Source of the DNA: Hydrogenophaga sp.
Lineage (GTDB): Bacteria > Pseudomonadota > Gammaproteobacteria > Burkholderiales > Burkholderiaceae_C
Direction: 5' to 3'
Length of the DNA stretch: 56,766 bases
Assembly (NCBI GenBank): GCA_030696525.1
Contig: JAUYSB010000251.1
Span: 1-56,766 of the forward strand
Shown: positions 1 to 56,766 of the stretch, piece by piece
Layout of the letters: each line of letters begins with the position of its first letter
How positions within the stretch are numbered: position 1 is the stretch's first letter
Program-made: the position numbers and the translations under genes
The notes under the pieces: generated by a model
What the model was told of the DNA's origin: nothing
The model's input: only the letters and a program-made list of their open reading frames with translations
Databases searched by the model: none

Positions 1-74
1 AACGCCAGTCCGACGTGCTGGCCGCACTCAAGATCAAGAAGCCCTCGCACGATGCCCAATTGAGCCTGTTGTAG
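1..74 (+). CDS. 3' end of an unidentified gene entering from outside the window
   Basis: Only the last 23 codons are visible, in the frame starting at base 3 and ending at a TAG. The tail reads ...KKPSHDAQLSLL. The family cannot be named from so little. The terminal QLSLL resembles the short QLxLF-type peptide by which polymerases and repair proteins dock on the beta sliding clamp; this is a resemblance only. The gene converges on the truncated umuC with 37 bp between the two stop codons, so a rearrangement junction may lie here. Confidence 0.5.
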   Translation, partial: RQSDVLAALKIKKPSHDAQLSLL

Positions 75-111
75 TGGCAGCCGCGAGGCTGAGCCTATAC
101 AGATCAAGGAC

Positions 112-1149
112 TTATGGCGGTTGGTGTCGAACTCGGGTGGCCACTGCCTGAGCTGCGGCATCCGCCAACTGTCTTGAGTCCGCGGTGGGCCGCCTCAGGT
201 TGACTGTCACGCTGCGCGAAAGCTGTGGGCCCTGCCTGAATGGTGATGTGTGCATGAACACCAGCATTTGTGAGGTCTGACACCCTTGCTTGCGCAGCTT
301 CTCGCCCGCCCGGCTGGCGAATTCACTGACCGCCTCCACAAGCGGCCCAACAGTGTTGACAGTCTTGCCAAATGAGCGCGTCACGGCGATTTGCTGCTTC
401 GGGCCCGGTGCGTCATCGAGCTCAATGCAGGACACGCCCTGGAGTTCCCGCACGGTGCGCTCCAAGACAACGCTCCAACGCTTTTTGACCATGGCCGGGT
501 CCAGACGAATGAGATCGAGGACGGTGTTCACGCCCGCATCGTGAAGCTGCGCGCCGATTCGGCGCCCCACTCCCCAAACTTCAGTGACATCGGTTGCAGC
601 AAAGATGGCGTCTTGGTCTGAGGCCGGCAAAGCCTCAAGGTTGCAGACCTGAGACAATTCTTCAGGATAGCTTCCCGGTTTTCTTTCTGCTGACTTTGCG
701 ATTGCGTTTGCCAACTTTGCTCTGGTTTTCGAACTCCCAATGCCGACGCAGCATGGAATTCCCGTCCACTGCAAGATTCTTTGCCTGATAATGCGCGAGC
801 GGCGTATTAGGTCGCCCCTTACCCCATGCAATCCGACGAATGATTCGTCTATCGAATATAATTCTTGGGTCGGCCCCAATCCAGCCGCCAGCGTCATCAT
901 CCTATCCGAAATATCGGCGTAAAGCGGAAAATTCGCCGACAATGCCACCAATCCCGCCGAATTCTCAAGGTGGCGAATCTCAAACCACGGCGCACCCATT
1001 TTTATGCCGAGGTCTTTTGCTTCATTTGATCTGGCAATTGCACAACCGTCGTTACTCGAAAGTACAATTAGAGGCCTGCCTTGCAGAGAAGGCCTCATTG
1101 CCCTTTCGGCCGAGCAATAAAAGTTATTTCCATCCACCAAAGCAAACAT
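112..1149 (-). CDS. umuC: DNA polymerase V catalytic subunit UmuC, 3'-truncated
   Basis: Y-family translesion DNA polymerase that works with processed UmuD to copy damaged DNA. The start MFALVDGNNFYC places the first catalytic Asp at residue 6, and SIDES supplies D101 and E102, the same numbering as E. coli UmuC. I chose this ATG, 14 bp after the umuD stop, because family members start at this MFAL; an earlier in-frame ATG would overlap umuD. The protein is only 345 residues, while the usual length is about 420. It stops abruptly in the little-finger region (...AVATRVRHQPP), so the C-terminal tail with the QLNLF-type clamp-binding motif and UmuD-contacting region is missing. Reading the other two frames past the stop did not restore a convincing UmuC tail. 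Likely an inactive or altered polymerase; it could also be called a pseudogene. Confidence 0.88.
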   Translation of the reverse strand: MFALVDGNNFYCSAERAMRPSLQGRPLIVLSSNDGCAIARSNEAKDLGIKMGAPWFEIRHLENSAGLVALSANFPLYADISDRMMTLAAGLGPTQELYSIDESFVGLHGVRGDLIRRSRIIRQRILQWTGIPCCVGIGSSKTRAKLANAIAKSAERKPGSYPEELSQVCNLEALPASDQDAIFAATDVTEVWGVGRRIGAQLHDAGVNTVLDLIRLDPAMVKKRWSVVLERTVRELQGVSCIELDDAPGPKQQIAVTRSFGKTVNTVGPLVEAVSEFASRAGEKLRKQGCQTSQMLVFMHTSPFRQGPQLSRSVTVNLRRPTADSRQLADAAAQAVATRVRHQPP

Positions 1150-1163
1150 ATTGCGGACATTTA

Positions 1164-1604
1164 TTAAATCACAAACCGCTTTATGCAGGAAGTCACCACC
1201 CCCCAAACCTCCAATGTCTGTCCATCCTTTGGCACGATGTCCGGATATGTCGGGTTGGCAGCTTTGAGCAGCACTTTGCCCGCGCGCTGGTGAAGTTGCT
1301 TGACGGTGAACTCCCCATCCACCACGGCCACAACGATATGCCCGTGCTGAGGCTTGATGGCTCGGTCAACGACCAAAATGTCCCCATCGTCGATTCCAGC
1401 CTCACGCATTGAAGCGCCCGCCACGCGCAGCATGTAGGTCGCCTGCTGGTGTTTGATCAACAGTTGTGAGAGGTCCAGCCTGTTGACCTGATAGTCCTCG
1501 GCGGGCGAGGGAAAGCCCGCGCGCACTGACGCCGCCGGCATGGGAAGCTCAAGAGGGGCATCGTCCAACACTGTTGGCTCGGGAAACTCAAACACACTGT
1601 TCAT
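1164..1604 (-). CDS. umuD: UmuD, self-cleaving subunit of DNA polymerase V (S24/LexA-like)
   Basis: RecA-stimulated self-cleaving serine protease; the cleaved UmuD' dimer partners UmuC. 146 residues, a normal length. Cleavage should fall between A29 and G30 (in VRAGFPSPAEDY). The catalytic Ser65 lies in GASMREAG and Lys102 in DGEFTVKQ, the expected Ser/Lys dyad. First gene of the umuDC pair, 14 bp ahead of umuC. No Shine-Dalgarno sequence is visible before the ATG: the start codon lies inside the former LexA operator, so the mRNA may be leaderless or start further in (for example Met22). Its operator has been split by the adjacent insertion sequence, so normal SOS control is probably lost. 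Confidence 0.92.
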   Translation of the reverse strand: MNSVFEFPEPTVLDDAPLELPMPAASVRAGFPSPAEDYQVNRLDLSQLLIKHQQATYMLRVAGASMREAGIDDGDILVVDRAIKPQHGHIVVAVVDGEFTVKQLHQRAGKVLLKAANPTYPDIVPKDGQTLEVWGVVTSCIKRFVI

Positions 1605-1610
1605 GCGTAA
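1597..1610. promoter_or_regulatory. Left half of a LexA (SOS) box split by the IS
   Basis: CTGT at 1597-1600 is followed by TCATGCGT, the left copy of the target duplication. Joining it to ACAG at 2711-2714 across the element rebuilds CTGTTCATGCGTACAG, an exact CTGT-N8-ACAG LexA box with good flanks (CA before, TA after). The box overlaps the umuD start codon. Next to the IS the 3' half reads AAGG instead of ACAG, so this copy should not bind LexA well. Confidence 0.8.
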
Positions 1611-1634
1611 GGGGTATCCGCTTAGCTCCAGTGC
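1611..1634 (+). repeat. Terminal inverted repeat, left
   Basis: 24 bp starting GGGGTATCCGCTTAGC; the exact reverse complement lies at 2677-2700. Confidence 0.95.
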
Positions 1635-1644
1635 TTAGCGAATA

Positions 1645-1660
1645 CTGGATAAAACATCAG
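1645..1660. promoter_or_regulatory. LexA-box-like sequence inside the IS end
   Basis: CTGGATAAAACATCAG has the CTG-N10-CAG core and sits in TACTG...CAGT context, close to the SOS consensus, but its inner bases are G/T instead of T/A. It lies inside the IS between the transposase stop and the left inverted repeat, about 40 bp upstream of umuD. It may be chance or may supply new SOS control. Confidence 0.35.
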
Positions 1661-1668
1661 TCTTTATT

Positions 1669-2661
1669 CTATCTGCCAGAACTTTTTCTTGGCACCTTTT
1701 TGACCACGTCAGCATAAGTGAATGGCTCGGTCCGCACGGCTTGCTGCAGCAATCGATAGAAGAGCAAGCCGCGCGAGTTCGAGGTCCGACGGTTGAAGCG
1801 AAACACAAACTCGTCGAGGTAGGCGTCCAGGTGTTCCGGCTGCACCGATCCATGGTGGGTGCCCAGCATCCAGCGCTTGATCAGCGCTGCGACCCGATGC
1901 ACGCCGGCCATCGACACATGCGCTGGCGTGTCCGATCCCAGCATCACCCTGCGCTGGTGCGCGTAGCCCAAGTCGGCGAGCGAGCGGTAGGCAGCCGAGC
2001 CGTCGGTACGCACCTGAGCACCAGGTTCGATCGAATCTTGCACAAAGGGCACCACACACGACTCGGCGTCGTTGTCGATCCGGCGCAATCGAATTCGCCC
2101 AAACCCTTTGGGTTCGTGTAACTCGACGGCAATGGCAACCAGGACCTTGCTGGTGTTGCTCTTGCGCCCTACAGCAGAGATCGGGTTCTCACGGTCGGTC
2201 AGCGCCAGATAGGTTTCGTCCACCTCAACCAGCCCCTTGAGGCGCTCGCGCTCAGGACGAACCATGGCCCGTCGAAAGCGGTGCAGCATCGCCCAGGCTG
2301 TCTCGTAGCTGCCCAGACCCAGCACCCTCTGCAAGCCCAGCGCGCTGACGCCTTGCTTCTGGTTGGTCAGATACCAGGCAGCAGCCAGCCACACCCTCAA
2401 GGGTGTGCGCGTCTTGTCGAAGATGGTGCCAGCCGTCACCGTGGTCTGGCGAGCACAGTCACGGCACATGAGCCGCACGCGACTGGACCGGTAGGGTGCC
2501 CCTACGCTGCCACAGCCCGGACAGATGAATCCGTCGGGCCAGCGCAGCTTCTCCAAAAATGCCAGGCAGGCATCCTCGCTGCCAAACCAATCAAGAAATT
2601 CGTTCCAGTTGGTCGGGTAGTCCTTGCCAGCCTCCACGGGCGCGATATGCTGGTTGTCCAT
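1669..2661 (-). CDS. IS1595 family (ISXO2-like) transposase
   Basis: 330 residues. An N-terminal zinc ribbon (CPGCG near residue 48 and CRDC near residue 67) precedes a DDE-type nuclease core whose first Asp is in VEVDETYL. The gene fills the element between the inverted repeats and reads towards umuD. It appears intact, so the element may still be mobile. Confidence 0.93.
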   Translation of the reverse strand: MDNQHIAPVEAGKDYPTNWNEFLDWFGSEDACLAFLEKLRWPDGFICPGCGSVGAPYRSSRVRLMCRDCARQTTVTAGTIFDKTRTPLRVWLAAAWYLTNQKQGVSALGLQRVLGLGSYETAWAMLHRFRRAMVRPERERLKGLVEVDETYLALTDRENPISAVGRKSNTSKVLVAIAVELHEPKGFGRIRLRRIDNDAESCVVPFVQDSIEPGAQVRTDGSAAYRSLADLGYAHQRRVMLGSDTPAHVSMAGVHRVAALIKRWMLGTHHGSVQPEHLDAYLDEFVFRFNRRTSNSRGLLFYRLLQQAVRTEPFTYADVVKKVPRKSSGR

Positions 2662-2676
2662 CCAGCTATCGTAGTC

Positions 2677-2700
2677 GCACTGGAGCTAAGCGGATACCCC
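2677..2700 (-). repeat. Terminal inverted repeat, right
   Basis: Exact reverse complement of 1611-1634. Directly followed by GC and then the second copy of the target duplication. Confidence 0.95.
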
Positions 2701-2702
2701 GC

Positions 2703-2714
2703 TCATGCGTACAG
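2703..2714. promoter_or_regulatory. Right half of the split LexA box, upstream of dinG
   Basis: TCATGCGT (target duplication) followed by ACAG. It belongs with CTGT at 1597-1600. The TATGAT at 2716-2721 looks like a -10 element for dinG; its -35 partner would now be replaced by IS sequence. Confidence 0.7.
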
Positions 2715-2813
2715 TATATGATTGCGCCCCTTTGAATTGGGCTCCCAGCCTTCCGACGCCTGCGAACGCCCTATGCGCGGCACGAAGTCAGCGGCAGCGA
2801 GAGGCTTGACCTG

Positions 2814-5306
2814 ATGCAGTCCAAGCTGCTACGGCCTGCCTTGACGCCTGCCACTTCTGTGAGATCCTTGCTGCACATGACCGAACACTGGAGCAGACCA
2901 AATCTGACCGAAGGCCAGTCTGCCCTCATCAAGGATGCAGTTGGGTCCTTCAACGCCATTTTGGAGGGCAGCCCCGCCCTGCGCGAGCGGCCGGGTCAAA
3001 AGGAGATGGTGCATGCGGTTGCCTCCACCTTCGCCCTGGCCAAGCCTGCCAAGAATTCCAAGAACAGCCAGGTATCTGATCAGGCCGAGCAGGGCGCATC
3101 TGCTGCTGGGCCCGATGATGCACTTGTGCCCCCCGGGCCGTTCATCACCGTGATCGAGGCCGGTACCGGCGTGGGCAAGTCACTTGGCTACAGCGTTCCG
3201 GCAATCGTCACCGCCCTCAAGCGGAACAAGCGGGTGTTGATTTCCACTGGCACGGTCGCCCTTCAGGAGCAGCTCGTAGCCAAGGACTTGCCTGCTGTCA
3301 CTGCCGCGCTGGAAAAGCATGCTGGCCTCAAGGCCAAGTTCGTTCTCGCCAAAGGCCGCAGCCGCTACCTGTGCAATCTCAAGTTGAAGAAGGCGTTGGG
3401 GCAGGAGTCCATGAGCGCCAGCTTGTTCGATGGCATTGACGATGGTGAATCCCCCCTTGATGGGTCAGTGGTTGCCCCCCTGGAAGCTGAAGCGGATTTT
3501 GAAACGTCCTCTGCTCCCGACGCCCTACCCGCATCTGCCTTCGGCTCGGCCATGCCCCGGCCCCCGCGAATTTTCCCTGCCCAGTCTGACACCCGCCAGA
3601 TCAAGTTCTTTGAATCCCTGGACAAGTCACTCAAGTCTGGTGAATGGGCAGGAGACAGGGACTCTCTCATTGAACAGCCAGATGCAGGTGACTGGAAAGC
3701 CGTTGCGGCCGACAGCCATTCGTGCACCGGGCGAAAGTGCCACCTCTACAACGACTGCACCCTCTATCGAGCGCGCCGGGAGATGGCCGAAGCAAACGTG
3801 ATCGTCGTCAACCACGATCTGCTGCTGTCCAGCCTGGGGACGCGGACCCTGCCAGCCTTGAAGGACTGCCTGCTGGTGCTCGATGAGGCGCACAACCTGC
3901 CCGAGACTGCGCGAGATCACTTTTCCGGCGTGCTGGAGCTTTCCCGCACCAAGTGGATGGATGACCTGGCGCGTCGCATGCTCAAGTCTGCTTCCCTGCT
4001 CAAGGACGCCGAAACGTCGCTGGCCACACAAGCGGCCGTGTCTGCCATGCGCCGACTCAAATCTCAGTTGCAGGAACTGCAGGCCCAGGTCCGCGACCTG
4101 TTTGACCCGTTGATGCGGCCCAAGCACAACCCCGGGGCCGCATCGCCGCGTACATCGCCGGGCAAGGCGAACACTGTAGGCACTGTTCTTCTGCCGGATG
4201 GAGCACTACCAGCCAACCTGACCGAGCCCATGAAACTGGCGCGCGGCGAGCTGCGCACCGTTCTCTCCGGACTGAAGGCGCTGGCCAGCGAAGTCCAGGT
4301 GCAATTGGCCGCTGGATCGGAAGACCCCAAGCCCCTCAATGAGATCTACCAGCAGCTCGGATCATTGGCTTCTCGACCAGAAGATGCTGCCGACGCCATT
4401 GAGATGCTGCTGGCCATGAGTGACGCGCCCCACGCAAAGTGGGCCCAGGCACAGGACGTCAACGGGATCATGGTCCTGCAGTTGCACGCCTGCCCGCTGA
4501 GTGCCGAAGGCGAAATGAACCCCCTGGCTCGGCACCTGTGGTCAAAAGTCGAAACCGCCATTGCAACCTCTGCCACCCTGGCCACGTGCGGTGATTTCGG
4601 CTTCTACTTGCGGGAAGCGGGTTTGAGTCACCTCGCCCAAGTGCAGACCTTGAAAGTCGCAAGTCCTTTTGACTACCCCACGCAAGGTAGCTTCACGGTT
4701 GTGCAGACAGAACACACGCCAAAGCAACAGGATGCCTATGAGCGCGAGGTGGCCAACGAAATGTTGATCGACATGGGCAACATCACCAGTGGCGCCCTGG
4801 TGCTCTTTGCATCACGCCGGCACATGGACCTCACGTTTGAAGCCATCCCCGACAACATCCGTGATCGTGTTGTTCTGCGCCAAGGCGACCTCTCCCGCGC
4901 GCAGTTGCTCAAGCTGCACAAGGAACGGGTCGACGCCGGCAAGGCCTCGATCATCCTGGGCCTGCAGAGCTTCGGGGAAGGACTGGACCTGCCCGGCGCC
5001 TACTGCGAAACGCTCATGATCGCCAAGCTGCCATTTGCGCCACCCACAGACATGGTGAGTCAGGCAAGTGCCCGTTGGCTTCGCCGCCTCGGCCGCGACG
5101 CGTTCACAGAGCAGGTTGTACCGCTGGCCGCCATGAAGCTCCAGCAGTGGGTGGGCCGCGCCATCCGCACGGAAACCGATCACGCGGAGATTTACTGCTA
5201 CGACGCCCGGCTACTCAACACACAGTTCGGACGGGAAATCCTTGCCGGCCTGCCCGCCTTCAAACGCATGGAGCGCATTGCGGACATGACAGCAGAACTC
5301 AGTTGA
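2814..5306 (+). CDS. dinG: DinG-family ATP-dependent DNA helicase
   Basis: Superfamily 2 iron-sulphur helicase of the DinG/XPD type, which unwinds R-loops, D-loops and other repair intermediates 5' to 3'. 830 residues. Walker A AGTGVGKS at residues 116-123, DEAH box in LVLDEAHN near residue 356, four cluster cysteines (one in RYLCNLK near 187, three in CTGRKCHLYNDC near 304-315), and a C-terminal helicase motif QQWVGRAIRTE. The chosen start has a GAGAGG ribosome site nine bases upstream; Met22 (2877) is an alternative. dinG is LexA-controlled in E. coli, and here it is divergent from umuDC with a shared LexA box before the IS arrived. DinG genes also occur in type IV CRISPR loci, but no such neighbours are present. 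Confidence 0.93.
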   Translation: MQSKLLRPALTPATSVRSLLHMTEHWSRPNLTEGQSALIKDAVGSFNAILEGSPALRERPGQKEMVHAVASTFALAKPAKNSKNSQVSDQAEQGASAAGPDDALVPPGPFITVIEAGTGVGKSLGYSVPAIVTALKRNKRVLISTGTVALQEQLVAKDLPAVTAALEKHAGLKAKFVLAKGRSRYLCNLKLKKALGQESMSASLFDGIDDGESPLDGSVVAPLEAEADFETSSAPDALPASAFGSAMPRPPRIFPAQSDTRQIKFFESLDKSLKSGEWAGDRDSLIEQPDAGDWKAVAADSHSCTGRKCHLYNDCTLYRARREMAEANVIVVNHDLLLSSLGTRTLPALKDCLLVLDEAHNLPETARDHFSGVLELSRTKWMDDLARRMLKSASLLKDAETSLATQAAVSAMRRLKSQLQELQAQVRDLFDPLMRPKHNPGAASPRTSPGKANTVGTVLLPDGALPANLTEPMKLARGELRTVLSGLKALASEVQVQLAAGSEDPKPLNEIYQQLGSLASRPEDAADAIEMLLAMSDAPHAKWAQAQDVNGIMVLQLHACPLSAEGEMNPLARHLWSKVETAIATSATLATCGDFGFYLREAGLSHLAQVQTLKVASPFDYPTQGSFTVVQTEHTPKQQDAYEREVANEMLIDMGNITSGALVLFASRRHMDLTFEAIPDNIRDRVVLRQGDLSRAQLLKLHKERVDAGKASIILGLQSFGEGLDLPGAYCETLMIAKLPFAPPTDMVSQASARWLRRLGRDAFTEQVVPLAAMKLQQWVGRAIRTETDHAEIYCYDARLLNTQFGREILAGLPAFKRMERIADMTAELS

Positions 5307-5476
5307 CCTCGCGCGAGGACGGGCTGCTCTGCCGAACAAACCACTTTCGCATCGGCCATCCGACGCCACCGACCAAATGAGAGTCTCCAGATGAGAGCGT
5401 GGCTGTACGAGCGGGCCTCTGACTCTGAAATCAGGAGCGCCAGAAGATGCCTGCCAAGCAAACCGGCTCCCGACCC

Positions 5477-5911
5477 TCAAGCTTGGGGTTTCTTGAAGGC
5501 AAGTCCGCTCATATAGAGCATGAGCAGGTTCTCGTCGGCCATCCCGCCGATCACTGACCCAATAATCTTTTTCTCATCTGCCGAAAGCATTTTGATGGCT
5601 TTAACGCGGCGGTTATGCATATTGAAAAACAACATCAGCATGATTCCCGCACCAGCCAATGCAACCAGCAAGGAATAATGCAATGGGCCCCACTCTTGAA
5701 AGCTCGCGAACACCTGCGAGGGCAGCTGAAGAAAAATGGCGACAACAGCAAGGACAATGCAAAGTCCAACAGAACTCAATGCATATCCTTCACGATCAGC
5801 GTAATGGAAAATATCGCGCCGCTTCTTGTCCACCTGCTGTGATGCAGTTTGCTGATACGCGGCCCACTCGACCTTCGTAGCGCGGTCAATCTTCTTGAAT
5901 TGGCAGAACAT
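5477..5911 (-). CDS. Small two-segment membrane protein, unknown
   Basis: 144 residues from the ATG preceded by GAAAGGG, a good ribosome site; a longer reading frame upstream lacks one. The N-terminal 40 residues are charged and soluble (MFCQFKKIDRATKVEW). Two hydrophobic segments follow (LSSVGLCIVLAVVAIFLQL and LLVALAGAGIMLMLFF), then a charged tail. No family recognised. Close behind the YdjM-like gene on the same strand (38 bp gap), so the two may be co-transcribed. Confidence 0.75.
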   Translation of the reverse strand: MFCQFKKIDRATKVEWAAYQQTASQQVDKKRRDIFHYADREGYALSSVGLCIVLAVVAIFLQLPSQVFASFQEWGPLHYSLLVALAGAGIMLMLFFNMHNRRVKAIKMLSADEKKIIGSVIGGMADENLLMLYMSGLAFKKPQA

Positions 5912-5948
5912 TCGGACCCTTTCAAAAAAACACCGGCCTGGATGGACC

Positions 5949-6470
5949 TTATCGTGGCCGTGTCGCCCATTTTCTGCCAAACCACGCGACCGTGCCAAGC
6001 AGTGCTGCAATCGCGCAGCCCGAGTAGACGCTGTCGTGCGCGATCAACCCAAGAAGGGGGTTAGCGCTGACCAGAGGAGCAAGCGGGTGCATGTCGGCAT
6101 GGATGAGGCCATCCAGCGCAATGTGGCTGAGAGTGCCAACGAAGGCCCCAACAACACATGGCGCCCATCGTGGTCGCTCATCAACGCAGAGCCAGCTGAG
6201 CTTGTAGTGGGCGACTTCCTTGTTCCACCGGCCCAAGATCGGCCGCACCAGTAGCGTTGAAACGGGGGCAACAGCGGTTGCGATCACCAAAGCCCCGGGA
6301 AGCGTGTGGCTCCAGCCGTGAAGCTCTGCAGCGCCGCGCAGCATGCCAATACCCGGCTCAATGTCCATGGCCACCTGGGCGACGCCAAAGCTGATGAGGC
6401 TCATGTGCTTGTCCAAACCGGCTTTGGCGACGAGACCCGCGCCCATGTGAAAAGGGGTGAATGGCATGAA
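5949..6470 (-). CDS. YdjM/DUF457-like membrane-bound putative metal-dependent hydrolase
   Basis: 173 residues from MPFTPFHMG, the start typical of this family; an ATG 14 codons earlier is less likely. Several membrane segments surround conserved polar residues: FTPFH, VAMDIEP, LHGWSHT and SHIALDGLIHADMHP, giving a His/Asp set that in the family is thought to bind metal. The activity of the family is not established, and in E. coli ydjM is an SOS gene, which would suit the repair genes upstream. No LexA box was seen directly in front of it. Confidence 0.7.
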   Translation of the reverse strand, partial: FMPFTPFHMGAGLVAKAGLDKHMSLISFGVAQVAMDIEPGIGMLRGAAELHGWSHTLPGALVIATAVAPVSTLLVRPILGRWNKEVAHYKLSWLCVDERPRWAPCVVGAFVGTLSHIALDGLIHADMHPLAPLVSANPLLGLIAHDSVYSGCAIAALLGTVAWFGRKWATRPR

Positions 6471-6650
6471 TGGGTTCAACTCATTTGCGGCCACCGACCA
6501 GCTCGATGGCATGAAGATTCGATGATAGCCAGCGGGTTTCCTCTCACCTAGAATTCAGCCTTCAGGTATTGAGCGAACGCTTCGGCCCTCAACAAATGAA
6601 TCATGATGCCTTGCCCGTTGTCGAAAAGCTCTTCGAACAGCTCCCAAAAC

Positions 6651-7727
6651 ATGAAGAAGACCACTAAAGGTCTGAGTGGTTCAGCGATGCGAAATTTTCT
6701 TTTGGCCGCCTACTTTTTTACGCTGGCAACATCAGCAACTGCGCAGTACAGCCTTGATGTACGCAAGCCACAACTTGACGCGCACGCTGCCTTTGCCAAC
6801 CAGATTCAGAACAGCGACGTCATGAAGTCGCTGATTAGGCTGGTGAATACACTGGTGACGGTTGATCGAGAAATTCCGGTCATCACCAAATCATGCGGTC
6901 AGCCAAATGCCTTCTACGTTCCAGGCAGAAAGGAAATCATTCTTTGCTACGACCTCATGGTTGACAGTCAAAGTCGTCTGGTGCGTTCTGGTGTCAGCGG
7001 GGGAGTCGGAGTTCAAACCGTTTACGCTGAAACGGCGTTCATTCTTCTGCACGAAATAGGTCATCATCTGATCCATGAGTATCAGCTTCCAGTCCTTGGA
7101 CAAGCAGAGGACGCAGCAGACAAAATCGCAACGTTTATTTTGTTGAACTCGGATGGCGATGAAGTGCTCAAGCGCGCCACAACCTTTTTCATTACTCGAC
7201 AGCGGGGTATCGTTGCTCAGGTCATCCAAGGCGAACATGACTACAGCGATAGCCACGGCCTTCCCCAGCAACGACTTGCCAATCTGGTTTGCTGGGGTGC
7301 AGGAAAAAACCCAAGCTACTTCTCTGACTTGATCCCAGTCGCGAAGCTTTCCCGGAGAAGACTGCAGTCATGCGCTTCTGAGTTTGCAGCCATGAAGTCT
7401 GACCTTCAGGCCTTGCTTGGTACCCGTTTGCGAACGCACTCTGCCAATGAACCTGTGCCTTCTAGCCCATCTGCATTTGAACGCCTCTCAGAACTAGCGC
7501 AAATGAACCAGTGCACGGGGTGTCACCGGCCCAACGACTATGCCATGGGGCCACCACTTTCTGATATGGCGAAGCGGTATTCGGACGAACAAATACGTGA
7601 AAAGTTGACACGAAAAATTCAGTTCGGCTCTGGCGATTCATGGGGAGGGGCAAAGGCCTCGCCAATGCCAAAGGTACTTGATGAAGACATCGATGCCCTA
7701 TCAAAATGGGTTAGCGCTTATCGATGA
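6651..7727 (+). CDS. DUF4344-like secreted metallopeptidase fused to a class I cytochrome c domain
   Basis: 358 residues from MKKTTKGL; 6603 (longer) and 6687 (MRNFLLAAYFF) are alternative starts, none with a clear ribosome site. A signal peptide (MRNFLLAAYFFTLATSATAQ) indicates export. The middle carries HEIGHHLIHEY followed by LGQAEDAADKIA, the HExxH plus downstream E(D)AAD pattern of DUF4344 zinc peptidases. The last 75 residues form a compact cytochrome c: QCTGCH for covalent haem and a distal Met in ASPMPKV, ending in the usual LSKWVSAYR helix. So a periplasmic peptidase-like domain is linked to a redox haem domain. Stands alone and is followed by a strong terminator. Confidence 0.8.
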   Translation: MKKTTKGLSGSAMRNFLLAAYFFTLATSATAQYSLDVRKPQLDAHAAFANQIQNSDVMKSLIRLVNTLVTVDREIPVITKSCGQPNAFYVPGRKEIILCYDLMVDSQSRLVRSGVSGGVGVQTVYAETAFILLHEIGHHLIHEYQLPVLGQAEDAADKIATFILLNSDGDEVLKRATTFFITRQRGIVAQVIQGEHDYSDSHGLPQQRLANLVCWGAGKNPSYFSDLIPVAKLSRRRLQSCASEFAAMKSDLQALLGTRLRTHSANEPVPSSPSAFERLSELAQMNQCTGCHRPNDYAMGPPLSDMAKRYSDEQIREKLTRKIQFGSGDSWGGAKASPMPKVLDEDIDALSKWVSAYR

Positions 7728-7751
7728 GGTTTTTTGTCAGGGTCATAAAAA

Positions 7752-7791
7752 AAAGCCCACGTCGCTGACCAAAGTCAAGCGCGTGGGCTTT
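7752..7791. terminator. Bidirectional intrinsic terminator
   Basis: Stem AAAGCCCACG / CGTGGGCTTT (7752-7761 with 7782-7791). It serves the metallopeptidase-cytochrome gene on + and the 7849-8538 gene on -. Confidence 0.85.
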
Positions 7792-7848
7792 GCTGTTGAA
7801 GGGGTGTTTGGTTAGGGCAAACAGAGTTGCCCTGCCAGTGAATGAAGC

Positions 7849-8538
7849 TCAGCCAGGCTGCATTCGGTTGATCGCAGCGGTGGAGAGCGGTTTGATGCTG
7901 AACGACGCGAGAGCGCTTGCCTTCGACGTGTTCCCCGCCAGGGCGGCCTTGAAGAACTGGCGCGAAGCGTAATGCTCTTTCGATGCTTGTTGATCAAGGC
8001 CGTGGACGGCAGACTCAGATGCGCTTCCAGGCCCTAGAACTGGCATTCGACGCCGGTTCATCAGCTCAGAGACACGCTCACGATCTCCATCGGTGAGTGG
8101 ATTGGCAAAACTCCACGACTCGTTCAGCCGTTTGTCATGGAACGCCACCCATGCCATGGCCAGTCGACCCCAACGGTCCTTCATCACATGGGTGAGATAC
8201 CCCGGTTTGAAGAACGAGGGATTTTCGGCAGTGGGGTTGCTGCGCCGCCACTCCTGAACCTCAAAAAAATGCATCTGGGGCATGGCCATCACTTCGATTG
8301 GCTCTCCAGGAACCATGCTGCAAGCCTCTGTCGGGTGCACCGAGACAGTGGCTCCGCCCGGGGTTCGCAAGAGCAGGTTCCCATCCTCAAGGACGCGCTG
8401 GAAGAAGAGGTGCGGCAGTTCGGCCGAGGCGGCGCCACGGTGCTGCCAATTTCTCAGCTCGTAAAGCGCAGATCGAGACACGATCTGCACACGATCCAGT
8501 GGTCGCAGCCCTAGTGCACGACCGATGTCCAGCTTCAT
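7849..8538 (-). CDS. Conserved-looking hypothetical protein
   Basis: 229 residues, starting MKLDIGRALGL after a GGAGGG ribosome site. Soluble, no signal peptide or membrane segment. The N-terminal half has a beta-rich, KilA/regulator-like feel (DGNLLLRTPGGATVSVHP), but no motif is diagnostic. Single gene with its own terminator (7752-7791). Function unknown. Confidence 0.7.
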   Translation of the reverse strand: MKLDIGRALGLRPLDRVQIVSRSALYELRNWQHRGAASAELPHLFFQRVLEDGNLLLRTPGGATVSVHPTEACSMVPGEPIEVMAMPQMHFFEVQEWRRSNPTAENPSFFKPGYLTHVMKDRWGRLAMAWVAFHDKRLNESWSFANPLTDGDRERVSELMNRRRMPVLGPGSASESAVHGLDQQASKEHYASRQFFKAALAGNTSKASALASFSIKPLSTAAINRMQPG

Positions 8539-8673
8539 GGAGCGCCCTCCATCAAACTGAGTTGTTTGAGCAGCAAGCCATCATCGCAGATGCACGGCGG
8601 CAAACCAGCCTTGCGACGCCACCATGCAGCATCAAATGAGTTTGGTTTCATGAGAGTTCATAGATAGAAATGA

Positions 8674-8717
8674 AAAACCCCCACCAGCAAGCCAGAGGCA
8701 TGCGGAATGGGGGTTTT
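8674..8717 (-). terminator. Intrinsic terminator of the glycine-zipper gene
   Basis: Arms AAAACCCCC (8674-8682) and GGGGGTTTT (8709-8717); on the minus strand the stem is followed by a U-rich run. Confidence 0.8.
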
Positions 8718-8732
8718 ACGTTCAGGGAAGGC

Positions 8733-9395
8733 TCAGTCGGCCGACTCGTAAGGACCAGGCAGTGGGTAGCCTTGGCTCTGACTTGCCGGGCTCATGGCCA
8801 CGGGGTACGCCTGGGGTGCCACTTGGTAGACCGCAGGAGCTTGGTAGGTGATGGGAGCGACAGGCTGCGCTTGGGGAATGATGCGGTTCACACCACGATC
8901 ATTGAGAACCAAGACGGCCTGGCCGATACCGACCTGAGGGGCAGGCAGCGGTTGAACCACTGCCATGAGGCGCGGATTACCGCGTTCAGTAGGGATCGCC
9001 ACCACGATTTCAATCGCCGTGTTCTGACCCATGCGATCTGCAACAGCCGAACCACCAAGACCACCCAGGCCTGCGCCGAGGATGCCAAGCGCCATGCGGG
9101 CGCTGGTGTTCTTGGTGTTTTTCGCCAATGCATATCCAACAGCGCCACCAAAGGCAGCGCCAGTTGCGGTACCGACTTGCGTTGCGCGAGACGACGGGTT
9201 GACCGTCACTTCGCGAATGCTGACCACGGTACCGCCGAGCACGCTTTGCGCACGCTGGCCACCGTCGTACACGTTGCCGGTTTGGGCAAACGTGTTCGTA
9301 GCGAAGACCAGCATGGCAAAGACCACAGCCACTTCAGCCAGGAGGCCGAAGAGGTTGAGGCGTTGTGCGCGGGAGAGAGAGAAGCTTGCTTGCAT
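8733..9395 (-). CDS. Exported glycine-zipper protein (SlyB/17 kDa antigen type)
   Basis: 220 residues from MQASFSLSRAQR, preceded by TTTTGGAAA; a longer reading frame upstream has no ribosome site. An N-terminal hydrophobic segment (residues 14-37, ending TFAQ) exports or anchors it. Residues 75-125 are a glycine-zipper two-helix motif (GAAFGGAVGYALA...GAGLGGLGGSAVADRM) like outer-membrane SlyB-type proteins. No lipobox cysteine is visible, and the C-terminus is Pro/Gln/Tyr-rich. Such domains insert in or span envelope membranes. Single gene with terminator. Confidence 0.75.
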   Translation of the reverse strand: MQASFSLSRAQRLNLFGLLAEVAVVFAMLVFATNTFAQTGNVYDGGQRAQSVLGGTVVSIREVTVNPSSRATQVGTATGAAFGGAVGYALAKNTKNTSARMALGILGAGLGGLGGSAVADRMGQNTAIEIVVAIPTERGNPRLMAVVQPLPAPQVGIGQAVLVLNDRGVNRIIPQAQPVAPITYQAPAVYQVAPQAYPVAMSPASQSQGYPLPGPYESAD

Positions 9396-9646
9396 GATTT
9401 TTTTCCAAAAAAATGCAGGCAAACGTGTCCCAACAGGGAGCTGTTTCCCTGCAGGGTTGACGCGGCGTGAGCCACTGAATGCGATCCAGGGCTTGAAGCC
9501 AAGGACCTTGTTGTGAAAGATGCTGTCAGGCACAGCTGCCTAGTCCAAGATGGACAAGAAACCTCATTGTAGGGGGGGAGCAATCGCCCTACCATTGTGC
9601 GATCCACACTGAGTGTGCATCGCAAGGGGTCTGGTAGCCTCGACTC

Positions 9647-10078
9647 ATGAGCTTCGAAATCGACCTACACGACGAAGAAACCTTCGCCTACGACGCCGAG
9701 CCGCAGGCGTTTGTTTTGCTTGACCAATCCCCAATCGTTTTCACGGTGAGGGGCATCAGGTTTTTCAAACCGCGATTCGCTCACATTGGGATTGATATCG
9801 GGGCAATCACGACTGAGGAAAAGTTTCGCGACACCCTATATGCCTGGTCCCTGGTTGAGTATGAGCTGCTACGGACCAAAATAGCGTCTGATGCAGCCAA
9901 GAGCCCAACTGCCTTTGAACATCAGGCGCTGTTGGCCGCCATCGATGGCGACGAAAAGACCTTGATGAGGGTGATGGACAAGCGTATCCACCTGGGCCGA
10001 ACCGGGCTCAAGCTGGTTCGCCCAACCACCGCCGATGACACGCAGTTGGCTGCAAGCCCAATCCCTGATGCACTCTGA
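9647..10078 (+). CDS. Hypothetical protein
   Basis: 143 residues, acidic N-terminus (MSFEIDLHDEETFAYD). No recognised domain. Overlaps the start of the next gene by 11 bp, so the two are probably translated together. Function unknown. Confidence 0.65.
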   Translation: MSFEIDLHDEETFAYDAEPQAFVLLDQSPIVFTVRGIRFFKPRFAHIGIDIGAITTEEKFRDTLYAWSLVEYELLRTKIASDAAKSPTAFEHQALLAAIDGDEKTLMRVMDKRIHLGRTGLKLVRPTTADDTQLAASPIPDAL

Positions 10079-10592
10079 ACCGCTTTCTGTGAAAAACGAA
10101 GACTCTCAGCAGCCCGTCTTCCATGTCTTGTTCCGCGATGTCGCGCCAAGAACGGCTCCTGCTGTTGAAGAGGTGGAGGTTTGGCGCTTTGTTTCACAAC
10201 ACTTGCACACAAATTCCCTCCCCTTGGTTCTGTTTCGCCCGAGTGATCTTGTTTGGCAGTCAGGCAGCGAGAACATCAAGGCAGAGATTCGGGGGTTGGT
10301 CACCGATTACGCCCCTCATTTCGGCTACCCGTGCACTGTGACGAGCGATTCGAGATCGCACAAACGTCACGCAGTCTGGGTGCTGTGCATGCCCGACGAA
10401 AATTTCAGCATCTTGCAGATCCAGATGTTCGAAGACGAGGACGCCCCTGACGAAGTGATCCTGACACCCGTCTTCTCGATCGATCCAACGGTTCGGCCTG
10501 GGAGTCTTGAGGCATTGGATCTGCTGTTCAGCCACGTTGTGCAGCCTTGCTACGACATTCTGCAATCCCGGCCTTCCCCACGCTCGTACTGA
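10068..10592 (+). CDS. Hypothetical protein
   Basis: 174 residues from the ATG at 10068; 10035 is an alternative. No known motif seen; acidic patch FEDEDAPDE near the middle. Second gene of a two-gene unit with 9647-10078. Palindrome P1 begins on the last base of its stop codon, and a strong terminator follows at 10674. Confidence 0.65.
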   Translation: MHSEPLSVKNEDSQQPVFHVLFRDVAPRTAPAVEEVEVWRFVSQHLHTNSLPLVLFRPSDLVWQSGSENIKAEIRGLVTDYAPHFGYPCTVTSDSRSHKRHAVWVLCMPDENFSILQIQMFEDEDAPDEVILTPVFSIDPTVRPGSLEALDLLFSHVVQPCYDILQSRPSPRSY

Positions 10593-10608
10593 GCAAAACC
10601 GGTTTGCG
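10592..10608. repeat. Dispersed palindrome copy P1
   Basis: AGCAAAACCGGTTTGCG. One of eight copies of GCAAAMCNGKTTTGC. It begins on the stop codon of the preceding gene. Confidence 0.8.
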
Positions 10609-10673
10609 AGTCTTGCACGCCTCCCGCTGACCATCCACGGGCCTCCACCCAGCAATACGGTTCTTCAGGCCAA

Positions 10674-10712
10674 AAAAAACCATCCGACCCTCTGAAGGCT
10701 GGATGGTTTTTT
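10674..10712. terminator. Bidirectional intrinsic terminator
   Basis: AAAAAACCATCC (10674-10685) pairs with GGATGGTTTTTT (10701-10712). Lies between the convergent genes ending at 10592 and 10726. Confidence 0.88.
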
Positions 10713-10725
10713 CATTTGTGTGCGC

Positions 10726-10941
10726 TCAGTCAGTGCCAGATTGGCCTCGACCATGCTTGTTTTTTCCTTTGGACGGCGCCTTGTTGGCCCGCCCACTATC
10801 AGCATCGGCATGTCTTGCATCAGCTTCAGACTCTGCGAGCTTGAAGTAGATGAAGAGAATCCAGGCCAACGCGAGACTCAGGATCATGATGACCTTGATT
10901 GTTGCGTTGGTGTCGAACATGGCTGCTTGAAAGTCCTGCAT
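10726..10941 (-). CDS. Small single-pass membrane protein
   Basis: 71 residues; ribosome site AGGA seven bases before the ATG. One transmembrane segment (IKVIMILSLALAWILFIYF) followed by a basic, charged tail (KAPSKGKNKHGRG). No known family. Likely in one transcription unit with the membrane protein gene 11032-11397 upstream (90 bp gap). Confidence 0.65.
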   Translation of the reverse strand: MQDFQAAMFDTNATIKVIMILSLALAWILFIYFKLAESEADARHADADSGRANKAPSKGKNKHGRGQSGTD

Positions 10942-11031
10942 TTTGGTGTCCTAAGTGTAGATGTCGGCGTGCAAATTGCAATCCCGACTCAACTGAAAAG
11001 CGTGGTTGGAGCGAGTCAAACGGGGTCAGCG

Positions 11032-11397
11032 TTAGCCTTTTCCCCTTCGATTTGCGCTCCGTGCACGCTTGCCAGCGCTACTGACGGCGCGACTCTTGAG
11101 CTTGCGGATACGCCCACGAATTGCCACCACCGCCGTGGCGCAAAACACAAGCCAGCCAACGGCAATCGCAGATACGAACTTGTCGTCGGAGCTGTACCCC
11201 AAAAGCATCATCAAAGGCGATGCAATGGCAGTCAACAGAACCACCAGCTCTTTCACGGTGTCGAGCGTGTCAATGTCGTCGACCACGCGAACGAGCGCGT
11301 TAATGAGCGTACGGTGTAGCCAACGAAGTGCCCACACGAATGCCGGCAAGGCTGGTACTACCAGCAGCGCCAGGCTAAGAAACGTTGAAAAAGTCAT
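11032..11397 (-). CDS. Small integral membrane protein
   Basis: 121 residues after the ribosome site GGGAG. Three hydrophobic segments (residues 3-25, 49-68 and 74-92), then a strongly basic C-terminus (RGRIRKLKSRAVSSAGKRAR). No family recognised. Upstream of and same strand as another small membrane protein. Confidence 0.7.
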   Translation of the reverse strand: MTFSTFLSLALLVVPALPAFVWALRWLHRTLINALVRVVDDIDTLDTVKELVVLLTAIASPLMMLLGYSSDDKFVSAIAVGWLVFCATAVVAIRGRIRKLKSRAVSSAGKRARSANRRGKG

Positions 11398-11477
11398 TTT
11401 GTCTCCCTGTTCTGGTTAATGAATCCCGACAGGCAGACCAATCCCCAACCGGGACAGATCAATCCCGGCAGGCCGAA

Positions 11478-11517
11478 AAAAAACACGGCCCTGACTTGCG
11501 TCGGGACCGTGTTTTTT
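11478..11517 (-). terminator. Intrinsic terminator
   Basis: AAAAAACACGG (11478-11488) pairs with CCGTGTTTTTT (11507-11517). It follows the 11528-11740 gene. Confidence 0.85.
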
Positions 11518-11527
11518 GTTGAAGCCT

Positions 11528-11740
11528 TCAGTGCATGACTGCAGGCTTGGTAGAAAGCAGTCGCTCCATCCGGTTGCGGCGCATGTGCCGCAGGATGAAA
11601 CGACCATCGAGAGAGGCTTCAGAGCCCTTCCCGAACGATTTGGAGAGTCTTTCAACCTCCTGAATCTTCTGATCCAACTCAGCGTCCGTGAGGCCGTCGA
11701 GTTGCTGGAAGAAACGCGCTTGGAACTGACGATCGAGCAT
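11528..11740 (-). CDS. Small hypothetical protein
   Basis: 70 residues from MLDRQFQARFFQQL, preceded by AAGGGGA; the longer frame lacks a ribosome site. Helical and charged, no motif recognised. Sixteen bases after the gene 11757-12017, so the two probably form an operon that ends at the terminator 11478-11517. Confidence 0.65.
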   Translation of the reverse strand: MLDRQFQARFFQQLDGLTDAELDQKIQEVERLSKSFGKGSEASLDGRFILRHMRRNRMERLLSTKPAVMH

Positions 11741-11756
11741 GATGGTCCCCTTCGGT

Positions 11757-12017
11757 TTAGTGAAGAGAAACGCCAGCCGAACGCTGCCCAGTGGTCCGAA
11801 TGCACTTGGCCAAGATCGCGTAACGAGTACGGTCATTGACAGAGTGCTCGGTCAGAGCGATCACACGGGCGCGCAGGCCCTCACGGACCCAGATCTTCGC
11901 AATCGATTCCAAGGTTTGCTTGGATTCGTCGTTCAGACGCGCTGGTGCTGCTTCGAATTGAGCCAACGTTGCAACGGGGAAGCGTGCGACGTTATCGATG
12001 AGAGCCGAGTTTGCCAT
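11757..12017 (-). CDS. Small hypothetical protein
   Basis: 86 residues from MANSALIDNVARF, preceded by GGAG nine bases upstream. Helical, no recognised domain. First gene of a likely two-gene unit. Its promoter region (12018-12376) is shared with the divergent DUF1173 gene and holds palindrome P2 and long inverted repeat A. Confidence 0.65.
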   Translation of the reverse strand: MANSALIDNVARFPVATLAQFEAAPARLNDESKQTLESIAKIWVREGLRARVIALTEHSVNDRTRYAILAKCIRTTGQRSAGVSLH

Positions 12018-12204
12018 TTTGATACTCCAGAGAGAAAAATGGACGAACTCAGTCCCTGAACGGGTTGAGCCCGTCCGGGTTGATGAAGTTGCTGAGAGGT
12101 CAGCTCCACGGCACAGAGTGCAGATGGGGGGAAGTTTAGCCACGGTTTTTGGCAACACTGTTTGGCGCTCCCCACCCCCCCCGCCTCAACCACTCCAATG
12201 GGTA

Positions 12205-12221
12205 AGCAAAACCGTTTTGCT
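12205..12221. repeat. Dispersed palindrome copy P2
   Basis: AGCAAAACCGTTTTGCT, a perfect 8-1-8 palindrome. Confidence 0.85.
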
Positions 12222-12272
12222 CAGGGGTTCGCTACCGTTTGTCGGCATTCTGGGAAAAATCGACATCGAACT

Positions 12273-12306
12273 CAGAGCAAGTGATCGCTGGGGAGCACTT
12301 GCTCTG
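12273..12306. repeat. Long inverted repeat A
   Basis: Arms CAGAGCAAGTG and CACTTGCTCTG (11 bp, perfect) with a 12-bp spacer. A second copy with the same arms and spacer length is at 38399-38430. It lies 70 bp upstream of the DUF1173 start. No U-tract follows, so it is not a normal terminator. Confidence 0.8.
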
Positions 12307-12376
12307 AATTCTGGGTTTGTGCAAAACGCTTTCCTTGGGAAACTCGTTTCACCCAAACTTCTCCAAGGTTTTCCGA

Positions 12377-13726
12377 ATGGCTTCGCCACTCCACCCCGTC
12401 AACCAGCGTCGCGCGACCGTACTGCTTGCAGGCCAAGCCGTGCCGGCCGCCGCGATACGGTCCGGTCCGGAGGCGTTCCAAGAGGTGCTGGCCCGAGCCA
12501 AAACACAATTTGGCTCGGCGCTGTGTCAATGCAAGCGTTCCCCGCTGCGCCTTGTCATCCGTGAGCGCAACAACAAGTTGCACCTGGCCTGCTGGCCGGA
12601 TCAAGCTCAAGAACACGCCCTTGACTGCCCGTTTTACTCGATTGAAGGGCAAGGTGGACGCGCCGCCTACGATCAAGGCGCCATCACCCCTGATGGCAAC
12701 GACACCAAGATCAAGCTCCATCACCCCGTGGTGCAAAAGCGCACCGAGGCCAGCCGAGACAGCGAGGCCAAATCCCGCTCGCGCCTGCACATATGGGGTC
12801 TGCTGCACCACCTGTGGGAGAGCGCCGGCCTCAACCGCTGGTATCCCGGCTGGACGCGCGATTGGGGCATGGTTCGCTACGTGCTACGCCGCGCCGCGCA
12901 AACCACCACCGTCGACAACGAGCCCCTGCTGCCCTCCCTGTATGTGCCGCCACCGTGGTCGCACAAGCGCCGCGATGCCATCGCCCAGCAGTGGAGCCAA
13001 TTCAAGCACCCCCTGATCACGAACCACAGGGGAACAAACACGGTCTTTTCGGGCTTCATCATCGGCTCCATCAAGTCGATGGAGAAGACGCCCTATGGTT
13101 TCGCCATCCGCATGCACCACATGGGCGAGCCGATCTACATCGATGAGGCTACCAGTGCGCGCCTGGCGAGCTACAGCCGCAAGGGCTGGGCCGCCGCCCG
13201 ACTGCTCGATACCACCTCGCAAAAGGCTGGCCCCGCAGACACGACCGCTCATGTCATCGCCGCGTTGCGCGTCCAGGCCTCGGCCAGCCGAACATTGGTT
13301 GCGATCGAGGGCGCCATGATGCGCGTGTCCAAAGCGTGGATTCCGGTGTCCAGCAGCTACGAAGAGGCGATGGCAGATGCTCTGGTAGAGAGTGATCGCC
13401 GATTTGTGCGCCCTCTGCACTACGACATCCACCACCTTGACCAGCCGCACTTTGTCCTGACCGACTGCGCCGATCCTCAAGGTCGCGACCCCCTGCCCCG
13501 CAAAGTGGCCATGTTCGTCTACGGCAAAGGCATCGATGAGGCGTATCAAGCCAAGATCGAACGCAATGACGCCGACCTCGCGCAACGCCTGGGCTACGGC
13601 ATGTGGAGCTGGAACACCAAAACCAGCACGACTCCCACATTGCCCGCTGTCCATCCGTCAGTGACGGCAGAACCCCGCGCCGCGCCGCCCCAATCGAGTG
13701 ACACAGCGCCCGCCTCAGCCAACTAA
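12377..13726 (+). CDS. DUF1173 family protein
   Basis: 449 residues from MASPLHPVNQR, with AAGG eight bases before the ATG. The pattern ALCQCKRSPLRLVIRERNNKLHLACWP...DCPFY near the N-terminus and the LLHHLWESAGLNRWYPGW block are typical of DUF1173 proteins, which are found on plasmids and integrative elements. The cysteines suggest a small metal-binding site. The last 40 residues are Pro/Ala/Ser-rich and probably disordered. The biological role of the family is not known to me. It is followed 47 bp later by the bactofilin operon on the same strand. Confidence 0.75.
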   Translation: MASPLHPVNQRRATVLLAGQAVPAAAIRSGPEAFQEVLARAKTQFGSALCQCKRSPLRLVIRERNNKLHLACWPDQAQEHALDCPFYSIEGQGGRAAYDQGAITPDGNDTKIKLHHPVVQKRTEASRDSEAKSRSRLHIWGLLHHLWESAGLNRWYPGWTRDWGMVRYVLRRAAQTTTVDNEPLLPSLYVPPPWSHKRRDAIAQQWSQFKHPLITNHRGTNTVFSGFIIGSIKSMEKTPYGFAIRMHHMGEPIYIDEATSARLASYSRKGWAAARLLDTTSQKAGPADTTAHVIAALRVQASASRTLVAIEGAMMRVSKAWIPVSSSYEEAMADALVESDRRFVRPLHYDIHHLDQPHFVLTDCADPQGRDPLPRKVAMFVYGKGIDEAYQAKIERNDADLAQRLGYGMWSWNTKTSTTPTLPAVHPSVTAEPRAAPPQSSDTAPASAN

Positions 13727-13773
13727 GTTTTTACCCGCACTTCAACACTTCAAATCATCCACAAAGGAATACC

Positions 13774-14457
13774 ATGGCAGTGACCACCCCCATCGAGACA
13801 GCCCACGTAGCAGCTACTGCTCTTGCAGGGAACCCAGAAATCGGCCTCCCTACCACCGAGCCCCAAAGCCCCGAGCTCTCCGATCTCGAGCTGCTGAACT
13901 TGGCGTTTGACTTGGGCTCGCCCATGACCGTGGATCTCGAAGAAGTCATCGTCACTGGCGCTGTCGACGAGAGCGTTGATGCACCTCTTGCTGTGGAATC
14001 GGTTCCTGAGAGCATGACCACAGCCAAGCTGGAAGCAGCGCCGGCCTTTGACTTCAATCCCGTCCTGCCGCAGTACCTGACCGGTGCACTGGCAACACCG
14101 ACCGAAACGCCCACCTCCGCTGGCAAGGCGACTCGACTCCCCGCTGGTTGGACTTTCTCCGGCCGAATTGTCTCCAACGGTGATGTCGAAATCGGTTGCC
14201 GCGTTGACGGTTCCATCACCTGTCTGAACCCGAAATCGTCGGTCCTCCTGCGCGCAGAGAGCACGACCGTTGGTGACGTGAAGGCAGAGTCGATCAGCGT
14301 CGAAGGCACCCTGACTGGCCGCATTGATGGTTCGAATGGCTCTGTCACCCTGGCCAAAAGCTCCAAGATCGAAGGCGAAGTCCGCTACTCCAACATCCAA
14401 ATGCACGGTGGCACCCACCGCATGAAGCTGGAGTACGTTGAGCCGGCCAAGGCCTGA
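13774..14457 (+). CDS. Bactofilin-like polymer-forming protein, long form
   Basis: 227 residues; AAGGAA ribosome site before the ATG. The first 120 residues are acidic and low in complexity; residues 125-210 form a right-handed beta-helix typical of bactofilins (repeating GRIVSNGDVEIGCRVDGSI...GDVKAESISVEGTLTGRI). Bactofilins polymerise into cytoskeletal filaments without nucleotide and act as membrane-linked scaffolds for wall enzymes and polar proteins. It heads a tight operon with a second bactofilin, an exported protein and an M15/DUF882-like protein, a context that suggests a wall or envelope role. Confidence 0.8.
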   Translation: MAVTTPIETAHVAATALAGNPEIGLPTTEPQSPELSDLELLNLAFDLGSPMTVDLEEVIVTGAVDESVDAPLAVESVPESMTTAKLEAAPAFDFNPVLPQYLTGALATPTETPTSAGKATRLPAGWTFSGRIVSNGDVEIGCRVDGSITCLNPKSSVLLRAESTTVGDVKAESISVEGTLTGRIDGSNGSVTLAKSSKIEGEVRYSNIQMHGGTHRMKLEYVEPAKA

Positions 14458-14489
14458 GTCGTCCAATCAAGATCGCAAGGAAATCCACC

Positions 14490-14885
14490 ATGAACACCGC
14501 AGTCTTCCAACAAGACAACGCATTCCCCATCCCCGCCGACTTCTCCACCGTGGTTTGCGCTCAGTCGCACCTGGTCGGCGATCTGCAAGGCGATGCAGGG
14601 CAAGACCTCGATCTACGTGTTGAAGGCATCATCAACGGCTCCGTGGTCATCCCCCAAGGCGGCGTCATCGTGATCGACGCCACGGGCACCATCGACGGCG
14701 AGCGCATTGAGGCCGACTACATCGTGGTCAAGGGCATTGCCAACGGCAAGATCATCTGCCGCAAAGGCTTGGAGATCGCCGCCGGTTCGATCATCAAGGG
14801 CGATATCGAATACCACGGCACCCTGGAGATGCAACGCACCAGCCGCGTCAACGCCTCGATCAGCTTCATGGGCCAAGGGAGCTGA
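14490..14885 (+). CDS. Bactofilin-like polymer-forming protein, short form
   Basis: 131 residues; AAGGAA ribosome site. Nearly all of it is bactofilin core (SHLVGDLQGDAGQDLDLRVE...GTIDGERIEADYIVVKGIANGKI). Thirty-two bases after the first bactofilin, and the next gene starts two bases after its stop. The pair differ in length and N-terminus, so they may co-polymerise or form separate layers. Confidence 0.8.
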   Translation: MNTAVFQQDNAFPIPADFSTVVCAQSHLVGDLQGDAGQDLDLRVEGIINGSVVIPQGGVIVIDATGTIDGERIEADYIVVKGIANGKIICRKGLEIAAGSIIKGDIEYHGTLEMQRTSRVNASISFMGQGS

Positions 14886-14887
14886 GC

Positions 14888-15445
14888 ATGTACCCGTGGT
14901 CTGCTTTCTCTCTCGGTGTTGGGGCATTGCCCCCAACGCACGTGAGCCCTCGAATCGAGAAGCTCCGTGAGTCCCGCTCGCGCAGCGCCACCTCACGAAA
15001 TGTGCTTGCAGTCGTGGCCACCACGGTTGCCGCGCTGCTGTCAGTGCTGCTCCCATTTCGCGCATCGGCCCAGGTACTCAGCCCGAAGCAAATGGCGCGT
15101 GTCATGACCCCCGCCACCGCGCAGGAGATCGCAGCCTCTCGCAACGTGGAGCTTGGCGCCTTTTCCTGCAGCGGTGGTCTGACCCTTACCCTTTTGGACC
15201 TGCCCAGCGCCCCGGGGAAGTTTCTGATGACCGTCAACAGCGCGAGCCTGCTGTTTGAATCCGTGCCCACGCAAACCGGCGCAGTCCGACTCGAAGAGCG
15301 TTCCGTTGGCCTTGCATGGATCCAGTTGCCCAACAAGTCGATGCTGCTCGATCAGCGCGCTGGCCAGCGCCTGGCCGACGAGTGCGCGAACTACGCACAG
15401 CAGACCTTCGCCGCCACGCGCCGGTTGCCAACTCTCTTGGACTGA
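14888..15445 (+). CDS. Exported protein of unknown function
   Basis: 185 residues. The first 38 residues are basic; a hydrophobic segment (NVLAVVATTVAALLSVLLPFRASAQ) then acts as signal or anchor, with a likely cleavage after ASA. The rest is soluble with two cysteines (FSCSGG and DECANYA). The start is two bases after the bactofilin stop, so it is probably translationally coupled. An ATG or GTG closer to the hydrophobic segment is possible. No family recognised. Confidence 0.65.
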   Translation: MYPWSAFSLGVGALPPTHVSPRIEKLRESRSRSATSRNVLAVVATTVAALLSVLLPFRASAQVLSPKQMARVMTPATAQEIAASRNVELGAFSCSGGLTLTLLDLPSAPGKFLMTVNSASLLFESVPTQTGAVRLEERSVGLAWIQLPNKSMLLDQRAGQRLADECANYAQQTFAATRRLPTLLD

Positions 15446-15542
15446 CACTCCGGCCCCCCAGGGCGAGCCAGATACCGCCGCAAATCCTGTCGATCATGAA
15501 CCGGGCATCTCACCGCGATTTGCCCGCTACACGCACGCTTGC

Positions 15543-16151
15543 ATGTTTCCCCATTCGCCACTGCTCCAACGCACCCATGAGGTCCCGACGAACGACCGAT
15601 CTTGTTTGACGCGCCGTCATGTCCTCTTGGCTGGCGCAAGCTCGTTCATGGCAATCAAGCCCTCATGGGCGAATGAAGCCCCTGGCCTTGCCAATGACTT
15701 TTGGCAGCGTCCACGCACCATTCGGATGCGTCACAGCAGTGGCGAGCGACTGCAATCGACCTACTGGTCAGACGGCGAAATCATTGGTACTGCCCACCAG
15801 GAGATCTCCTATTTCATGCGCGACCGCGTCGTTGGGAGAGGCGTAGTCATGGCACCTGTGCTTTTCGACATCCTGTACGGCGTGATTGGCTGGCTGGACT
15901 ACTTCAACGTCAAGTCCGAAGTCATCCTCACAAGTGGCTACCGCGATCCGCGTCGCAACGCGCGCATTGAAGGAGCCGCGTTGAACAGTCTTCACCCCCA
16001 GGGACGTGCCTCAGATGTGGCCATCCCCGGCGTTTCATCACGTCAGGTTTCATTGTTCGGCCAGTGGCTTGGTGGTGGGGGTGTCGGCTGGTATCCGCAC
16101 AAAGGCTTCATACACCTTGATGACGGGCGAGTACGCACCTGGCGCGGGTGA
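15543..16151 (+). CDS. DUF882/YcbK-like peptidase M15 family protein with Tat-like signal
   Basis: 202 residues from MFPHSPLLQ; the start is uncertain because a long frame runs upstream inside the previous gene. The N-terminus has a twin-arginine motif (CLTRRHVLLAGASSF...SWA). The catalytic-type pattern follows: TSGYRDPRRNARI, NSLHPQGRASDVAIPG (SxHxxGRAxD) and GFIHLDDGRVRTW, which supply the zinc ligands of M15_3/DUF882 peptidoglycan hydrolase-like proteins. Fourth gene of the bactofilin operon; bactofilins elsewhere scaffold peptidoglycan enzymes, so a joint envelope role is a fair inference. Confidence 0.8.
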   Translation: MFPHSPLLQRTHEVPTNDRSCLTRRHVLLAGASSFMAIKPSWANEAPGLANDFWQRPRTIRMRHSSGERLQSTYWSDGEIIGTAHQEISYFMRDRVVGRGVVMAPVLFDILYGVIGWLDYFNVKSEVILTSGYRDPRRNARIEGAALNSLHPQGRASDVAIPGVSSRQVSLFGQWLGGGGVGWYPHKGFIHLDDGRVRTWRG

Positions 16152-16232
16152 ATCCCAACACAAACCCTGAAGCCTTGTACTTGCTCAATCGACTACGCTT
16201 CATCTGTTCCTCGCAACCGAGAATTTTTAGGC

Positions 16233-17270
16233 ATGAACACCTCCACCACTGCCAACAGCTTGCGCACTCTGTTTGTCCCTCAAATGGTCACTGCGACCGG
16301 CGAAGGTGTTGATGGCATTCTTTTCGATACCCAGCAGATGACGACTGCGATTTCTTCAACTGTTGACTTGGATGATCTCAACGCCTCAACTGCGCATTGG
16401 CTGTCCTTGCCAGCAACACAAAAGCTGGCCAAGGTTCAGAACTGCATTCTCAAGGAGTCCTCGACGCAGCTTCTTGATCTCGAAGTCCGGAAGATACTCG
16501 ATGCCACCGGCATCCAGTCCATCCCCGACAAGTCAATCGCAGACAGCCGAAACGCTGACACCGAACCCTCGCCAGAACACCTTCTTTGGGACGCTCGACG
16601 CTGGTACCTCAAGCCAGTGACCGGGCAACTCCAAAACAAGGCCGCGCGCCGCGCCACGATTCGCGCGCTGCAGCTTGTCCTCGAAGATGCCAACCCGAAG
16701 ATCATTGAAGACGCCATTAGGCGTGACGCATCACTCACCTTCAACATCCTTCGACTGGCCAACTCCGCATTTACCGGACTCAAAGAACCCACCTCGAGCA
16801 TTGCCGATGCCATAACCATCGTTGGTCGCAGCCCACTCAAGCGCTGGCTCAACCTGATGGTCTTCTACTCCAACCCCTTCGACAAGCGCCGCGAAATGCT
16901 CTTATCTCACGCAGCGTTTAGGGCGTTCTCTTTGGAGCAGCTGACCTTGAAGTCGGGTGGCTCCACCCAAGAGGGAGAGCAGGCCTTCCTCGCCGGCATG
17001 GCCTCTTTGATGGGATTGCTTTTTGACCTTCCCATGTCATCTGTTCTCGACGAAATGGGTGCAACTTCCAATTTGCGCCAATGCGTGCTTGAACACAAGG
17101 GGAAGGTCGGGCAGCTTCTTCATGGCTTTGAGCAAGTGACCTCTGGGGATCGCTCACACTTCATGCGCGCACTCATCGACAACAAAATTTGCGCAAGCTA
17201 TTGGAACGAAGTCATGTCTGAAGGCTCCATATGGGTCCACGACATCACACATTTGTTGCGCCGCGACTGA
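16233..17270 (+). CDS. HDOD-domain signalling protein
   Basis: 345 residues. The C-terminal 200 residues match the HDOD fold (IIEDAIRRDASLTFNILRLANSAFTG...SSIADAITIVGRSPLKRWLNLMVF), a relative of HD hydrolases that lacks the metal-binding HD pair. The spacing is like HDOD proteins of the EAL-HDOD (YuxH) group, but no complete EAL signature is visible in the N-terminal 120 residues. Probably a protein-interaction regulator. Separate from its neighbours by more than 30 bp on each side. Confidence 0.75.
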   Translation: MNTSTTANSLRTLFVPQMVTATGEGVDGILFDTQQMTTAISSTVDLDDLNASTAHWLSLPATQKLAKVQNCILKESSTQLLDLEVRKILDATGIQSIPDKSIADSRNADTEPSPEHLLWDARRWYLKPVTGQLQNKAARRATIRALQLVLEDANPKIIEDAIRRDASLTFNILRLANSAFTGLKEPTSSIADAITIVGRSPLKRWLNLMVFYSNPFDKRREMLLSHAAFRAFSLEQLTLKSGGSTQEGEQAFLAGMASLMGLLFDLPMSSVLDEMGATSNLRQCVLEHKGKVGQLLHGFEQVTSGDRSHFMRALIDNKICASYWNEVMSEGSIWVHDITHLLRRD

Positions 17271-17307
17271 TTCTTCCCACATCGACTCACGAATACCTTT
17301 TTTGATC

Positions 17308-18042
17308 ATGAAATTGACCGCCCTGAAGGCTGCACGCGCAATTGCTCTCGCTCTCCCCATTGCCGCAACCCTTTTTGCCAGTGCCACTCATGCCGGCGAG
17401 GCTGAAATTCGCAAGAACCTGAAGGCCCGCCTGGCTGACATGCCCCCCATCATGGCCGTCGCCAAAACCCCTGTCCCTGGCATTTTTGAAGTGGTTCTTG
17501 AAGGCAACCACGTTGTCTACTCGGACAGCAACGGTGACCACTTCTTTGAGGGCACGCTGATCAACACCAAGACCAAGGCCAACCTCACGCAAGAAAAGGC
17601 CGACAAACTCAACGTCATCAAGTTCTCTGACCTGGACCTGAAGGACTCGTTCACCGTGGTCAAGGGAACCGGCGCACAAAAATTCGCCTTGTTCACTGAC
17701 CCGAATTGCGGCTTCTGCAAACGCTTCGAAGGCGATCTCATGAAGCTGGACAACGTGACCATTCACGTCTTCCTGTACCCCATCCTCGGCCAGGATTCGA
17801 TCACCAAGTCGAACAACATCTGGTGCGCCAAGGACAAGGCAAAGAGCTACTACGACTGGATGCACAACGGGACCGTTCCGCCGGCGGCCACGTGCGACAC
17901 AGCAGCCGTCGAGCGCAACGTGGCATTTGGCAAGAAATACGCCATCAGCGGCACGCCCACCACCTTCTTCGTGGACGGCTCGCGGCTGCCCGGTGCCTAC
18001 CCACTGGAAGAACTCAAGAAGCGCCTGGTTGCCGCCAAGTAA
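17308..18042 (+). CDS. dsbC: DsbC-like periplasmic thiol:disulfide interchange protein
   Basis: 244 residues from the ATG at 17308 (MKLTALKAARAIALALPIAA...THA signal peptide). An N-terminal dimerisation domain (residues 25-85) is followed by a thioredoxin fold with active site CGFC in FTDPNCGFCKRF and a cis-proline in GTPTTFFVDG. A second disulfide pair (WCAKDKAK...TCDTAA) is as in DsbC. It shuffles wrong disulfides in exported proteins. Plasmid copies usually assist folding of conjugation proteins; no transfer genes are in this window. Confidence 0.88.
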   Translation: MKLTALKAARAIALALPIAATLFASATHAGEAEIRKNLKARLADMPPIMAVAKTPVPGIFEVVLEGNHVVYSDSNGDHFFEGTLINTKTKANLTQEKADKLNVIKFSDLDLKDSFTVVKGTGAQKFALFTDPNCGFCKRFEGDLMKLDNVTIHVFLYPILGQDSITKSNNIWCAKDKAKSYYDWMHNGTVPPAATCDTAAVERNVAFGKKYAISGTPTTFFVDGSRLPGAYPLEELKKRLVAAK

Positions 18043-18172
18043 ACAGCATTGCTACCATGTGGCTCTGCATCGCAGGGCCTTTTTTTGCCCGGCCTGTGGG
18101 GAGTGGAGCGCTGGTTCTCCACCTGAGACACGGTAAGATCACCCCCATTCCTTGGCCTTCGTGCCAGAGAAC

Positions 18173-18247
18173 GAGCTGACGCATCAGCATTTACTTCAAC
18201 CCCTGTGGGCCCCTGCGCCCATCGGGTCTGGGGCCCTCTTTTTTTTT
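18173..18247 (+). promoter_or_regulatory. Leader element L1 (candidate attenuator)
   Basis: Hairpin I GCTGA-CGCA-TCAGC (18175-18188), then ATTTACTTCAACCC, then hairpin II TGGGC/GCCCA (18206-18210 with 18217-18221) closed by ACCC/GGGT. A competing stem GGGCCCC/GGGGCCC (18207-18213 with 18230-18236) is followed directly by TCTTTTTTTTT, a strong terminator. The two stems exclude each other. Eleven bases before the 18259 start. Confidence 0.8.
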
Positions 18248-18258
18248 CAAAGAGCCCC

Positions 18259-19050
18259 ATGAACAAAATCGAAACCCTTGGCCTGGACTGGATCAGCGAG
18301 AACCTGACGCAGTTTGTCTCGGCAGATTCCGCCCCGTTCATCTCCTACGTGGCCAAGAACCAGATCGTCAATTCTTCTGGCGTTCGTGTCGACCACAACC
18401 CGTGCACCGGTACCGTTGTTCTGGCGGCCGAGATCCTCAGCATCGTTCTCACGAACGGGGGAGATTTCGTCATCCTCGACAACAAGATCCTGTCTGAGCC
18501 CCTGACGCTTGGCTCCCGCGTGACTGTTACCCCTTACGCACGCCGGCATTTCTCCGGCATTCGTGTGGACCAGTTGCGCGTTGGTGCTGCCAACGATGAG
18601 CCAGAACAGGCTGGCCGCCTTGGCAGCTCCAGCGTTTCGCGCTTGCCGGTTGAAACTCCCACGACGGATGAAGGCAAACACGTGCTGGACTACCTGCACC
18701 GTGCCCGCTGCCCTGATGGCCTGCGCGTCCTGAGCAACCTCCTGGTTGACATTGGCGCAACCAACATGGCTTTCATCGAGTCGAAGGACAAGATGGCGCT
18801 GGTCTTCGACTGCAACAACTCGCTGTTCAACGGCCGAGTCGTTGTCTCAATGGAATACGACATGCAGTCCTTCTGCGTGGAACTGTTCAAGGTCGAGACC
18901 AATGGCACGGAAACCCTGCAGCACAAGCATGAGAACGTCGGCCACGATGACCTCACATCCGTGATGACCCTGTTGCTCTGCGACGGTCGCTGGATGTTGG
19001 CTCAAGTCGAAGTGCACGCCCCCGCCACCGCCACAGCTGAAAAGGAGTAA
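18259..19050 (+). CDS. Hypothetical protein under leader L1
   Basis: 263 residues from MNKIETLGLDWI, 11 bp after the U-tract of leader L1. Soluble; the N-terminal half looks beta-rich (VVLAAEILSIVLTNGGDFVILDNKI), with a helical break near LPVETPTTDEGKHVLDYL. No known domain. First of three closely packed genes (gaps of 4 and minus 14 bp) that end at the terminator 19524-19567. Confidence 0.7.
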   Translation: MNKIETLGLDWISENLTQFVSADSAPFISYVAKNQIVNSSGVRVDHNPCTGTVVLAAEILSIVLTNGGDFVILDNKILSEPLTLGSRVTVTPYARRHFSGIRVDQLRVGAANDEPEQAGRLGSSSVSRLPVETPTTDEGKHVLDYLHRARCPDGLRVLSNLLVDIGATNMAFIESKDKMALVFDCNNSLFNGRVVVSMEYDMQSFCVELFKVETNGTETLQHKHENVGHDDLTSVMTLLLCDGRWMLAQVEVHAPATATAEKE

Positions 19051-19054
19051 TGAG

Positions 19055-19324
19055 ATGGCAGTCGAAAACAAGGAACAGGCTGCCAGCCTGATTGCTCGCG
19101 TGGATGCACTGATCGTCGGTCTGGAAGCTGCTCTGCATCAACCGGAACTGACGAACCAGGTGGCTTCGGCCACGCTGGAGAAGCTGCGCAATGACGCGGC
19201 GATGGCCAACATGCTGTTGACCTCGCTGTCCGAGTCCCTGCAACCCGTGGACGAGTTGGCCAGCGCCAGCGCAAACCCGGTTATTCATCACTCGATTCAG
19301 GAGGTGCAACATGCTGCTCACTAA
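19055..19324 (+). CDS. Small helical protein
   Basis: 89 residues; AAGGAG ribosome site. Alanine-rich and predicted all-helical. Overlaps the next gene by 14 bp. Function unknown. Confidence 0.65.
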   Translation: MAVENKEQAASLIARVDALIVGLEAALHQPELTNQVASATLEKLRNDAAMANMLLTSLSESLQPVDELASASANPVIHHSIQEVQHAAH

Positions 19325-19511
19325 GCAAGAGGTTGTTTCCTACAAGATCGAAAACATGGCCGTGGAAGTCACCTGCAAAACACAATCCGAAGTGGATGCC
19401 GTCAAGGCCTTCGCTCAGGTCAACAACTTCCCCTGCCCTGCGCCCGCAGGCTCCCGCCCGGTTTACAGCACATACGCCAAGACCCACCCAGGCGGTGACG
19501 TCCTCTGGTGA
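19311..19511 (+). CDS. Small hypothetical protein
   Basis: 66 residues; strong AGGAGG ribosome site inside the end of the preceding gene, so likely translationally coupled. No motif recognised. Confidence 0.65.
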   Translation: MLLTKQEVVSYKIENMAVEVTCKTQSEVDAVKAFAQVNNFPCPAPAGSRPVYSTYAKTHPGGDVLW

Positions 19512-19523
19512 CACTCTCCAAAC

Positions 19524-19567
19524 AAAAACCCCTCAGGTGCCCGTTACGGCGGCCCTGGGGGGTTTTT
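19524..19567 (+). terminator. Intrinsic terminator
   Basis: AAAAACCCCTCAGG (from 19524) pairs with CCTGGGGGGTTTTT (to 19567). Ends the 18259-19511 operon. Confidence 0.88.
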
Positions 19568-19611
19568 CTTTGGGGAGTGAGCTGGTGGATGCTGCAGGTA
19601 CTTGGAGAGGC

Positions 19612-20058
19612 CTAGCGCGGCATGCCGGCCGCCGGTGAAGCCTTGTGCAATTCGAGATCGACACCCTTGGTCAGCATCTCCCCAATGTCCATCAGGGCAG
19701 AACGGTCAAAGCGCTTTTCTGCATCGTGGTTTGCCTTGAGCAGCGGTGAAGCCAGGTGCAAACTGCTTCCGCGGATCTGGCACAGGAGCTTTGGCACACC
19801 TGAGGCGTGGAAATGGCCCGTTGCCTCAAGCACCACGCCAGCTTCAATCAGCGCATTGACCCGCTCTGTCTTGGCCTGCTCTGCGAGACGAAGGCGCATG
19901 GGGATCGCCGCAGGATCCTCCAGGTGAGCCAGGACCTTGTCTCGCAACACATGGGTCATTGGATGCGGTGGCAGGCGCCCCAGGTAATCGGCAACCTCTT
20001 CAAGCAGAGCCAGAGACGCTTGATGGCTTGCTGCATCAAATTCTGTATGGATGTTCAT
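19612..20058 (-). CDS. Hypothetical protein
   Basis: 148 residues from MNIHTEFDAASHQ. Helical and soluble (LALLEEVADYLGRLPPHPM...RLAEQAKTERVNALIEAG). No domain recognised. Convergent with the operon ending at 19511. Confidence 0.65.
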   Translation of the reverse strand: MNIHTEFDAASHQASLALLEEVADYLGRLPPHPMTHVLRDKVLAHLEDPAAIPMRLRLAEQAKTERVNALIEAGVVLEATGHFHASGVPKLLCQIRGSSLHLASPLLKANHDAEKRFDRSALMDIGEMLTKGVDLELHKASPAAGMPR

Positions 20059-20085
20059 CACATGGCATGCCCATCTCAAGGGTCG

Positions 20086-20439
20086 TTATTTCAGAAGGGT
20101 GAAAGTTTCGAGAAGAATATGGAATAAACCCCAGCCAATAAATATCCTCCGGCGCGAACTTGGATTTCGCTGACTTTTAAAAAACATAGCAATCGCCAAG
20201 TGAATCAAAGGCAACCCAAATGCCGACCCCATAGCTTCAGGCGCAACGACTCCAAAGAACGGGCCATGCGAGATAATTAGCAAGAATGAGCCTTGGGCCA
20301 CCTCCCCAAACTTATCCATGGCAATTGCATAGTAGGCGATTGCGAAGCTGCAAAACGACACGGCAGCAGCCAATGCGAATGGTGTTTGGCGCTCCACTGA
20401 CTTTTGCTCACTATACTCTTTCACACTCAATTCGTTCAT
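20086..20439 (-). CDS. Membrane protein, AT-richer than its surroundings
   Basis: 117 residues; good AGAGGAA ribosome site. Three hydrophobic segments (ALAAAVSFCSFAIAYYAIAM, SFLLIISHGPFFGVV, LPLIHLAIAMFF) and a basic loop. No family recognised. With the next gene upstream it forms an AT-richer pair, suggesting a separate origin. Confidence 0.7.
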   Translation of the reverse strand: MNELSVKEYSEQKSVERQTPFALAAAVSFCSFAIAYYAIAMDKFGEVAQGSFLLIISHGPFFGVVAPEAMGSAFGLPLIHLAIAMFFKSQRNPSSRRRIFIGWGLFHILLETFTLLK

Positions 20440-20457
20440 GCTTTCCTCTAAAGACTC

Positions 20458-21195
20458 TTATTTCATAAACTTCACACACTCTTCGCACTCCGTTTCAATC
20501 ATATTGTCATTGCTCAACAACAATCGTACAGGCTTCTTTTCAACCTTAAATTTCACAAGCCAGGTGTAATCCTCTTTCAGATCGCCAACTCGACGGCTTG
20601 CAACGGCTGAAGCCACATATTCACCAGGGCGAAGGTCAAAGGTGAAGACTCCGTCAGCATCTGTTTTTTGTGCGTCTATTGCTCCTGAAAATTTCTGAGT
20701 GTATGTTCTTGCCGAAACAATTGCCAACATAGTTTGCAATACTGCTTTGTACGCATCCTCCGCCGCTCTGTATTCATCGTAAGCCGCACTCTTCCTCTCA
20801 AATGCCTTATCTACGGCCCAAGCATTGTTGTGATACTCATTAGGATTGCTTGCATCCCTTTTTAGGATCGCCGCTTTCAAGTCCGATTCACTTTTTGAAA
20901 GCAAATCCTTTTTCTCTTTGAATGCGATTTCAAGCGCCTCTTTTTTGTCCTTCAGTGCAGCCGATGCGATGGAGCTAAACTCAAGCGCAGACTCAATTTG
21001 AGGATTCAGACCCTTTTCCTCATAAACAGAGACTGTGACTAGACCCAACTTGATTGCATTTCCACCTTTAGTCACGACGAATGTTGATCCGCTGACTGGA
21101 ACTGTTCGTGAAGCTTTTGTTGTCGGCTTTTGCTGCGCAAAGGCTGTAGAAGCACACGCGAGGACGACTACAAGTGCGATTTTGGAAGATTTCAC
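20458..21195 (-). CDS. Exported protein with carboxypeptidase-regulatory-like fold
   Basis: 245 residues, GTG start, signal peptide MKSSKIALVVVLACASTAFA. The middle (residues 65-160) is a charged coiled coil; the end has TDADGVFTFDLRPGEYVASA, a beta-sandwich motif common in carboxypeptidase regulatory-like domains that bind surfaces or partners. Two closing cysteines in ECEECVKF. Eighteen bases before the membrane protein gene 20086-20439, so probably one unit. AT-rich codon use. Confidence 0.65.
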   Translation of the reverse strand: MKSSKIALVVVLACASTAFAQQKPTTKASRTVPVSGSTFVVTKGGNAIKLGLVTVSVYEEKGLNPQIESALEFSSIASAALKDKKEALEIAFKEKKDLLSKSESDLKAAILKRDASNPNEYHNNAWAVDKAFERKSAAYDEYRAAEDAYKAVLQTMLAIVSARTYTQKFSGAIDAQKTDADGVFTFDLRPGEYVASAVASRRVGDLKEDYTWLVKFKVEKKPVRLLLSNDNMIETECEECVKFMK

Positions 21196-21270
21196 TGCAA
21201 GAACTGTTGTGTGTTATATGTGATAACGATTCTAATGCCGCATTGGGCATCAAATTACTAGCAGGCATAA

Positions 21271-21308
21271 AAAAACCCGCCTAACCTGAAGAAGGTCGGC
21301 GGGTTTTT
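21271..21308. terminator. Intrinsic terminator
   Basis: AAAAACCCGCC (21271-21281) pairs with GGCGGGTTTTT (21298-21308). It follows the 21324-21818 gene on the minus strand. Confidence 0.88.
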
Positions 21309-21323
21309 CTGGAGGTATCTGTG

Positions 21324-21818
21324 TCAGGCTGCTACAGCCAGAACTTCAACGGTCTTGTACGTACTCAAGCCTTCGACCGTCAGGGCGTCGACATCGATCT
21401 TGACCCAAACGTATTCGCGCTGGGTTGCCCACTGCTTGAGATCCGCAACAGACTTAGGAAGGTCATGGCGGACCATGTGCGTCTCGGGGCTGCCAAAGTA
21501 CAGGAAGCCTCCGAACTGGTTCGTGTAGGCAAGGATGCCGTAACGGTCGAAGAACGAGCCGTCATCCAGCGCTTCGCGCGCCGGCATGCACAGGTGCTCG
21601 ATGGACACGGCCGCAAGGGACTCGTAGCCGTTCTGGCAGGCCTCCAGCAGTTGTTCCTTCATCTCAGCCATCTCACGATCGAGCTCGGCGAGGTGCAGGC
21701 CGGCATGCTGGAGCAGCTTGTCCTTGATTTCGGCCTTTGCGCGAGGCGACAACTCACCCAGCACTTGCAGAAGACGACGGTTGCTGCACAGCAGCGTTGC
21801 GATTTTTTCGATATTCAT
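21324..21818 (-). CDS. Hypothetical protein
   Basis: 164 residues from MNIEKIATLLCSNRR. The N-terminal half is helical (coiled-coil-like DREMAEMKEQLLEAC), the C-terminal half beta-rich. No domain recognised. Single gene ending at a strong terminator. Confidence 0.65.
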   Translation of the reverse strand: MNIEKIATLLCSNRRLLQVLGELSPRAKAEIKDKLLQHAGLHLAELDREMAEMKEQLLEACQNGYESLAAVSIEHLCMPAREALDDGSFFDRYGILAYTNQFGGFLYFGSPETHMVRHDLPKSVADLKQWATQREYVWVKIDVDALTVEGLSTYKTVEVLAVAA

Positions 21819-22284
21819 TTTCGGAAAAGGATAGTGCGCGACCATGACAAAGGCCTGGCCGATTGCGCTGCCGAGGCGAGAGCGCTCAGCGGATTGGGTG
21901 GAGTCACCGTTGCAGACCCATAAAAGGCCTGCGCGTGGTGTTGCAGGAGAACCCTGCTTGAGAAAATGCTGATGAAGTCAGCTCTTTGCGGAAAGCACTG
22001 GAATTTTATTGGGCACAGGGTCAAAACAGCCTGTACCACTCCCTACTGAACACACAGCAAAACGGTTTTGCTTGTCCGTTTTCTCTCTCGGATTCACGGA
22101 TCATCGCATCAAATCCGATTTGCACTATCCGTCTGCTCAAACTGCGTCGCCCCCTGCTTTGATGGGTTTGCCGACCGGTTTAGTAGCCGGTTTTGACTTG
22201 AGCGGCTGAAAGCGGCGCTAGGCATCCGCACCACCTTGGTCCGGGTTCGGACATAGACTCGGCGCTGTCGGCGTGTTCACATTC
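21819..22284. other. Divergent intergenic region holding palindrome P3
   Basis: 466 bp with no credible gene between the 21324-21818 gene and the XRE regulator. Palindrome P3 is at 22056-22072. Nothing else was recognised. Confidence 0.5.
22056..22072. repeat. Dispersed palindrome copy P3
   Basis: AGCAAAACGGTTTTGCT, a perfect 8-1-8 palindrome in the region upstream of an XRE-type regulator gene. Confidence 0.85.
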
Positions 22285-22782
22285 ATGAAACAAGGACTTG
22301 TCTTGTCAAATTCTTCAAAGCTCTTCGTACTGCGCGATGGGGTTGGTGAGCGCATCAGGGAGGCGAGAACAAGCGTTGGTCTGAAGCAAAAGGACCTTGC
22401 TCCTCTGGGCGGTATCGCAAGAGCAACGCAAATCAGCTATGAGTCCGGAACAACCTCGCCCACGACAGACTACCTACAGAAAGTGCAGACGGTCGGGCTG
22501 GATGTTCCGTTCGTACTTTTTGGGCACCTGTCAGAGGAGTTGGAGAATAGATTTACCCCTTCTGGGAATGTCGACTGGGAGACAATCAAGGAAGCGTTTG
22601 AACATGTTGATTTTTTTTGTCTTCGCGTTGCGCCCCAACTTCCCCCTCGATTCAAGTGGCAGTTGGTTTCTCACCTCTATCGGTACCTCCAGTCTCGGTC
22701 ATTGATGCCTGGCGCCAAGGTATCTGACAAAGAGGTACTCGATCAGATTTCAACGAAGTGGAACAGCATGGCCAGTGGCTGA
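22285..22782 (+). CDS. XRE-family helix-turn-helix regulator
   Basis: 165 residues from the ATG at 22285; a GTG at 22273 is an alternative. A Cro/C1-type HTH covers residues 20-75 (GERIREARTSVGLKQKDLAPLGGIARATQISYESGTTSPTTDYL is the pattern region). The C-terminal 90 residues are unassigned. Probably binds DNA as a dimer. A palindrome lies about 210 bp upstream, which makes it one candidate reader of the dispersed palindromes, but nothing proves this. Confidence 0.8.
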   Translation: MKQGLVLSNSSKLFVLRDGVGERIREARTSVGLKQKDLAPLGGIARATQISYESGTTSPTTDYLQKVQTVGLDVPFVLFGHLSEELENRFTPSGNVDWETIKEAFEHVDFFCLRVAPQLPPRFKWQLVSHLYRYLQSRSLMPGAKVSDKEVLDQISTKWNSMASG

Positions 22783-22835
22783 AGAGTGCATGCATTTCGG
22801 CTTTGTGAGCACGGTGTACGTTCGGCCAAAAAATA

Positions 22836-22877
22836 AACCGCCCTGCCCCATAGGGGAGCGATGCCACGGGCGGCTTT
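22836..22877. terminator. Intrinsic terminator, stronger on the minus strand
   Basis: AACCGCCC (22836-22843) pairs with GGGCGG (22868-22873). The A-rich run before it gives a U-tract on the minus strand. A vestigial minus-strand frame ends at 22914. Confidence 0.65.
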
Positions 22878-22994
22878 GCCACTCCCGCCTGATCAGCGGA
22901 CGATGTCCGCGACTTAGGCCACGATCTGGAGACCTTCACCAGCTCTCAACCCATCAATTGCGGGCAGCAGGGCCACATGGGCATCGGTCAGCTG

Positions 22995-23011
22995 AGCAAA
23001 ACTGGTTTGCG
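22995..23011. repeat. Dispersed palindrome copy P4
   Basis: AGCAAAACTGGTTTGCG, close to the terminator at 23038. Confidence 0.75.
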
Positions 23012-23037
23012 TGTGCCGGATAGGACGATGAGGGCAA

Positions 23038-23078
23038 AAAAAAACCCGCCCTGCCCCTTGCTGGGGAGAGCGGGTCTT
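23038..23078 (-). terminator. Intrinsic terminator of the 23099-23311 gene
   Basis: ACCCGC (23044-23049) pairs with GCGGGT (23070-23075), with an inner CCCC/GGGG stem and a nine-base A run that becomes the U-tract on the minus strand. Similar in sequence to the terminator at 22836. Confidence 0.8.
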
Positions 23079-23098
23079 GTACCAGGACGGAGATCCAA

Positions 23099-23311
23099 TC
23101 ACGCAGCCAATGCTGGAGCGTTCCCGGACGAAGCCATCAAGCTGCGCACGCTGTTGAGAATTGCTTCTCCACGGGGCGAACGGAGTGCAACGATGCGATG
23201 CCGAGTGCTCGGCAGCATGTTGAACCAGCTTGCATCTTCGAGCGGGACACCCGCCGCCGCAAGGACGGAGGGTGCAAGAGGATCCTGGATGTCTTTGGCG
23301 ATGGTTTGCAT
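23099..23311 (-). CDS. Small hypothetical protein
   Basis: 70 residues; AGGAG ribosome site before the ATG and a terminator directly downstream make it credible despite its size. No motif recognised. Longer overlapping frames on both strands lack these signals. Confidence 0.65.
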   Translation of the reverse strand: MQTIAKDIQDPLAPSVLAAAGVPLEDASWFNMLPSTRHRIVALRSPRGEAILNSVRSLMASSGNAPALAA

Positions 23312-23806
23312 TGGGTTCTCCTATCTGAATCGGGCATGCCGCCCTTTTGAGACTCTGAAAACAAAGCCGCAAAAGGACGACACGCACGACCGCAAGGCGA
23401 TCAATGCAAGACAACACAGACAACCGGTGTTGGAGAACCCAATGCGAACCACCGGCGCGCATTAAATTCGACTCTAGGCTGTCTGGGCCGGGCCAACGAG
23501 CTCAAGGCTGCGCTGGCAGAGTTTAAAAGAACGATCACCACCCGAAGGTGTAGGCCAAGCACGATGGCTTTGCCAATGAACCCGGCTGTACGGTCATCTC
23601 ACCGAAGTGAGAGGCATATGAAATAAAGGCGGTCGCGTAGGAGCCGCAGTAACACCCATAGGGCGAAACGAGCCGCGATGGTACCAGCCTTCTCCTACCT
23701 AACCATGGAGGCACCCCACACCAATATGGGGAGGGAATGTTTGCCCGTGCTACCAGCAGTGCGATCGCTCTGCACTGATGTGGGGCAGCAGGTTTTCCAG
23801 AGTCTT

Positions 23807-23815
23807 TGTGGATAA
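23807..23815 (-). other. Consensus DnaA box
   Basis: TGTGGATAA here, which is TTATCCACA on the minus strand, the exact DnaA consensus. One isolated copy. Confidence 0.6.
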
Positions 23816-23905
23816 CTTTGGCTTCGCAAGCCTAGCCTGGACCTGAAGCCCAATAGATATGCGGGGTCCATTGGGTTGCCTATATTTTGAGCAGCAAGTA
23901 GTGAT

Positions 23906-23922
23906 CGCAAAACGGTTTTGCG
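23906..23922. repeat. Dispersed palindrome copy P5
   Basis: CGCAAAACGGTTTTGCG, a perfect 8-1-8 palindrome, about 90 bp from the DnaA box. Confidence 0.85.
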
Positions 23923-24039
23923 GATGGGGGGCATGTCGGGTCACTTGAAGGGCAGCAGTCCTAAAATCCCTCCAACTGCATTTGCCGTTCGAGCTGCCGC
24001 GCAGCAGATTGCCTCCCTGCATCTAAGCCCAGTGCTTGA

Positions 24040-24101
24040 TGCGTTTCAAACTTTCAACCCTTGCGGGCCTGCTCCCGCTCTGGGGTCATGCGCCCGCTTT
24101 T
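24040..24101 (+). promoter_or_regulatory. Leader element L2 (candidate attenuator)
   Basis: TTTCAACCC (ending 24060), hairpin II GCGGG/CCCGC closed by ACCC/GGGGT. A competing stem GCGGGC (24063-24068) with GCCCGC (24092-24097) is followed by TTTTC, terminator-like. No canonical hairpin I seen. It precedes a 24-codon frame and the PP-loop gene. Confidence 0.7.
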
Positions 24102-24118
24102 CATTGGAGCGTTCGCGC

Positions 24119-24193
24119 ATGAACAAACAACACGCGCTGCCCTGCCCTCGCACTCTTGGTTTCTGGAGCCTGGAGGTCGACCATGGGGCGTGA
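24119..24193 (+). CDS. Possible 24-residue leader peptide
   Basis: Short frame MNKQHALPCPRTLGFWSLEV... that starts 18 bp after leader L2 and stops at a TGA 11 bases inside the start of the PP-loop gene. The overlap would allow translational coupling. It has no obvious ribosome site, so it may not be translated. Confidence 0.35.
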   Translation: MNKQHALPCPRTLGFWSLEVDHGA

Positions 24194-25241
24194 CCTTGAC
24201 ATCTTCGAAGGCATGTCCGAGGCCAGCGAAGCTACTGAGCGGCTCGTTGGCGACTTTGAAATGCCCAACCAGTTCATACCGAACCTGGATGAGTACAGTC
24301 GGATAGTTTTGTTCCACTCTGGTGGCAAAGACTCAATGAGTTGCATGCTCTACCTTTTGGAATTGGGCATACCAGCTCACCGGATTGAACTTCATCACCA
24401 CGAGGTCGACGGCGAGAACCCTGAGCATCTGATGGACTACCCGTCCACCCACAACTACATGGAGAAGGTTGCCGAGGCCTTCGGCATGCCACTGTATTTC
24501 TCGTTCCGCGTTGGTGGATTCGAGAGAGAAATGCTGCGTGAAAACAGCGGTACTGCACCGATCACATTCACACGTGGCGATGGCACTGTGGTGACCATGG
24601 GTGGAGAGCGTTCAAAGCAAAGCACTCGACGGAAATTTCCACAGGTAACTGCCGATCTTCGAACGCGTTGGTGCTCTGGGGTACTGAAGATTGATGTAGG
24701 TTCGCGCCTGCTCATCAACGATCCGCGCTTCACGGACGGAAAGACCTTGGTCATTTCTGGAGAGCGCGCCGAAGAGAGTACAAACCGCGCTCGCTACAGT
24801 GAGTTTGAGCCTCATCGAGCTGACAACAGAGACGGTCGAGTTCCTCGCTGGATTGATCACTGGCGCCCCGTGCACAAGTGGACTGAGCGGCAAGTTTGGC
24901 AACTCATCAAGAAGTGGAAGGTGACGCCTCATGCGGCGTACTGGATAGGCGCAGGCCGCGCCAGTTGCCTCCTTTGCATCTTCGGATCGAGCAACCAATG
25001 GGCAACGGTTCGCATGATTGCTCCTGAGCAGTTCATGCGTGTTGCCAACTATGAGACGGAGTTTGGTTACACCATTCACCGCTCGCTTTCTGTCATTGAG
25101 CAAGCTGACCGTGGTGAGCCCTTTGAGGCCGCTCTTCGCTGGAAGCACCTCGCAATGTCAAAGACTTTCGACATGCCGATCTTCACGGAGAACTGGATTC
25201 TTCCAGCAGGCGCGTTCGGTGAGTCTTGTGGACCATCCTGA
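24183..25241 (+). CDS. PAPS reductase-like PP-loop ATPase/sulfurtransferase family protein
   Basis: 352 residues from MGRDLDIFEGMSEAS, with GGAGG before the ATG. The PP-loop is LFHSGGKDSMSC (near residue 50), the ATP-pyrophosphatase signature of the PAPS reductase/DndC family. Cysteines in RWCSGVLKI and in RASCLLCIFGSSNQW resemble the metal- or cluster-binding pairs of phage and plasmid members. It may activate a nucleotide or sulphur compound; the substrate is unknown, and there are no dnd genes nearby for DNA phosphorothioation. Controlled by leader L2; ends at terminator 25311-25338. Confidence 0.8.
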   Translation: MGRDLDIFEGMSEASEATERLVGDFEMPNQFIPNLDEYSRIVLFHSGGKDSMSCMLYLLELGIPAHRIELHHHEVDGENPEHLMDYPSTHNYMEKVAEAFGMPLYFSFRVGGFEREMLRENSGTAPITFTRGDGTVVTMGGERSKQSTRRKFPQVTADLRTRWCSGVLKIDVGSRLLINDPRFTDGKTLVISGERAEESTNRARYSEFEPHRADNRDGRVPRWIDHWRPVHKWTERQVWQLIKKWKVTPHAAYWIGAGRASCLLCIFGSSNQWATVRMIAPEQFMRVANYETEFGYTIHRSLSVIEQADRGEPFEAALRWKHLAMSKTFDMPIFTENWILPAGAFGESCGPS

Positions 25242-25310
25242 ATCATCCTGGCACTGAGACATGCATGTCATGTCTGGCTGCCTATATCCATATCCTGAAA
25301 GGAAACAGAG

Positions 25311-25338
25311 AACCCGCGCTCCTTGCGCGGGGTCTTTT
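25311..25338 (+). terminator. Intrinsic terminator
   Basis: CCCGCGC (25313-25319) pairs with GCGCGGG (25325-25331), followed by GTCTTTTTT. Confidence 0.88.
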
Positions 25339-25463
25339 TTCAAGCTATTTACCGTTCGTCGGACGGTCAAAAATAATTTGAAAAAGGGCTGAAAAGAGGG
25401 GTTGCGCGAATTAGGACCTCCTGTATCTTGATTTCAAGACCTAACAAACCTATAGAAAAAGAT

Positions 25464-26708
25464 ATGAATTTCCAAGTCTCCACCCTCTTGGCCGCGTTGT
25501 CCAAAGTCTCCCCCATCGTCAACAAGAACAGCCCCACGCCAATCCTGGGCGATGTGCTGATCAAGGTCAAAGATGGCTTGGCGATCCTCACAGGCACCAG
25601 CTTGCGCACTGAGGTCAGCGTGGCATGCCCCGTTGACGATGCTGTGGACGGTGAGGCGCTGTGTGTCTCGGTGGCACGACTGCTGCTGGTCCTGCGCACC
25701 ATTGACGGTGAGGCTGTCACGATCAAGCCCCTGGCACCTGCCAAGCGTGATGCCGGCTCCCATGTGTACCAGTTGTCTTGTGGCAAGGCCAAGTTTCGCC
25801 TGGTCGGCCGCCCGCCCGAGGACTTTGCACTGATGGAGAAGAAGGCCAATACCATCGCGGTGAGCGTCAACGAAGGCGAGTTCCGCAAGGCCGTAACAGA
25901 GGTCGCCTACGCCATGGCCTCCCATGACGTGCGCGCATACCTCAATGGCATTCTGATCGAAGCCACGGCCACTGAAGTTCGCGTGGTCGCATCCGATGGC
26001 CATCGCATCGCCAAGGCCGTTGTCCCTGTCAATGCGCCCCTGTCGACGAATGACGATCTCCCCGCAGGCACCTTCAGCCGCATCGTTGACCAAGAGGTCG
26101 TTCGCGGGCTGCTGCTTCGCGCTCTGGACCCCAAGGGCGGCGAAATGCGTATCCGCGTGAGCCCTACGCTGATCGAGTTCGAATCGGCTTCCCTGCGCTT
26201 TACCTCCCTCCTGCTGGAAGGCCGCTACCCGGCCTATGAGAGGGTGATCCCCGCACAAACGGAAATCAACATCAACGTCAACCGCGTGGACCTGTTGACC
26301 ATGGTGACCCGCGCAGACATCCTCATGGGTGGCGGCAAGGATGCGGTTCGCGTTCAACTGCAGTTCAAGGACGGCGCCCTGGAGGTCAGCGCGCAGAACG
26401 AGACCGGCGAAAACTACGTCGAGGAAATGGACATCGACTACGTCGGGCCCGATGCTCGCACCACCTACAACGTGAACTATCTGATCGACGCCCTGAGCAA
26501 CCGCTCGGAAGAAACCCTGTGCTTTGGCATTGACAGTGCACACCCCGGCCAAGTCTCCCGGGCGCTCCTGACCAGTGACGCTTCGGCTGGCTTCGCCGCC
26601 GTGGTGATGGCTATGCGTGACGCGCCCGCCCCCGCGCCTGTTCAAGCACCCGCACCGGCCGCCGCCGTTTCCGCTGCACAGGACGAGGAAGAGGCTGTTG
26701 CCGCCTGA
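25464..26708 (+). CDS. dnaN: Plasmid-encoded beta sliding clamp with extended C-terminus
   Basis: 414 residues from MNFQVSTLLAALSKV. The three-domain clamp pattern is clear: SPIVNKNSPTPILGDVLIKV, ASDGHRIAKAVVPV, and GRYPAYERVIPAQTE with the C-terminal FAAVVMAMRD. The clamp encircles DNA and tethers polymerases. Chromosomal clamps end at about this point (E. coli ...VVMPMRL, where these residues line the partner-binding pocket). Here the motif is MAMRD and is followed by 28 residues rich in Ala, Pro and Glu. That should change partner choice. Weak ribosome site. A nuclease gene follows 37 bp later. Confidence 0.9.
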   Translation: MNFQVSTLLAALSKVSPIVNKNSPTPILGDVLIKVKDGLAILTGTSLRTEVSVACPVDDAVDGEALCVSVARLLLVLRTIDGEAVTIKPLAPAKRDAGSHVYQLSCGKAKFRLVGRPPEDFALMEKKANTIAVSVNEGEFRKAVTEVAYAMASHDVRAYLNGILIEATATEVRVVASDGHRIAKAVVPVNAPLSTNDDLPAGTFSRIVDQEVVRGLLLRALDPKGGEMRIRVSPTLIEFESASLRFTSLLLEGRYPAYERVIPAQTEININVNRVDLLTMVTRADILMGGGKDAVRVQLQFKDGALEVSAQNETGENYVEEMDIDYVGPDARTTYNVNYLIDALSNRSEETLCFGIDSAHPGQVSRALLTSDASAGFAAVVMAMRDAPAPAPVQAPAPAAAVSAAQDEEEAVAA

Positions 26709-26745
26709 GATTGAGCCGCCCAACAACCAACAACAAAGACAACCC

Positions 26746-27363
26746 ATGCTGTTCTTCCTGGTCAAGTTCATCTCCCGCCGTATCCGCAGCATCCTCGTGT
26801 CGGCCGTAGCTGTCGCACTGACTGCCGGCTTCAACCACGCTTTCGCAGCACCCCCCATCCAGGGCCGGGTTGTTGGTGTCGCAGACGGTGACACCATCAC
26901 TGTGCTGGATGCCAACAAACAGCAGCACCGTATCCGCTTCAAAGGCATTGACGCCCCTGAGTCCAAGCAGGCATTTGGCAACGTCTCCAAGGCCGCTCTT
27001 TCCGACTTGGTCTACCGCAAGCAGGTAACGGTCATGTGGACTGAGAAGGATCGCTACGGCCGTGTGCTGGGCACCGTCATGCTGGACGGTACCGACATCA
27101 ACCTGCGCATGATCTCGCAAGGCAACGCGTGGCACTACAAGCAATACGCTTCCAGCCAAAGTGCCAAGGATCGGGCAGCCTATGCGAGTGCCGAAGCCGC
27201 CGCTCGCAGCGCTGGTAAGGGACTGTGGCGTGATCCCGACCCTATCCCGCCATGGGATTTCCGTCGCCAGAAGCGTTCTGTCGAGACTCAGGACAGCGCC
27301 GGCGTCGAGCTGGGCCACGGCCTGGTTTTCATCAAGGCCCTCTTGGCACAGGGAACGCGCTAA
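26746..27363 (+). CDS. Secreted staphylococcal-nuclease-like (SNase) protein
   Basis: 205 residues from MLFFLVKFISRR; a hydrophobic signal segment ends near NHAFA. The SNase core follows: GVADGDTITVLD (calcium-binding loop), RIRFKGIDAPESKQ and DRYGRVLGTV with the catalytic Arg/Glu/Arg set, and LRMISQGNAWHYK. It cleaves DNA or RNA in the periplasm or outside. Such nucleases occur on many conjugative plasmids. Same strand as the beta clamp, 37 bp downstream. Confidence 0.88.
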   Translation: MLFFLVKFISRRIRSILVSAVAVALTAGFNHAFAAPPIQGRVVGVADGDTITVLDANKQQHRIRFKGIDAPESKQAFGNVSKAALSDLVYRKQVTVMWTEKDRYGRVLGTVMLDGTDINLRMISQGNAWHYKQYASSQSAKDRAAYASAEAAARSAGKGLWRDPDPIPPWDFRRQKRSVETQDSAGVELGHGLVFIKALLAQGTR

Positions 27364-27591
27364 TGCCGCGCCCGGTGGCCATGAGGCTGGTGACAATTCA
27401 GTCTGAAAACGGACACTCAGCAAATCAATGACTTACGAGGTCGTTGATGGCGATGTTGGAAGAACTGAGTCTGCAATGTGAATTGCAAACGTGTTGTCAA
27501 TTGAACCATCGACATTGACCGGGCTTTGCCTAGCGGCCGGTATCTGGGAAACTCGTTCAGTCCCTTTCCTCGTATTGACGATCCCTCCCCT

Positions 27592-28674
27592 GTGACTCAA
27601 CTCTTTGCAGCCGTTGACGCCCAAGGCGCGATCCGCTTCGTCGGTGACGTTCCCCGTGGCGCGGCCTGTGGTTGTTTCTGTTCGGTCTGCAACTCGCCCC
27701 TTGTGGCCAAGCAAGGCGAGGTCAACGAATGGCACTTCGCTCACGAAGGCCAGCAGGAGAGGGTCGAGTGCGCCGCCGGGGCCGTTAACATGCTTCGCCG
27801 GCTCGCACTTGAGTCCCTACGCACCCGAACAACGTGGGTCACTGAGCCGATGCGGATGCGGGTTCGTGCGCGCACCGGGGAGGCGGTATCCGAGGTCGTT
27901 GAGTGGAATCGCGACGTCCTGCGCAAGTGGCAGTGGCACATGCCGGGCGCACGCCATGAAGCGGTTGCTGATGGCGAACTCTCCAATGGGGCGCCCGTCA
28001 AACTGTTCATCGAGGTCAGCCAGGAGCGCCCCCACTACGCCCCAAGTCCACAACTTGGCACGGCGTCCCTGGTGTTTTGGGTCTACATGCCATCCATGGA
28101 AACCCTGCGCCACATGGCCAGCGCCCGCGCGTTTGTCGAGAAAAACGGCGTTCTTGTGTGGAAGAACCTGCCCGACACCCAAGGGCTTATCGCAGCGGCG
28201 CAGGCTAGAGTCGACGGGGAGGGCAACGAGCGCGCCGCCGCGATCCGGGCCAAGTGGGAGCAGTTCGACAGCCAGCGAGTCGGCCGCCAGATGCCCGGTC
28301 ACACCTTCCATCGACAGGTTTTTGCACCCTGGGCGCCTGTGATCACCCCAAAACCCGAGCCGAAGCCAGAAACCGCTCCTAAGGCCCTTCCCTGGGCGCC
28401 TGGACAAGTGCCGGGGTCCATGCTGAACTTTTACCGCCTCAAGGATGGCAGCGCCTGGGTCGTTTACAGGCGTGAGGGTGGTGGTTTGGGTATTGCTCCA
28501 TGGGGAGAGCTTGAAGACGGCTGGGATGAGGCCTTGCCGCCATCCGTGGGCACGGCTGACCCTGATCTTTGCGTCTACATCGCGCGAGACCAGGCTTCGC
28601 CGTTCCTCTACTTTGGCCCGCGCTCCAAGACCTCTCGCAATGACGCGGATCCAGCCGCGTTTGAAGGACTTTGA
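27592..28674 (+). CDS. CoiA-like competence/nuclease family protein
   Basis: 360 residues from a GTG at 27592 (VTQLFAAVDAQG); a TTG at 27526 would add 22 residues. The N-terminus FAAVDAQGAIRFVGDVPRGAACGCFCSVCNSPLVAKQGEVNEWHFAHEG is the zinc-finger-like start of CoiA proteins, with cysteines in CGCFCSVC and the HFAH motif; a restriction-like nuclease segment normally follows. In streptococci CoiA acts in DNA uptake; in proteobacterial plasmids its role is unknown. The next gene starts three bases after its stop. Confidence 0.75.
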   Translation: MTQLFAAVDAQGAIRFVGDVPRGAACGCFCSVCNSPLVAKQGEVNEWHFAHEGQQERVECAAGAVNMLRRLALESLRTRTTWVTEPMRMRVRARTGEAVSEVVEWNRDVLRKWQWHMPGARHEAVADGELSNGAPVKLFIEVSQERPHYAPSPQLGTASLVFWVYMPSMETLRHMASARAFVEKNGVLVWKNLPDTQGLIAAAQARVDGEGNERAAAIRAKWEQFDSQRVGRQMPGHTFHRQVFAPWAPVITPKPEPKPETAPKALPWAPGQVPGSMLNFYRLKDGSAWVVYRREGGGLGIAPWGELEDGWDEALPPSVGTADPDLCVYIARDQASPFLYFGPRSKTSRNDADPAAFEGL

Positions 28675-28676
28675 GG

Positions 28677-29261
28677 ATGGTGTCCACCAGCCTGTATGCG
28701 GGCATTGGCTCGCGCGAGACGCCTGATCTGGTTCTTGTCGAGATGCAGCGCTTGGCCAGCCACTTGGCACAAGCTGGGTACACCCTCAGGTCCGGTGCGG
28801 CTGAAGGGGCAGATCGTGCCTTTGAAGAAGGCTGTGTTGCTGCCGGTGGGCCTTGTGAAATCTGGCTCCCCTGGAGGAACTTCAATCGCCATGCCGACAC
28901 TGGGCTGTATCCCACCGAGGCGCACCACGAGCTAGCAGCTCGGACCCATCCGGCATGGCGGTACCTGAGTCGCGGGGCCAGGGCCCTGCATGCTCGGAAC
29001 ATGGGCCAGGTCCTCAGCATGGACTTGGCCACGCCAGTTCAGTTCGTCGTTTGCTGGACGCGTGATGGCTGCGAGAGCGAGGCCACCCGCACGCGAGAAA
29101 CTGGCGGTACCGGCGGCGCCATTGCCCTTGCAAGCCGGCACGGGATTCCGATCTTCAACCTTGCGAATCCGGACGCCCTTGACAGGCTTTGGGCGCAACC
29201 GTGGGCATCAGCATGGACTTTCACCGGTGACCTGCCTGCTGATACGTACAGGCCTGAATAG
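28677..29261 (+). CDS. SLOG/DprA-like Rossmann-fold protein
   Basis: 194 residues from the ATG at 28677, with AAGGA in the end of the preceding gene. The start YAGIGSRETPDLVL and GYTLRSGAAEGADRAFEEGC are the nucleotide-binding loops of the SLOG superfamily (DprA, LOG, YpsA types), which bind nucleotides, nucleotide derivatives or single-stranded DNA. GTGGAIALASRHGIPIFNL forms the second half of the fold. Coupled with a CoiA-like gene, suggesting handling of incoming DNA or a nucleotide signal. Terminator at 29304. Confidence 0.78.
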   Translation: MVSTSLYAGIGSRETPDLVLVEMQRLASHLAQAGYTLRSGAAEGADRAFEEGCVAAGGPCEIWLPWRNFNRHADTGLYPTEAHHELAARTHPAWRYLSRGARALHARNMGQVLSMDLATPVQFVVCWTRDGCESEATRTRETGGTGGAIALASRHGIPIFNLANPDALDRLWAQPWASAWTFTGDLPADTYRPE

Positions 29262-29303
29262 AGCCGTATCACTCCACCTCTTCAGGCAGGAAAAAGTCAT
29301 GAA

Positions 29304-29345
29304 AAAAGCCCCGGCATCCAGTGAAGGATGCGCGGGGCTGTTTTG
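29304..29345 (+). terminator. Intrinsic terminator
   Basis: AGCCCCG-G-CATCC pairs with GGATG-CG-CGGGGCT, followed by GTTTTG. Serves the SLOG gene and perhaps the 29369-29680 gene on the other strand. Confidence 0.82.
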
Positions 29346-29368
29346 TTTAGTGGCTGAGGCTTCTGCCT

Positions 29369-29680
29369 TCAATCCGTCGCGGCCGACGCTTTGTCGCCCA
29401 CTTCGGTATCGTTCAGATCGCCTTCCTTGTCGTACTCAGACCAGATGCACTCGGTCACCGATGGCAGCGAGTCGTTGCCGTGGATGCCGATGTACCAGAC
29501 TTCGTCGAACGCGTTATCTGCAGGGTGGCGGGTCTCGCCGCCGCAGTGATCGCAAACTACGTTCGCAATGTCGGTCATGAACTTGGAGAACTGCTCATGC
29601 GAGTCCAGTTCTGCTGCGTGCCCCGTCAACAGCTTGCTGACGATTTCCGCGAGTTCAGCGGCCGTGATTTGTTTGCTCAT
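29369..29680 (-). CDS. Hypothetical protein under leader L3
   Basis: 103 residues from MSKQITAAELAEIV. One CxxC in NVVCDHCGGETRH followed by a histidine hints at a small metal site; acidic C-terminus. No family recognised. Preceded by leader L3. Confidence 0.65.
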   Translation of the reverse strand: MSKQITAAELAEIVSKLLTGHAAELDSHEQFSKFMTDIANVVCDHCGGETRHPADNAFDEVWYIGIHGNDSLPSVTECIWSEYDKEGDLNDTEVGDKASAATD

Positions 29681-29697
29681 GTGAATTTCCTGTCTTT

Positions 29698-29766
29698 GAG
29701 GACGGGTCACACCCAACGGGCATGCCCGTCAGGGTGTTGTGAAGTGTGCCGGACTTCTACCGGCGT
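29698..29766 (-). promoter_or_regulatory. Leader element L3
   Basis: Variant hairpin I GCCGG/CCGGC (29748-29764), then ACTTCACAACACCC, hairpin II ACGGGC/GCCCGT closed by ACACCC/GGGTGT. Competing stem GACGGG (29725-29730 read on minus) with CCCGTC (29701-29706 on minus). Eighteen bases before the start of 29369-29680. Confidence 0.72.
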
Positions 29767-29768
29767 GA

Positions 29769-30812
29769 TCAGACTGGCAAGCGACCGAACAGCAGCTTGT
29801 TGGCCAGCGCGTCGCCCTTGTGGATTTCCACCATCAGGTACTCGATCAGCGCGTTCTTGACGTCATGCTCGAGCTTGCCCGTGAAAACCGTACTGACTCC
29901 ACCGAGGTTCGGTATCCCCAGTTCAGTTTCCAGTTTGCGCGCGCCAGCCTGGATGGCTTCATGCGTGGCAATCTCAAGCAAGTCGTTCAACTGGCGCAGG
30001 ACGTATTCGTGCTGCTGCGTTGCAACCTCGCTCGATTGGCGCAACAGATCCAGATCCACATTCCAATCCCGGCCAGTGGTCTTGATCAGTCGATGCGGGC
30101 TGAAAAACTCAGCCACCGTGATCGGCTCAGCCGCAGGTTCAACGAGGTTGAGCTGCACGAAATGAGGATTGAGCAACGCACGTTGAGTTGCCTCAGGCGT
30201 CGAGCCGTCCCAGCACGTTTGAGCCCAAGCGCTGCGATCGGTGTTGGAAGCTGCTGTTTTGTTGTAGGTGTGACGCGGCGCAGTCAAGTATTCCTCGGCC
30301 TGGGCATCGATCACACAGACCTCGCCCTTTTCCAAGAAGTAGTATTGCGCAGCATCCACATCGAGAAGCGCGGTACCAGGCGGCTTGGCCTTCAGCATCT
30401 CGATCACCCGAGCAATGAAACCATCGTAGGTTTCCAGTCGAGGATCAGAAGCGTGGGTGGGGTCGACCTGGTCGCTGCTCGAATCCACATCGCCGCCTTC
30501 CTCCAGAAGATCAGCAACAGGCTCAGCAATGGGGATGACGATGAAGTCGCCACCTTCACGGATTGCCTTGTACGCCGGGATTTCCCCCGGCGCAGCGGCG
30601 ACGGTGTAGCAGTCACCCTGTTTGAAGCTTTCCGGGTCAGGGTGATAGCGGTGAAAGTCGGTTCGGTCGAAACGGTCTTGAACCAGTTCCTCCAGTTCGG
30701 CTGGCGTGGCGTCGGCCGGGACCTCCACCACCTCCGTGAACTCGGATACCGTCCATGCAGAGAGTTTGACCTGGACCAACTTGGTGCCAGCTTGCTTGTT
30801 TTCAGTAGTCAT
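29769..30812 (-). CDS. Hypothetical protein under leader L4
   Basis: 347 residues from MTTENKQAGTKLVQ; a start nine codons earlier would run into the leader. Acidic, soluble; helical C-terminal half (LRQSSEVATQQHEYVLRQLNDLLEIATHEAI). No known domain. Single gene. Confidence 0.65.
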   Translation of the reverse strand: MTTENKQAGTKLVQVKLSAWTVSEFTEVVEVPADATPAELEELVQDRFDRTDFHRYHPDPESFKQGDCYTVAAAPGEIPAYKAIREGGDFIVIPIAEPVADLLEEGGDVDSSSDQVDPTHASDPRLETYDGFIARVIEMLKAKPPGTALLDVDAAQYYFLEKGEVCVIDAQAEEYLTAPRHTYNKTAASNTDRSAWAQTCWDGSTPEATQRALLNPHFVQLNLVEPAAEPITVAEFFSPHRLIKTTGRDWNVDLDLLRQSSEVATQQHEYVLRQLNDLLEIATHEAIQAGARKLETELGIPNLGGVSTVFTGKLEHDVKNALIEYLMVEIHKGDALANKLLFGRLPV

Positions 30813-30832
30813 CTTCGGTTTCAGAATGAAGA

Positions 30833-30899
30833 CGAGCACATGCCCAACGGGCCGTGCCCGTCAGGGTTGGTTGATTGCTTATCAGCGCTTGTGGCGCCT
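30833..30899 (-). promoter_or_regulatory. Leader element L4
   Basis: Variant hairpin I GCGC-CACAA-GCGC, then AATCAACCAACCC, hairpin II ACGGGC/GCCCGT closed by CCC/GGG. Competing stem GGGCAC with GUGCUC on the minus-strand RNA, followed by GUCUUC. Twenty bases before the 30812 start. Confidence 0.72.
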
Positions 30900-30918
30900 C
30901 ATGCACAAAAGGGCTGGT

Positions 30919-31242
30919 TCAGTTCGCTTCCACAACGTGAACGTTGAATGAAACTTTCAAACCTTTTTTGATGGCACCAAAAATTGATGCCAGGTTGTCC
31001 ATGCTGGGATTCCCGTTTTGGGACAGCATGCGGTGAAGACTCTTGCTTGGCTTCTGAGTGATCTGAGCTAACGCTTCAAACCCCACCGTTGCGTTCACAA
31101 GGTCGCGCAAAATGAGACGTGCTGTCTCAGGCTCACCATTGAGGAACAGCGTTGCAGCTTCATCCAACATGGCTTTCGCAAATGCCGGGTCGCGTGTGAC
31201 ACGTTCTCCAATGGTCTGCTTAAAGTCTCGGGTCAGGGCCAT
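30919..31242 (-). CDS. HigA-like antitoxin (addiction module antidote)
   Basis: 107 residues. A helix-turn-helix (EALAQITQKPSKSLHRMLSQNGNPSMDNLASIFGAIKKGL) forms the C-terminal half, as in antidote proteins paired with RelE-like killers. It should bind and silence the toxin and repress the operon. Its start overlaps the toxin stop (TGATG), the coupling typical of higBA-order modules. Confidence 0.85.
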   Translation of the reverse strand: MALTRDFKQTIGERVTRDPAFAKAMLDEAATLFLNGEPETARLILRDLVNATVGFEALAQITQKPSKSLHRMLSQNGNPSMDNLASIFGAIKKGLKVSFNVHVVEAN

Positions 31243-31589
31243 CAGCCTTTTCCTTTCACCTTTTTGGTCTCAGCCGCGCGCTTTCTTGCCTTGTATTCAG
31301 CGTGAAGCTCAACGGCCTTGTCGATGGCCTTTTGTTGACCCTTCTTGGTGCTTCCACCAAACAGAATGATCAACTGGTCACCTTCCCTTGCTATGTAGAT
31401 TCGATACCCGGGGCCCCAATCGATCTTGCATTCACCAATCCCTCGGAACCACTCGATGTTCGAGGTGTTCCCTTGGGCTAAGCGTGCTTGAACGACGGCA
31501 ACTTTCGCGGCCGCTTGGTAATCCAGAGCGTTGAACCACGTCGCAAAAGGACATGTTCCATCCTCCTGTACGTATTCCTCAAGCCGCAT
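31242..31589 (-). CDS. RelE/HigB-like toxin (addiction module killer)
   Basis: 115 residues. The pattern FATWFNALDYQAAAKVAVVQARLAQGN...GIGECKIDWGPGYRIYIAREGDQLIILFGGSTKKGQQ is that of killer proteins of the RelE/ParE superfamily, which cleave mRNA on the ribosome. Toxin gene first, antitoxin second. A GTAAC-N6-GTTAC operator lies 15 bp upstream. Confidence 0.87.
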   Translation of the reverse strand: MRLEEYVQEDGTCPFATWFNALDYQAAAKVAVVQARLAQGNTSNIEWFRGIGECKIDWGPGYRIYIAREGDQLIILFGGSTKKGQQKAIDKAVELHAEYKARKRAAETKKVKGKG

Positions 31590-31603
31590 CTGATGCCCTT
31601 ATG

Positions 31604-31619
31604 GTAACGTATAGGTTAC
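31604..31619. promoter_or_regulatory. Toxin-antitoxin operator
   Basis: Inverted repeat GTAAC-GTATAG-GTTAC directly before the toxin start; its TATA-like spacer probably overlaps the promoter, as expected for autoregulation by the antitoxin. Confidence 0.6.
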
Positions 31620-31667
31620 TATTTTGCAATGGTCATGCTCCTGACTGGATTCCCAACTCAGTAGATC

Positions 31668-31690
31668 AACCGTCAGGGTTGAAATGAGTT
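31668..31690 (-). repeat. Remnant of a leader element
   Basis: On the minus strand CTCATTTCAACCCTGACGG matches the link and first arm of L3/L4 hairpin II, then the similarity stops and no GCCC arm follows. It lies upstream of the toxin-antitoxin pair, which has its own promoter. Confidence 0.5.
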
Positions 31691-31749
31691 GCGCGACAAG
31701 CCCCTTGCAGGACCTGTCACGCTTGGGAAGTCGCGAGTGACTTCAGTCG

Positions 31750-32325
31750 TCAAAGTTTTTTGACGGTGAAGTCGTCCAGAACTTCGGAGCCAAGCTTTTT
31801 GAGTTCGGCCCTGATCTGTCTTTTGGTGGGCTCGCCACGGCAGTTGATTTCCACACAGCGGTCATCACCCGCAGTGGGGTGAACCAATGCGATCACGACG
31901 TGAGTGAATCCTTCCTTCTTAGCCTTGGCAAACCGCTTCTCTGCTGCAGCTTCTTCCTTGGCCTGTTTGGCGTCCAGTTCCTTGCGCAGATCGCCCATGA
32001 AGCACTTCTCGCAAAGCCCGTCACGGGTGGGGCGCTCGTTCGAGGGAGCGAATGCCGGCGCGTTGCACCGTTGGCACTCACAGACTTTGACGAGATCGAG
32101 CAACGCTCGCATCGCACTCTCTGTGGCCGTTTGGTACGTCACATTGGAGGTTGGATCAGAGACGATCAAGTGCCCCCCGTTTTCCAACTTGACGGTGAGC
32201 TGCAACGGATAACCGTTGTTCATCCACACACAGGGCGACATTTCTGCCTCGAGCGTGGCCGAACCAATTTGCTTGGTCAGCTTGAGCTTGCGCAAATGGT
32301 ACTGAGGATCATTTTCTTGGGTCAT
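31750..32325 (-). CDS. Hypothetical zinc-ribbon protein under leader L5
   Basis: 191 residues. Cysteines in CECQRCNAPAF and CEKCFMG (residues 82-110) form a likely zinc ribbon, followed by an alanine/lysine-rich helix and a C-terminal alpha/beta segment. No family recognised. Nineteen bases after leader L5. Confidence 0.68.
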   Translation of the reverse strand: MTQENDPQYHLRKLKLTKQIGSATLEAEMSPCVWMNNGYPLQLTVKLENGGHLIVSDPTSNVTYQTATESAMRALLDLVKVCECQRCNAPAFAPSNERPTRDGLCEKCFMGDLRKELDAKQAKEEAAAEKRFAKAKKEGFTHVVIALVHPTAGDDRCVEINCRGEPTKRQIRAELKKLGSEVLDDFTVKKL

Positions 32326-32344
32326 TTTGGTGAAGTGAAAATGA

Positions 32345-32390
32345 CCAGACCCAACCCAATCGGGCCGGGCCCGATCGGGTCTTGGTGAGG
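32345..32390 (-). promoter_or_regulatory. Leader element L5
   Basis: Hairpin II TCGGGC/GCCCGA closed by ACCC/GGGT; competing stem AGACCC/GGGTCT (minus strand; + coordinates 32377-32382 and 32347-32352), followed by GGTCATTTT. No hairpin I: the preceding gene ends at 32391. Confidence 0.65.
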
Positions 32391-33065
32391 TTAGCGAACG
32401 AACTGGGCTCTGGAAGGTGCTGTACCTGCGCGAGCCGGCGCCGTTGCTTCTGTGAAGTAGGTGATGATCCCCCTGGCATACGCCCGGTGACCGAAGATCG
32501 TGACTTCCTCGGCCGACTGGACTGCAAACCCGTCAGGGTCAACAAACAGGTGTGTCGATTTCGGGTTGAATGAAATCTCCACGCCCGAGAAGCTGTGTGG
32601 CGCGACGAATCGCACCAGCTCCCCGTCTATTGAGGCCATCGGGAATTTGGCACTTGTGCCTTGCGCGATGGCTTCTCGGCCCGATTGCTGAACGTTGAAG
32701 AACGCGTCCTTGAGAACGACGCACTCTTGGTAGCTCAGCACCGTCCTGCTCCAGAATCCGCGCCCACAGCGGTGGCCACCTCGAGCATTGCCCGCGTGGA
32801 TGCTGTGCACACAAATCCCAGTGCGTTTGTGGATGTTCAAGTTGAGTCGAACTCCGCACATTGCCCCAGGCGCTGGCGTCAGGCTTTTGGCCATGATCCT
32901 GCGCGCGGTGGCATCGCTCTGCAACGCCTCATCGATCACGCCTGGTGCTTGCAGCGCCAGTACGCGATTTCTGTAGTGCGGCGAATCGCAGGCCAGGACC
33001 ACCGTGGGGCAGTCCTGGCTAGGCAACCCTTCGCAGAACACCGGAAGAGTCAATGCGTGTTGCAT
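32391..33065 (-). CDS. Hypothetical protein
   Basis: 224 residues from MQHALTLPVFCEGL, starting two bases after the stop of the 33068-33910 gene, so translationally coupled to it. Beta-rich (LVRFVAPHSFSGVEISFNPKSTHLFV). No domain recognised. Confidence 0.68.
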   Translation of the reverse strand: MQHALTLPVFCEGLPSQDCPTVVLACDSPHYRNRVLALQAPGVIDEALQSDATARRIMAKSLTPAPGAMCGVRLNLNIHKRTGICVHSIHAGNARGGHRCGRGFWSRTVLSYQECVVLKDAFFNVQQSGREAIAQGTSAKFPMASIDGELVRFVAPHSFSGVEISFNPKSTHLFVDPDGFAVQSAEEVTIFGHRAYARGIITYFTEATAPARAGTAPSRAQFVR

Positions 33066-33067
33066 GC

Positions 33068-33910
33068 TTACGCGGCAACAGCGACCTTGCGCTTCTTCGG
33101 TGCGGCCTTGATGAGCGTGACCTTGGCTTGTTGCCACTGCCCGTCATCAATGCACTCCAGCAGACACTGCCCGACTTCGTTGAAGTGGACGTTGTCAACC
33201 ACAGTGCGTTCATCGTCTTGATCTGCTTCCAGAATCACACGGTAGGTGTCTGAGCCACGGTCATATTCGACTGTGACGTCACCTTCGAACTTTTTCGTGG
33301 CCACGTGCACCCGAAGCCCAGGGGCTACAAGTGCGCTGTCCTCTTCAGTCGGATCGATGAAGGTCAGGTCTTTCGGATTTGCATCCGTCAGCACGTTGAC
33401 CGGCGAGCGAAGCCCGTCAGCCATTGGCATGTCCTCCATCTGTTGAATCAACGTCCGCAGATACGGGTTCTGAATCACTTGGTAGGTGTCTTCGAACTTT
33501 TCGTTGATCCCCACGTAGCGGCCTTCCCATTTGACTGGAAAGTACGTCTTGGCCCCAGTGAGGCTGATCGTCCGACACCCGCCGATGGCTGCGTCTTCGC
33601 TTCCGTCAGCCGCCGATCCATCGAACCGGTGCAGCTTGTAGAAGCTCAGTGCAACCTTGCTTTCCACTTCGACAGGCTGGCTGAGCAAATCGGTTTGCAC
33701 CACGGTGTATTCCGACATGCTGACCTTGATCGTCGTGAAGCCATCGCTTTGGTCAACCACTTTGCCCTCAATGGGACTGTAGAAGTTGATGCCACCGAGG
33801 CTGTTGACTTGAGGCTCTTGGACGTAGATCTTGAAACTGACACGTCGCGACACCTCCAGCTTGGTCAACACATTGCGAAAGTGGGCGCGAGCGATTTCTT
33901 TTTGAGACAT
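33068..33910 (-). CDS. Hypothetical protein under leader L6
   Basis: 280 residues from MSQKEIARAHFRNVL; the longer frame would cover the leader. Mainly beta with a basic tail (APKKRKVAVAA). No domain recognised. First gene of a pair. Confidence 0.68.
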   Translation of the reverse strand: MSQKEIARAHFRNVLTKLEVSRRVSFKIYVQEPQVNSLGGINFYSPIEGKVVDQSDGFTTIKVSMSEYTVVQTDLLSQPVEVESKVALSFYKLHRFDGSAADGSEDAAIGGCRTISLTGAKTYFPVKWEGRYVGINEKFEDTYQVIQNPYLRTLIQQMEDMPMADGLRSPVNVLTDANPKDLTFIDPTEEDSALVAPGLRVHVATKKFEGDVTVEYDRGSDTYRVILEADQDDERTVVDNVHFNEVGQCLLECIDDGQWQQAKVTLIKAAPKKRKVAVAA

Positions 33911-33931
33911 GGTTTCAGTTTTGAATTGAAG

Positions 33932-34028
33932 ACCAAGCCCACCCCGTACCGGGAATTTGGGCCCGGTCGGGTGATGAAATGCCCTCGTTGGTAGTGGCTG
34001 CATGGTTGTGCAGCCAAGCCCACGAGGA
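33932..34028 (-). promoter_or_regulatory. Leader element L6
   Basis: Extended hairpin I GGCTGC/GCAGCC inside CCTCGT/ACGAGG, then GCATTTCATCACCC, hairpin II CCGGG/CCCGG closed by ACCC/GGGGT. Competing stem GCCCA with TGGGC (+ coordinates 33958-33962 and 33937-33941). Twenty-one bases before the 33910 start. Confidence 0.72.
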
Positions 34029-34066
34029 AGGTTTGCCGCGAATGCATCACGGCGAGGAAAAGCCGA

Positions 34067-34672
34067 TTACTCGGCGGGATTTGAGCAGGGGCCTAACACC
34101 GTTGCATCTGGCGACGCAAAGACAAGTCGCAGCATGCTCAGGTCGTACTCATCGGGCTGGTCCGTGACCAATCCGCGTTCAACCATCAGGTCAAGCAACC
34201 CAGGAATCTCGGCGTAGAAGGAAACACCTTCTGCCGGGGCCTGGGCGACCTCTCTGAACGTTTTGGTTTCCCGCGCGTTCACGACCAGATAGTCTGGGCA
34301 CCAGACGACGTTCGTCGTTCCTCCGTCCAATGCATCGAGCTCGCGCCCTTTGCGTTGCAAGGTGTGTGTGCTGAAGTCGACGATGGTGTCGCCGATTTGC
34401 AGCCATGCGTGATACCCGATTGCAGGCTTGCCGCCTTGATTAACCGACACACTGCTGGGCATGTGGGTGATGACGTCAGAGTCACCGCTTCCCACGCGCC
34501 AAGCAGCTGCACCGACGACAACGCGCGAAGCGATGCCATGGTCTTGCATGAGCCGTTGAGCCAACTGAGCGTGGATCAGACAATCCGCGCCCAAATTGAG
34601 GCTTGCAGCGTTTGTGAGCTTGACCAAGGCCTTGCTCAGTCGTTCGATCAAATTGAGGTTTTCTGGGGTCAT
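34067..34672 (-). CDS. Putative papain/transglutaminase-like fold protein under leader L7
   Basis: 201 residues from MTPENLNLIERL. Cys in LGADCLIHAQLAQRLM, His in AIGYHAWLQIGDT and Asp in IVDFSTHTL give a Cys-His-Asp order and spacing like transglutaminase-like cysteine proteases; WCPDYLVV follows. The fold assignment is mine from motif spacing and not confirmed. Single gene under leader L7. Confidence 0.6.
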   Translation of the reverse strand: MTPENLNLIERLSKALVKLTNAASLNLGADCLIHAQLAQRLMQDHGIASRVVVGAAAWRVGSGDSDVITHMPSSVSVNQGGKPAIGYHAWLQIGDTIVDFSTHTLQRKGRELDALDGGTTNVVWCPDYLVVNARETKTFREVAQAPAEGVSFYAEIPGLLDLMVERGLVTDQPDEYDLSMLRLVFASPDATVLGPCSNPAE

Positions 34673-34696
34673 TGGCCATCCGAAAATGGTTGAGAA

Positions 34697-34767
34697 ACCC
34701 CACGCAAACCAAACCCAGCGGGCATGGCCCGCATGGGAAGTGTGTAGATGCTGCACGGCAGCTCGAT
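34697..34767 (-). promoter_or_regulatory. Leader element L7
   Basis: Canonical GATCGAGCTGC-CGT-GCAGCAT hairpin I, then CTACACACTTCCC, hairpin II GCGGGC/GCCCGC closed by CCC/GGG. Competing stem CCATGC with GCGTGG (+ 34722-34727 and 34700-34705), followed by GGTTTCTC. Twenty-four bases before the 34672 start. Confidence 0.78.
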
Positions 34768-35023
34768 CGCCAAGATGGCAGATGTCCCGATTGTAGGTCA
34801 CGGCCGGCGGCTTGGCCTCGCACCTGCTCCCATGTCCTGGCGCGTTCCGTACGCCCGACTTTCTACGTGGAAAGTCGTGGAAAGCTCACGCTCAACGCCC
34901 TACCTGGCTCCGGGAAACTCCTCTGATTTCTTGATTCATAACTTTATTCATTAAAATCGAGGCATCCACCGTAATTCTCATGTAAAAGCTCTGCCAAGCC
35001 GCGATCCAAACTCTATTCATAAG
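34768..35023 (+). other. AT-rich promoter region of the HipA-like gene
   Basis: No gene. TTGATT (34931-34936) and TAAAAT (34952-34957) could be a promoter pair, though with a short 15-bp spacer. No leader element. Confidence 0.4.
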
Positions 35024-36400
35024 ATGCGAACGAAAGGTATAGATCCGTCCGAGCTGGCCCGCTTTGTCCGAGCCAACGGGGCCGTTCGCTCGCGGGACGT
35101 GCAGGACCATTTCGATGTGAGCCAGCCGACCGCCTCGCGCGCCCTCAGGGAACTGGCCGCACGCGGCGAGGTTGTGCCGATGGGGGCAACGAACAACCAG
35201 GTGTACGTGGCCCATGCTCCACGGCCAGGGGTGAGTTCGCCTGTTCCGATCATCCGGGTGGACGAATCCGGCGCTGTCCACAACTTTGGCGACCTTGTAC
35301 CTACGACCAGCGGCCAGTTCTGGTTCAGCCCAGCAAAGGGACCTGGCACCCTGCATGGAGGCCTTCCGTGGTTCATCACCGACATGCGGCCGCAGGGCTT
35401 CATGGGCCGGGCATTCGCGCGACAGCACCCCAACCTTGGCCTTCCCCCACAGCTTCGCCACTGGACTGAGGACCAAGCCCTGACCGCCATGACAGCCGTG
35501 GGCGCCGACCTGCCAGGAAACCTTGTGCTGGGTGCACCAGCAATCGATGCCTTCCTGCAGCTTCAAGGCGCCCAAGGCTTTCGCAAAGTGACCTCACCAG
35601 ACGCCTACCCGGCCCTGGCAGATGCCGCTATCAACGGCGAGGAATACGGATCTTCCGCTGGGGGCGAGCAACCCAAATTTGGCGTGGTTCGGGACGGCGT
35701 GCACCGCCTGATCAAATTCTCGCCCTCCGATAACAGCGCCACCTCGCAGCGCATGCGCGATCTGCTGGTCTGCGAACACCTAAGCGGCAGCGTCCTCGAT
35801 GGCGTTTTAGGCTTGCGGGTGGCACGCAGTTCAATTCATCAGGAGGTGGGCACGCGTCTGCTCGTCAAGGAGGCCCAGAACGAAAGAATCAGACTGCCTG
35901 GGCGACTGTTCCTCGATGTTGAACGGTTTGATCGAACCCCGAGCGGCCGAATTGGTATGGTTTCGCTCGAGTCCTTCGACAGCGAATTTGTCGGCCTGCT
36001 GGGTGACTGGGCTACCAGCGCCAAGGCACTGGCGCAGCGTGGCCATGTCAGCACTGAGGACGCTCAACGAATGGCGCTGCTTGAAGCCTTTGGGTGTCTG
36101 ATTGCCAACACCGACCGGCATTTCGGCAACATCTCTCTCCTGCGCGAATCGGACCGCTGGGTGCTGGCACCGGTTTACGACATGCTGCCGATGGCCTACT
36201 ACCCCGTCAACAACGAACTGCCGGATCGGGACTTCGACCCGGGGGGGCTGGTGGCCACGGCATCAACCCATGAGGTTTGGTCCTTGGCCCGCGCACTCGC
36301 AACGCAGTTCTGGGTGCGAGTCAGCGAAGACACGCGGATATCTGCCGGATTTCGCGCCATTGCCGCAGAACACCACCATTCACTGTCGCCGAGCCCCTAG
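35024..36400 (+). CDS. HipA-family Ser/Thr kinase, YjjJ type, with N-terminal winged helix
   Basis: 458 residues. An N-terminal winged-helix DNA-binding domain (RSRDVQDHFDVSQPTASRALRELAARGEVV) is fused to a HipA kinase: GGEQPKFGVV (ATP-binding region), catalytic ANTDRHFGNISLL and metal-binding PVYDMLPM. This is the layout of E. coli YjjJ/HipH-type toxins, which carry their own DNA-binding domain and no separate HipB. HipA-type kinases phosphorylate tRNA synthetases or other targets and induce growth arrest. No antitoxin gene is adjacent. Confidence 0.85.
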   Translation: MRTKGIDPSELARFVRANGAVRSRDVQDHFDVSQPTASRALRELAARGEVVPMGATNNQVYVAHAPRPGVSSPVPIIRVDESGAVHNFGDLVPTTSGQFWFSPAKGPGTLHGGLPWFITDMRPQGFMGRAFARQHPNLGLPPQLRHWTEDQALTAMTAVGADLPGNLVLGAPAIDAFLQLQGAQGFRKVTSPDAYPALADAAINGEEYGSSAGGEQPKFGVVRDGVHRLIKFSPSDNSATSQRMRDLLVCEHLSGSVLDGVLGLRVARSSIHQEVGTRLLVKEAQNERIRLPGRLFLDVERFDRTPSGRIGMVSLESFDSEFVGLLGDWATSAKALAQRGHVSTEDAQRMALLEAFGCLIANTDRHFGNISLLRESDRWVLAPVYDMLPMAYYPVNNELPDRDFDPGGLVATASTHEVWSLARALATQFWVRVSEDTRISAGFRAIAAEHHHSLSPSP

Positions 36401-36490
36401 GGCCCGCGTAGGGCCAACAAGGGGATGGCGCGGCAGAAGTAGGTGACGGGAACGCATAAAATCTAGCCATCCCACGGCCTTGGCCTGGAT

Positions 36491-36574
36491 CGAGCTGCCG
36501 TAGCAGCATTTACCTCAACCCACACGGGCACACCTCAATGCCCGGATGGGTTTGTCGTGTGCCTGTTTTCTTTT
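36491..36574 (+). promoter_or_regulatory. Leader element L8 (candidate attenuator)
   Basis: Canonical hairpin I GCTGC-CGTA-GCAGC (36494-36507), ATTTACCTCAACCC, hairpin II CGGGC/GCCCG (36525-36529 with 36540-36544) closed by AACCCA/TGGGTT. Competing stem GGCACAC (36527-36533) with GTGTGCC (36557-36563) followed by TGTTTTCTTTT. Eight bases before the 36582 start. Confidence 0.8.
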
Positions 36575-36581
36575 CAAGCAC

Positions 36582-38162
36582 ATGTACTCTCTCCACACGT
36601 TTGACGGCCAAAAGCTGGCTTTCCCTTCCATGGCTGCTGTTCTGCACCACCTGGAGGACTTCACTCTCGGCAGTAACCCCTATGCCTCGCACGTGGCCGA
36701 ATGCCACATAGAGCACGATGGCATCCGCATGCCGCTCTTCATGGCCCCTCACTACCACGTGATGGCCAAGATCCCGGCAGCAGCCGATGTCGTGTCGCAG
36801 GTTGCAGGACTCATCAATGAACTCGACCCGCTGATTCTGTTTCCGGACGGGACTCCGCGGCGGCCAGAGCAGATGCTTCCCACCAGTTGGGCGATGGTCC
36901 TGGCTCTCGGCAACGCGTGCCAAACGCGCACCGAGGTGTTCACCCCACAGCACGATTTTCCAGTGATGGACGGCGAATACAAGGTTCACTGCATGGAATC
37001 CCTCTTTCATCGCCTCTGGAGCGCGAAGATGGGCTACGGACACCTTGGCCCCCGGGTGAGCGAAGAAGTTGGTGTGAATGCGCGACATGAAATCCATGTG
37101 GCCTACGCGCTCCTGCGCGGCGAGTCGGTACCAGATGAGGTCATCGAGGCGTACAAGGAAAAGCTGTTGACGAGTCGTCACGCTGATCCTCGCTGGCTCC
37201 CGCTTCTGTTGGAAGTGCCCGAATATCGCGGAGCTTTCAAGAGTGAATACCATCTCGCTGGCATCACAGCCGCGTTCCATGCATCTGGGATTGGCCTGGA
37301 TGCATCCATCCTCGAAGCGGTAAGGCATGTCATGCGCGACGTTCTCCCGGACGCCACTTATGCCGAGGTCGATGATGTGTTGTTCGACGCTGGCCTTGTG
37401 CCCGCACTTCCAGCACGCGAGGTTCCGGTCTACGAACAAGACGCTCCATTCAATGACTTTGCCAAGACGCTGCATGACGACTTGAGGGTCTATCGAACGA
37501 AGAACCGAATCAAGTATCTGGATGAGCGCCGTGCTCAAGGAGCGGTTTCGAAGCGTGCCTATCAGCAATGCCTTGATTTCGAGAATCGAGTCGTGGAAAA
37601 AGACAGCATGTCGTGGCCCAACAAGGTCGCGCAGGCCATCGATTCCGAAGACCTCGCCACTCTTCTTCGGATACTGGATGGGAGTGGCAACGAGACGTCA
37701 CAACGCGCCGTTGAACGCGCATTCAAGGTCAAGCTTCGAAACGTACCTGCCAAGGAACGACGACTCGCAATCTTTGGCCTGGCAGGCTTCCGCACCTATG
37801 AAGCCGTTGCCTCCGAAGAAGAGCGCCTGGCGAAGGTTGAACGGGAGCGAAAAGAGCTCAGGGAGCTTGCGGATGCCAGAAAGGCCGCAAGCAACGTGAA
37901 CTACCTGAATGACGATGGCGAGAAGGTTCCCGGGGACGTGTTCATTGAGCAAGCCATTGCCACGGGCTGCGACGAAGTCGTGACCACCGGCAAAGGCTTC
38001 CACACGAAGCACTACCTGCAGAACTCGAAACTGAAGCTCGGCTACGAGGTGCACCGCAAACACGGGACCTACGACTTCGCCACGCTGATGCTCAAGCGCA
38101 TCGCCGCCGGCAAGATGCAAATGCCCAAGGTTCTCGAAGAATCAGAAGACGTTTGCTTCTAA
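36582..38162 (+). CDS. Large hypothetical protein under leader L8
   Basis: 526 residues from MYSLHTFDGQKLAF; the in-frame ATG upstream lies in the leader. Soluble; mixed N-terminal part, then long charged helices (EERLAKVERERKELRELADARK, residues 415-440) and a C-terminal GCDEVVTTGKGFHTKHYL block. No family recognised. The largest unknown gene in the window. Confidence 0.72.
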   Translation: MYSLHTFDGQKLAFPSMAAVLHHLEDFTLGSNPYASHVAECHIEHDGIRMPLFMAPHYHVMAKIPAAADVVSQVAGLINELDPLILFPDGTPRRPEQMLPTSWAMVLALGNACQTRTEVFTPQHDFPVMDGEYKVHCMESLFHRLWSAKMGYGHLGPRVSEEVGVNARHEIHVAYALLRGESVPDEVIEAYKEKLLTSRHADPRWLPLLLEVPEYRGAFKSEYHLAGITAAFHASGIGLDASILEAVRHVMRDVLPDATYAEVDDVLFDAGLVPALPAREVPVYEQDAPFNDFAKTLHDDLRVYRTKNRIKYLDERRAQGAVSKRAYQQCLDFENRVVEKDSMSWPNKVAQAIDSEDLATLLRILDGSGNETSQRAVERAFKVKLRNVPAKERRLAIFGLAGFRTYEAVASEEERLAKVERERKELRELADARKAASNVNYLNDDGEKVPGDVFIEQAIATGCDEVVTTGKGFHTKHYLQNSKLKLGYEVHRKHGTYDFATLMLKRIAAGKMQMPKVLEESEDVCF

Positions 38163-38232
38163 GTCTTCTCAATAATCACGCCTGGTGTACCCAGGCAACT
38201 TGAACAGGTGAACCCCCCTACACAGGGGGCGT

Positions 38233-38278
38233 TCATCAAGGCCTCCGCAAACCGGTTTTGCTTCGGGGGTCTTGATGA
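38233..38278. repeat. Hairpin carrying palindrome P6
   Basis: TCATCAAG (38233-38240) pairs with CTTGATGA (38271-38278) and encloses GCCTCCG/CGGGGGT and palindrome P6. Preceded by CCCCC/GGGGG at 38214-38230. Probably the end of the 36582-38162 unit, though no U-tract is present. Confidence 0.6.
38246..38262. repeat. Dispersed palindrome copy P6
   Basis: CGCAAACCGGTTTTGCT, at the centre of the 38233-38278 hairpin. Confidence 0.75.
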
Positions 38279-38398
38279 GCGCAGATGAAGTGCGCGCGAA
38301 CGCTCCGGTCATCTGCGAATGCACCCGCGGGCACAAGTTGTCGCCCCGTTGGCGCATCCCTCATTTGGGGGATGCCAAAAAATATTCGACATGAGTGG

Positions 38399-38430
38399 AG
38401 AGCAAGTGCATCGTAGGAAGCACTTGCTCT
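38399..38430. repeat. Long inverted repeat B
   Basis: Arms AGAGCAAGTG and CACTTGCTCT (10 bp, perfect) with a 12-bp spacer, the same arms and spacer length as 12273-12306. It lies 35 bp upstream of leader L9. Confidence 0.8.
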
Positions 38431-38465
38431 TGTAAACTGCCCACATCGTTGTGTTTATCGCACGG

Positions 38466-38545
38466 TCGAGCTGACGCTTCAGCATATTCTCTTTACAACC
38501 CTCGGGGCCCAACAAAGCCCTTCGGGGACGTTGTGTTCCGTTCCC
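38466..38545 (+). promoter_or_regulatory. Leader element L9
   Basis: Hairpin I GCTGA-CGCT-TCAGC (38470-38483) in TCGAGCTGACG context, ATATTCTCTTTACAACCC, hairpin II GGGC/GCCC closed by CCC/GGG. A competing stem (CCAAC with GTTG(TG), 38509-38513 and 38530-38533) is weak here. Thirteen bases before the 38559 start. Confidence 0.72.
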
Positions 38546-38558
38546 TTCAAGGTGAACC

Positions 38559-39146
38559 ATGTTTCTCGAAAACTCGCACGCCTCCATTGGCGGCAAAACC
38601 ATTTCGTCCTTCAATCCTGCTGCAGTGCCTGAACTGGCAAACACCGGTCATGCCGAATTTCGGCCGACGCTGCGCATGGTGACATTGCGCGATTCGATCG
38701 TTGCCTTGCAGAATCGCATTGCAGAAATCACGCCGATGGTCCTGGCCGTGCAGATGAAAGTGTTGAGCGCTGGGCGCTGGGTTTCATCGGAGCCCCTGTC
38801 CCGCGATGATCGCTCCCGTGTGGTGCTGGTCCCTGAACACACGCACATGCTCAGCGATGAAGATCGCCGGGCGTACCAAATGGGATGCATCGCAAGCTAC
38901 AAGGCGCTCAGACTGCCCGTGAATGAACGCGGTGACTGCCCGCTGCTGGTGATGAAACGCCGCTTGCATGAACTGGAAAACGACTTCTTCTCAGCGATGA
39001 GCGGCGTGGCCAAGCTCAGCGCCGTTGGCGCACACGGCTTGCCCCCGAAGTTCCGTTCCGAGTACCTGCAGCGCTGCATGGACATGATCGAGAAGGCCCT
39101 GCGCGCCCCGCACGCTTCGCCCCTCTCCTTCGCCGTCAGCAACTAA
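38559..39146 (+). CDS. Hypothetical protein under leader L9
   Basis: 195 residues; ribosome site AAGGTG. Helical; no domain recognised. Ten bases before the next gene, so a two-gene operon ending at terminator 39563-39604. Confidence 0.7.
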   Translation: MFLENSHASIGGKTISSFNPAAVPELANTGHAEFRPTLRMVTLRDSIVALQNRIAEITPMVLAVQMKVLSAGRWVSSEPLSRDDRSRVVLVPEHTHMLSDEDRRAYQMGCIASYKALRLPVNERGDCPLLVMKRRLHELENDFFSAMSGVAKLSAVGAHGLPPKFRSEYLQRCMDMIEKALRAPHASPLSFAVSN

Positions 39147-39156
39147 GGACAAGACC

Positions 39157-39528
39157 ATGAACTTTCTGATCGCCGTCGAAGTCCCCGCCAAAGGCCCAAT
39201 GGAACTCCTGGTGCACGAAGTGCAACAGGCCTACGACAACGGTGCATTCGGCAACTTCCAGTGCATCGTGACCCATCAGCCTTCGTACATCGTGCTCTTC
39301 GAACGCACCGCGGCCGAAGGCGACTGGGGCTACCTGCAAGACCACATGCGCCAGCGCTCCATCGACATCCAACGTGCTGCCCAGCTGCAGCTTGCAGTTG
39401 AGTTGATGGAAGGCCTGGACCGTGACAACCAGACTTACCTGCCCACCATCATCGAGACCCTCAAAGAATTCGACGCCCAAGTCGTTGACTTCATTGGCGT
39501 CCTGAAGGGCGAAATGGTCGCTGCCTGA
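39157..39528 (+). CDS. Hypothetical protein
   Basis: 123 residues; GGACAAGACC before the ATG. Mixed alpha/beta, acidic C-terminus. Co-transcribed with the preceding gene. Function unknown. Confidence 0.68.
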   Translation: MNFLIAVEVPAKGPMELLVHEVQQAYDNGAFGNFQCIVTHQPSYIVLFERTAAEGDWGYLQDHMRQRSIDIQRAAQLQLAVELMEGLDRDNQTYLPTIIETLKEFDAQVVDFIGVLKGEMVAA

Positions 39529-39562
39529 CCTCGCGCCGCCTTCGGGTGGCTTTGCAAAACAG

Positions 39563-39604
39563 AACGCCTGGCGCCCTCTACGGAGGGCCCAGGCGTTTTT
39601 TTTG
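39563..39604 (+). terminator. Intrinsic terminator
   Basis: AACGCCTGG (39563-39571) pairs with CCAGGCGTT (39589-39597), with an inner CCCTC/GAGGG stem, followed by TTTTTTT. Confidence 0.9.
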
Positions 39605-39617
39605 GCTTCAGGCGTGA

Positions 39618-40328
39618 TCAGCGCACAACCGGTGCAGGCTGAGCGCTCGTTGCATTGGATTCCTTGAGGACGTCTTGAGCAGGCTTCTCAGGGGTTGAAG
39701 TAGCCGCCGGCTTCTGCTCTCTGACGCTTGGGTCAACCTTGTCAGCGACAGGCGAGGTGTTTTTCCTAGGTGTTTTGCTACCCAGGAGGTCCAACTGCCC
39801 GAAAACAAAGGGCGTTCCGTCATCGCCACGGCAAGCAATGAATGACTCGACGTATTCAGGGCGCGGTTCTTTGGTCATCCACAGTATCCGAAGATTGTGC
39901 TTCGTACAGACCGGACTCGTTTTGGAGTGGAAGCCCACGGCCACCTCCATCTGAACATCCTTGCGTTGTGCAAACGCGCCTGTCATTTCGTAGTGCGATT
40001 CGACCAACAACTGCTGTATCACTGGGGCTAGTTCAAGGCCGCAAACTGGATCTGAGAACGCCTTGCCAGCTTCATGATTGCTGTTCGCAGCACTGGCCAG
40101 GACTGTAAAGGGCAACAAGATGGGTATGAGTCCGCCAACAACACCAAGTCCAACAGCAGCGCCTGTCCCCGCCCCTTGCATCTTCTTCACAGATGAAAAA
40201 GCGTAGCAACCCTTTTCATTTGAACTGGCAAGCAGTTTGGCACCTTGTACCCTGTCAAGAGATTGGACCGCACAACCGGAAAAAACAGATACTGCAAGCG
40301 CAGCGGCTACCACCTTCTTGATCGTCAT
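39618..40328 (-). CDS. Lipoprotein of unknown function
   Basis: 236 residues from MTIKKVVAAALAVSVFSGCAV: signal peptide with lipobox SGC, so a lipid-anchored envelope protein. One hydrophobic glycine-rich stretch (GAGTGAAVGLGVVGGLIPILLPFTVLA) may insert in the membrane. Pro/Lys/Thr-rich tail. No family recognised. Confidence 0.78.
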   Translation of the reverse strand: MTIKKVVAAALAVSVFSGCAVQSLDRVQGAKLLASSNEKGCYAFSSVKKMQGAGTGAAVGLGVVGGLIPILLPFTVLASAANSNHEAGKAFSDPVCGLELAPVIQQLLVESHYEMTGAFAQRKDVQMEVAVGFHSKTSPVCTKHNLRILWMTKEPRPEYVESFIACRGDDGTPFVFGQLDLLGSKTPRKNTSPVADKVDPSVREQKPAATSTPEKPAQDVLKESNATSAQPAPVVR

Positions 40329-40401
40329 CAGTCTCAACTGTGTTGCTTGAAAGCCGGCGATTCTATGGTCCAAATCACATCATTTTGACTCTGCGTGGCC
40401 G

Positions 40402-40440
40402 AAAAAAAAGCCCCCTCGAACCTGATGGCATCGAGCGGGC
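40402..40440 (-). terminator. Intrinsic terminator of the 40464-41369 gene
   Basis: On the minus strand GCCCGCTCGA pairs with TCGAGGGGGC and is followed by eight U. Confidence 0.83.
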
Positions 40441-40463
40441 ATGTGTTGGTGATTACAAATGGT

Positions 40464-41369
40464 TCAAGACGAACGTTCCGCATTGCTCAAGAGCAGGAAC
40501 TGGGCATCGTTGCCGGCTGCCATTGGCATCTCGACATCACCGTAAAAGTGGGTGGCGGTCTCAAAATCGCCCCAACCATCACAGTTACTCCAGAACCCAT
40601 CCTCGCTCGCGGCGTAGATGACCACAGGCTCAAGCGGTGTCCCCTTGAGTGCGGCGCACACATCAACGTAGCACTGGGCAAGCTTCTCAACAGCATCTCC
40701 GCCGTTGATTTCGCTTGCAGCTCCGAAGCCCAAGCCGCTCATGTCGACCAGGAGTTGCTTCAGGAGTGCCGCGTAATCGACTTGCCTAATTGGCTCAGCA
40801 GCATCCCCAAGACAGACTGCACAGGAGTGTTTCTGTTTCAGCGGGATGGCCACGGCGCTTTCGCCAAGACAAATGACGCCGGACGGTGCTTCTGCAACTG
40901 GTGCGCGGTGGGGAACGCCGTCAGAGTAGGCAGCAAGAACAGAGGACGAAGCCTCCAACCATGCCATCTCGACGGAGTCCTGAACCGTTCCACCCGCCGC
41001 GGACTCAGCGTGGTTCCAGTACCAGCCAGTGCCGGTCGGCGTACTGACTGGCCAGATAGTGAAGCCTCGAAGTCCAAGCCCCTTAGGGTCCATCACGACG
41101 GGCGTGAAGGGTGATCCTATTTGCGCTAGGGCGTCGACCGTATCCAGCCTGTGTGTGGAGTCGGCAATGACGTCAGAGGCCATGCCCATGGCCGCGGCAA
41201 AAGCGTCGCCCAGGCCTTCGGCTTCGAAGAACTCGACCAGCTTCCCCTCGGCATCAGCGAGCATCAGAACGCGAAGCACTTCAGCCATGGCCACAAAGGG
41301 CGAAGGCAGCGCTTCATGTTGATTCACCAACGCTATGTTGGAGTGGTGTTGAGTGGTTTGATCTTGCAT
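40464..41369 (-). CDS. Hypothetical protein under leader L10
   Basis: 301 residues. Helical N-terminus, a CAVCLGDA pair of cysteines near residue 183, no diagnostic motif. Single gene between leader L10 and a strong terminator. Confidence 0.68.
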   Translation of the reverse strand: MQDQTTQHHSNIALVNQHEALPSPFVAMAEVLRVLMLADAEGKLVEFFEAEGLGDAFAAAMGMASDVIADSTHRLDTVDALAQIGSPFTPVVMDPKGLGLRGFTIWPVSTPTGTGWYWNHAESAAGGTVQDSVEMAWLEASSSVLAAYSDGVPHRAPVAEAPSGVICLGESAVAIPLKQKHSCAVCLGDAAEPIRQVDYAALLKQLLVDMSGLGFGAASEINGGDAVEKLAQCYVDVCAALKGTPLEPVVIYAASEDGFWSNCDGWGDFETATHFYGDVEMPMAAGNDAQFLLLSNAERSS

Positions 41370-41385
41370 ATTCGTTGAATGGAAT

Positions 41386-41456
41386 GCAAGAACGCAAGTG
41401 GCCCCAAGGGCGTTGCGCCCCTGCGGGTTGTGAAAATGCTGCTTCGGCAGCTCGAT
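41386..41456 (-). promoter_or_regulatory. Leader element L10
   Basis: Canonical GATCGAGCTGC-CGAA-GCAGCAT hairpin I, TTTCACAACCC, hairpin II GGGC/GCCC closed by ACCC/GGGG. Competing stems CGCAA/TTGCG or AACGC/GCGTT, then TTCTTGC. Seventeen bases before the 41369 start. Confidence 0.77.
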
Positions 41457-41506
41457 CCTTTTGGATGAGCCTGATTTTACTCAGGGTACCCATGAGGGAC
41501 GATCTG

Positions 41507-42475
41507 CTACGCAGCCAAACGGTGGAAGTTATCGTTGGCGTGCTTGCCCATTACCCGGGTTGCGGCCGACTCCATCCACCTGGTCATTTCATCGGATCGA
41601 TGCTTGAAGCTGTTCGATCGCCCTTCCTTGAACGCACGAACCCGCGCGCCGTAGTCGTAGGCCATCGAGTCCACACTGGCAATCCATGGCAGCTTCTTGA
41701 CCTCGTTGAGTGCTGTTCCCTTCACGCCAAACAAATGGACTTTGCTGCCATTGGGAATCTGCCTGTCGAGACCGTTCAGGATGGCATAAAGCCCATGTTC
41801 AGGATGACTGGTCGTACGCCGACACACAGAACCCAAGCCAATGAGCTTGGGTGGTGCCAACCACGGCTGCCAGCGCTCCCAGACCTGCATGGTCAGCTCC
41901 AGGCTGTCTAGGTACTGCTCCGTTGTCCAACCTTGGATGATCGGTACCGGAGGCTTGATGAGATCCTCGACCACCGTGCTATTGCACGACTTGGCCAACT
42001 CGTTTTGCCAGTCGTAGATGATCCTCAGGCATCCCTCAAGGAGGGTCGCTGTGATGTCGATTCGCTCCCGGATGACGCCTGGGTCACCGGCAGACAGTTC
42101 CGGCTCCACACACAGATCAGGTGCCGACCACCACGAAGGACGCAGCAAAGCGGCAGTCTCAATGTATTGGTGGTAGCTCCACGGGTAGACACCTGCCATA
42201 CCGGCTTGCTTTCCCTTGGCCTGGAAGCCCCGGATCGCGGTGAAGCCGGCGCTGTCAAGCGCGAAGTCCAGCTCAAAGAGGTCGCTGGCTTCTGGGATCG
42301 AAAACACCCGCTTAGCGGGGTTCCAGAATGCCGAAGCAGAGACCATCGCCGGGTACCCATGGTTGAAGGCATGAAAGGCAAGTTGCCCGCCTCGATGCGG
42401 TATCCCAATGCGGACCTGAAGCCCTTCATCGAGGTGTGCATTCTGTTGCCCAATGGGCATGTTTTTGCGATGCAT
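41507..42475 (-). CDS. DpdA/tRNA-guanine transglycosylase-like protein
   Basis: 322 residues. FALDSAGFTAI corresponds to the DSGGF motif with the first catalytic Asp of TGT enzymes; GWTTEQYLDSLELTMQVWERW, LIGLGSVCRRT, HLFGVKGTALNEV and VDSMAYDYGAR match the barrel of TGT-like proteins, including DpdA, which inserts 7-deazaguanines into DNA. No C-terminal zinc-binding part typical of tRNA enzymes is visible. Either a DNA-modifying DpdA relative or a decoy fold; no queuosine-pathway gene is present here. The start is uncertain (Met1 or Met6). Leader L11 precedes it. Confidence 0.72.
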   Translation of the reverse strand: MHRKNMPIGQQNAHLDEGLQVRIGIPHRGGQLAFHAFNHGYPAMVSASAFWNPAKRVFSIPEASDLFELDFALDSAGFTAIRGFQAKGKQAGMAGVYPWSYHQYIETAALLRPSWWSAPDLCVEPELSAGDPGVIRERIDITATLLEGCLRIIYDWQNELAKSCNSTVVEDLIKPPVPIIQGWTTEQYLDSLELTMQVWERWQPWLAPPKLIGLGSVCRRTTSHPEHGLYAILNGLDRQIPNGSKVHLFGVKGTALNEVKKLPWIASVDSMAYDYGARVRAFKEGRSNSFKHRSDEMTRWMESAATRVMGKHANDNFHRLAA

Positions 42476-42487
42476 GGTTTGAAATGG

Positions 42488-42540
42488 AAGCCAGGCACCA
42501 CACCCATCGGGCAGCTGATGCCCGGTGAGGGTTGAAGTGA
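42488..42540 (-). promoter_or_regulatory. Leader element L11
   Basis: CACTTCAACCC, hairpin II CGGGC/GCCCG closed by ACCC/GGGT; competing stem GGGCATCA with TGGTGCCT (+ 42516-42523 and 42493-42500, with G-U pairs). No hairpin I: the preceding gene ends at 42542. Thirteen bases before the 42475 start. Confidence 0.68.
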
Positions 42541-42541
42541 G

Positions 42542-43099
42542 TTATCGGCTGACGGCGTGGAAGCAGGAAGCGCAAACAGGGCGGTACCTGTTGTCACCAC
42601 CGATCTCCACCTCAGGACCGCTTCGCACTGGATGGCCCAATGCGTCGATTCGCTGATTGAGCGTGGCCTTGGAGCCGCACTGGCACAGCGTGGAGAGCTC
42701 ATGCAGGTTGTCTGCAATCGCCATCAGTGCCGCCGAACCCTCAAAGGGCAAGCCCTGGAAAGTCGAACGAAGTCCGAAACACGAAACACGTTGCCCGCGG
42801 GCGCAGAAGTTTTCGTGGATCTGACGGACCTGCGCACCGGTTAGGAACTGTGCCTCATCGAGTATCAGTTCAGCTACATCGCCGAGGTCCAGTGTGCTGT
42901 CAAACACGGTGTCTCTGGAGTAGAGAACAGCGTCACACTGTGGCCCCATGCGGGAAGTGATCTTCCCGATGCCAAAACGGTCATCGAGCGCGCTCGTCAT
43001 CACCAGTACGCGCTTGCCAATCGAAGTCAGGTTGTGCCGGCGCTGCAGGAGCGCAGTGCTCTTCCCGCCCGACATGGTCGAGTAGTAGAAATCAAGCAT
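42542..43099 (-). CDS. tdk: Thymidine kinase
   Basis: 185 residues from MLDFYYSTMSGGKSTALLQ; ribosome site AAGG. P-loop STMSGGKST, Walker B-like LILDEAQFL, and two cysteine pairs (CQCG and CASC) for the structural zinc place it in the type II thymidine kinases, which make dTMP from thymidine. It could raise the plasmid host's dTTP supply. Its stop lies two bases before leader L11 of the TGT-like gene, so the two may be partly co-transcribed. Confidence 0.92.
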   Translation of the reverse strand: MLDFYYSTMSGGKSTALLQRRHNLTSIGKRVLVMTSALDDRFGIGKITSRMGPQCDAVLYSRDTVFDSTLDLGDVAELILDEAQFLTGAQVRQIHENFCARGQRVSCFGLRSTFQGLPFEGSAALMAIADNLHELSTLCQCGSKATLNQRIDALGHPVRSGPEVEIGGDNRYRPVCASCFHAVSR

Positions 43100-43160
43100 T
43101 TGGAAATACCTTGGTTGGGGAGTATCAGACCAGATCAACGCAGCTCAATTGGAGAGCGTG

Positions 43161-43226
43161 ACGTGGTTGCACCCGCAAGGGCTGGTGCCCCTGATGAGTT
43201 GAAAAGGATGCTGCTGTCGGCAGCTC
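43161..43226 (-). promoter_or_regulatory. Leader element L12
   Basis: Canonical GATCGAGCTGC-CGACA-GCAGCAT hairpin I, CCTTTTCAACTC, hairpin II GGGC/GCCC. Competing stem GCACC/GGTGC (+ 43184-43188 and 43169-43173). About 62 bp before the tdk start, the longest distance in the family. Confidence 0.73.
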
Positions 43227-43351
43227 GATCCAGAGTGGATAGCTCGAATTTTAAAGCGGGGCAATCTGGAAACTGCCCCACTCATCCTCAGGTCAACCTC
43301 TCCGCACCTCTCAGATGTGGGTAGTCGTTCTAAGCTCTCCGAATCTGAGCG

Positions 43352-43398
43352 AAAAGCCCCGGCAAAACCGGTTTGCGATGGAATTCAGGGGCTGTTTT
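43352..43398. terminator. Terminator with palindrome P7 in its loop
   Basis: AAAAGCCCC (43352-43360) pairs with GGGGCT (43388-43393), then GTTTT. Palindrome P7 fills the loop. Second of two terminators after the 43493-44098 gene. Confidence 0.72.
43361..43377. repeat. Dispersed palindrome copy P7
   Basis: GGCAAAACCGGTTTGCG, inside a terminator loop. Confidence 0.78.
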
Positions 43399-43418
43399 AT
43401 TGGCACGTCCCAAAGCAA

Positions 43419-43463
43419 AAAACCCCGCAAAACTGGTTTGCACCGGATTGCGGGGTTTGTTTT
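43419..43463. terminator. Terminator overlapping palindrome P8
   Basis: AACCCCGCAA (43421-43430) pairs with TTGCGGGGTT (43448-43457), flanked by A and T runs. It shares bases with palindrome P8. Confidence 0.82.
43426..43442. repeat. Dispersed palindrome copy P8
   Basis: CGCAAAACTGGTTTGCA; its first five bases are part of the terminator stem. Confidence 0.78.
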
Positions 43464-43492
43464 TGAGTCTCCCCAGGGTTGGGGTTTGAAGG

Positions 43493-44098
43493 TCAGCCTG
43501 CTTCGACAGCCTGCATGCGCTCGCGCATTTCAGTGACGAATGCCGCAGGCTCCATCAGGCCGTAACGCGCCAAACGCACAGGAATGTCCTCGAGGGACAG
43601 TTCAGCGTTCTCGATGCGGTCGAGCATGAAAGACGACAACTCTTCCTCGCTCAAAGGTTCAGGCACTTCCAGAATTTCCAGAGAGTAGCCGTCAACTTCA
43701 GCTTCGGTGTGTCCTGTCAGCATCCCGTTGCCAATGGCGTTCATGCACATTTTGTGCAGGAGGCCCTTGAGGGTTTCGGCATCAACTCCGAATGGGACGT
43801 AGTTGATGTCCAAAACGAGGCGCATGTTCAGTGGCGCACGGGCGTTGGGATCAACTGTATTGATCTCATCGGCCCAGACTTCCATCTGGGAACCTGCTTC
43901 GTTGGTCACCTCGAAGATCGTGTCGTCAAAGACGCGCACACCTTCTTTGCGAATGTTCAAGATGGTGACCTCGCCGGAAGACAGGCCATCGTCAGGATCA
44001 GTCCACCAGACCTTATCACCAGCTTTGAGGCTTTCCAGCCAGGCTTGGTGGTCGATGCCTTCGGGGGACTTGGGAATGGAGGTGTTCGTGTTGCTCAT
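43493..44098 (-). CDS. Hypothetical protein under leader L13
   Basis: 201 residues. N-terminal DKVWWTDPDDGLSSGEVTILNI resembles a small SH3-like barrel; the C-terminal half is helical and acidic. No family assigned. Ends at a double terminator. Confidence 0.7.
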   Translation of the reverse strand: MSNTNTSIPKSPEGIDHQAWLESLKAGDKVWWTDPDDGLSSGEVTILNIRKEGVRVFDDTIFEVTNEAGSQMEVWADEINTVDPNARAPLNMRLVLDINYVPFGVDAETLKGLLHKMCMNAIGNGMLTGHTEAEVDGYSLEILEVPEPLSEEELSSFMLDRIENAELSLEDIPVRLARYGLMEPAAFVTEMRERMQAVEAG

Positions 44099-44115
44099 GG
44101 GGTGTTCCAGTTGGT

Positions 44116-44168
44116 TTTAAAGGGCCCCACCCCATACGGGCAGGACCGCATGGGTTGAAAATTTGCTT
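44116..44168 (-). promoter_or_regulatory. Leader element L13
   Basis: AAGCAAATTTTCAACCC, hairpin II CGG/CCG closed by ACCCAT/ATGGGGT; competing stem GGTCC/GGGCC followed by CTTTAAAA. No clear hairpin I. Eighteen bases before the 44098 start. Confidence 0.66.
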
Positions 44169-44174
44169 GGGCGC

Positions 44175-44615
44175 TTAGAAGTCCGTCAGCATGCACTGCG
44201 CTCTGAGGGTCTTCGCATGGGCGACAACGCCCTGTTCCTCGTAGCGCTTGAGCACGCGGGCGTGTTGAGCGTCAGTCCAGTTCGGATTCGGTGCTTCCCC
44301 GTGGCAGAACGCCACGAAATGCTTCAAATCCGCACTCACGTCAGGTTCCTCGCCCTGCAGCGGGTGCTGCAAGTCCAGGCGGTAGTCATGCTGCATGCCA
44401 TTGGCCCAGGTGAGAGTCACTTGAACCTTGTCGTAGCCGCCGGCGGCGGGTGCAGTCTCGGCCCATTCGGACAAAACCCGATTGGCACCAGCAAATGAAA
44501 TTGCCTTCCACGTCGCGAGTTCACCCTCAACTCTGTTGAGTTCGATGCGCAGGATAGGGGAACGCTGCAAGGCCAGTGGCACCGGGTTTGCCAACAGCGG
44601 ATTGGTGTCGTTCAT
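44175..44615 (-). CDS. Hypothetical protein, possibly LPD25-like
   Basis: 146 residues from MNDTNPLLANPVPL. The segment ISFAGANRVLSEWAETAPAAGGYDKVQVTLTWANGMQHDYRLDL recalls a large-polyvalent-protein-associated domain (LPD25-like) seen in mobile elements; this is from memory and tentative. A long hairpin (44632-44677) sits in its leader. Confidence 0.6.
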   Translation of the reverse strand: MNDTNPLLANPVPLALQRSPILRIELNRVEGELATWKAISFAGANRVLSEWAETAPAAGGYDKVQVTLTWANGMQHDYRLDLQHPLQGEEPDVSADLKHFVAFCHGEAPNPNWTDAQHARVLKRYEEQGVVAHAKTLRAQCMLTDF

Positions 44616-44631
44616 GTGAAATTGAGAGTTC

Positions 44632-44677
44632 GCACAGGTACACACGGCAGCAGTCGAGCGCTGCGCGTGTGTTGTGC
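44632..44677 (-). repeat. Long hairpin in the leader of 44175-44615
   Basis: GCACA/TGTGC outside, ACACACG/CGTGTGT and GCAGC/GCTGC inside, one bulge, 8-nt loop. Different from the L1-L13 family, though the GCAGC/GCTGC core recalls hairpin I. Confidence 0.55.
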
Positions 44678-44721
44678 ATGTTGCAAGTGGCGCGCCAGGT
44701 TAGACGCGCGGGTGGTCACGA

Positions 44722-44925
44722 TCAGGCTGCCAAGGCCCAGACGCCCCGCTCGACAGACTTGAAACTGTCAGGGTGGCTGTTCACGGTCTGGCGAATCTTT
44801 GCGGCCCAGTTCGGGTTCTGTGCGACCTTCTCAGGCGCACGGTTCTGCACGGCCGCATAGATGCGATCGAGGGAAGCGGTACCGCCCAGGGCCTTCAGAA
44901 TGCGTATTTCGGACTTCCTGGACAT
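44722..44925 (-). CDS. Small winged-helix-like protein
   Basis: 67 residues from MSRKSEIRILKALGGTASLDRIYAAVQNRAP; a GTG at 45003 would add 26 residues. The spacing of helices and final GVWAL strand resemble a small winged helix (HARE-HTH type), so it may bind DNA. No closer match. Confidence 0.6.
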   Translation of the reverse strand: MSRKSEIRILKALGGTASLDRIYAAVQNRAPEKVAQNPNWAAKIRQTVNSHPDSFKSVERGVWALAA

Positions 44926-45024
44926 CAAGTTCGGCACCGTTGACACGGTGTACGGCGACGCAGTCAGTGGGAGTTTTTGGTAACCCTGTAGAAATCTCCC
45001 CACGGCTCATCGATTGTTGATAAC

Positions 45025-45993
45025 TCACTTTACGGACTGAGTGGTGTCCTTATTGTTGGGATGCACTGCAGGCTTGCCTGCACCTTGCCGTTGACCACCC
45101 CAACTCTTACGGCCCTTCCAGGCGCACAGCCAGGCCTCCGCTCTGGCAGTGATGGGGGTCAGCAGATGCACGGCTCCTCCGATTGCCGGCGCCACGTCTA
45201 CACCTTCATTCCCATACAGGGCTTGGAGAAGAGCGGGAAGCTGACGAACTTCCCCTCTGCAACCCTCAGGTTCCAGCTGTTGTGCCAGAACTGGCCGGCG
45301 CTCCTTCAACCAATTGGCAAGGCCTGATGGCGGCACCATCACCGCCGACCCAAACTCGGACTCGTGAAACTGCCACTCCTCTGCACTCACAATGCGGATA
45401 AGTTCCTTCTCAAAAGCAGGTCGCAGCCGCTGGACTTGCTTGTGGGTAGCAACGGCACACACGGGAACACCGACCTTGTCCACGGGCCTGGGGCTGGCGG
45501 AATGGTGCTTGCACACGCCGCGCGCGCGTTGCGGCAGCCAGCAGTACCGACAGAAAGCATAGAGTGGCGTAGAGACGCCTTGTGCGCCCAAGTGTGGGTG
45601 TGCTTTGGGCAGATCCAACAACGTAGCCATCCGTACGAATGAAGCTAGCTCCAGGTAGGCTGGAAACTCCACCTCGCGCGGCGGTTGGGTGATATGCCGC
45701 ACAAAGATGCTCACCACGGCTGCGCTTGCGATGAGCTGCCTATCAGTACCTCCACTGGCACTTGCGAGATTCGCGTAGAGGATCCAGAGGGTATCCCAAC
45801 TGGTCTGTCCCCGAAAGTCAAATAGTGGCTTGTGCACCTCCGGCAAGAGGGGCAGCAATCGTTCGCGCAACAGGCCCATGGCCATGGCTGGGTTCACAGG
45901 CTTTTCGCCGATGAACTTGTAGCAATCGAGCAGTACGTGCAGGAACTCGCGGGGCATGGGCGGCGGCACTGCGTCGTCAAGGTATAGCGGCAT
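45025..45993 (-). CDS. Hypothetical protein with a cysteine/histidine cluster
   Basis: 322 residues. Helical N-terminal half; FCRYCWLPQRARGVCKHHS (residues 147-165) is a likely zinc knuckle; basic C-terminus (GRKSWGGQRQGAGKPAVHP). It lies just outside the IS21-like element and may have been cut off from its original neighbours. No family recognised. Confidence 0.65.
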   Translation of the reverse strand: MPLYLDDAVPPPMPREFLHVLLDCYKFIGEKPVNPAMAMGLLRERLLPLLPEVHKPLFDFRGQTSWDTLWILYANLASASGGTDRQLIASAAVVSIFVRHITQPPREVEFPAYLELASFVRMATLLDLPKAHPHLGAQGVSTPLYAFCRYCWLPQRARGVCKHHSASPRPVDKVGVPVCAVATHKQVQRLRPAFEKELIRIVSAEEWQFHESEFGSAVMVPPSGLANWLKERRPVLAQQLEPEGCRGEVRQLPALLQALYGNEGVDVAPAIGGAVHLLTPITARAEAWLCAWKGRKSWGGQRQGAGKPAVHPNNKDTTQSVK

Positions 45994-46091
45994 TTCAAGT
46001 GTCCAAATAGCCTAGTAGTTTGGCGCGTGCGACCTACGTACCATGGCCGATCTCCGTATTCGGCGTGCCGATCTAGGTGTCTAGCGTGACG

Positions 46092-46143
46092 TTTCGGCTA
46101 CCTAAAGACTCCTTTCGGCAACGTGGACGGGGATTTCGACAAC
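46092..46143 (+). repeat. Three 10-bp repeats at 21-bp spacing in the IS left end
   Basis: TTTCGGCTAC, TTTCGGCAAC, TTTCGACAAC. Same helical face, so likely transposase-binding sites. Confidence 0.7.
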
Positions 46144-46228
46144 GTGCGCAGCGCAGATGGCGCCCCGCCGTCAGACCACAGCAACCAGGAGCCTCATCAA
46201 GTAAGAAAAAACAACACGTCCAGAAACG

Positions 46229-46259
46229 AAAAAGCCCGAGTTGCAGCTCAGGCTTTTTT
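46229..46259. terminator. Intrinsic terminator in the IS left region
   Basis: AAAAAGCC-CGAG pairs with CTCA-GGCTTTTT. It would shield the istA gene from outside transcription. Confidence 0.75.
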
Positions 46260-46400
46260 GTCCGACCGAGGCCGGCAAGATTTGGAAAAGATCTAGCAGG
46301 TTGGAGTATCGGTCGCAGCGTCCGGCACGTCAAGTACTGGGTGTGCTGGGCAAACTCGTCCTTGCGGCGCGTCCTCCCTCGCTGCGCAATAAGTAAGTCC

Positions 46401-47933
46401 ATGCGCATTGCAATTCACCTGCAGCGGGAAATCGCCCGTCTGCACTACTACGATCCCAGCAACTCAGACCGCACCATTGCCAGCACCATCGGCGTCTCTC
46501 CTTCCACGGTAGGTAACTTCCGCCGAAAGCTGCGAAAGCAGGCGCACGAATTGTCAGCGATTGAGGCACTTGACGATGACCAGTGGCGAGACACCCTCGG
46601 CACGCATAACCGCTCGATCGCGCAGCGAAAACCCTTACCCGACTGGCAATGGGTCCACACGGAGATGCAGCGCCCCGATGCAACGATGGAGCAGCTATGG
46701 CGTGAGTGGAAAGAAACGTGCCCCGAGGGGGTCGCATACACCCAGTTCGCCGTCGGCTACCGAGCCTGGAGAAAGAGTCTTCACGTAGTCATGCGCCAGG
46801 TGCACCGCCCTGGCGACAAGCTGTTCGTGGACTTCGCCGGCAGGACAGTGGAGATTCGAGATCCTGCCGGCGGCCCATCGCGGTTTGCTCAGATCTTCAT
46901 TGCGGTACTGGGTTATTCCAACTACACCTTTGTGCACGCCGTCTTGACTCAGACGACAGGCGATTGGGTGCAATGCCACATCGAGTGCTTCGAGTTCATG
47001 GAAGGGGTGCCAGGCTGGGTGGTGAGTGACAACCTCAAGGCTGCGGTCTTGCGCCGCGGCCGCGATGAATTGGTCATCAACCCGGCCTACCGCGACTGCC
47101 TGCGCCACTACGACACGGCTGCGGTGCCGACCAGGTCAAGGCGCCCCAAAGACAAGTCCAAAGCCGAGGTAGGTGTGCAGATCGCTCAACGCTGGATTCT
47201 GTTCAGACTGCGTGATCGCGTGTTTTTCAGCATCGATGAACTCAATAATGAGTTGCGCCGGCTGAATCACGCGCTGAATGATCACCCATTCAAAAGACTG
47301 CCAGGTTGTCGGCGCAGCAGGTTTGAACGGGACGAACGCGCCACACTCAAGCCTCTTGCGCACAAACCCTTCGAGCTGTGCGAGTGGCGCTACCAAGTTC
47401 GGGTTGGCAGCGATCACCACGTCGAGTATCTGCGCTGCTTTTACTCAGTTCCCTCCCAACTAGCCGGAGAGCGCGTGGACCTGCGCATATGCGCGTCCAC
47501 GGTCGAGGTGTTTCGGGCCGGCCGCCGGGTGGCATTGCACGCGGTGCTCGCTGAGCCGGGCACCAGTTCAACCCTGGATGATCACCGGCCAGTGGCGCAC
47601 CGGCGGGTTCTAGAAGGCGAACCTAAGGTGCTGATGCAATGGGCCAGCGCGGTGGGAGTTCACGCGCAGGGGATGATTGACCACCACCTCAACAAGCGGT
47701 CAGATCTCGCGAATGGCATCCGTGCAGCCCGAAGGATGCGTGCCCTCGCCCGAGATCACGGCGAGGACCGCTTTGAATCTGTCTGCCAATACGCGCTGGC
47801 GCTGAACATCACTTCGCTGCGGAGCGTCACCTCAATTTTGATCAACCAGGCTGACCTGCGGCCTCGCGCGGCTAAGCCATCACCCCGACAGGAGCACGAC
47901 AACCTGCGCGGCGCCCAATACTTCGGAGACTAA
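46401..47933 (+). CDS. istA: IS21-family transposase IstA
   Basis: 510 residues from MRIAIHLQREIARLHYY; the open frame upstream crosses a terminator and is not coding. N-terminal HTH (SDRTIASTIGVSPSTVGNFRRKL), then DDE core: LFVDFAG, VVSDNLKAAV and KSKAEVGVQIAQRW with the catalytic D, D, E. istB follows two bases after the stop. Confidence 0.93.
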   Translation: MRIAIHLQREIARLHYYDPSNSDRTIASTIGVSPSTVGNFRRKLRKQAHELSAIEALDDDQWRDTLGTHNRSIAQRKPLPDWQWVHTEMQRPDATMEQLWREWKETCPEGVAYTQFAVGYRAWRKSLHVVMRQVHRPGDKLFVDFAGRTVEIRDPAGGPSRFAQIFIAVLGYSNYTFVHAVLTQTTGDWVQCHIECFEFMEGVPGWVVSDNLKAAVLRRGRDELVINPAYRDCLRHYDTAAVPTRSRRPKDKSKAEVGVQIAQRWILFRLRDRVFFSIDELNNELRRLNHALNDHPFKRLPGCRRSRFERDERATLKPLAHKPFELCEWRYQVRVGSDHHVEYLRCFYSVPSQLAGERVDLRICASTVEVFRAGRRVALHAVLAEPGTSSTLDDHRPVAHRRVLEGEPKVLMQWASAVGVHAQGMIDHHLNKRSDLANGIRAARRMRALARDHGEDRFESVCQYALALNITSLRSVTSILINQADLRPRAAKPSPRQEHDNLRGAQYFGD

Positions 47934-47935
47934 GA

Positions 47936-48688
47936 ATGAACACAACCATCCAGAACCTGACCAAGCTACGCGAACTCCACCTGGGCGCCATGGCGGCGGC
48001 ATACGGACTCCAACAGGATCAGGTCAATTTGCAGAAACTTTCGTTTGATGATCGCTTCGGACTGCTGCTGGAGTCCGAAGTCTCTTCCCGGAATTCCCGC
48101 AAGCTCAATCGCCTCGTGAAAACGGCAGGCTTTCCCGAAGTCGCAGCGTTTGAAGACTACGACACGCGCACAAGCCGCGGGTTGGATCAATCCATGATTT
48201 CAACGTTGTCCAGTTGTAACTGGATCACACGAAAGCAAAACCTCATGATCCTTGGCCCGACGGGTGTGGGCAAGACTTGGCTGGCGTCGGCCTTCGGGCA
48301 CCAGGCCTGCCGGTTGGGAATGACCGTGTCTTTTCATGTAACCAGCGATCTGTTTGATCGCATAGGCCAAGCCGTTCTGGATGCCTCGCTGCCAAAGCTG
48401 AAAGCAACTCTCTACAAGCCCAACCTGCTGATCCTAGATGACTTTGGTATCGGCGAGATGTCGCCCACTGCGGCCCAGGTTCTGCTCGATGTGGCAGACC
48501 GGCGGATGCGTACGGGGTCGTTGCTTCTGACCAGTCAGTACCCCTCGGAGAATTGGCACGGCTTATTCCCGGATCCAACCATAGCTGACGCCGTTCTTGA
48601 TCGTGTGGTGCATCAAGCGCACCGGCTCCAACTCAAGGGCGAATCGATGCGCAAAATCAGGGGGCGGGCTGCTCTAGATCCGGCCTGA
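47936..48688 (+). CDS. istB: IS21-family ATPase IstB
   Basis: 250 residues. DnaA/DnaC-like AAA+ ATPase with Walker A GPTGVGKTW and Walker B LLILDDFG. It loads and directs IstA during transposition. Two bases after istA. Confidence 0.93.
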   Translation: MNTTIQNLTKLRELHLGAMAAAYGLQQDQVNLQKLSFDDRFGLLLESEVSSRNSRKLNRLVKTAGFPEVAAFEDYDTRTSRGLDQSMISTLSSCNWITRKQNLMILGPTGVGKTWLASAFGHQACRLGMTVSFHVTSDLFDRIGQAVLDASLPKLKATLYKPNLLILDDFGIGEMSPTAAQVLLDVADRRMRTGSLLLTSQYPSENWHGLFPDPTIADAVLDRVVHQAHRLQLKGESMRKIRGRAALDPA

Positions 48689-49319
48689 TAGGGCCGTGGG
48701 TTGCCAATGCTTCCAGGAGCATTGGCTCCAGGAAGCAGGCGCTTTCGAAATCAGCGAGCATGTAACCGTTGATACTAGAGCAGCTCTCTACCTTGCTGAC
48801 TCTCGATTAGAGAAGCCGAACTTCGGCAGTGCAGCAGGTGCGGCCGTTCGCAGTCAACCTGTGAACTCACGGTCAGCGCTCCCAAGCCGACAGTCGGAGC
48901 CGTTGCCAGGACTGGCCAGTGCGTCCGCAATGTGAGGTACTGCAGACGTTGCCGGCGCGTGCGTGGAGCGGAGACCGGCGCGACCCGGCCAATGACCTCT
49001 GTTCACTGCGTTGAACTCACGTAGCCGACCCCAAGCGGCCCTTCCCCCTTGGCCCAGTAGACATTAGCCTACACGGCCTGTACGCTGTAGCATAGATAGC
49101 GAATCCGCTCGCGCACCTGGTCGAGCCACTTGACAGACCGAGGGGGCATTCAGTCAGGTTTGTCGGATCTGTTATACCTGTACAGTTATCGAGTGCGATG
49201 CGTTACAGGATTGATTTCAAACTTTTTTTTGGATGTCATGAGACTTTGTTTAACGACTAGGGTTGTGGGTATCCGGTGTTTGGTCGGATAAACCACAAGT
49301 TAGAAATCACAAGGCTCCT
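48689..49319. other. Non-coding end of the IS and spacer
   Basis: No credible gene. A hairpin GCCAATGCT/AGCATTGGC lies at 48703-48726, and the proposed IS right end is at 49063. From 49064 to 49319 nothing was recognised. Confidence 0.5.
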
Positions 49320-50063
49320 ATGCCCGCATCAAAGCGCACTCTGACCCAAGACGAGATCAAGAAGTCGATTGACTCATCACATATCCCAATCTCCAACTGG
49401 AAAGATCTTCATGGGAAGCTCGAATCAATGCGAGATTCCGGGTGGATTTTTCGGGGCGTGTCATCGCCGAAGCACTACCTAGTGCCAAGCATCGGTCGTG
49501 AAGTCGTCTACGGGTCATACAAGCTCGCACAAGAGCAAAGACTGTTCGAAGAATTCAAGAATCGAGCTATCGCACTCGTAATTGACCCACGATTTGATGA
49601 TTGGGATTGGCTGGCATATGCCCAACACATTGGCGTTCCAACGCGCCTCCTAGATTGGTCGGTCAACCCACTGGTGGCTCTGTACTTCGCACTTGAGTCG
49701 GACGCGGATACAGATCGGGTTGTGTACGCGGTTCAGTACTCAAAGTACATCCACGAGGTGGATCATCGCAATACAAGTCCGTTCGCCAACACAAAGGAAG
49801 GTCGCTTCACCGCGCCTCTAGCGTTCGATCGCATTCGTGCTCAGCGAGGCATCTTCACTATCCACCCACATCCGACGAAGGTCTTTCACCCTGAAGGGTT
49901 AAAAAGCTTCCTCGTCAAGCAGTCACTAGTAAAAGACTTTCGAAAGCGTCTCTTCAAGTACGGCATAGACCATTGGCATGTCTATCCAGATGCCCACGGT
50001 CTCGGTTTACAACTTGCTTGGCAATTTAAGAACAAAGTCGGCCTGGGTTCTCTATTCGTATAG
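49320..50063 (+). CDS. FRG-domain protein
   Basis: 247 residues from MPASKRTLTQDEIKK, with AAGG just upstream. The FRG domain is clear: WIFRGVSSPKHYLVPSIGRE and AQHIGVPTRLLDWSVNPLVALYFALES. The domain is common in phage-defence neighbourhoods, but its activity is not well defined. It borders a type III restriction-modification pair on the opposite strand (convergent). Confidence 0.85.
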   Translation: MPASKRTLTQDEIKKSIDSSHIPISNWKDLHGKLESMRDSGWIFRGVSSPKHYLVPSIGREVVYGSYKLAQEQRLFEEFKNRAIALVIDPRFDDWDWLAYAQHIGVPTRLLDWSVNPLVALYFALESDADTDRVVYAVQYSKYIHEVDHRNTSPFANTKEGRFTAPLAFDRIRAQRGIFTIHPHPTKVFHPEGLKSFLVKQSLVKDFRKRLFKYGIDHWHVYPDAHGLGLQLAWQFKNKVGLGSLFV

Positions 50064-50439
50064 GGCGGCACGAATGATTTCTAACCATTCCATCGAGCGG
50101 ATGTCTTGCCGGCTGCGCCGTCAAGCCACCGCTCATGGTAAACGTTGAACGACCGCATTCCCATTTGATGACAGGCCGCTGCTGGCCCTAACCGGGTTTA
50201 CCCGAAGCCCGCCGGAAGCTGACCTTGGCGAGATGGGAAACCTTGCCGAAGGGTCGCTTCCTGGCCCCACCCCCGACGGACACTGCCGGCCACAAGCTGT
50301 CATTCCTGAGTAGCAGGTATGCAGAACTTGAAATTTGATTGGCGATATTGTCAGTAGCCTGCTGCTCAGCACAGACATGTTTGTGACCAAACTTGAGACA
50401 GTAGCTAACCGCCATGTTAGCTAGCGGGAGTTCAAACCA
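50064..50439. other. Spacer between the FRG gene and res
   Basis: 376 bp with no gene-like frame, repeat or terminator that I can recognise. Confidence 0.4.
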
Positions 50440-52809
50440 TCACTTCAAGCACTCCTTGACAGCCTTGTCCAAATCATCCACATGGATCGGCGTCGGAGTT
50501 CCAGACTTCATCTTCCAAACGGTGTAGCCGCCCTTGATGGCCTTGCCACGCAATTCGGTTTGCTTGCCTTCGCTGATGAAGCGCACTTTAACCTTGGTCT
50601 TTCCACCGTCTTGGATGTCGAAGAGTTTTCGAGCCACGGCATCTGACAGCAGATGCGAGCCCTTGGTGTCCAAGCAATAGACCATGTTGCCCTTCCAGAC
50701 GATGAAGTCCGGATAGAACGAGGCCGTATCGCCTTCTGAGAGCAAGGGGATATGGAAGCCCCCGGCGCTCGGGTTCCGGTGCCAAGTATTTCCAACTTTG
50801 TCCAAGGCCTGCGCGAAAGGCAGCTCGAACTTGTTGAAGCCCGCATATCGTTCATACAACCCATTGGTGAACGCCTGCGCATTCTTTGGGACTCGCAACG
50901 CGCCAAAGCGGAATGGCCGCACGGTTTCATAAACCAGCTCGGCTTGTTGATAATAGGCCTCGACAATTTCGCGCGCCACTTTATCCGCCGCCTTGTTCGC
51001 ATTGCTTTGAACCTGCACACGTACGTCAAATTTCGGGTCATTGAAATCGGAAACCGCCAACGCTCGGTTTGAACGGGAGCGCAGAGCCGTGTTGACCAGC
51101 CAGCGAAGCCGAACCGGGTTCGTGTGGCCTTCCGCTGTCCAATTGGGAGCCCCGCCATCGGCGCCGAGGTCCTTCAAGTCGATCACTTGGGAAGCGACAT
51201 GCGCCTGGCCGTAGGTGTCAGGACTACCGTCGGAAAAGGTGGGGAACTCCCCGATGATTTCAGCGATGCGCTCGCAGGCCGCTTCGGCATCCACATTGAC
51301 ATGGCACAGCGGAGCATCGAGGTCATCTTTGGGGCGCAGTTCTTCCGATCCAGACCCTGAACCCCCGAAGTTGCCCACGATCTCGATGGGCGTTCCTTCG
51401 GCCTGCAGCTTTGCTTTGACAGCGCCAATGGCATCGACAAAGACGCTTTGGCTGTCCACGCGCAGGAAGAAGTGCGCCGAGTTGAGCAGGGGATTATCGT
51501 AGTGTGTCGCGCCGTATTGCCGCAGCACCCGGCCAATCACTTGCTCCACCTGAATCGAGGAGCCCATGCTCTTGTCGATGTAGGCGAGATAGCAAGCCGG
51601 ATCATCCCATCCCTCTTGCAGCGAGAGGTTGAAGATGATGTGTTGATAGTCGCCCGCGGTGAACTCGTCGAAGTCGCTTTCACCCTTGGAAAACAGGTTC
51701 ACCTCTTCGGGCTTATTTCCATCGACAAAGCTCAAATTCGCGTAGATGGCCACCGACTTGGGATCGACGCCTTTCTCTTCGACCAGATAGCGCCAAATCC
51801 GAATGGGCGGCGCCTTTCGATGCGCGAATGGCTTGGTGTGGTCATCCTTTTCGCCATCATCCGCAATGTTGGTTTTGCAAACATAGATGGCTTTCGGCTT
51901 GAAGCCCAGGCTGCGGGCATCGATCTCTTCGGTCAGCGCGTCCAGCCGCCCGGTTAGGTCATCAAGACATCGCTCCATCGGTGCAGTCGTGCCGTCGAAA
52001 TGAATGGCCCGTTTGACGAGTTGCGCATCCACAACCTTCGCGCTATCGACGGCGGTTGTAATGAATCGCTTGATGTCTGGCTTGCCATCTTCGTCAGTGG
52101 CGCCCAATGCCTTGAATGCATCACTTTCGCCGTCGGCCTCATCGACCCACAGCTTGATGTGTTGGATGACCGACTTATTGAAGCTGTCAGGCAGCTTTAA
52201 CGTCGCAGACGCCAACAGGTAGGCATCCGGCTCCAACTCCGCGAGCAGCTCGGTTTGCTGCTCGGACAGATTGTGGCCTTCGTCATAGACGATCAGCAGA
52301 GGCCTGCGCTTGCCGCTATCGGTTCGCTCAATCAAGCGTTCCCACGGCGACTTGTCACCAAAGAGGTCTTGGTCTCGCTTGTAGATGTTGAGCGCGCCTT
52401 CGGACTGGTCCTTGTTGTTGAACAGGCCGGTTGTGGCAATCACCATCAACGGTGTCGAACTGTCCGCGATCAGCTCGGGACTTAGTTGTGCGATGTTGAT
52501 GACTCGGAAACCATCAACGATTTCGCTGTACTTGCCGCCGCCCGAAAAGTTCGTATAGGTCTGCGCGACGACCGACTTGGCCTTTGACATCCAAAACACT
52601 ATGGGTTCGCATTCGAAGTGCGCTCGCATTAATGCTACGGACTGCGCGAGGACCGGCGTTTTTCCAGCACCTGTCAGGGCTGACAAGGCTTGGAAGAAGG
52701 CGCGCGGCTTGTGACCTTTGCGTGGCCTGTCAGGGTGATTGGCGAAGAATGCGTATCGGTCGGATATCGACTTGGCGGCCTCGGATTGAAATACCTTGAG
52801 TTCAAGCAT
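50440..52809 (-). CDS. res: Type III restriction endonuclease subunit Res
   Basis: 789 residues from MLELKVFQSEAAKSI, overlapping the end of mod by 8 bp. SF2 helicase core: motif I ALTGAGKT, motif II VYDEGHN, motif III LLASATL, motif VI QVEQVIGRVLRQYG. A C-terminal PD-(D/E)xK nuclease is seen in FYPDFIVWKGNMVYCLDTKG, with Asp instead of Glu in the (D/E)xK triplet. With Mod it cuts DNA after ATP-driven travel between two inversely oriented unmethylated sites. Longer upstream frame is part of mod. Confidence 0.93.
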   Translation of the reverse strand: MLELKVFQSEAAKSISDRYAFFANHPDRPRKGHKPRAFFQALSALTGAGKTPVLAQSVALMRAHFECEPIVFWMSKAKSVVAQTYTNFSGGGKYSEIVDGFRVINIAQLSPELIADSSTPLMVIATTGLFNNKDQSEGALNIYKRDQDLFGDKSPWERLIERTDSGKRRPLLIVYDEGHNLSEQQTELLAELEPDAYLLASATLKLPDSFNKSVIQHIKLWVDEADGESDAFKALGATDEDGKPDIKRFITTAVDSAKVVDAQLVKRAIHFDGTTAPMERCLDDLTGRLDALTEEIDARSLGFKPKAIYVCKTNIADDGEKDDHTKPFAHRKAPPIRIWRYLVEEKGVDPKSVAIYANLSFVDGNKPEEVNLFSKGESDFDEFTAGDYQHIIFNLSLQEGWDDPACYLAYIDKSMGSSIQVEQVIGRVLRQYGATHYDNPLLNSAHFFLRVDSQSVFVDAIGAVKAKLQAEGTPIEIVGNFGGSGSGSEELRPKDDLDAPLCHVNVDAEAACERIAEIIGEFPTFSDGSPDTYGQAHVASQVIDLKDLGADGGAPNWTAEGHTNPVRLRWLVNTALRSRSNRALAVSDFNDPKFDVRVQVQSNANKAADKVAREIVEAYYQQAELVYETVRPFRFGALRVPKNAQAFTNGLYERYAGFNKFELPFAQALDKVGNTWHRNPSAGGFHIPLLSEGDTASFYPDFIVWKGNMVYCLDTKGSHLLSDAVARKLFDIQDGGKTKVKVRFISEGKQTELRGKAIKGGYTVWKMKSGTPTPIHVDDLDKAVKECLK

Positions 52810-54808
52810 CCGTTGTTTCCTCCGAATTTTCGTTGTTGTAGGCGTCGGAGCGTTGGTTGAATCCGATGTGTTCCAGTACTGAGTCAGGGATCTTGTAAAA
52901 CTCGATTCCGGTGCCCGTATAGGGCGCCATAGAGGCGTAAACATGATAGCGCGAGGCAAGCTTCGCCGCCTTCGCTTCTTCGACAATTCGTTTGAAAGCC
53001 TCGCGATTGAGAGCCGATTTCTGGTCCGGAGCATCCCAGATAAGGAAGAAGCCTTCGTCCTTGGGATTCACGGCAAACAGATGACGATGCGAGCCAGCAG
53101 GCAGGCGGCGCAAATACGATTTTGCCTTCTCGTTCTTATCCCAATAGCTAGTTAGCAGTAGGTCAATCATTTCTTCGCGGGCGAGGGCGGTTACTGCTTC
53201 TGCATCGATCTTCTCGCGCTTTAGTTCAATAAACCGGAAGCCACTATGTATTGGGTTTGCAGGGCCACTCGCCCAATGTCCCGTAATCACCCTCTTAATT
53301 CGCTCGGCTGTTAGCGTAGATGCATAGTGGTCACCTTTTTCGGTATTTCCTTGCTCTATCAAAATGAAGCGGCGGTTTGCGTCAGATTCAGCATTTAATT
53401 CCAATGCCGCGTGACCTGTTGTTCCGGAGCCTGCGAATGGATCCAACACCACTCCATCTGGCTTGCACCAGAGTTGAATAATTTTCTTTATTAGACGTAG
53501 AGGTTTGACGGTTTGGAATCCATGGTCTAACCCGACCACAGCAGCAAGCTCTTTGATCCCCGATTGACTATGTCCAGACTCCGTATATGCCCACGACGCA
53601 CTGCCAATTTCGAACGGGGAATCATAGTCTTCGTTTGACCACCAAGACAGAGGAACTTTGCCTTTCTTGACATCCTTCAGGTAGGTCTTCAAACGCGGTG
53701 CGCCATCTCCTTTCTTTGTGAAAAAAAGTTTTGGCCATTGACCGCGTTCATATACTTTCTGGGCGGCATCTCTCGATTTTCGAAGCAGGGCTTCGCTATC
53801 TACTGCCTTACCATCAATGAATTTACACCCTTTTATAACAAGAGCTTTGACATTGATCTGTTTGCCTTTTTTGTCTATCAAGCAAACATTGTCCCCAATG
53901 ATTTTTTCTTCGTAGATGGATCCCCACTCTTCGAGCCACCCCTTCATGGACGCTTTAGCGGAACGCCAATAGTTGGCCCCAGGGTAGTGCATCTCCCCCG
54001 TGAACGGGGACTGAATTCCATAGGCGGCTTTTGCATCGCCACTTGCAGCTGTGGGATTCCCTCCTGTCTTTTTACTGTCCCACAATCCTTCTGGATCGTC
54101 GTCTGGATTGCCATAAATCGCATCCATTGCAGCGGTTCGTTCTTCCAAGCGAGTCTTGGACCGTTCGGTTTCTTTTGCATAGATCAACACATATTCCGTC
54201 GCAGTGGAGATGTGCTTTGAATCAGACTTTGGCGCGTAAGATTTTTGCCAGTTAATGATTCCTATGCGATTTTCTTCTTTGAAAATCTCATCCATTAGCA
54301 TTCCAAGGCGAAACAACTCACGATGGTCGATGCAGATTGCAATGACACCTCCGGGCTTGAGCATTTCGCGCATCATCCAGATGCGGGGCGTCATGAATTT
54401 GAGCCACTTGCTATGGCGTGACCCATCATCCTTTGGCACCAAGTCGCCCAAGTCCGGATCGTTGGGGTCTTTGTCCCACTTGTCGTTGTAGCGGAAGTCC
54501 TCGCCCGTGTTGTAGGGCGGATCAGTCACGATCAGGTCAACTTGTCCGCGGTGCTTGTAGAGCGTCACCATGGTGGACAGGTTCTCCCCGTCCCAAATCT
54601 CGTTTTGTGCTTGATGCGACTCGTCGCCGACTGAGTGCTTTTTGACAATCTTGCTCAGCTTCGGCTTCACCTGCCGGATGATCTGCCAGGGCGCAGTACG
54701 GCCCGTGTAGCTCATCACGATGCCATCTTTGCCAGTGTCTCGCGACGCGGCCTCATGCTCTTGCAGCAGCCGGATCAGCGCCGAGCGCGGCAGTTGTTCG
54801 AAATCCAT
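52802..54808 (-). CDS. mod: Type III adenine methyltransferase subunit Mod
   Basis: 668 residues from MDFEQLPRSALIRLL, with GAAGGG before the ATG. Motif IV is TDPPYNTG (near residue 105) and motif I LDPFAGSGTTGHAALELN comes later, the order of beta-class N6-adenine methyltransferases. The long middle segment should contain the target-recognition domain. It is transcribed before res, with overlapping ends. Confidence 0.94.
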   Translation of the reverse strand: MDFEQLPRSALIRLLQEHEAASRDTGKDGIVMSYTGRTAPWQIIRQVKPKLSKIVKKHSVGDESHQAQNEIWDGENLSTMVTLYKHRGQVDLIVTDPPYNTGEDFRYNDKWDKDPNDPDLGDLVPKDDGSRHSKWLKFMTPRIWMMREMLKPGGVIAICIDHRELFRLGMLMDEIFKEENRIGIINWQKSYAPKSDSKHISTATEYVLIYAKETERSKTRLEERTAAMDAIYGNPDDDPEGLWDSKKTGGNPTAASGDAKAAYGIQSPFTGEMHYPGANYWRSAKASMKGWLEEWGSIYEEKIIGDNVCLIDKKGKQINVKALVIKGCKFIDGKAVDSEALLRKSRDAAQKVYERGQWPKLFFTKKGDGAPRLKTYLKDVKKGKVPLSWWSNEDYDSPFEIGSASWAYTESGHSQSGIKELAAVVGLDHGFQTVKPLRLIKKIIQLWCKPDGVVLDPFAGSGTTGHAALELNAESDANRRFILIEQGNTEKGDHYASTLTAERIKRVITGHWASGPANPIHSGFRFIELKREKIDAEAVTALAREEMIDLLLTSYWDKNEKAKSYLRRLPAGSHRHLFAVNPKDEGFFLIWDAPDQKSALNREAFKRIVEEAKAAKLASRYHVYASMAPYTGTGIEFYKIPDSVLEHIGFNQRSDAYNNENSEETTDA

Positions 54809-55193
54809 GTGTTCCCTTCGTCGAGGCAACGCCCGGCGAACGCAGCGCGATGGACTCGCTTGTCTGCTTGGGTCAGTAGATGGCTGGGCGCGCTTTCGTG
54901 ATCCTCATATCATACCCTCAGGAAAAGTCAGAAAATGCCCCTCCAGGATGAGTCCATAGTCGGCCCTGAAATATTCATTTCACACCCCGACTGCGCGTGA
55001 TGCCGGCCAGCGCGGTGTGTCCGCCAGCCAAGTGCGCAGCGACCCAGGGTGACTTGTTATCGCCTTGCAATCCAGCAGTCTGCGATTAAGAAACAAGATT
55101 TATGGCTCGTGTGTCAGCTGTGGGTCGCCTACAGACGCTGCTATCGGCCAATACCAGTCGGTCACCCTGGAGCCTTGCCAAGGAATGGCTAGC
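54809..55193. other. Spacer upstream of mod
   Basis: 385 bp without a gene-like frame. It must hold the mod promoter; no clear -35/-10 pair, repeat or terminator recognised. Confidence 0.4.
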
Positions 55194-55610
55194 CTAGGAA
55201 CTGGCCAGCCACGACGCTATCCTTTTTTGCGTCTCTGGATCAGAAATTCCAGTGGTTGGCTTGCAAAGCACCAGAGTACCGGAAACAAGTTCTGAAAACT
55301 CGTCCTCTTCGTCGTCCAGTATCAAGGCTGCAGTTATCTCTGGATGCGTAGCGAGGTAGTTCATGATCGCCTCGCCCTTGTGACCGTCCGAAACGGCCCC
55401 ATCAATCCAAGGGCTGATCGGCTGCAAGAAGTCTTTGAGGGTGTCAAGATCAAAATGCTCACGCCAAGATGAGTGGATAACCACGCGCACATCGGTGGTC
55501 GATGTCAGTAGCAGTGCCAGTTGATCGGTCCATTCGAACGGTAGGCGCGTTCCGGGCGGGCCACCCGTGCTGTGCAAGACACCATCAAAGTCCAAGAATA
55601 TGACGCGCAT
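55194..55610 (-). CDS. HAD hydrolase of the Swiss-army-knife RNA-repair type, copy 1
   Basis: 138 residues; AAGG before the ATG. HAD motif I FLDFDGVLHST, motif II-like VVIHSSWREHF, and ALILDDEEDEF near the end. The SSWR and short core are typical of HAD domains in multi-domain RNA-repair proteins, here free-standing. Expected to remove phosphate groups, possibly from RNA ends. Twenty-five bases after copy 2, one operon. Confidence 0.8.
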   Translation of the reverse strand: MRVIFLDFDGVLHSTGGPPGTRLPFEWTDQLALLLTSTTDVRVVIHSSWREHFDLDTLKDFLQPISPWIDGAVSDGHKGEAIMNYLATHPEITAALILDDEEDEFSELVSGTLVLCKPTTGISDPETQKRIASWLASS

Positions 55611-55635
55611 AGTTTTCGCCCTTGCAGATCCCGGT

Positions 55636-56070
55636 TCAGTGGGGCATTTGGTCTGTGGCGGCGAGCCAGGCGATCACTGCCGCTTGGACGTGCGGTTCGG
55701 ACAGCCCTTTTTTCGGGTCGCAAACAATGAGTTCAGCGGGCGGCGGTGTGGGAAATTCAGACAGCTGATCATCCAGGATGAGAAACGCCTCGACGTCAGG
55801 TCGGGATTCCAGCCACGCTTGGATGGATGGCCAGCGCTCCAAGTTCGCCGGCGTCACGCCCATCCAGGTGCGTGCTGGGATGCGTAATCGCCCATTCAGA
55901 AAGTCCGGTGAAGTGTTCCTGCGCGCCGACGCGTGGACCACAACGCGAACATCAGAATACCCTGAAATCAACTCCATCAAAATGGGGAGCCAGACGTACT
56001 CTCGCATGATCGCCCCACGCCCATGCGTGGCATGCAGAACCCCATCAAAATCAACAAATATCACTCGCAT
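55636..56070 (-). CDS. HAD hydrolase of the Swiss-army-knife RNA-repair type, copy 2
   Basis: 144 residues from MRVIFVDFDGVLHATHG; the longer frame has no ribosome site. Motif I VDFDGVLH; the SSWR motif reads HASARRN, so the usual Ser/Trp pair is altered; AFLILDDQLSEF is present. Probably a diverged paralogue of copy 1. Confidence 0.78.
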   Translation of the reverse strand: MRVIFVDFDGVLHATHGRGAIMREYVWLPILMELISGYSDVRVVVHASARRNTSPDFLNGRLRIPARTWMGVTPANLERWPSIQAWLESRPDVEAFLILDDQLSEFPTPPPAELIVCDPKKGLSEPHVQAAVIAWLAATDQMPH

Positions 56071-56197
56071 CTGGCTGGGCGGTTCGAGAGATCCTCGACT
56101 TGCAATGGACGGCCGGCTGTGAGGATACCTGCTGGCGCCAACCAGTAGGAGATGGCGCCAGCAGCAGGGTTTTCTGTGGCGGCTTAAAGTCCACTTC

Positions 56198-56650
56198 ATG
56201 TTCACCCTCTTCTTGGACTTTGATGGCGTGCTTCACCCTGAGTTTTGCCATCCATCCAAGTACTTTTCTAGTCTCGCTCATTTTGAAGGCGCTGTGCGGC
56301 GCATGCCGGACGTGCGCGTTGTGATCTCAAGCACGTGGCGTCTTCAGCGGACGCTGGAGCAGTTGCGGGACTTATTTTCCGCAGATGTCGCGCGCCTGAT
56401 TGTTGGCGTGACGCCCGTCGCCAGTACGCTAGAGAGTGTCCCTGATTCGCTTCTCGGTTACGAGCGAGAAGCCGAGTGCGTGGCGTGGCTGCGTTCGCGC
56501 CAGGAGTCGCATTTTCCTTGGCTTGCACTTGACGACCGAGCGTGGTTGTTCAGGCCCTTCAGCCAATTTTTATATTTGACTGATGGCGAAGTTGGTCTGA
56601 CGCAAGAGCTGGCCGAGGGGCTGGTCGCAAAAGTTGCGTCGCTGCGCTAG
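56198..56650 (+). CDS. HAD hydrolase of the Swiss-army-knife RNA-repair type, copy 3
   Basis: 150 residues. Motif I FLDFDGVLHPEF, VVISSTWRLQR, and WLALDDRAWLF. Divergent from copies 1 and 2 across 127 bp. The three proteins share length and motif order but differ strongly in between, so they are old paralogues rather than a recent tandem duplication. Confidence 0.78.
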   Translation: MFTLFLDFDGVLHPEFCHPSKYFSSLAHFEGAVRRMPDVRVVISSTWRLQRTLEQLRDLFSADVARLIVGVTPVASTLESVPDSLLGYEREAECVAWLRSRQESHFPWLALDDRAWLFRPFSQFLYLTDGEVGLTQELAEGLVAKVASLR

Positions 56651-56766
56651 GGCGGGTGCGCAAGCGTCCAGATTGACCGAATGCGCAACTTTTGGTGGCA
56701 GGGTAATTGGTGGAATCGTTATAAGGAAACCGAAATCGCCGCCCCTTTACCGTCGCGGCGGCGATA

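Follow-up and report, generated by a model that had tools for sequence, protein, structure and literature searches.

A four-segment leader platform repeated on a plasmid-like Burkholderiales contig is a probable two-state translation switch and also follows radC RNA

Results

A family of leaders with four pairing segments

The thirteen elements analysed here are real 5′ leaders on a plasmid-like contig from Burkholderiales, and each of them probably switches the translation of its mRNA between two states, as judged from predicted folds. They lie in a stretch of 56,766 nucleotides, which is called the window throughout. The core of an element is a link (UCAACCC or UCCACCC) followed by four segments. 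Segment 1 can pair either with segment 2, forming the hairpin P2 closed by ACCC:GGGU, or with segment 3, whose alternative partner is segment 4, the one with the start codon and, where present, the Shine-Dalgarno sequence. The start codon is located 24-56 nt past the closing GG (the range permitted by our descriptor is 18-61). By computation, we showed element-specific complementarity of segments 1 and 3 (1:3) and of segments 3 and 4 (3:4), together with the position of the platform, its distribution and its link to radC RNA.

When the window was re-read, all 13 elements listed in the initial annotation were found on their strands, at or near the positions by which they are named here, each co-oriented with the gene that follows and just ahead of its start (13/13). 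The extent given for the family, 18173-44168, does hold these 13, but the set goes further, with two extra elements at 9460 and 12083, both on the - strand; another contig of the same genome carries two more. The first hairpin (P1), previously counted as six canonical copies and three variants, occurs in its exact form four times and in three clear variants (18169, 23990 and 38464), and the remaining elements have another upstream hairpin or none. The features are as follows.

9395..9464, - strand: additional element with link, P2 and segments 3/4; first base of start codon 9395; 1:3 pairing ranks 1 of 57
12017..12087, - strand: additional element with link, P2 and segments 3/4; first base of start codon 12017; 1:3 pairing ranks 1 of 57
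18169..18190, + strand: variant P1 hairpin of element 18173 (sequence, pattern match)
18192..18227, + strand: link and P2 hairpin (segments 1 and 2) of element 18173 (alignment, covariance model)
18228..18261, + strand: segments 3 and 4 of element 18173, to start codon ATG 18259 (pairing tests, folds)
23990..24007, + strand: P1-like hairpin, distant from element 24040 (sequence)
24050..24086, + strand: link and P2 of element 24040; segments 3/4 reach ATG 24119
29711..29742, - strand: link and P2 of element 29698; start codon 29680 (pairing tests, folds)
30842..30874, - strand: link and P2 of element 30833; start codon 30812 (pairing tests, folds)
32354..32387, - strand: link and P2 of element 32345; start codon 32325, within the predicted downstream hairpin of segments 3/4 (pairing tests)
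33941..33979, - strand: link and P2 of element 33932; start codon 33910 (pairing tests, folds)
34748..34768, - strand: canonical P1 hairpin of element 34697 (exact pattern)
34713..34745, - strand: link and P2 of element 34697; start codon 34672 (pairing tests)
36488..36509, + strand: canonical P1 hairpin of element 36491 (exact pattern)
36511..36551, + strand: link and P2 of element 36491; start codon 36582 (covariance model, pairing tests, folds)
38464..38485, + strand: variant P1 hairpin of element 38466 (sequence, pattern match)
38491..38527, + strand: link and P2 of element 38466; start codon 38559 (pairing tests)
41436..41457, - strand: canonical P1 hairpin of element 41386 (exact pattern)
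41402..41435, - strand: link and P2 of element 41386; start codon 41369 (pairing tests, folds)
42502..42539, - strand: link and P2 of element 42488; start codon 42475 of a DpdA-like gene (pairing tests, folds)
43208..43230, - strand: canonical P1 hairpin of element 43161 (exact pattern)
43171..43205, - strand: link and P2 of element 43161; thymidine kinase gene, start 43138; 1:3 pairing unsupported
44129..44161, - strand: link and P2 of element 44116; start codon 44098; 1:3 pairing weak

ATG 24119 of element 24040 opens a 24-codon ORF that overlaps the start of the PP-loop gene at 24183.

A stricter descriptor, whose rule leaves out segments 3 and 4, gave 12 matches in the window against a mean of 0.15 over 20 dinucleotide shuffles. 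These comprise seven of the listed elements, the two new ones and three wrong-strand echoes, and the six listed elements it skips are 24040, 32345, 34697, 38466, 43161 and 44116. A relaxed scan was too unspecific (34 sites versus a mean of 19.2 in five shuffles), and a degenerate site at 31682 (-) was excluded from the count. Pairing covaries across the elements and in relatives, as the arms had suggested at the outset. A plain MAFFT alignment of the hairpins misplaced the arms and hand-padded rows were used instead; the pair counts therefore lean towards structure, and no conclusion rests on them. The hairpin covariance model recovers all 13 elements at E <= 0.16, a recovery that is not independent because the model was trained on the hand-padded alignment of the same 13. 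The model also reports wrong-strand echoes of the palindromic hairpins.

The comparison with Rfam proposed in the initial annotation yielded no described family for the window: there were no matches at the gathering score, STAXI, traJ-II and other leaders included, and for radC RNA (RF01754) no match of at least 40 bits in the window and none at E <= 5 in 18000-45500.

Element-specific pairing and mutually exclusive folds

Cross-pairing of segments 1 and 3 over 22 elements, some of which had been inspected by eye beforehand, averaged -16.0 kcal/mol compared with -10.3 kcal/mol for permuted partners (0/100,000 permutations), and the 13 window elements alone gave the same count (0/100,000). Nine of 11 L-series pattern matches were used; L008:353-402 (unconvincing) and L018:257-300 (a wrong-strand echo) were dropped. 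For 3:4, 21 elements gave 0/50,000 permutations, with L020a left out since no start codon was identified in it. Partner swaps were then carried out over 60 elements chosen by a rule that does not use segments 3 and 4, obtained from 68 by removing matches with identical segment 1 and including three wrong-strand echoes. Both 1:3 and 3:4 were element-specific (each 0/20,000 permutations), while the same test detected no element-specific complementarity for 2:3 and 1:4. Because related copies of integrating elements (ICEs) remain in this set, permutations across them lack full independence; the leaders of the window and of a Hydrogenophaga plasmid (W05) front different genes.

With the echoes taken out, the hairpin arm alone still matched segment 3 (z = -10.9, n = 57). 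A reversed-arm control deviated too, though far less (z = -3.2), and part of the 1:3 signal is therefore composition common within an element. The proposal that a third segment can re-pair with the second hairpin is strongly supported for the set, but it does not extend to element 43161, in which 292/300 shuffles pair equally well or better, and is weak for 44116. The 1:3 test also failed for L020a, the W02 hits alone had no 1:3 excess (1111/20,000 permutations), and one of five chance descriptor matches on a chromosome likewise had strong 1:3 pairing.

The predicted folds exclude each other: 1:2 with 3:4 closes the start, and 1:3 opens it. Among 65 hits, echoes again removed, the closed fold was more stable in 54 and the 1:3 fold in 11, the closed-fold advantage averaging 4.7 kcal/mol, and in the 1:3 fold the start region was more open in 53, less open in nine and equal in three. 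Mutually exclusive predicted pairings, one of them covering the start region, are what a translational on/off switch would be expected to have. In translational riboswitch platforms and four-segment attenuators, mutually exclusive pairings hide or free the ribosome-binding site; here, unlike in those systems, one platform recurs within a single mobile element before many genes that are unrelated, and the upstream domains differ between elements. The competition between two folds and the sequestering of the start would also suit an RNA thermometer, in which P2 or the 3:4 hairpin comes apart on warming so that the start becomes accessible. For a plain thermometer, however, 3:4 alone would suffice, which leaves both the conserved link and the element-specific partner in 1:3 unexplained, and we consider it very unlikely.

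Distribution on plasmids and integrating elements

Of the 21 starts predicted on W05, 17 coincide with annotated starts and two more lie within 12 nt of one, in frame, so that 19/21 rule-based matches point to an annotated gene. The platform-bearing backbone genes of plasmids and ICEs include PRTRC genes, an ICE replication-protein family, a helicase and a methyltransferase. The downstream genes of the window are unrelated, as first described, where they can be identified; most have no family.

These data bear on a reading at the DNA level, with the elements as repressor operators, as folds that plasmid DNA takes up when single-stranded, or as a repeat that spreads without a regulatory role. 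The hairpins are indeed palindromic and multicopy on mobile elements, but the uniform orientation in the window, the agreement with W05 genes, the start codon 24-56 nt past the closing GG, and the specificity of 1:3 and 3:4 as against 2:3 and 1:4 make it extremely unlikely. Translational switching remains our preferred explanation.

The hairpin covariance model was positive in 2 of 100 relatives, one being the genome itself; the second led to radC, and the model was judged too short. With strict filters it was positive in two of eight plasmids and genomes, and a separate descriptor was therefore written. A genome-wide P1 pattern matched 45 contigs, most of them through a single conserved stretch of Microbacterium, and by eye only L020 and L042 were real. 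A family-wide pattern matched 10 of 399 genomes, and from the matched strings only the genome itself and G281 were judged real. In viral contigs the exact P1 pattern was absent and a looser one matched once, judged chance. A plasmid-borne ProQ/FinO protein was sought on W05, W02 and W06 and not found.

The platform follows radC RNA

According to Weinberg 2010, radC is certainly an RNA and probably cis-regulatory, with its riboswitch status open. A literature search did not find the phrases "radC RNA" or "radC motif", radC being named there by accession. There were 32 radC matches in total, and the 30 with loci were examined. With the link relaxed in the descriptor, the four-segment platform was found 3′ of radC RNA in 24 of these 30 loci, and 1:3 and 3:4 each gave 0/20,000 permutations on 16 unique platforms. 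In 17/24 the platform starts 4-22 nt past the 3′ end of the Rfam radC model, and in 7/24 the last part of the model overlaps it. The platform is also present without radC in a contig that carries radC loci. This downstream platform is not part of Rfam's definition of radC and was found in the present analysis.

Like the window leaders, radC RNA is present in multiple copies ahead of unrelated genes, on contigs from the same order, and in these 24 loci it is followed by the same succession of link, P2, segment 3, segment 4 and start codon. The window leaders differ in being without the 149-position radC domain, which a search with stricter filters did not find in their own genome. Thus an apparent radC expression platform is shared and the upstream domain is not. 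STAXI and traJ-II are likewise RNA motifs reported from mobile-element settings in Weinberg 2010, where STAXI occurs near DNA-handling genes. STAXI differs by its description there as tandem pseudoknots, and neither motif gave a score in the window.

The upstream part varies

In the window, P1 is about 22 nt long with a 5-bp stem. It is conserved, -10-like boxes lie upstream of it, and it is close to the presumed 5′ end. Four window elements start 6-30 nt past the end of a co-oriented frame and are without canonical P1. A metabolite riboswitch, with P1 or the radC domain as the receptor of a small ligand whose binding the platform reports, would draw on the order of radC RNA and platform, on the riboswitch status that Weinberg 2010 leaves open, and on the conservation of P1 near the presumed 5′ end. 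However, P1 is small for an aptamer, no conserved domain of aptamer size was seen in the window, the four elements next to frames are without canonical P1, and the identifiable downstream genes are unrelated, though most have no family. We therefore regard such a riboswitch as rather unlikely.

Coupling to the ribosome of an upstream gene or leader peptide, as in erm-type attenuators, is a further alternative. Some links start 5-50 nt downstream of an upstream stop codon, near enough that a ribosome terminating there could disturb P2. Against this, promoter-proximal copies have no upstream frame nearby, no conserved leader frame over segment 1 was found (any ATG/GTG frame in only 29/57), and frames crossing segment 1 had no Shine-Dalgarno-like sequence in the nine window elements tested. 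We regard such coupling as unlikely. An erm-type leader peptide was tested, and CsrA sites, intrinsic terminators and operators were judged by eye only; these were rejected or ranked low.

Discussion

Strand, position, covariation, element-specific re-pairing and unrelated genes fit the original suggestion of a plasmid-wide control module rather than a metabolite switch for one pathway. In the translation switch that we favour, segment 1 would pair with segment 2 as P2, with its ACCC:GGGU closing, in the closed state. Segment 3 would then be available to segment 4, and their pairing would mask the start codon together with the Shine-Dalgarno sequence, where there is one. In the open state, segment 1 and the P2 loop would pair with segment 3, the CCC of segment 2 could pair with the conserved GGG, and segment 4 and the UCAACCC link would be freed. 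Since P2 would be the first to form and in most cases the closed state has the greater stability, we infer that the default is probably off and that switching runs towards on. Opening of P2, or binding to the freed link, would turn a gene on, presumably through a shared trans-acting signal. The platform is common to many genes of one mobile element, and the upstream domain varies: radC RNA in some integrating elements, the small CGAGCUG-CGNN-CAGCAU hairpin in this plasmid, and little but a short hairpin inside operons.

More tentatively, it is possible that plasmids and integrating elements of Burkholderiales run a translational regulon with interchangeable upstream domains, in which one trans-acting signal flips many genes. 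If so, the regulon would consist of one bistable platform before dozens of maintenance, replication and transfer-region genes; the upstream domains (radC RNA, the CGAGCUG-CGNN-CAGCAU hairpin and others) would be each mobile element's own input, and the orphan radC RNA would be one sensor of the regulon, not a stand-alone motif. The repetition of the platform on plasmids without radC separates the input from the output of a candidate regulatory RNA, and suggests that backbone genes of plasmids and ICEs are under translational control across a whole element, a layer invisible in gene annotation.

Genomic context of the leader elements

The Hydrogenophaga genome comprises 3.97 Mb in 309 contigs, and the window is its contig C282. 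The gene content of the window includes dnaN-like, PAPS-reductase-like, DpdA-like, DUF1173, bactofilin, CoiA-like and thermonuclease-like genes and IS21, and the following features are referred to here:

24183-25241, + strand: PP-loop/PAPS-reductase-like gene
41507-42475, - strand: DpdA-like gene, the protein of which matches 86 plasmid records
49263-50063: FRG-domain gene, adjoining the ResIII/methyltransferase genes
50440-54829, - strand: ResIII-domain and N6/N4 methyltransferase genes

Several of these gene kinds were found again on a conjugative plasmid of Hydrogenophaga, pPBL-H3_B2-1 (NZ_CP044976.1, here W05), and the nearest relatives of the DpdA-like gene in the plasmid collection lie on Burkholderiales and Rhodocyclales plasmids, the best four being about 60-64% identical. 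We therefore infer that the window is a plasmid fragment. Two further leader elements were seen on another contig of the same genome, C261 (L110:6722 and L111:5964), which probably belongs to the same replicon.

Architecture of the elements

All thirteen leader elements proposed in the initial annotation were found in the window. Each carries a link (UCAACCC/UCCACCC) followed by four segments, together termed the platform: segments 1 and 2 form the P2 hairpin, and segment 4 holds the start codon. The link ends in ACCC, with single cases of TCCC or ACTC, and the closing strand of P2 is GGGT, or GGGG or GGGC in some elements. The covariation claimed for the P2 arms was borne out, since the outer arm bases vary in step (GTGGGC/GCCCAT, ACGGGC/GCCCGT, GCGGGC/GCCCGC, TCGGGC/GCCCGA). 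The window has no Rfam match at gathering scores; between 18000 and 45500, five weak matches at E <= 5 were each far under the gathering score of their family. At 31682 (-), a TCAACCC site is accompanied by a platform-like hairpin that is weak and degenerate; this site was left out of the element count.

Upstream of the link, the small hairpin P1 (CGAGCTGX-CGNN-XCAGCA(T)) is present in seven of the 13 window elements, and its closing pair varies between C-G, A-U and G-C (window, L020, L042, L111). Boxes resembling a -10 element lie 5' of P1, with five or six bases matching TATAAT in 6 of 12 (raw count), which suggests that the transcript begins with P1. The 50 bases preceding the link fold better against shuffles (mean z -1.34; z < -1 in 36 of 57) than the region 100 bases further upstream (mean z -0.43; 18 of 57 below -1).

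Other repeats and RNAs were also seen. A long palindrome, AGAGCAAGTG...CACTTGCTCT, occurs twice in the window (12274-12305 and 38399-38430); the second copy lies immediately 5' of the putative promoter for element 38466 and is possibly an operator. Four window copies of a GCAAAACCGGTTTTGC-like palindrome (10589, 22053, 22992 and 43358), with similar sites in L110 after 5431 on C261, make it a candidate plasmid operator. On Polaromonas JS666 plasmid 2, a HEARO RNA (L006:38967-39210, -) adjoins an iscB gene. In Methylibium RPME01 (L005, 259231-300181), many genes have a short leader hairpin, e.g. GGCGCAATTCCGCGCC, directly before the Shine-Dalgarno sequence and preceded by ATCACC or ATCCCC; these short leaders are a different plasmid-wide family from the platform.

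Distribution and predicted start codons

A descriptor that demands nothing beyond the link, P2 and, further downstream, an ATG frame of 40 codons or more was run on each sequence and on one dinucleotide shuffle of it.

Descriptor matches, with matches in the shuffle in brackets
Window: 12 (0)
Own contig C261: 1 (0)
Hydrogenophaga plasmid W05: 21 (1)
Polaromonas JS666 plasmid 2 (W02): 7 (1)
Piscinibacter plasmid (W06): 5 (0)
radC-bearing contigs: 22 (0)
43 unrelated genome loci: 2 (3)
Loci L005, L007 and L008: 0 (0), 0 (1) and 1 (1)

Twenty shuffles of the window gave a mean of 0.15 matches, and 400 kb of chromosome from the same genus gave five, of which one shows strong pairing between segments 1 and 3. 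On W05, the predicted start codon coincided exactly with an annotated gene start in 17 of 21 cases, the genes including PRTRC ParB, E and F, a DUF3150 gene, a DEAD/DEAH helicase and a methyltransferase. Two more lay in frame within 12 nt of the annotated start (85124/85130 and 310685/310697), and two (76015 and 191314) matched no gene start.

Element-specific alternative pairing

Segment 1 (P2 5' arm plus loop) was paired with segment 3, sought in the 28 bases after GGGT, of its own and of other elements, using the 13 window elements and nine from other plasmids and genome contigs. Own partners averaged -16.0 kcal/mol versus -10.3 for foreign ones (0 of 100,000 permutations, n=22). The same outcome in the window elements alone (0 of 100,000) supported, for the set as a whole, the proposal that a third segment re-pairs with the second hairpin. 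Pairing of segment 3 with the sequence surrounding the start codon (3:4) was equally element-specific (0 of 50,000, n=21).

Among 60 rule-based matches with distinct segment 1 (window, C261, W05, W02, W06 and radC contigs, three wrong-strand echoes included), both 1:3 and 3:4 gave 0 of 20,000 permutations, and the negative controls 2:3 (12,017) and 1:4 (10,948) showed no specific pairing. By group, the counts per 20,000 for 1:3 were 0 in the window, W05 and ICE, 171 in W06 (5 matches) and 1111 in W02 (7 matches); for 3:4 they were 17, 0 and 0, 471 and 31, respectively. With the echoes taken out (n=57), the P2 arm alone gave z = -10.9 against segment 3; the loop gave -4.2 (50 elements with loops of at least 4). 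Since the reversed arm also deviated (z = -3.2, echo-free set), part of the 1:3 signal reflects shared composition, but most does not.

When the four bases preceding CC were left open and 1:3 pairing and GGG were demanded, the link consensus of the 60 mobile-element matches was T-C-(A/C)-A-C-C. CA(A/C)CC occurred in 29 of these 60 versus 0 of 7 chromosome matches. Because the CA sits outside both pairings, a trans-acting partner may read it. A ProQ/FinO protein was sought on W05, W02 and W06, and none was found.

Predicted folds and access to the start codon

In predicted folds of 65 matches, ICE relatives among them, the closed state (1:2+3:4) was stabler than the open state (1:3) by a mean of 4.7 (sd 4.4) kcal/mol, the open state being the stabler fold in 11. 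The predicted unpaired share of the start region (-14 to +3) rose from 41% in the closed state to 61% in the open one; the region was more open in the latter in 53 cases, equal in 3 and less open in 9. The open-state geometry lets CCC of segment 2 pair with the conserved GGG in 55 of 57, so that GGG has two possible partners and the link is left free. Taken together, the results fit a bistable translation switch that would be off by default in most cases.

Relationship between radC RNA and the platform

In genome G002, the covariance model of the window P2 hairpins matched 12 nt past the end of a 121-bit radC RNA (RF01754). Eight of 147 relatives have radC RNA, seven of them above the cut-off, and the number of matches per genome ranges from 1 to 9; a search of the Hydrogenophaga genome itself with the stricter filters gave no match. 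In the radC table row of Weinberg (2010, PMC2864571), the entries are RNA "Y", cis-regulatory "y" and switch "?". The RNA is also named by accession in PMC7657543. Among the papers listed by searches on radC RNA and related mobile-element leaders, none describes the platform in its title or abstract opening.

Using the descriptor with a relaxed link, the platform was present in 24 of 30 radC loci; four more (L066, L070, L074 and L082) were similar by eye, and two had none (L086, and L072, which is under the Rfam cut-off). The link begins 4-22 nt past the radC model end in 17 of the 24, and the Rfam match end overlaps the platform in the other seven (offset -31 to -35). The 16 unique radC platforms on their own gave 0 of 20,000 permutations for both 1:3 and 3:4. 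The gene that follows one radC platform belongs to the ICE replication protein family STY4534 (DUF3577). On a single contig, G040:C11, platforms lie behind radC at 120244, 122578 and 124217, whereas those at 121021, 121569, 125649 and 129724 have no Rfam radC match and start 16-45 nt after the end of an upstream frame. As the platform occurs both behind radC and without it, radC RNA is one of the optional domains upstream of a platform that is more general.
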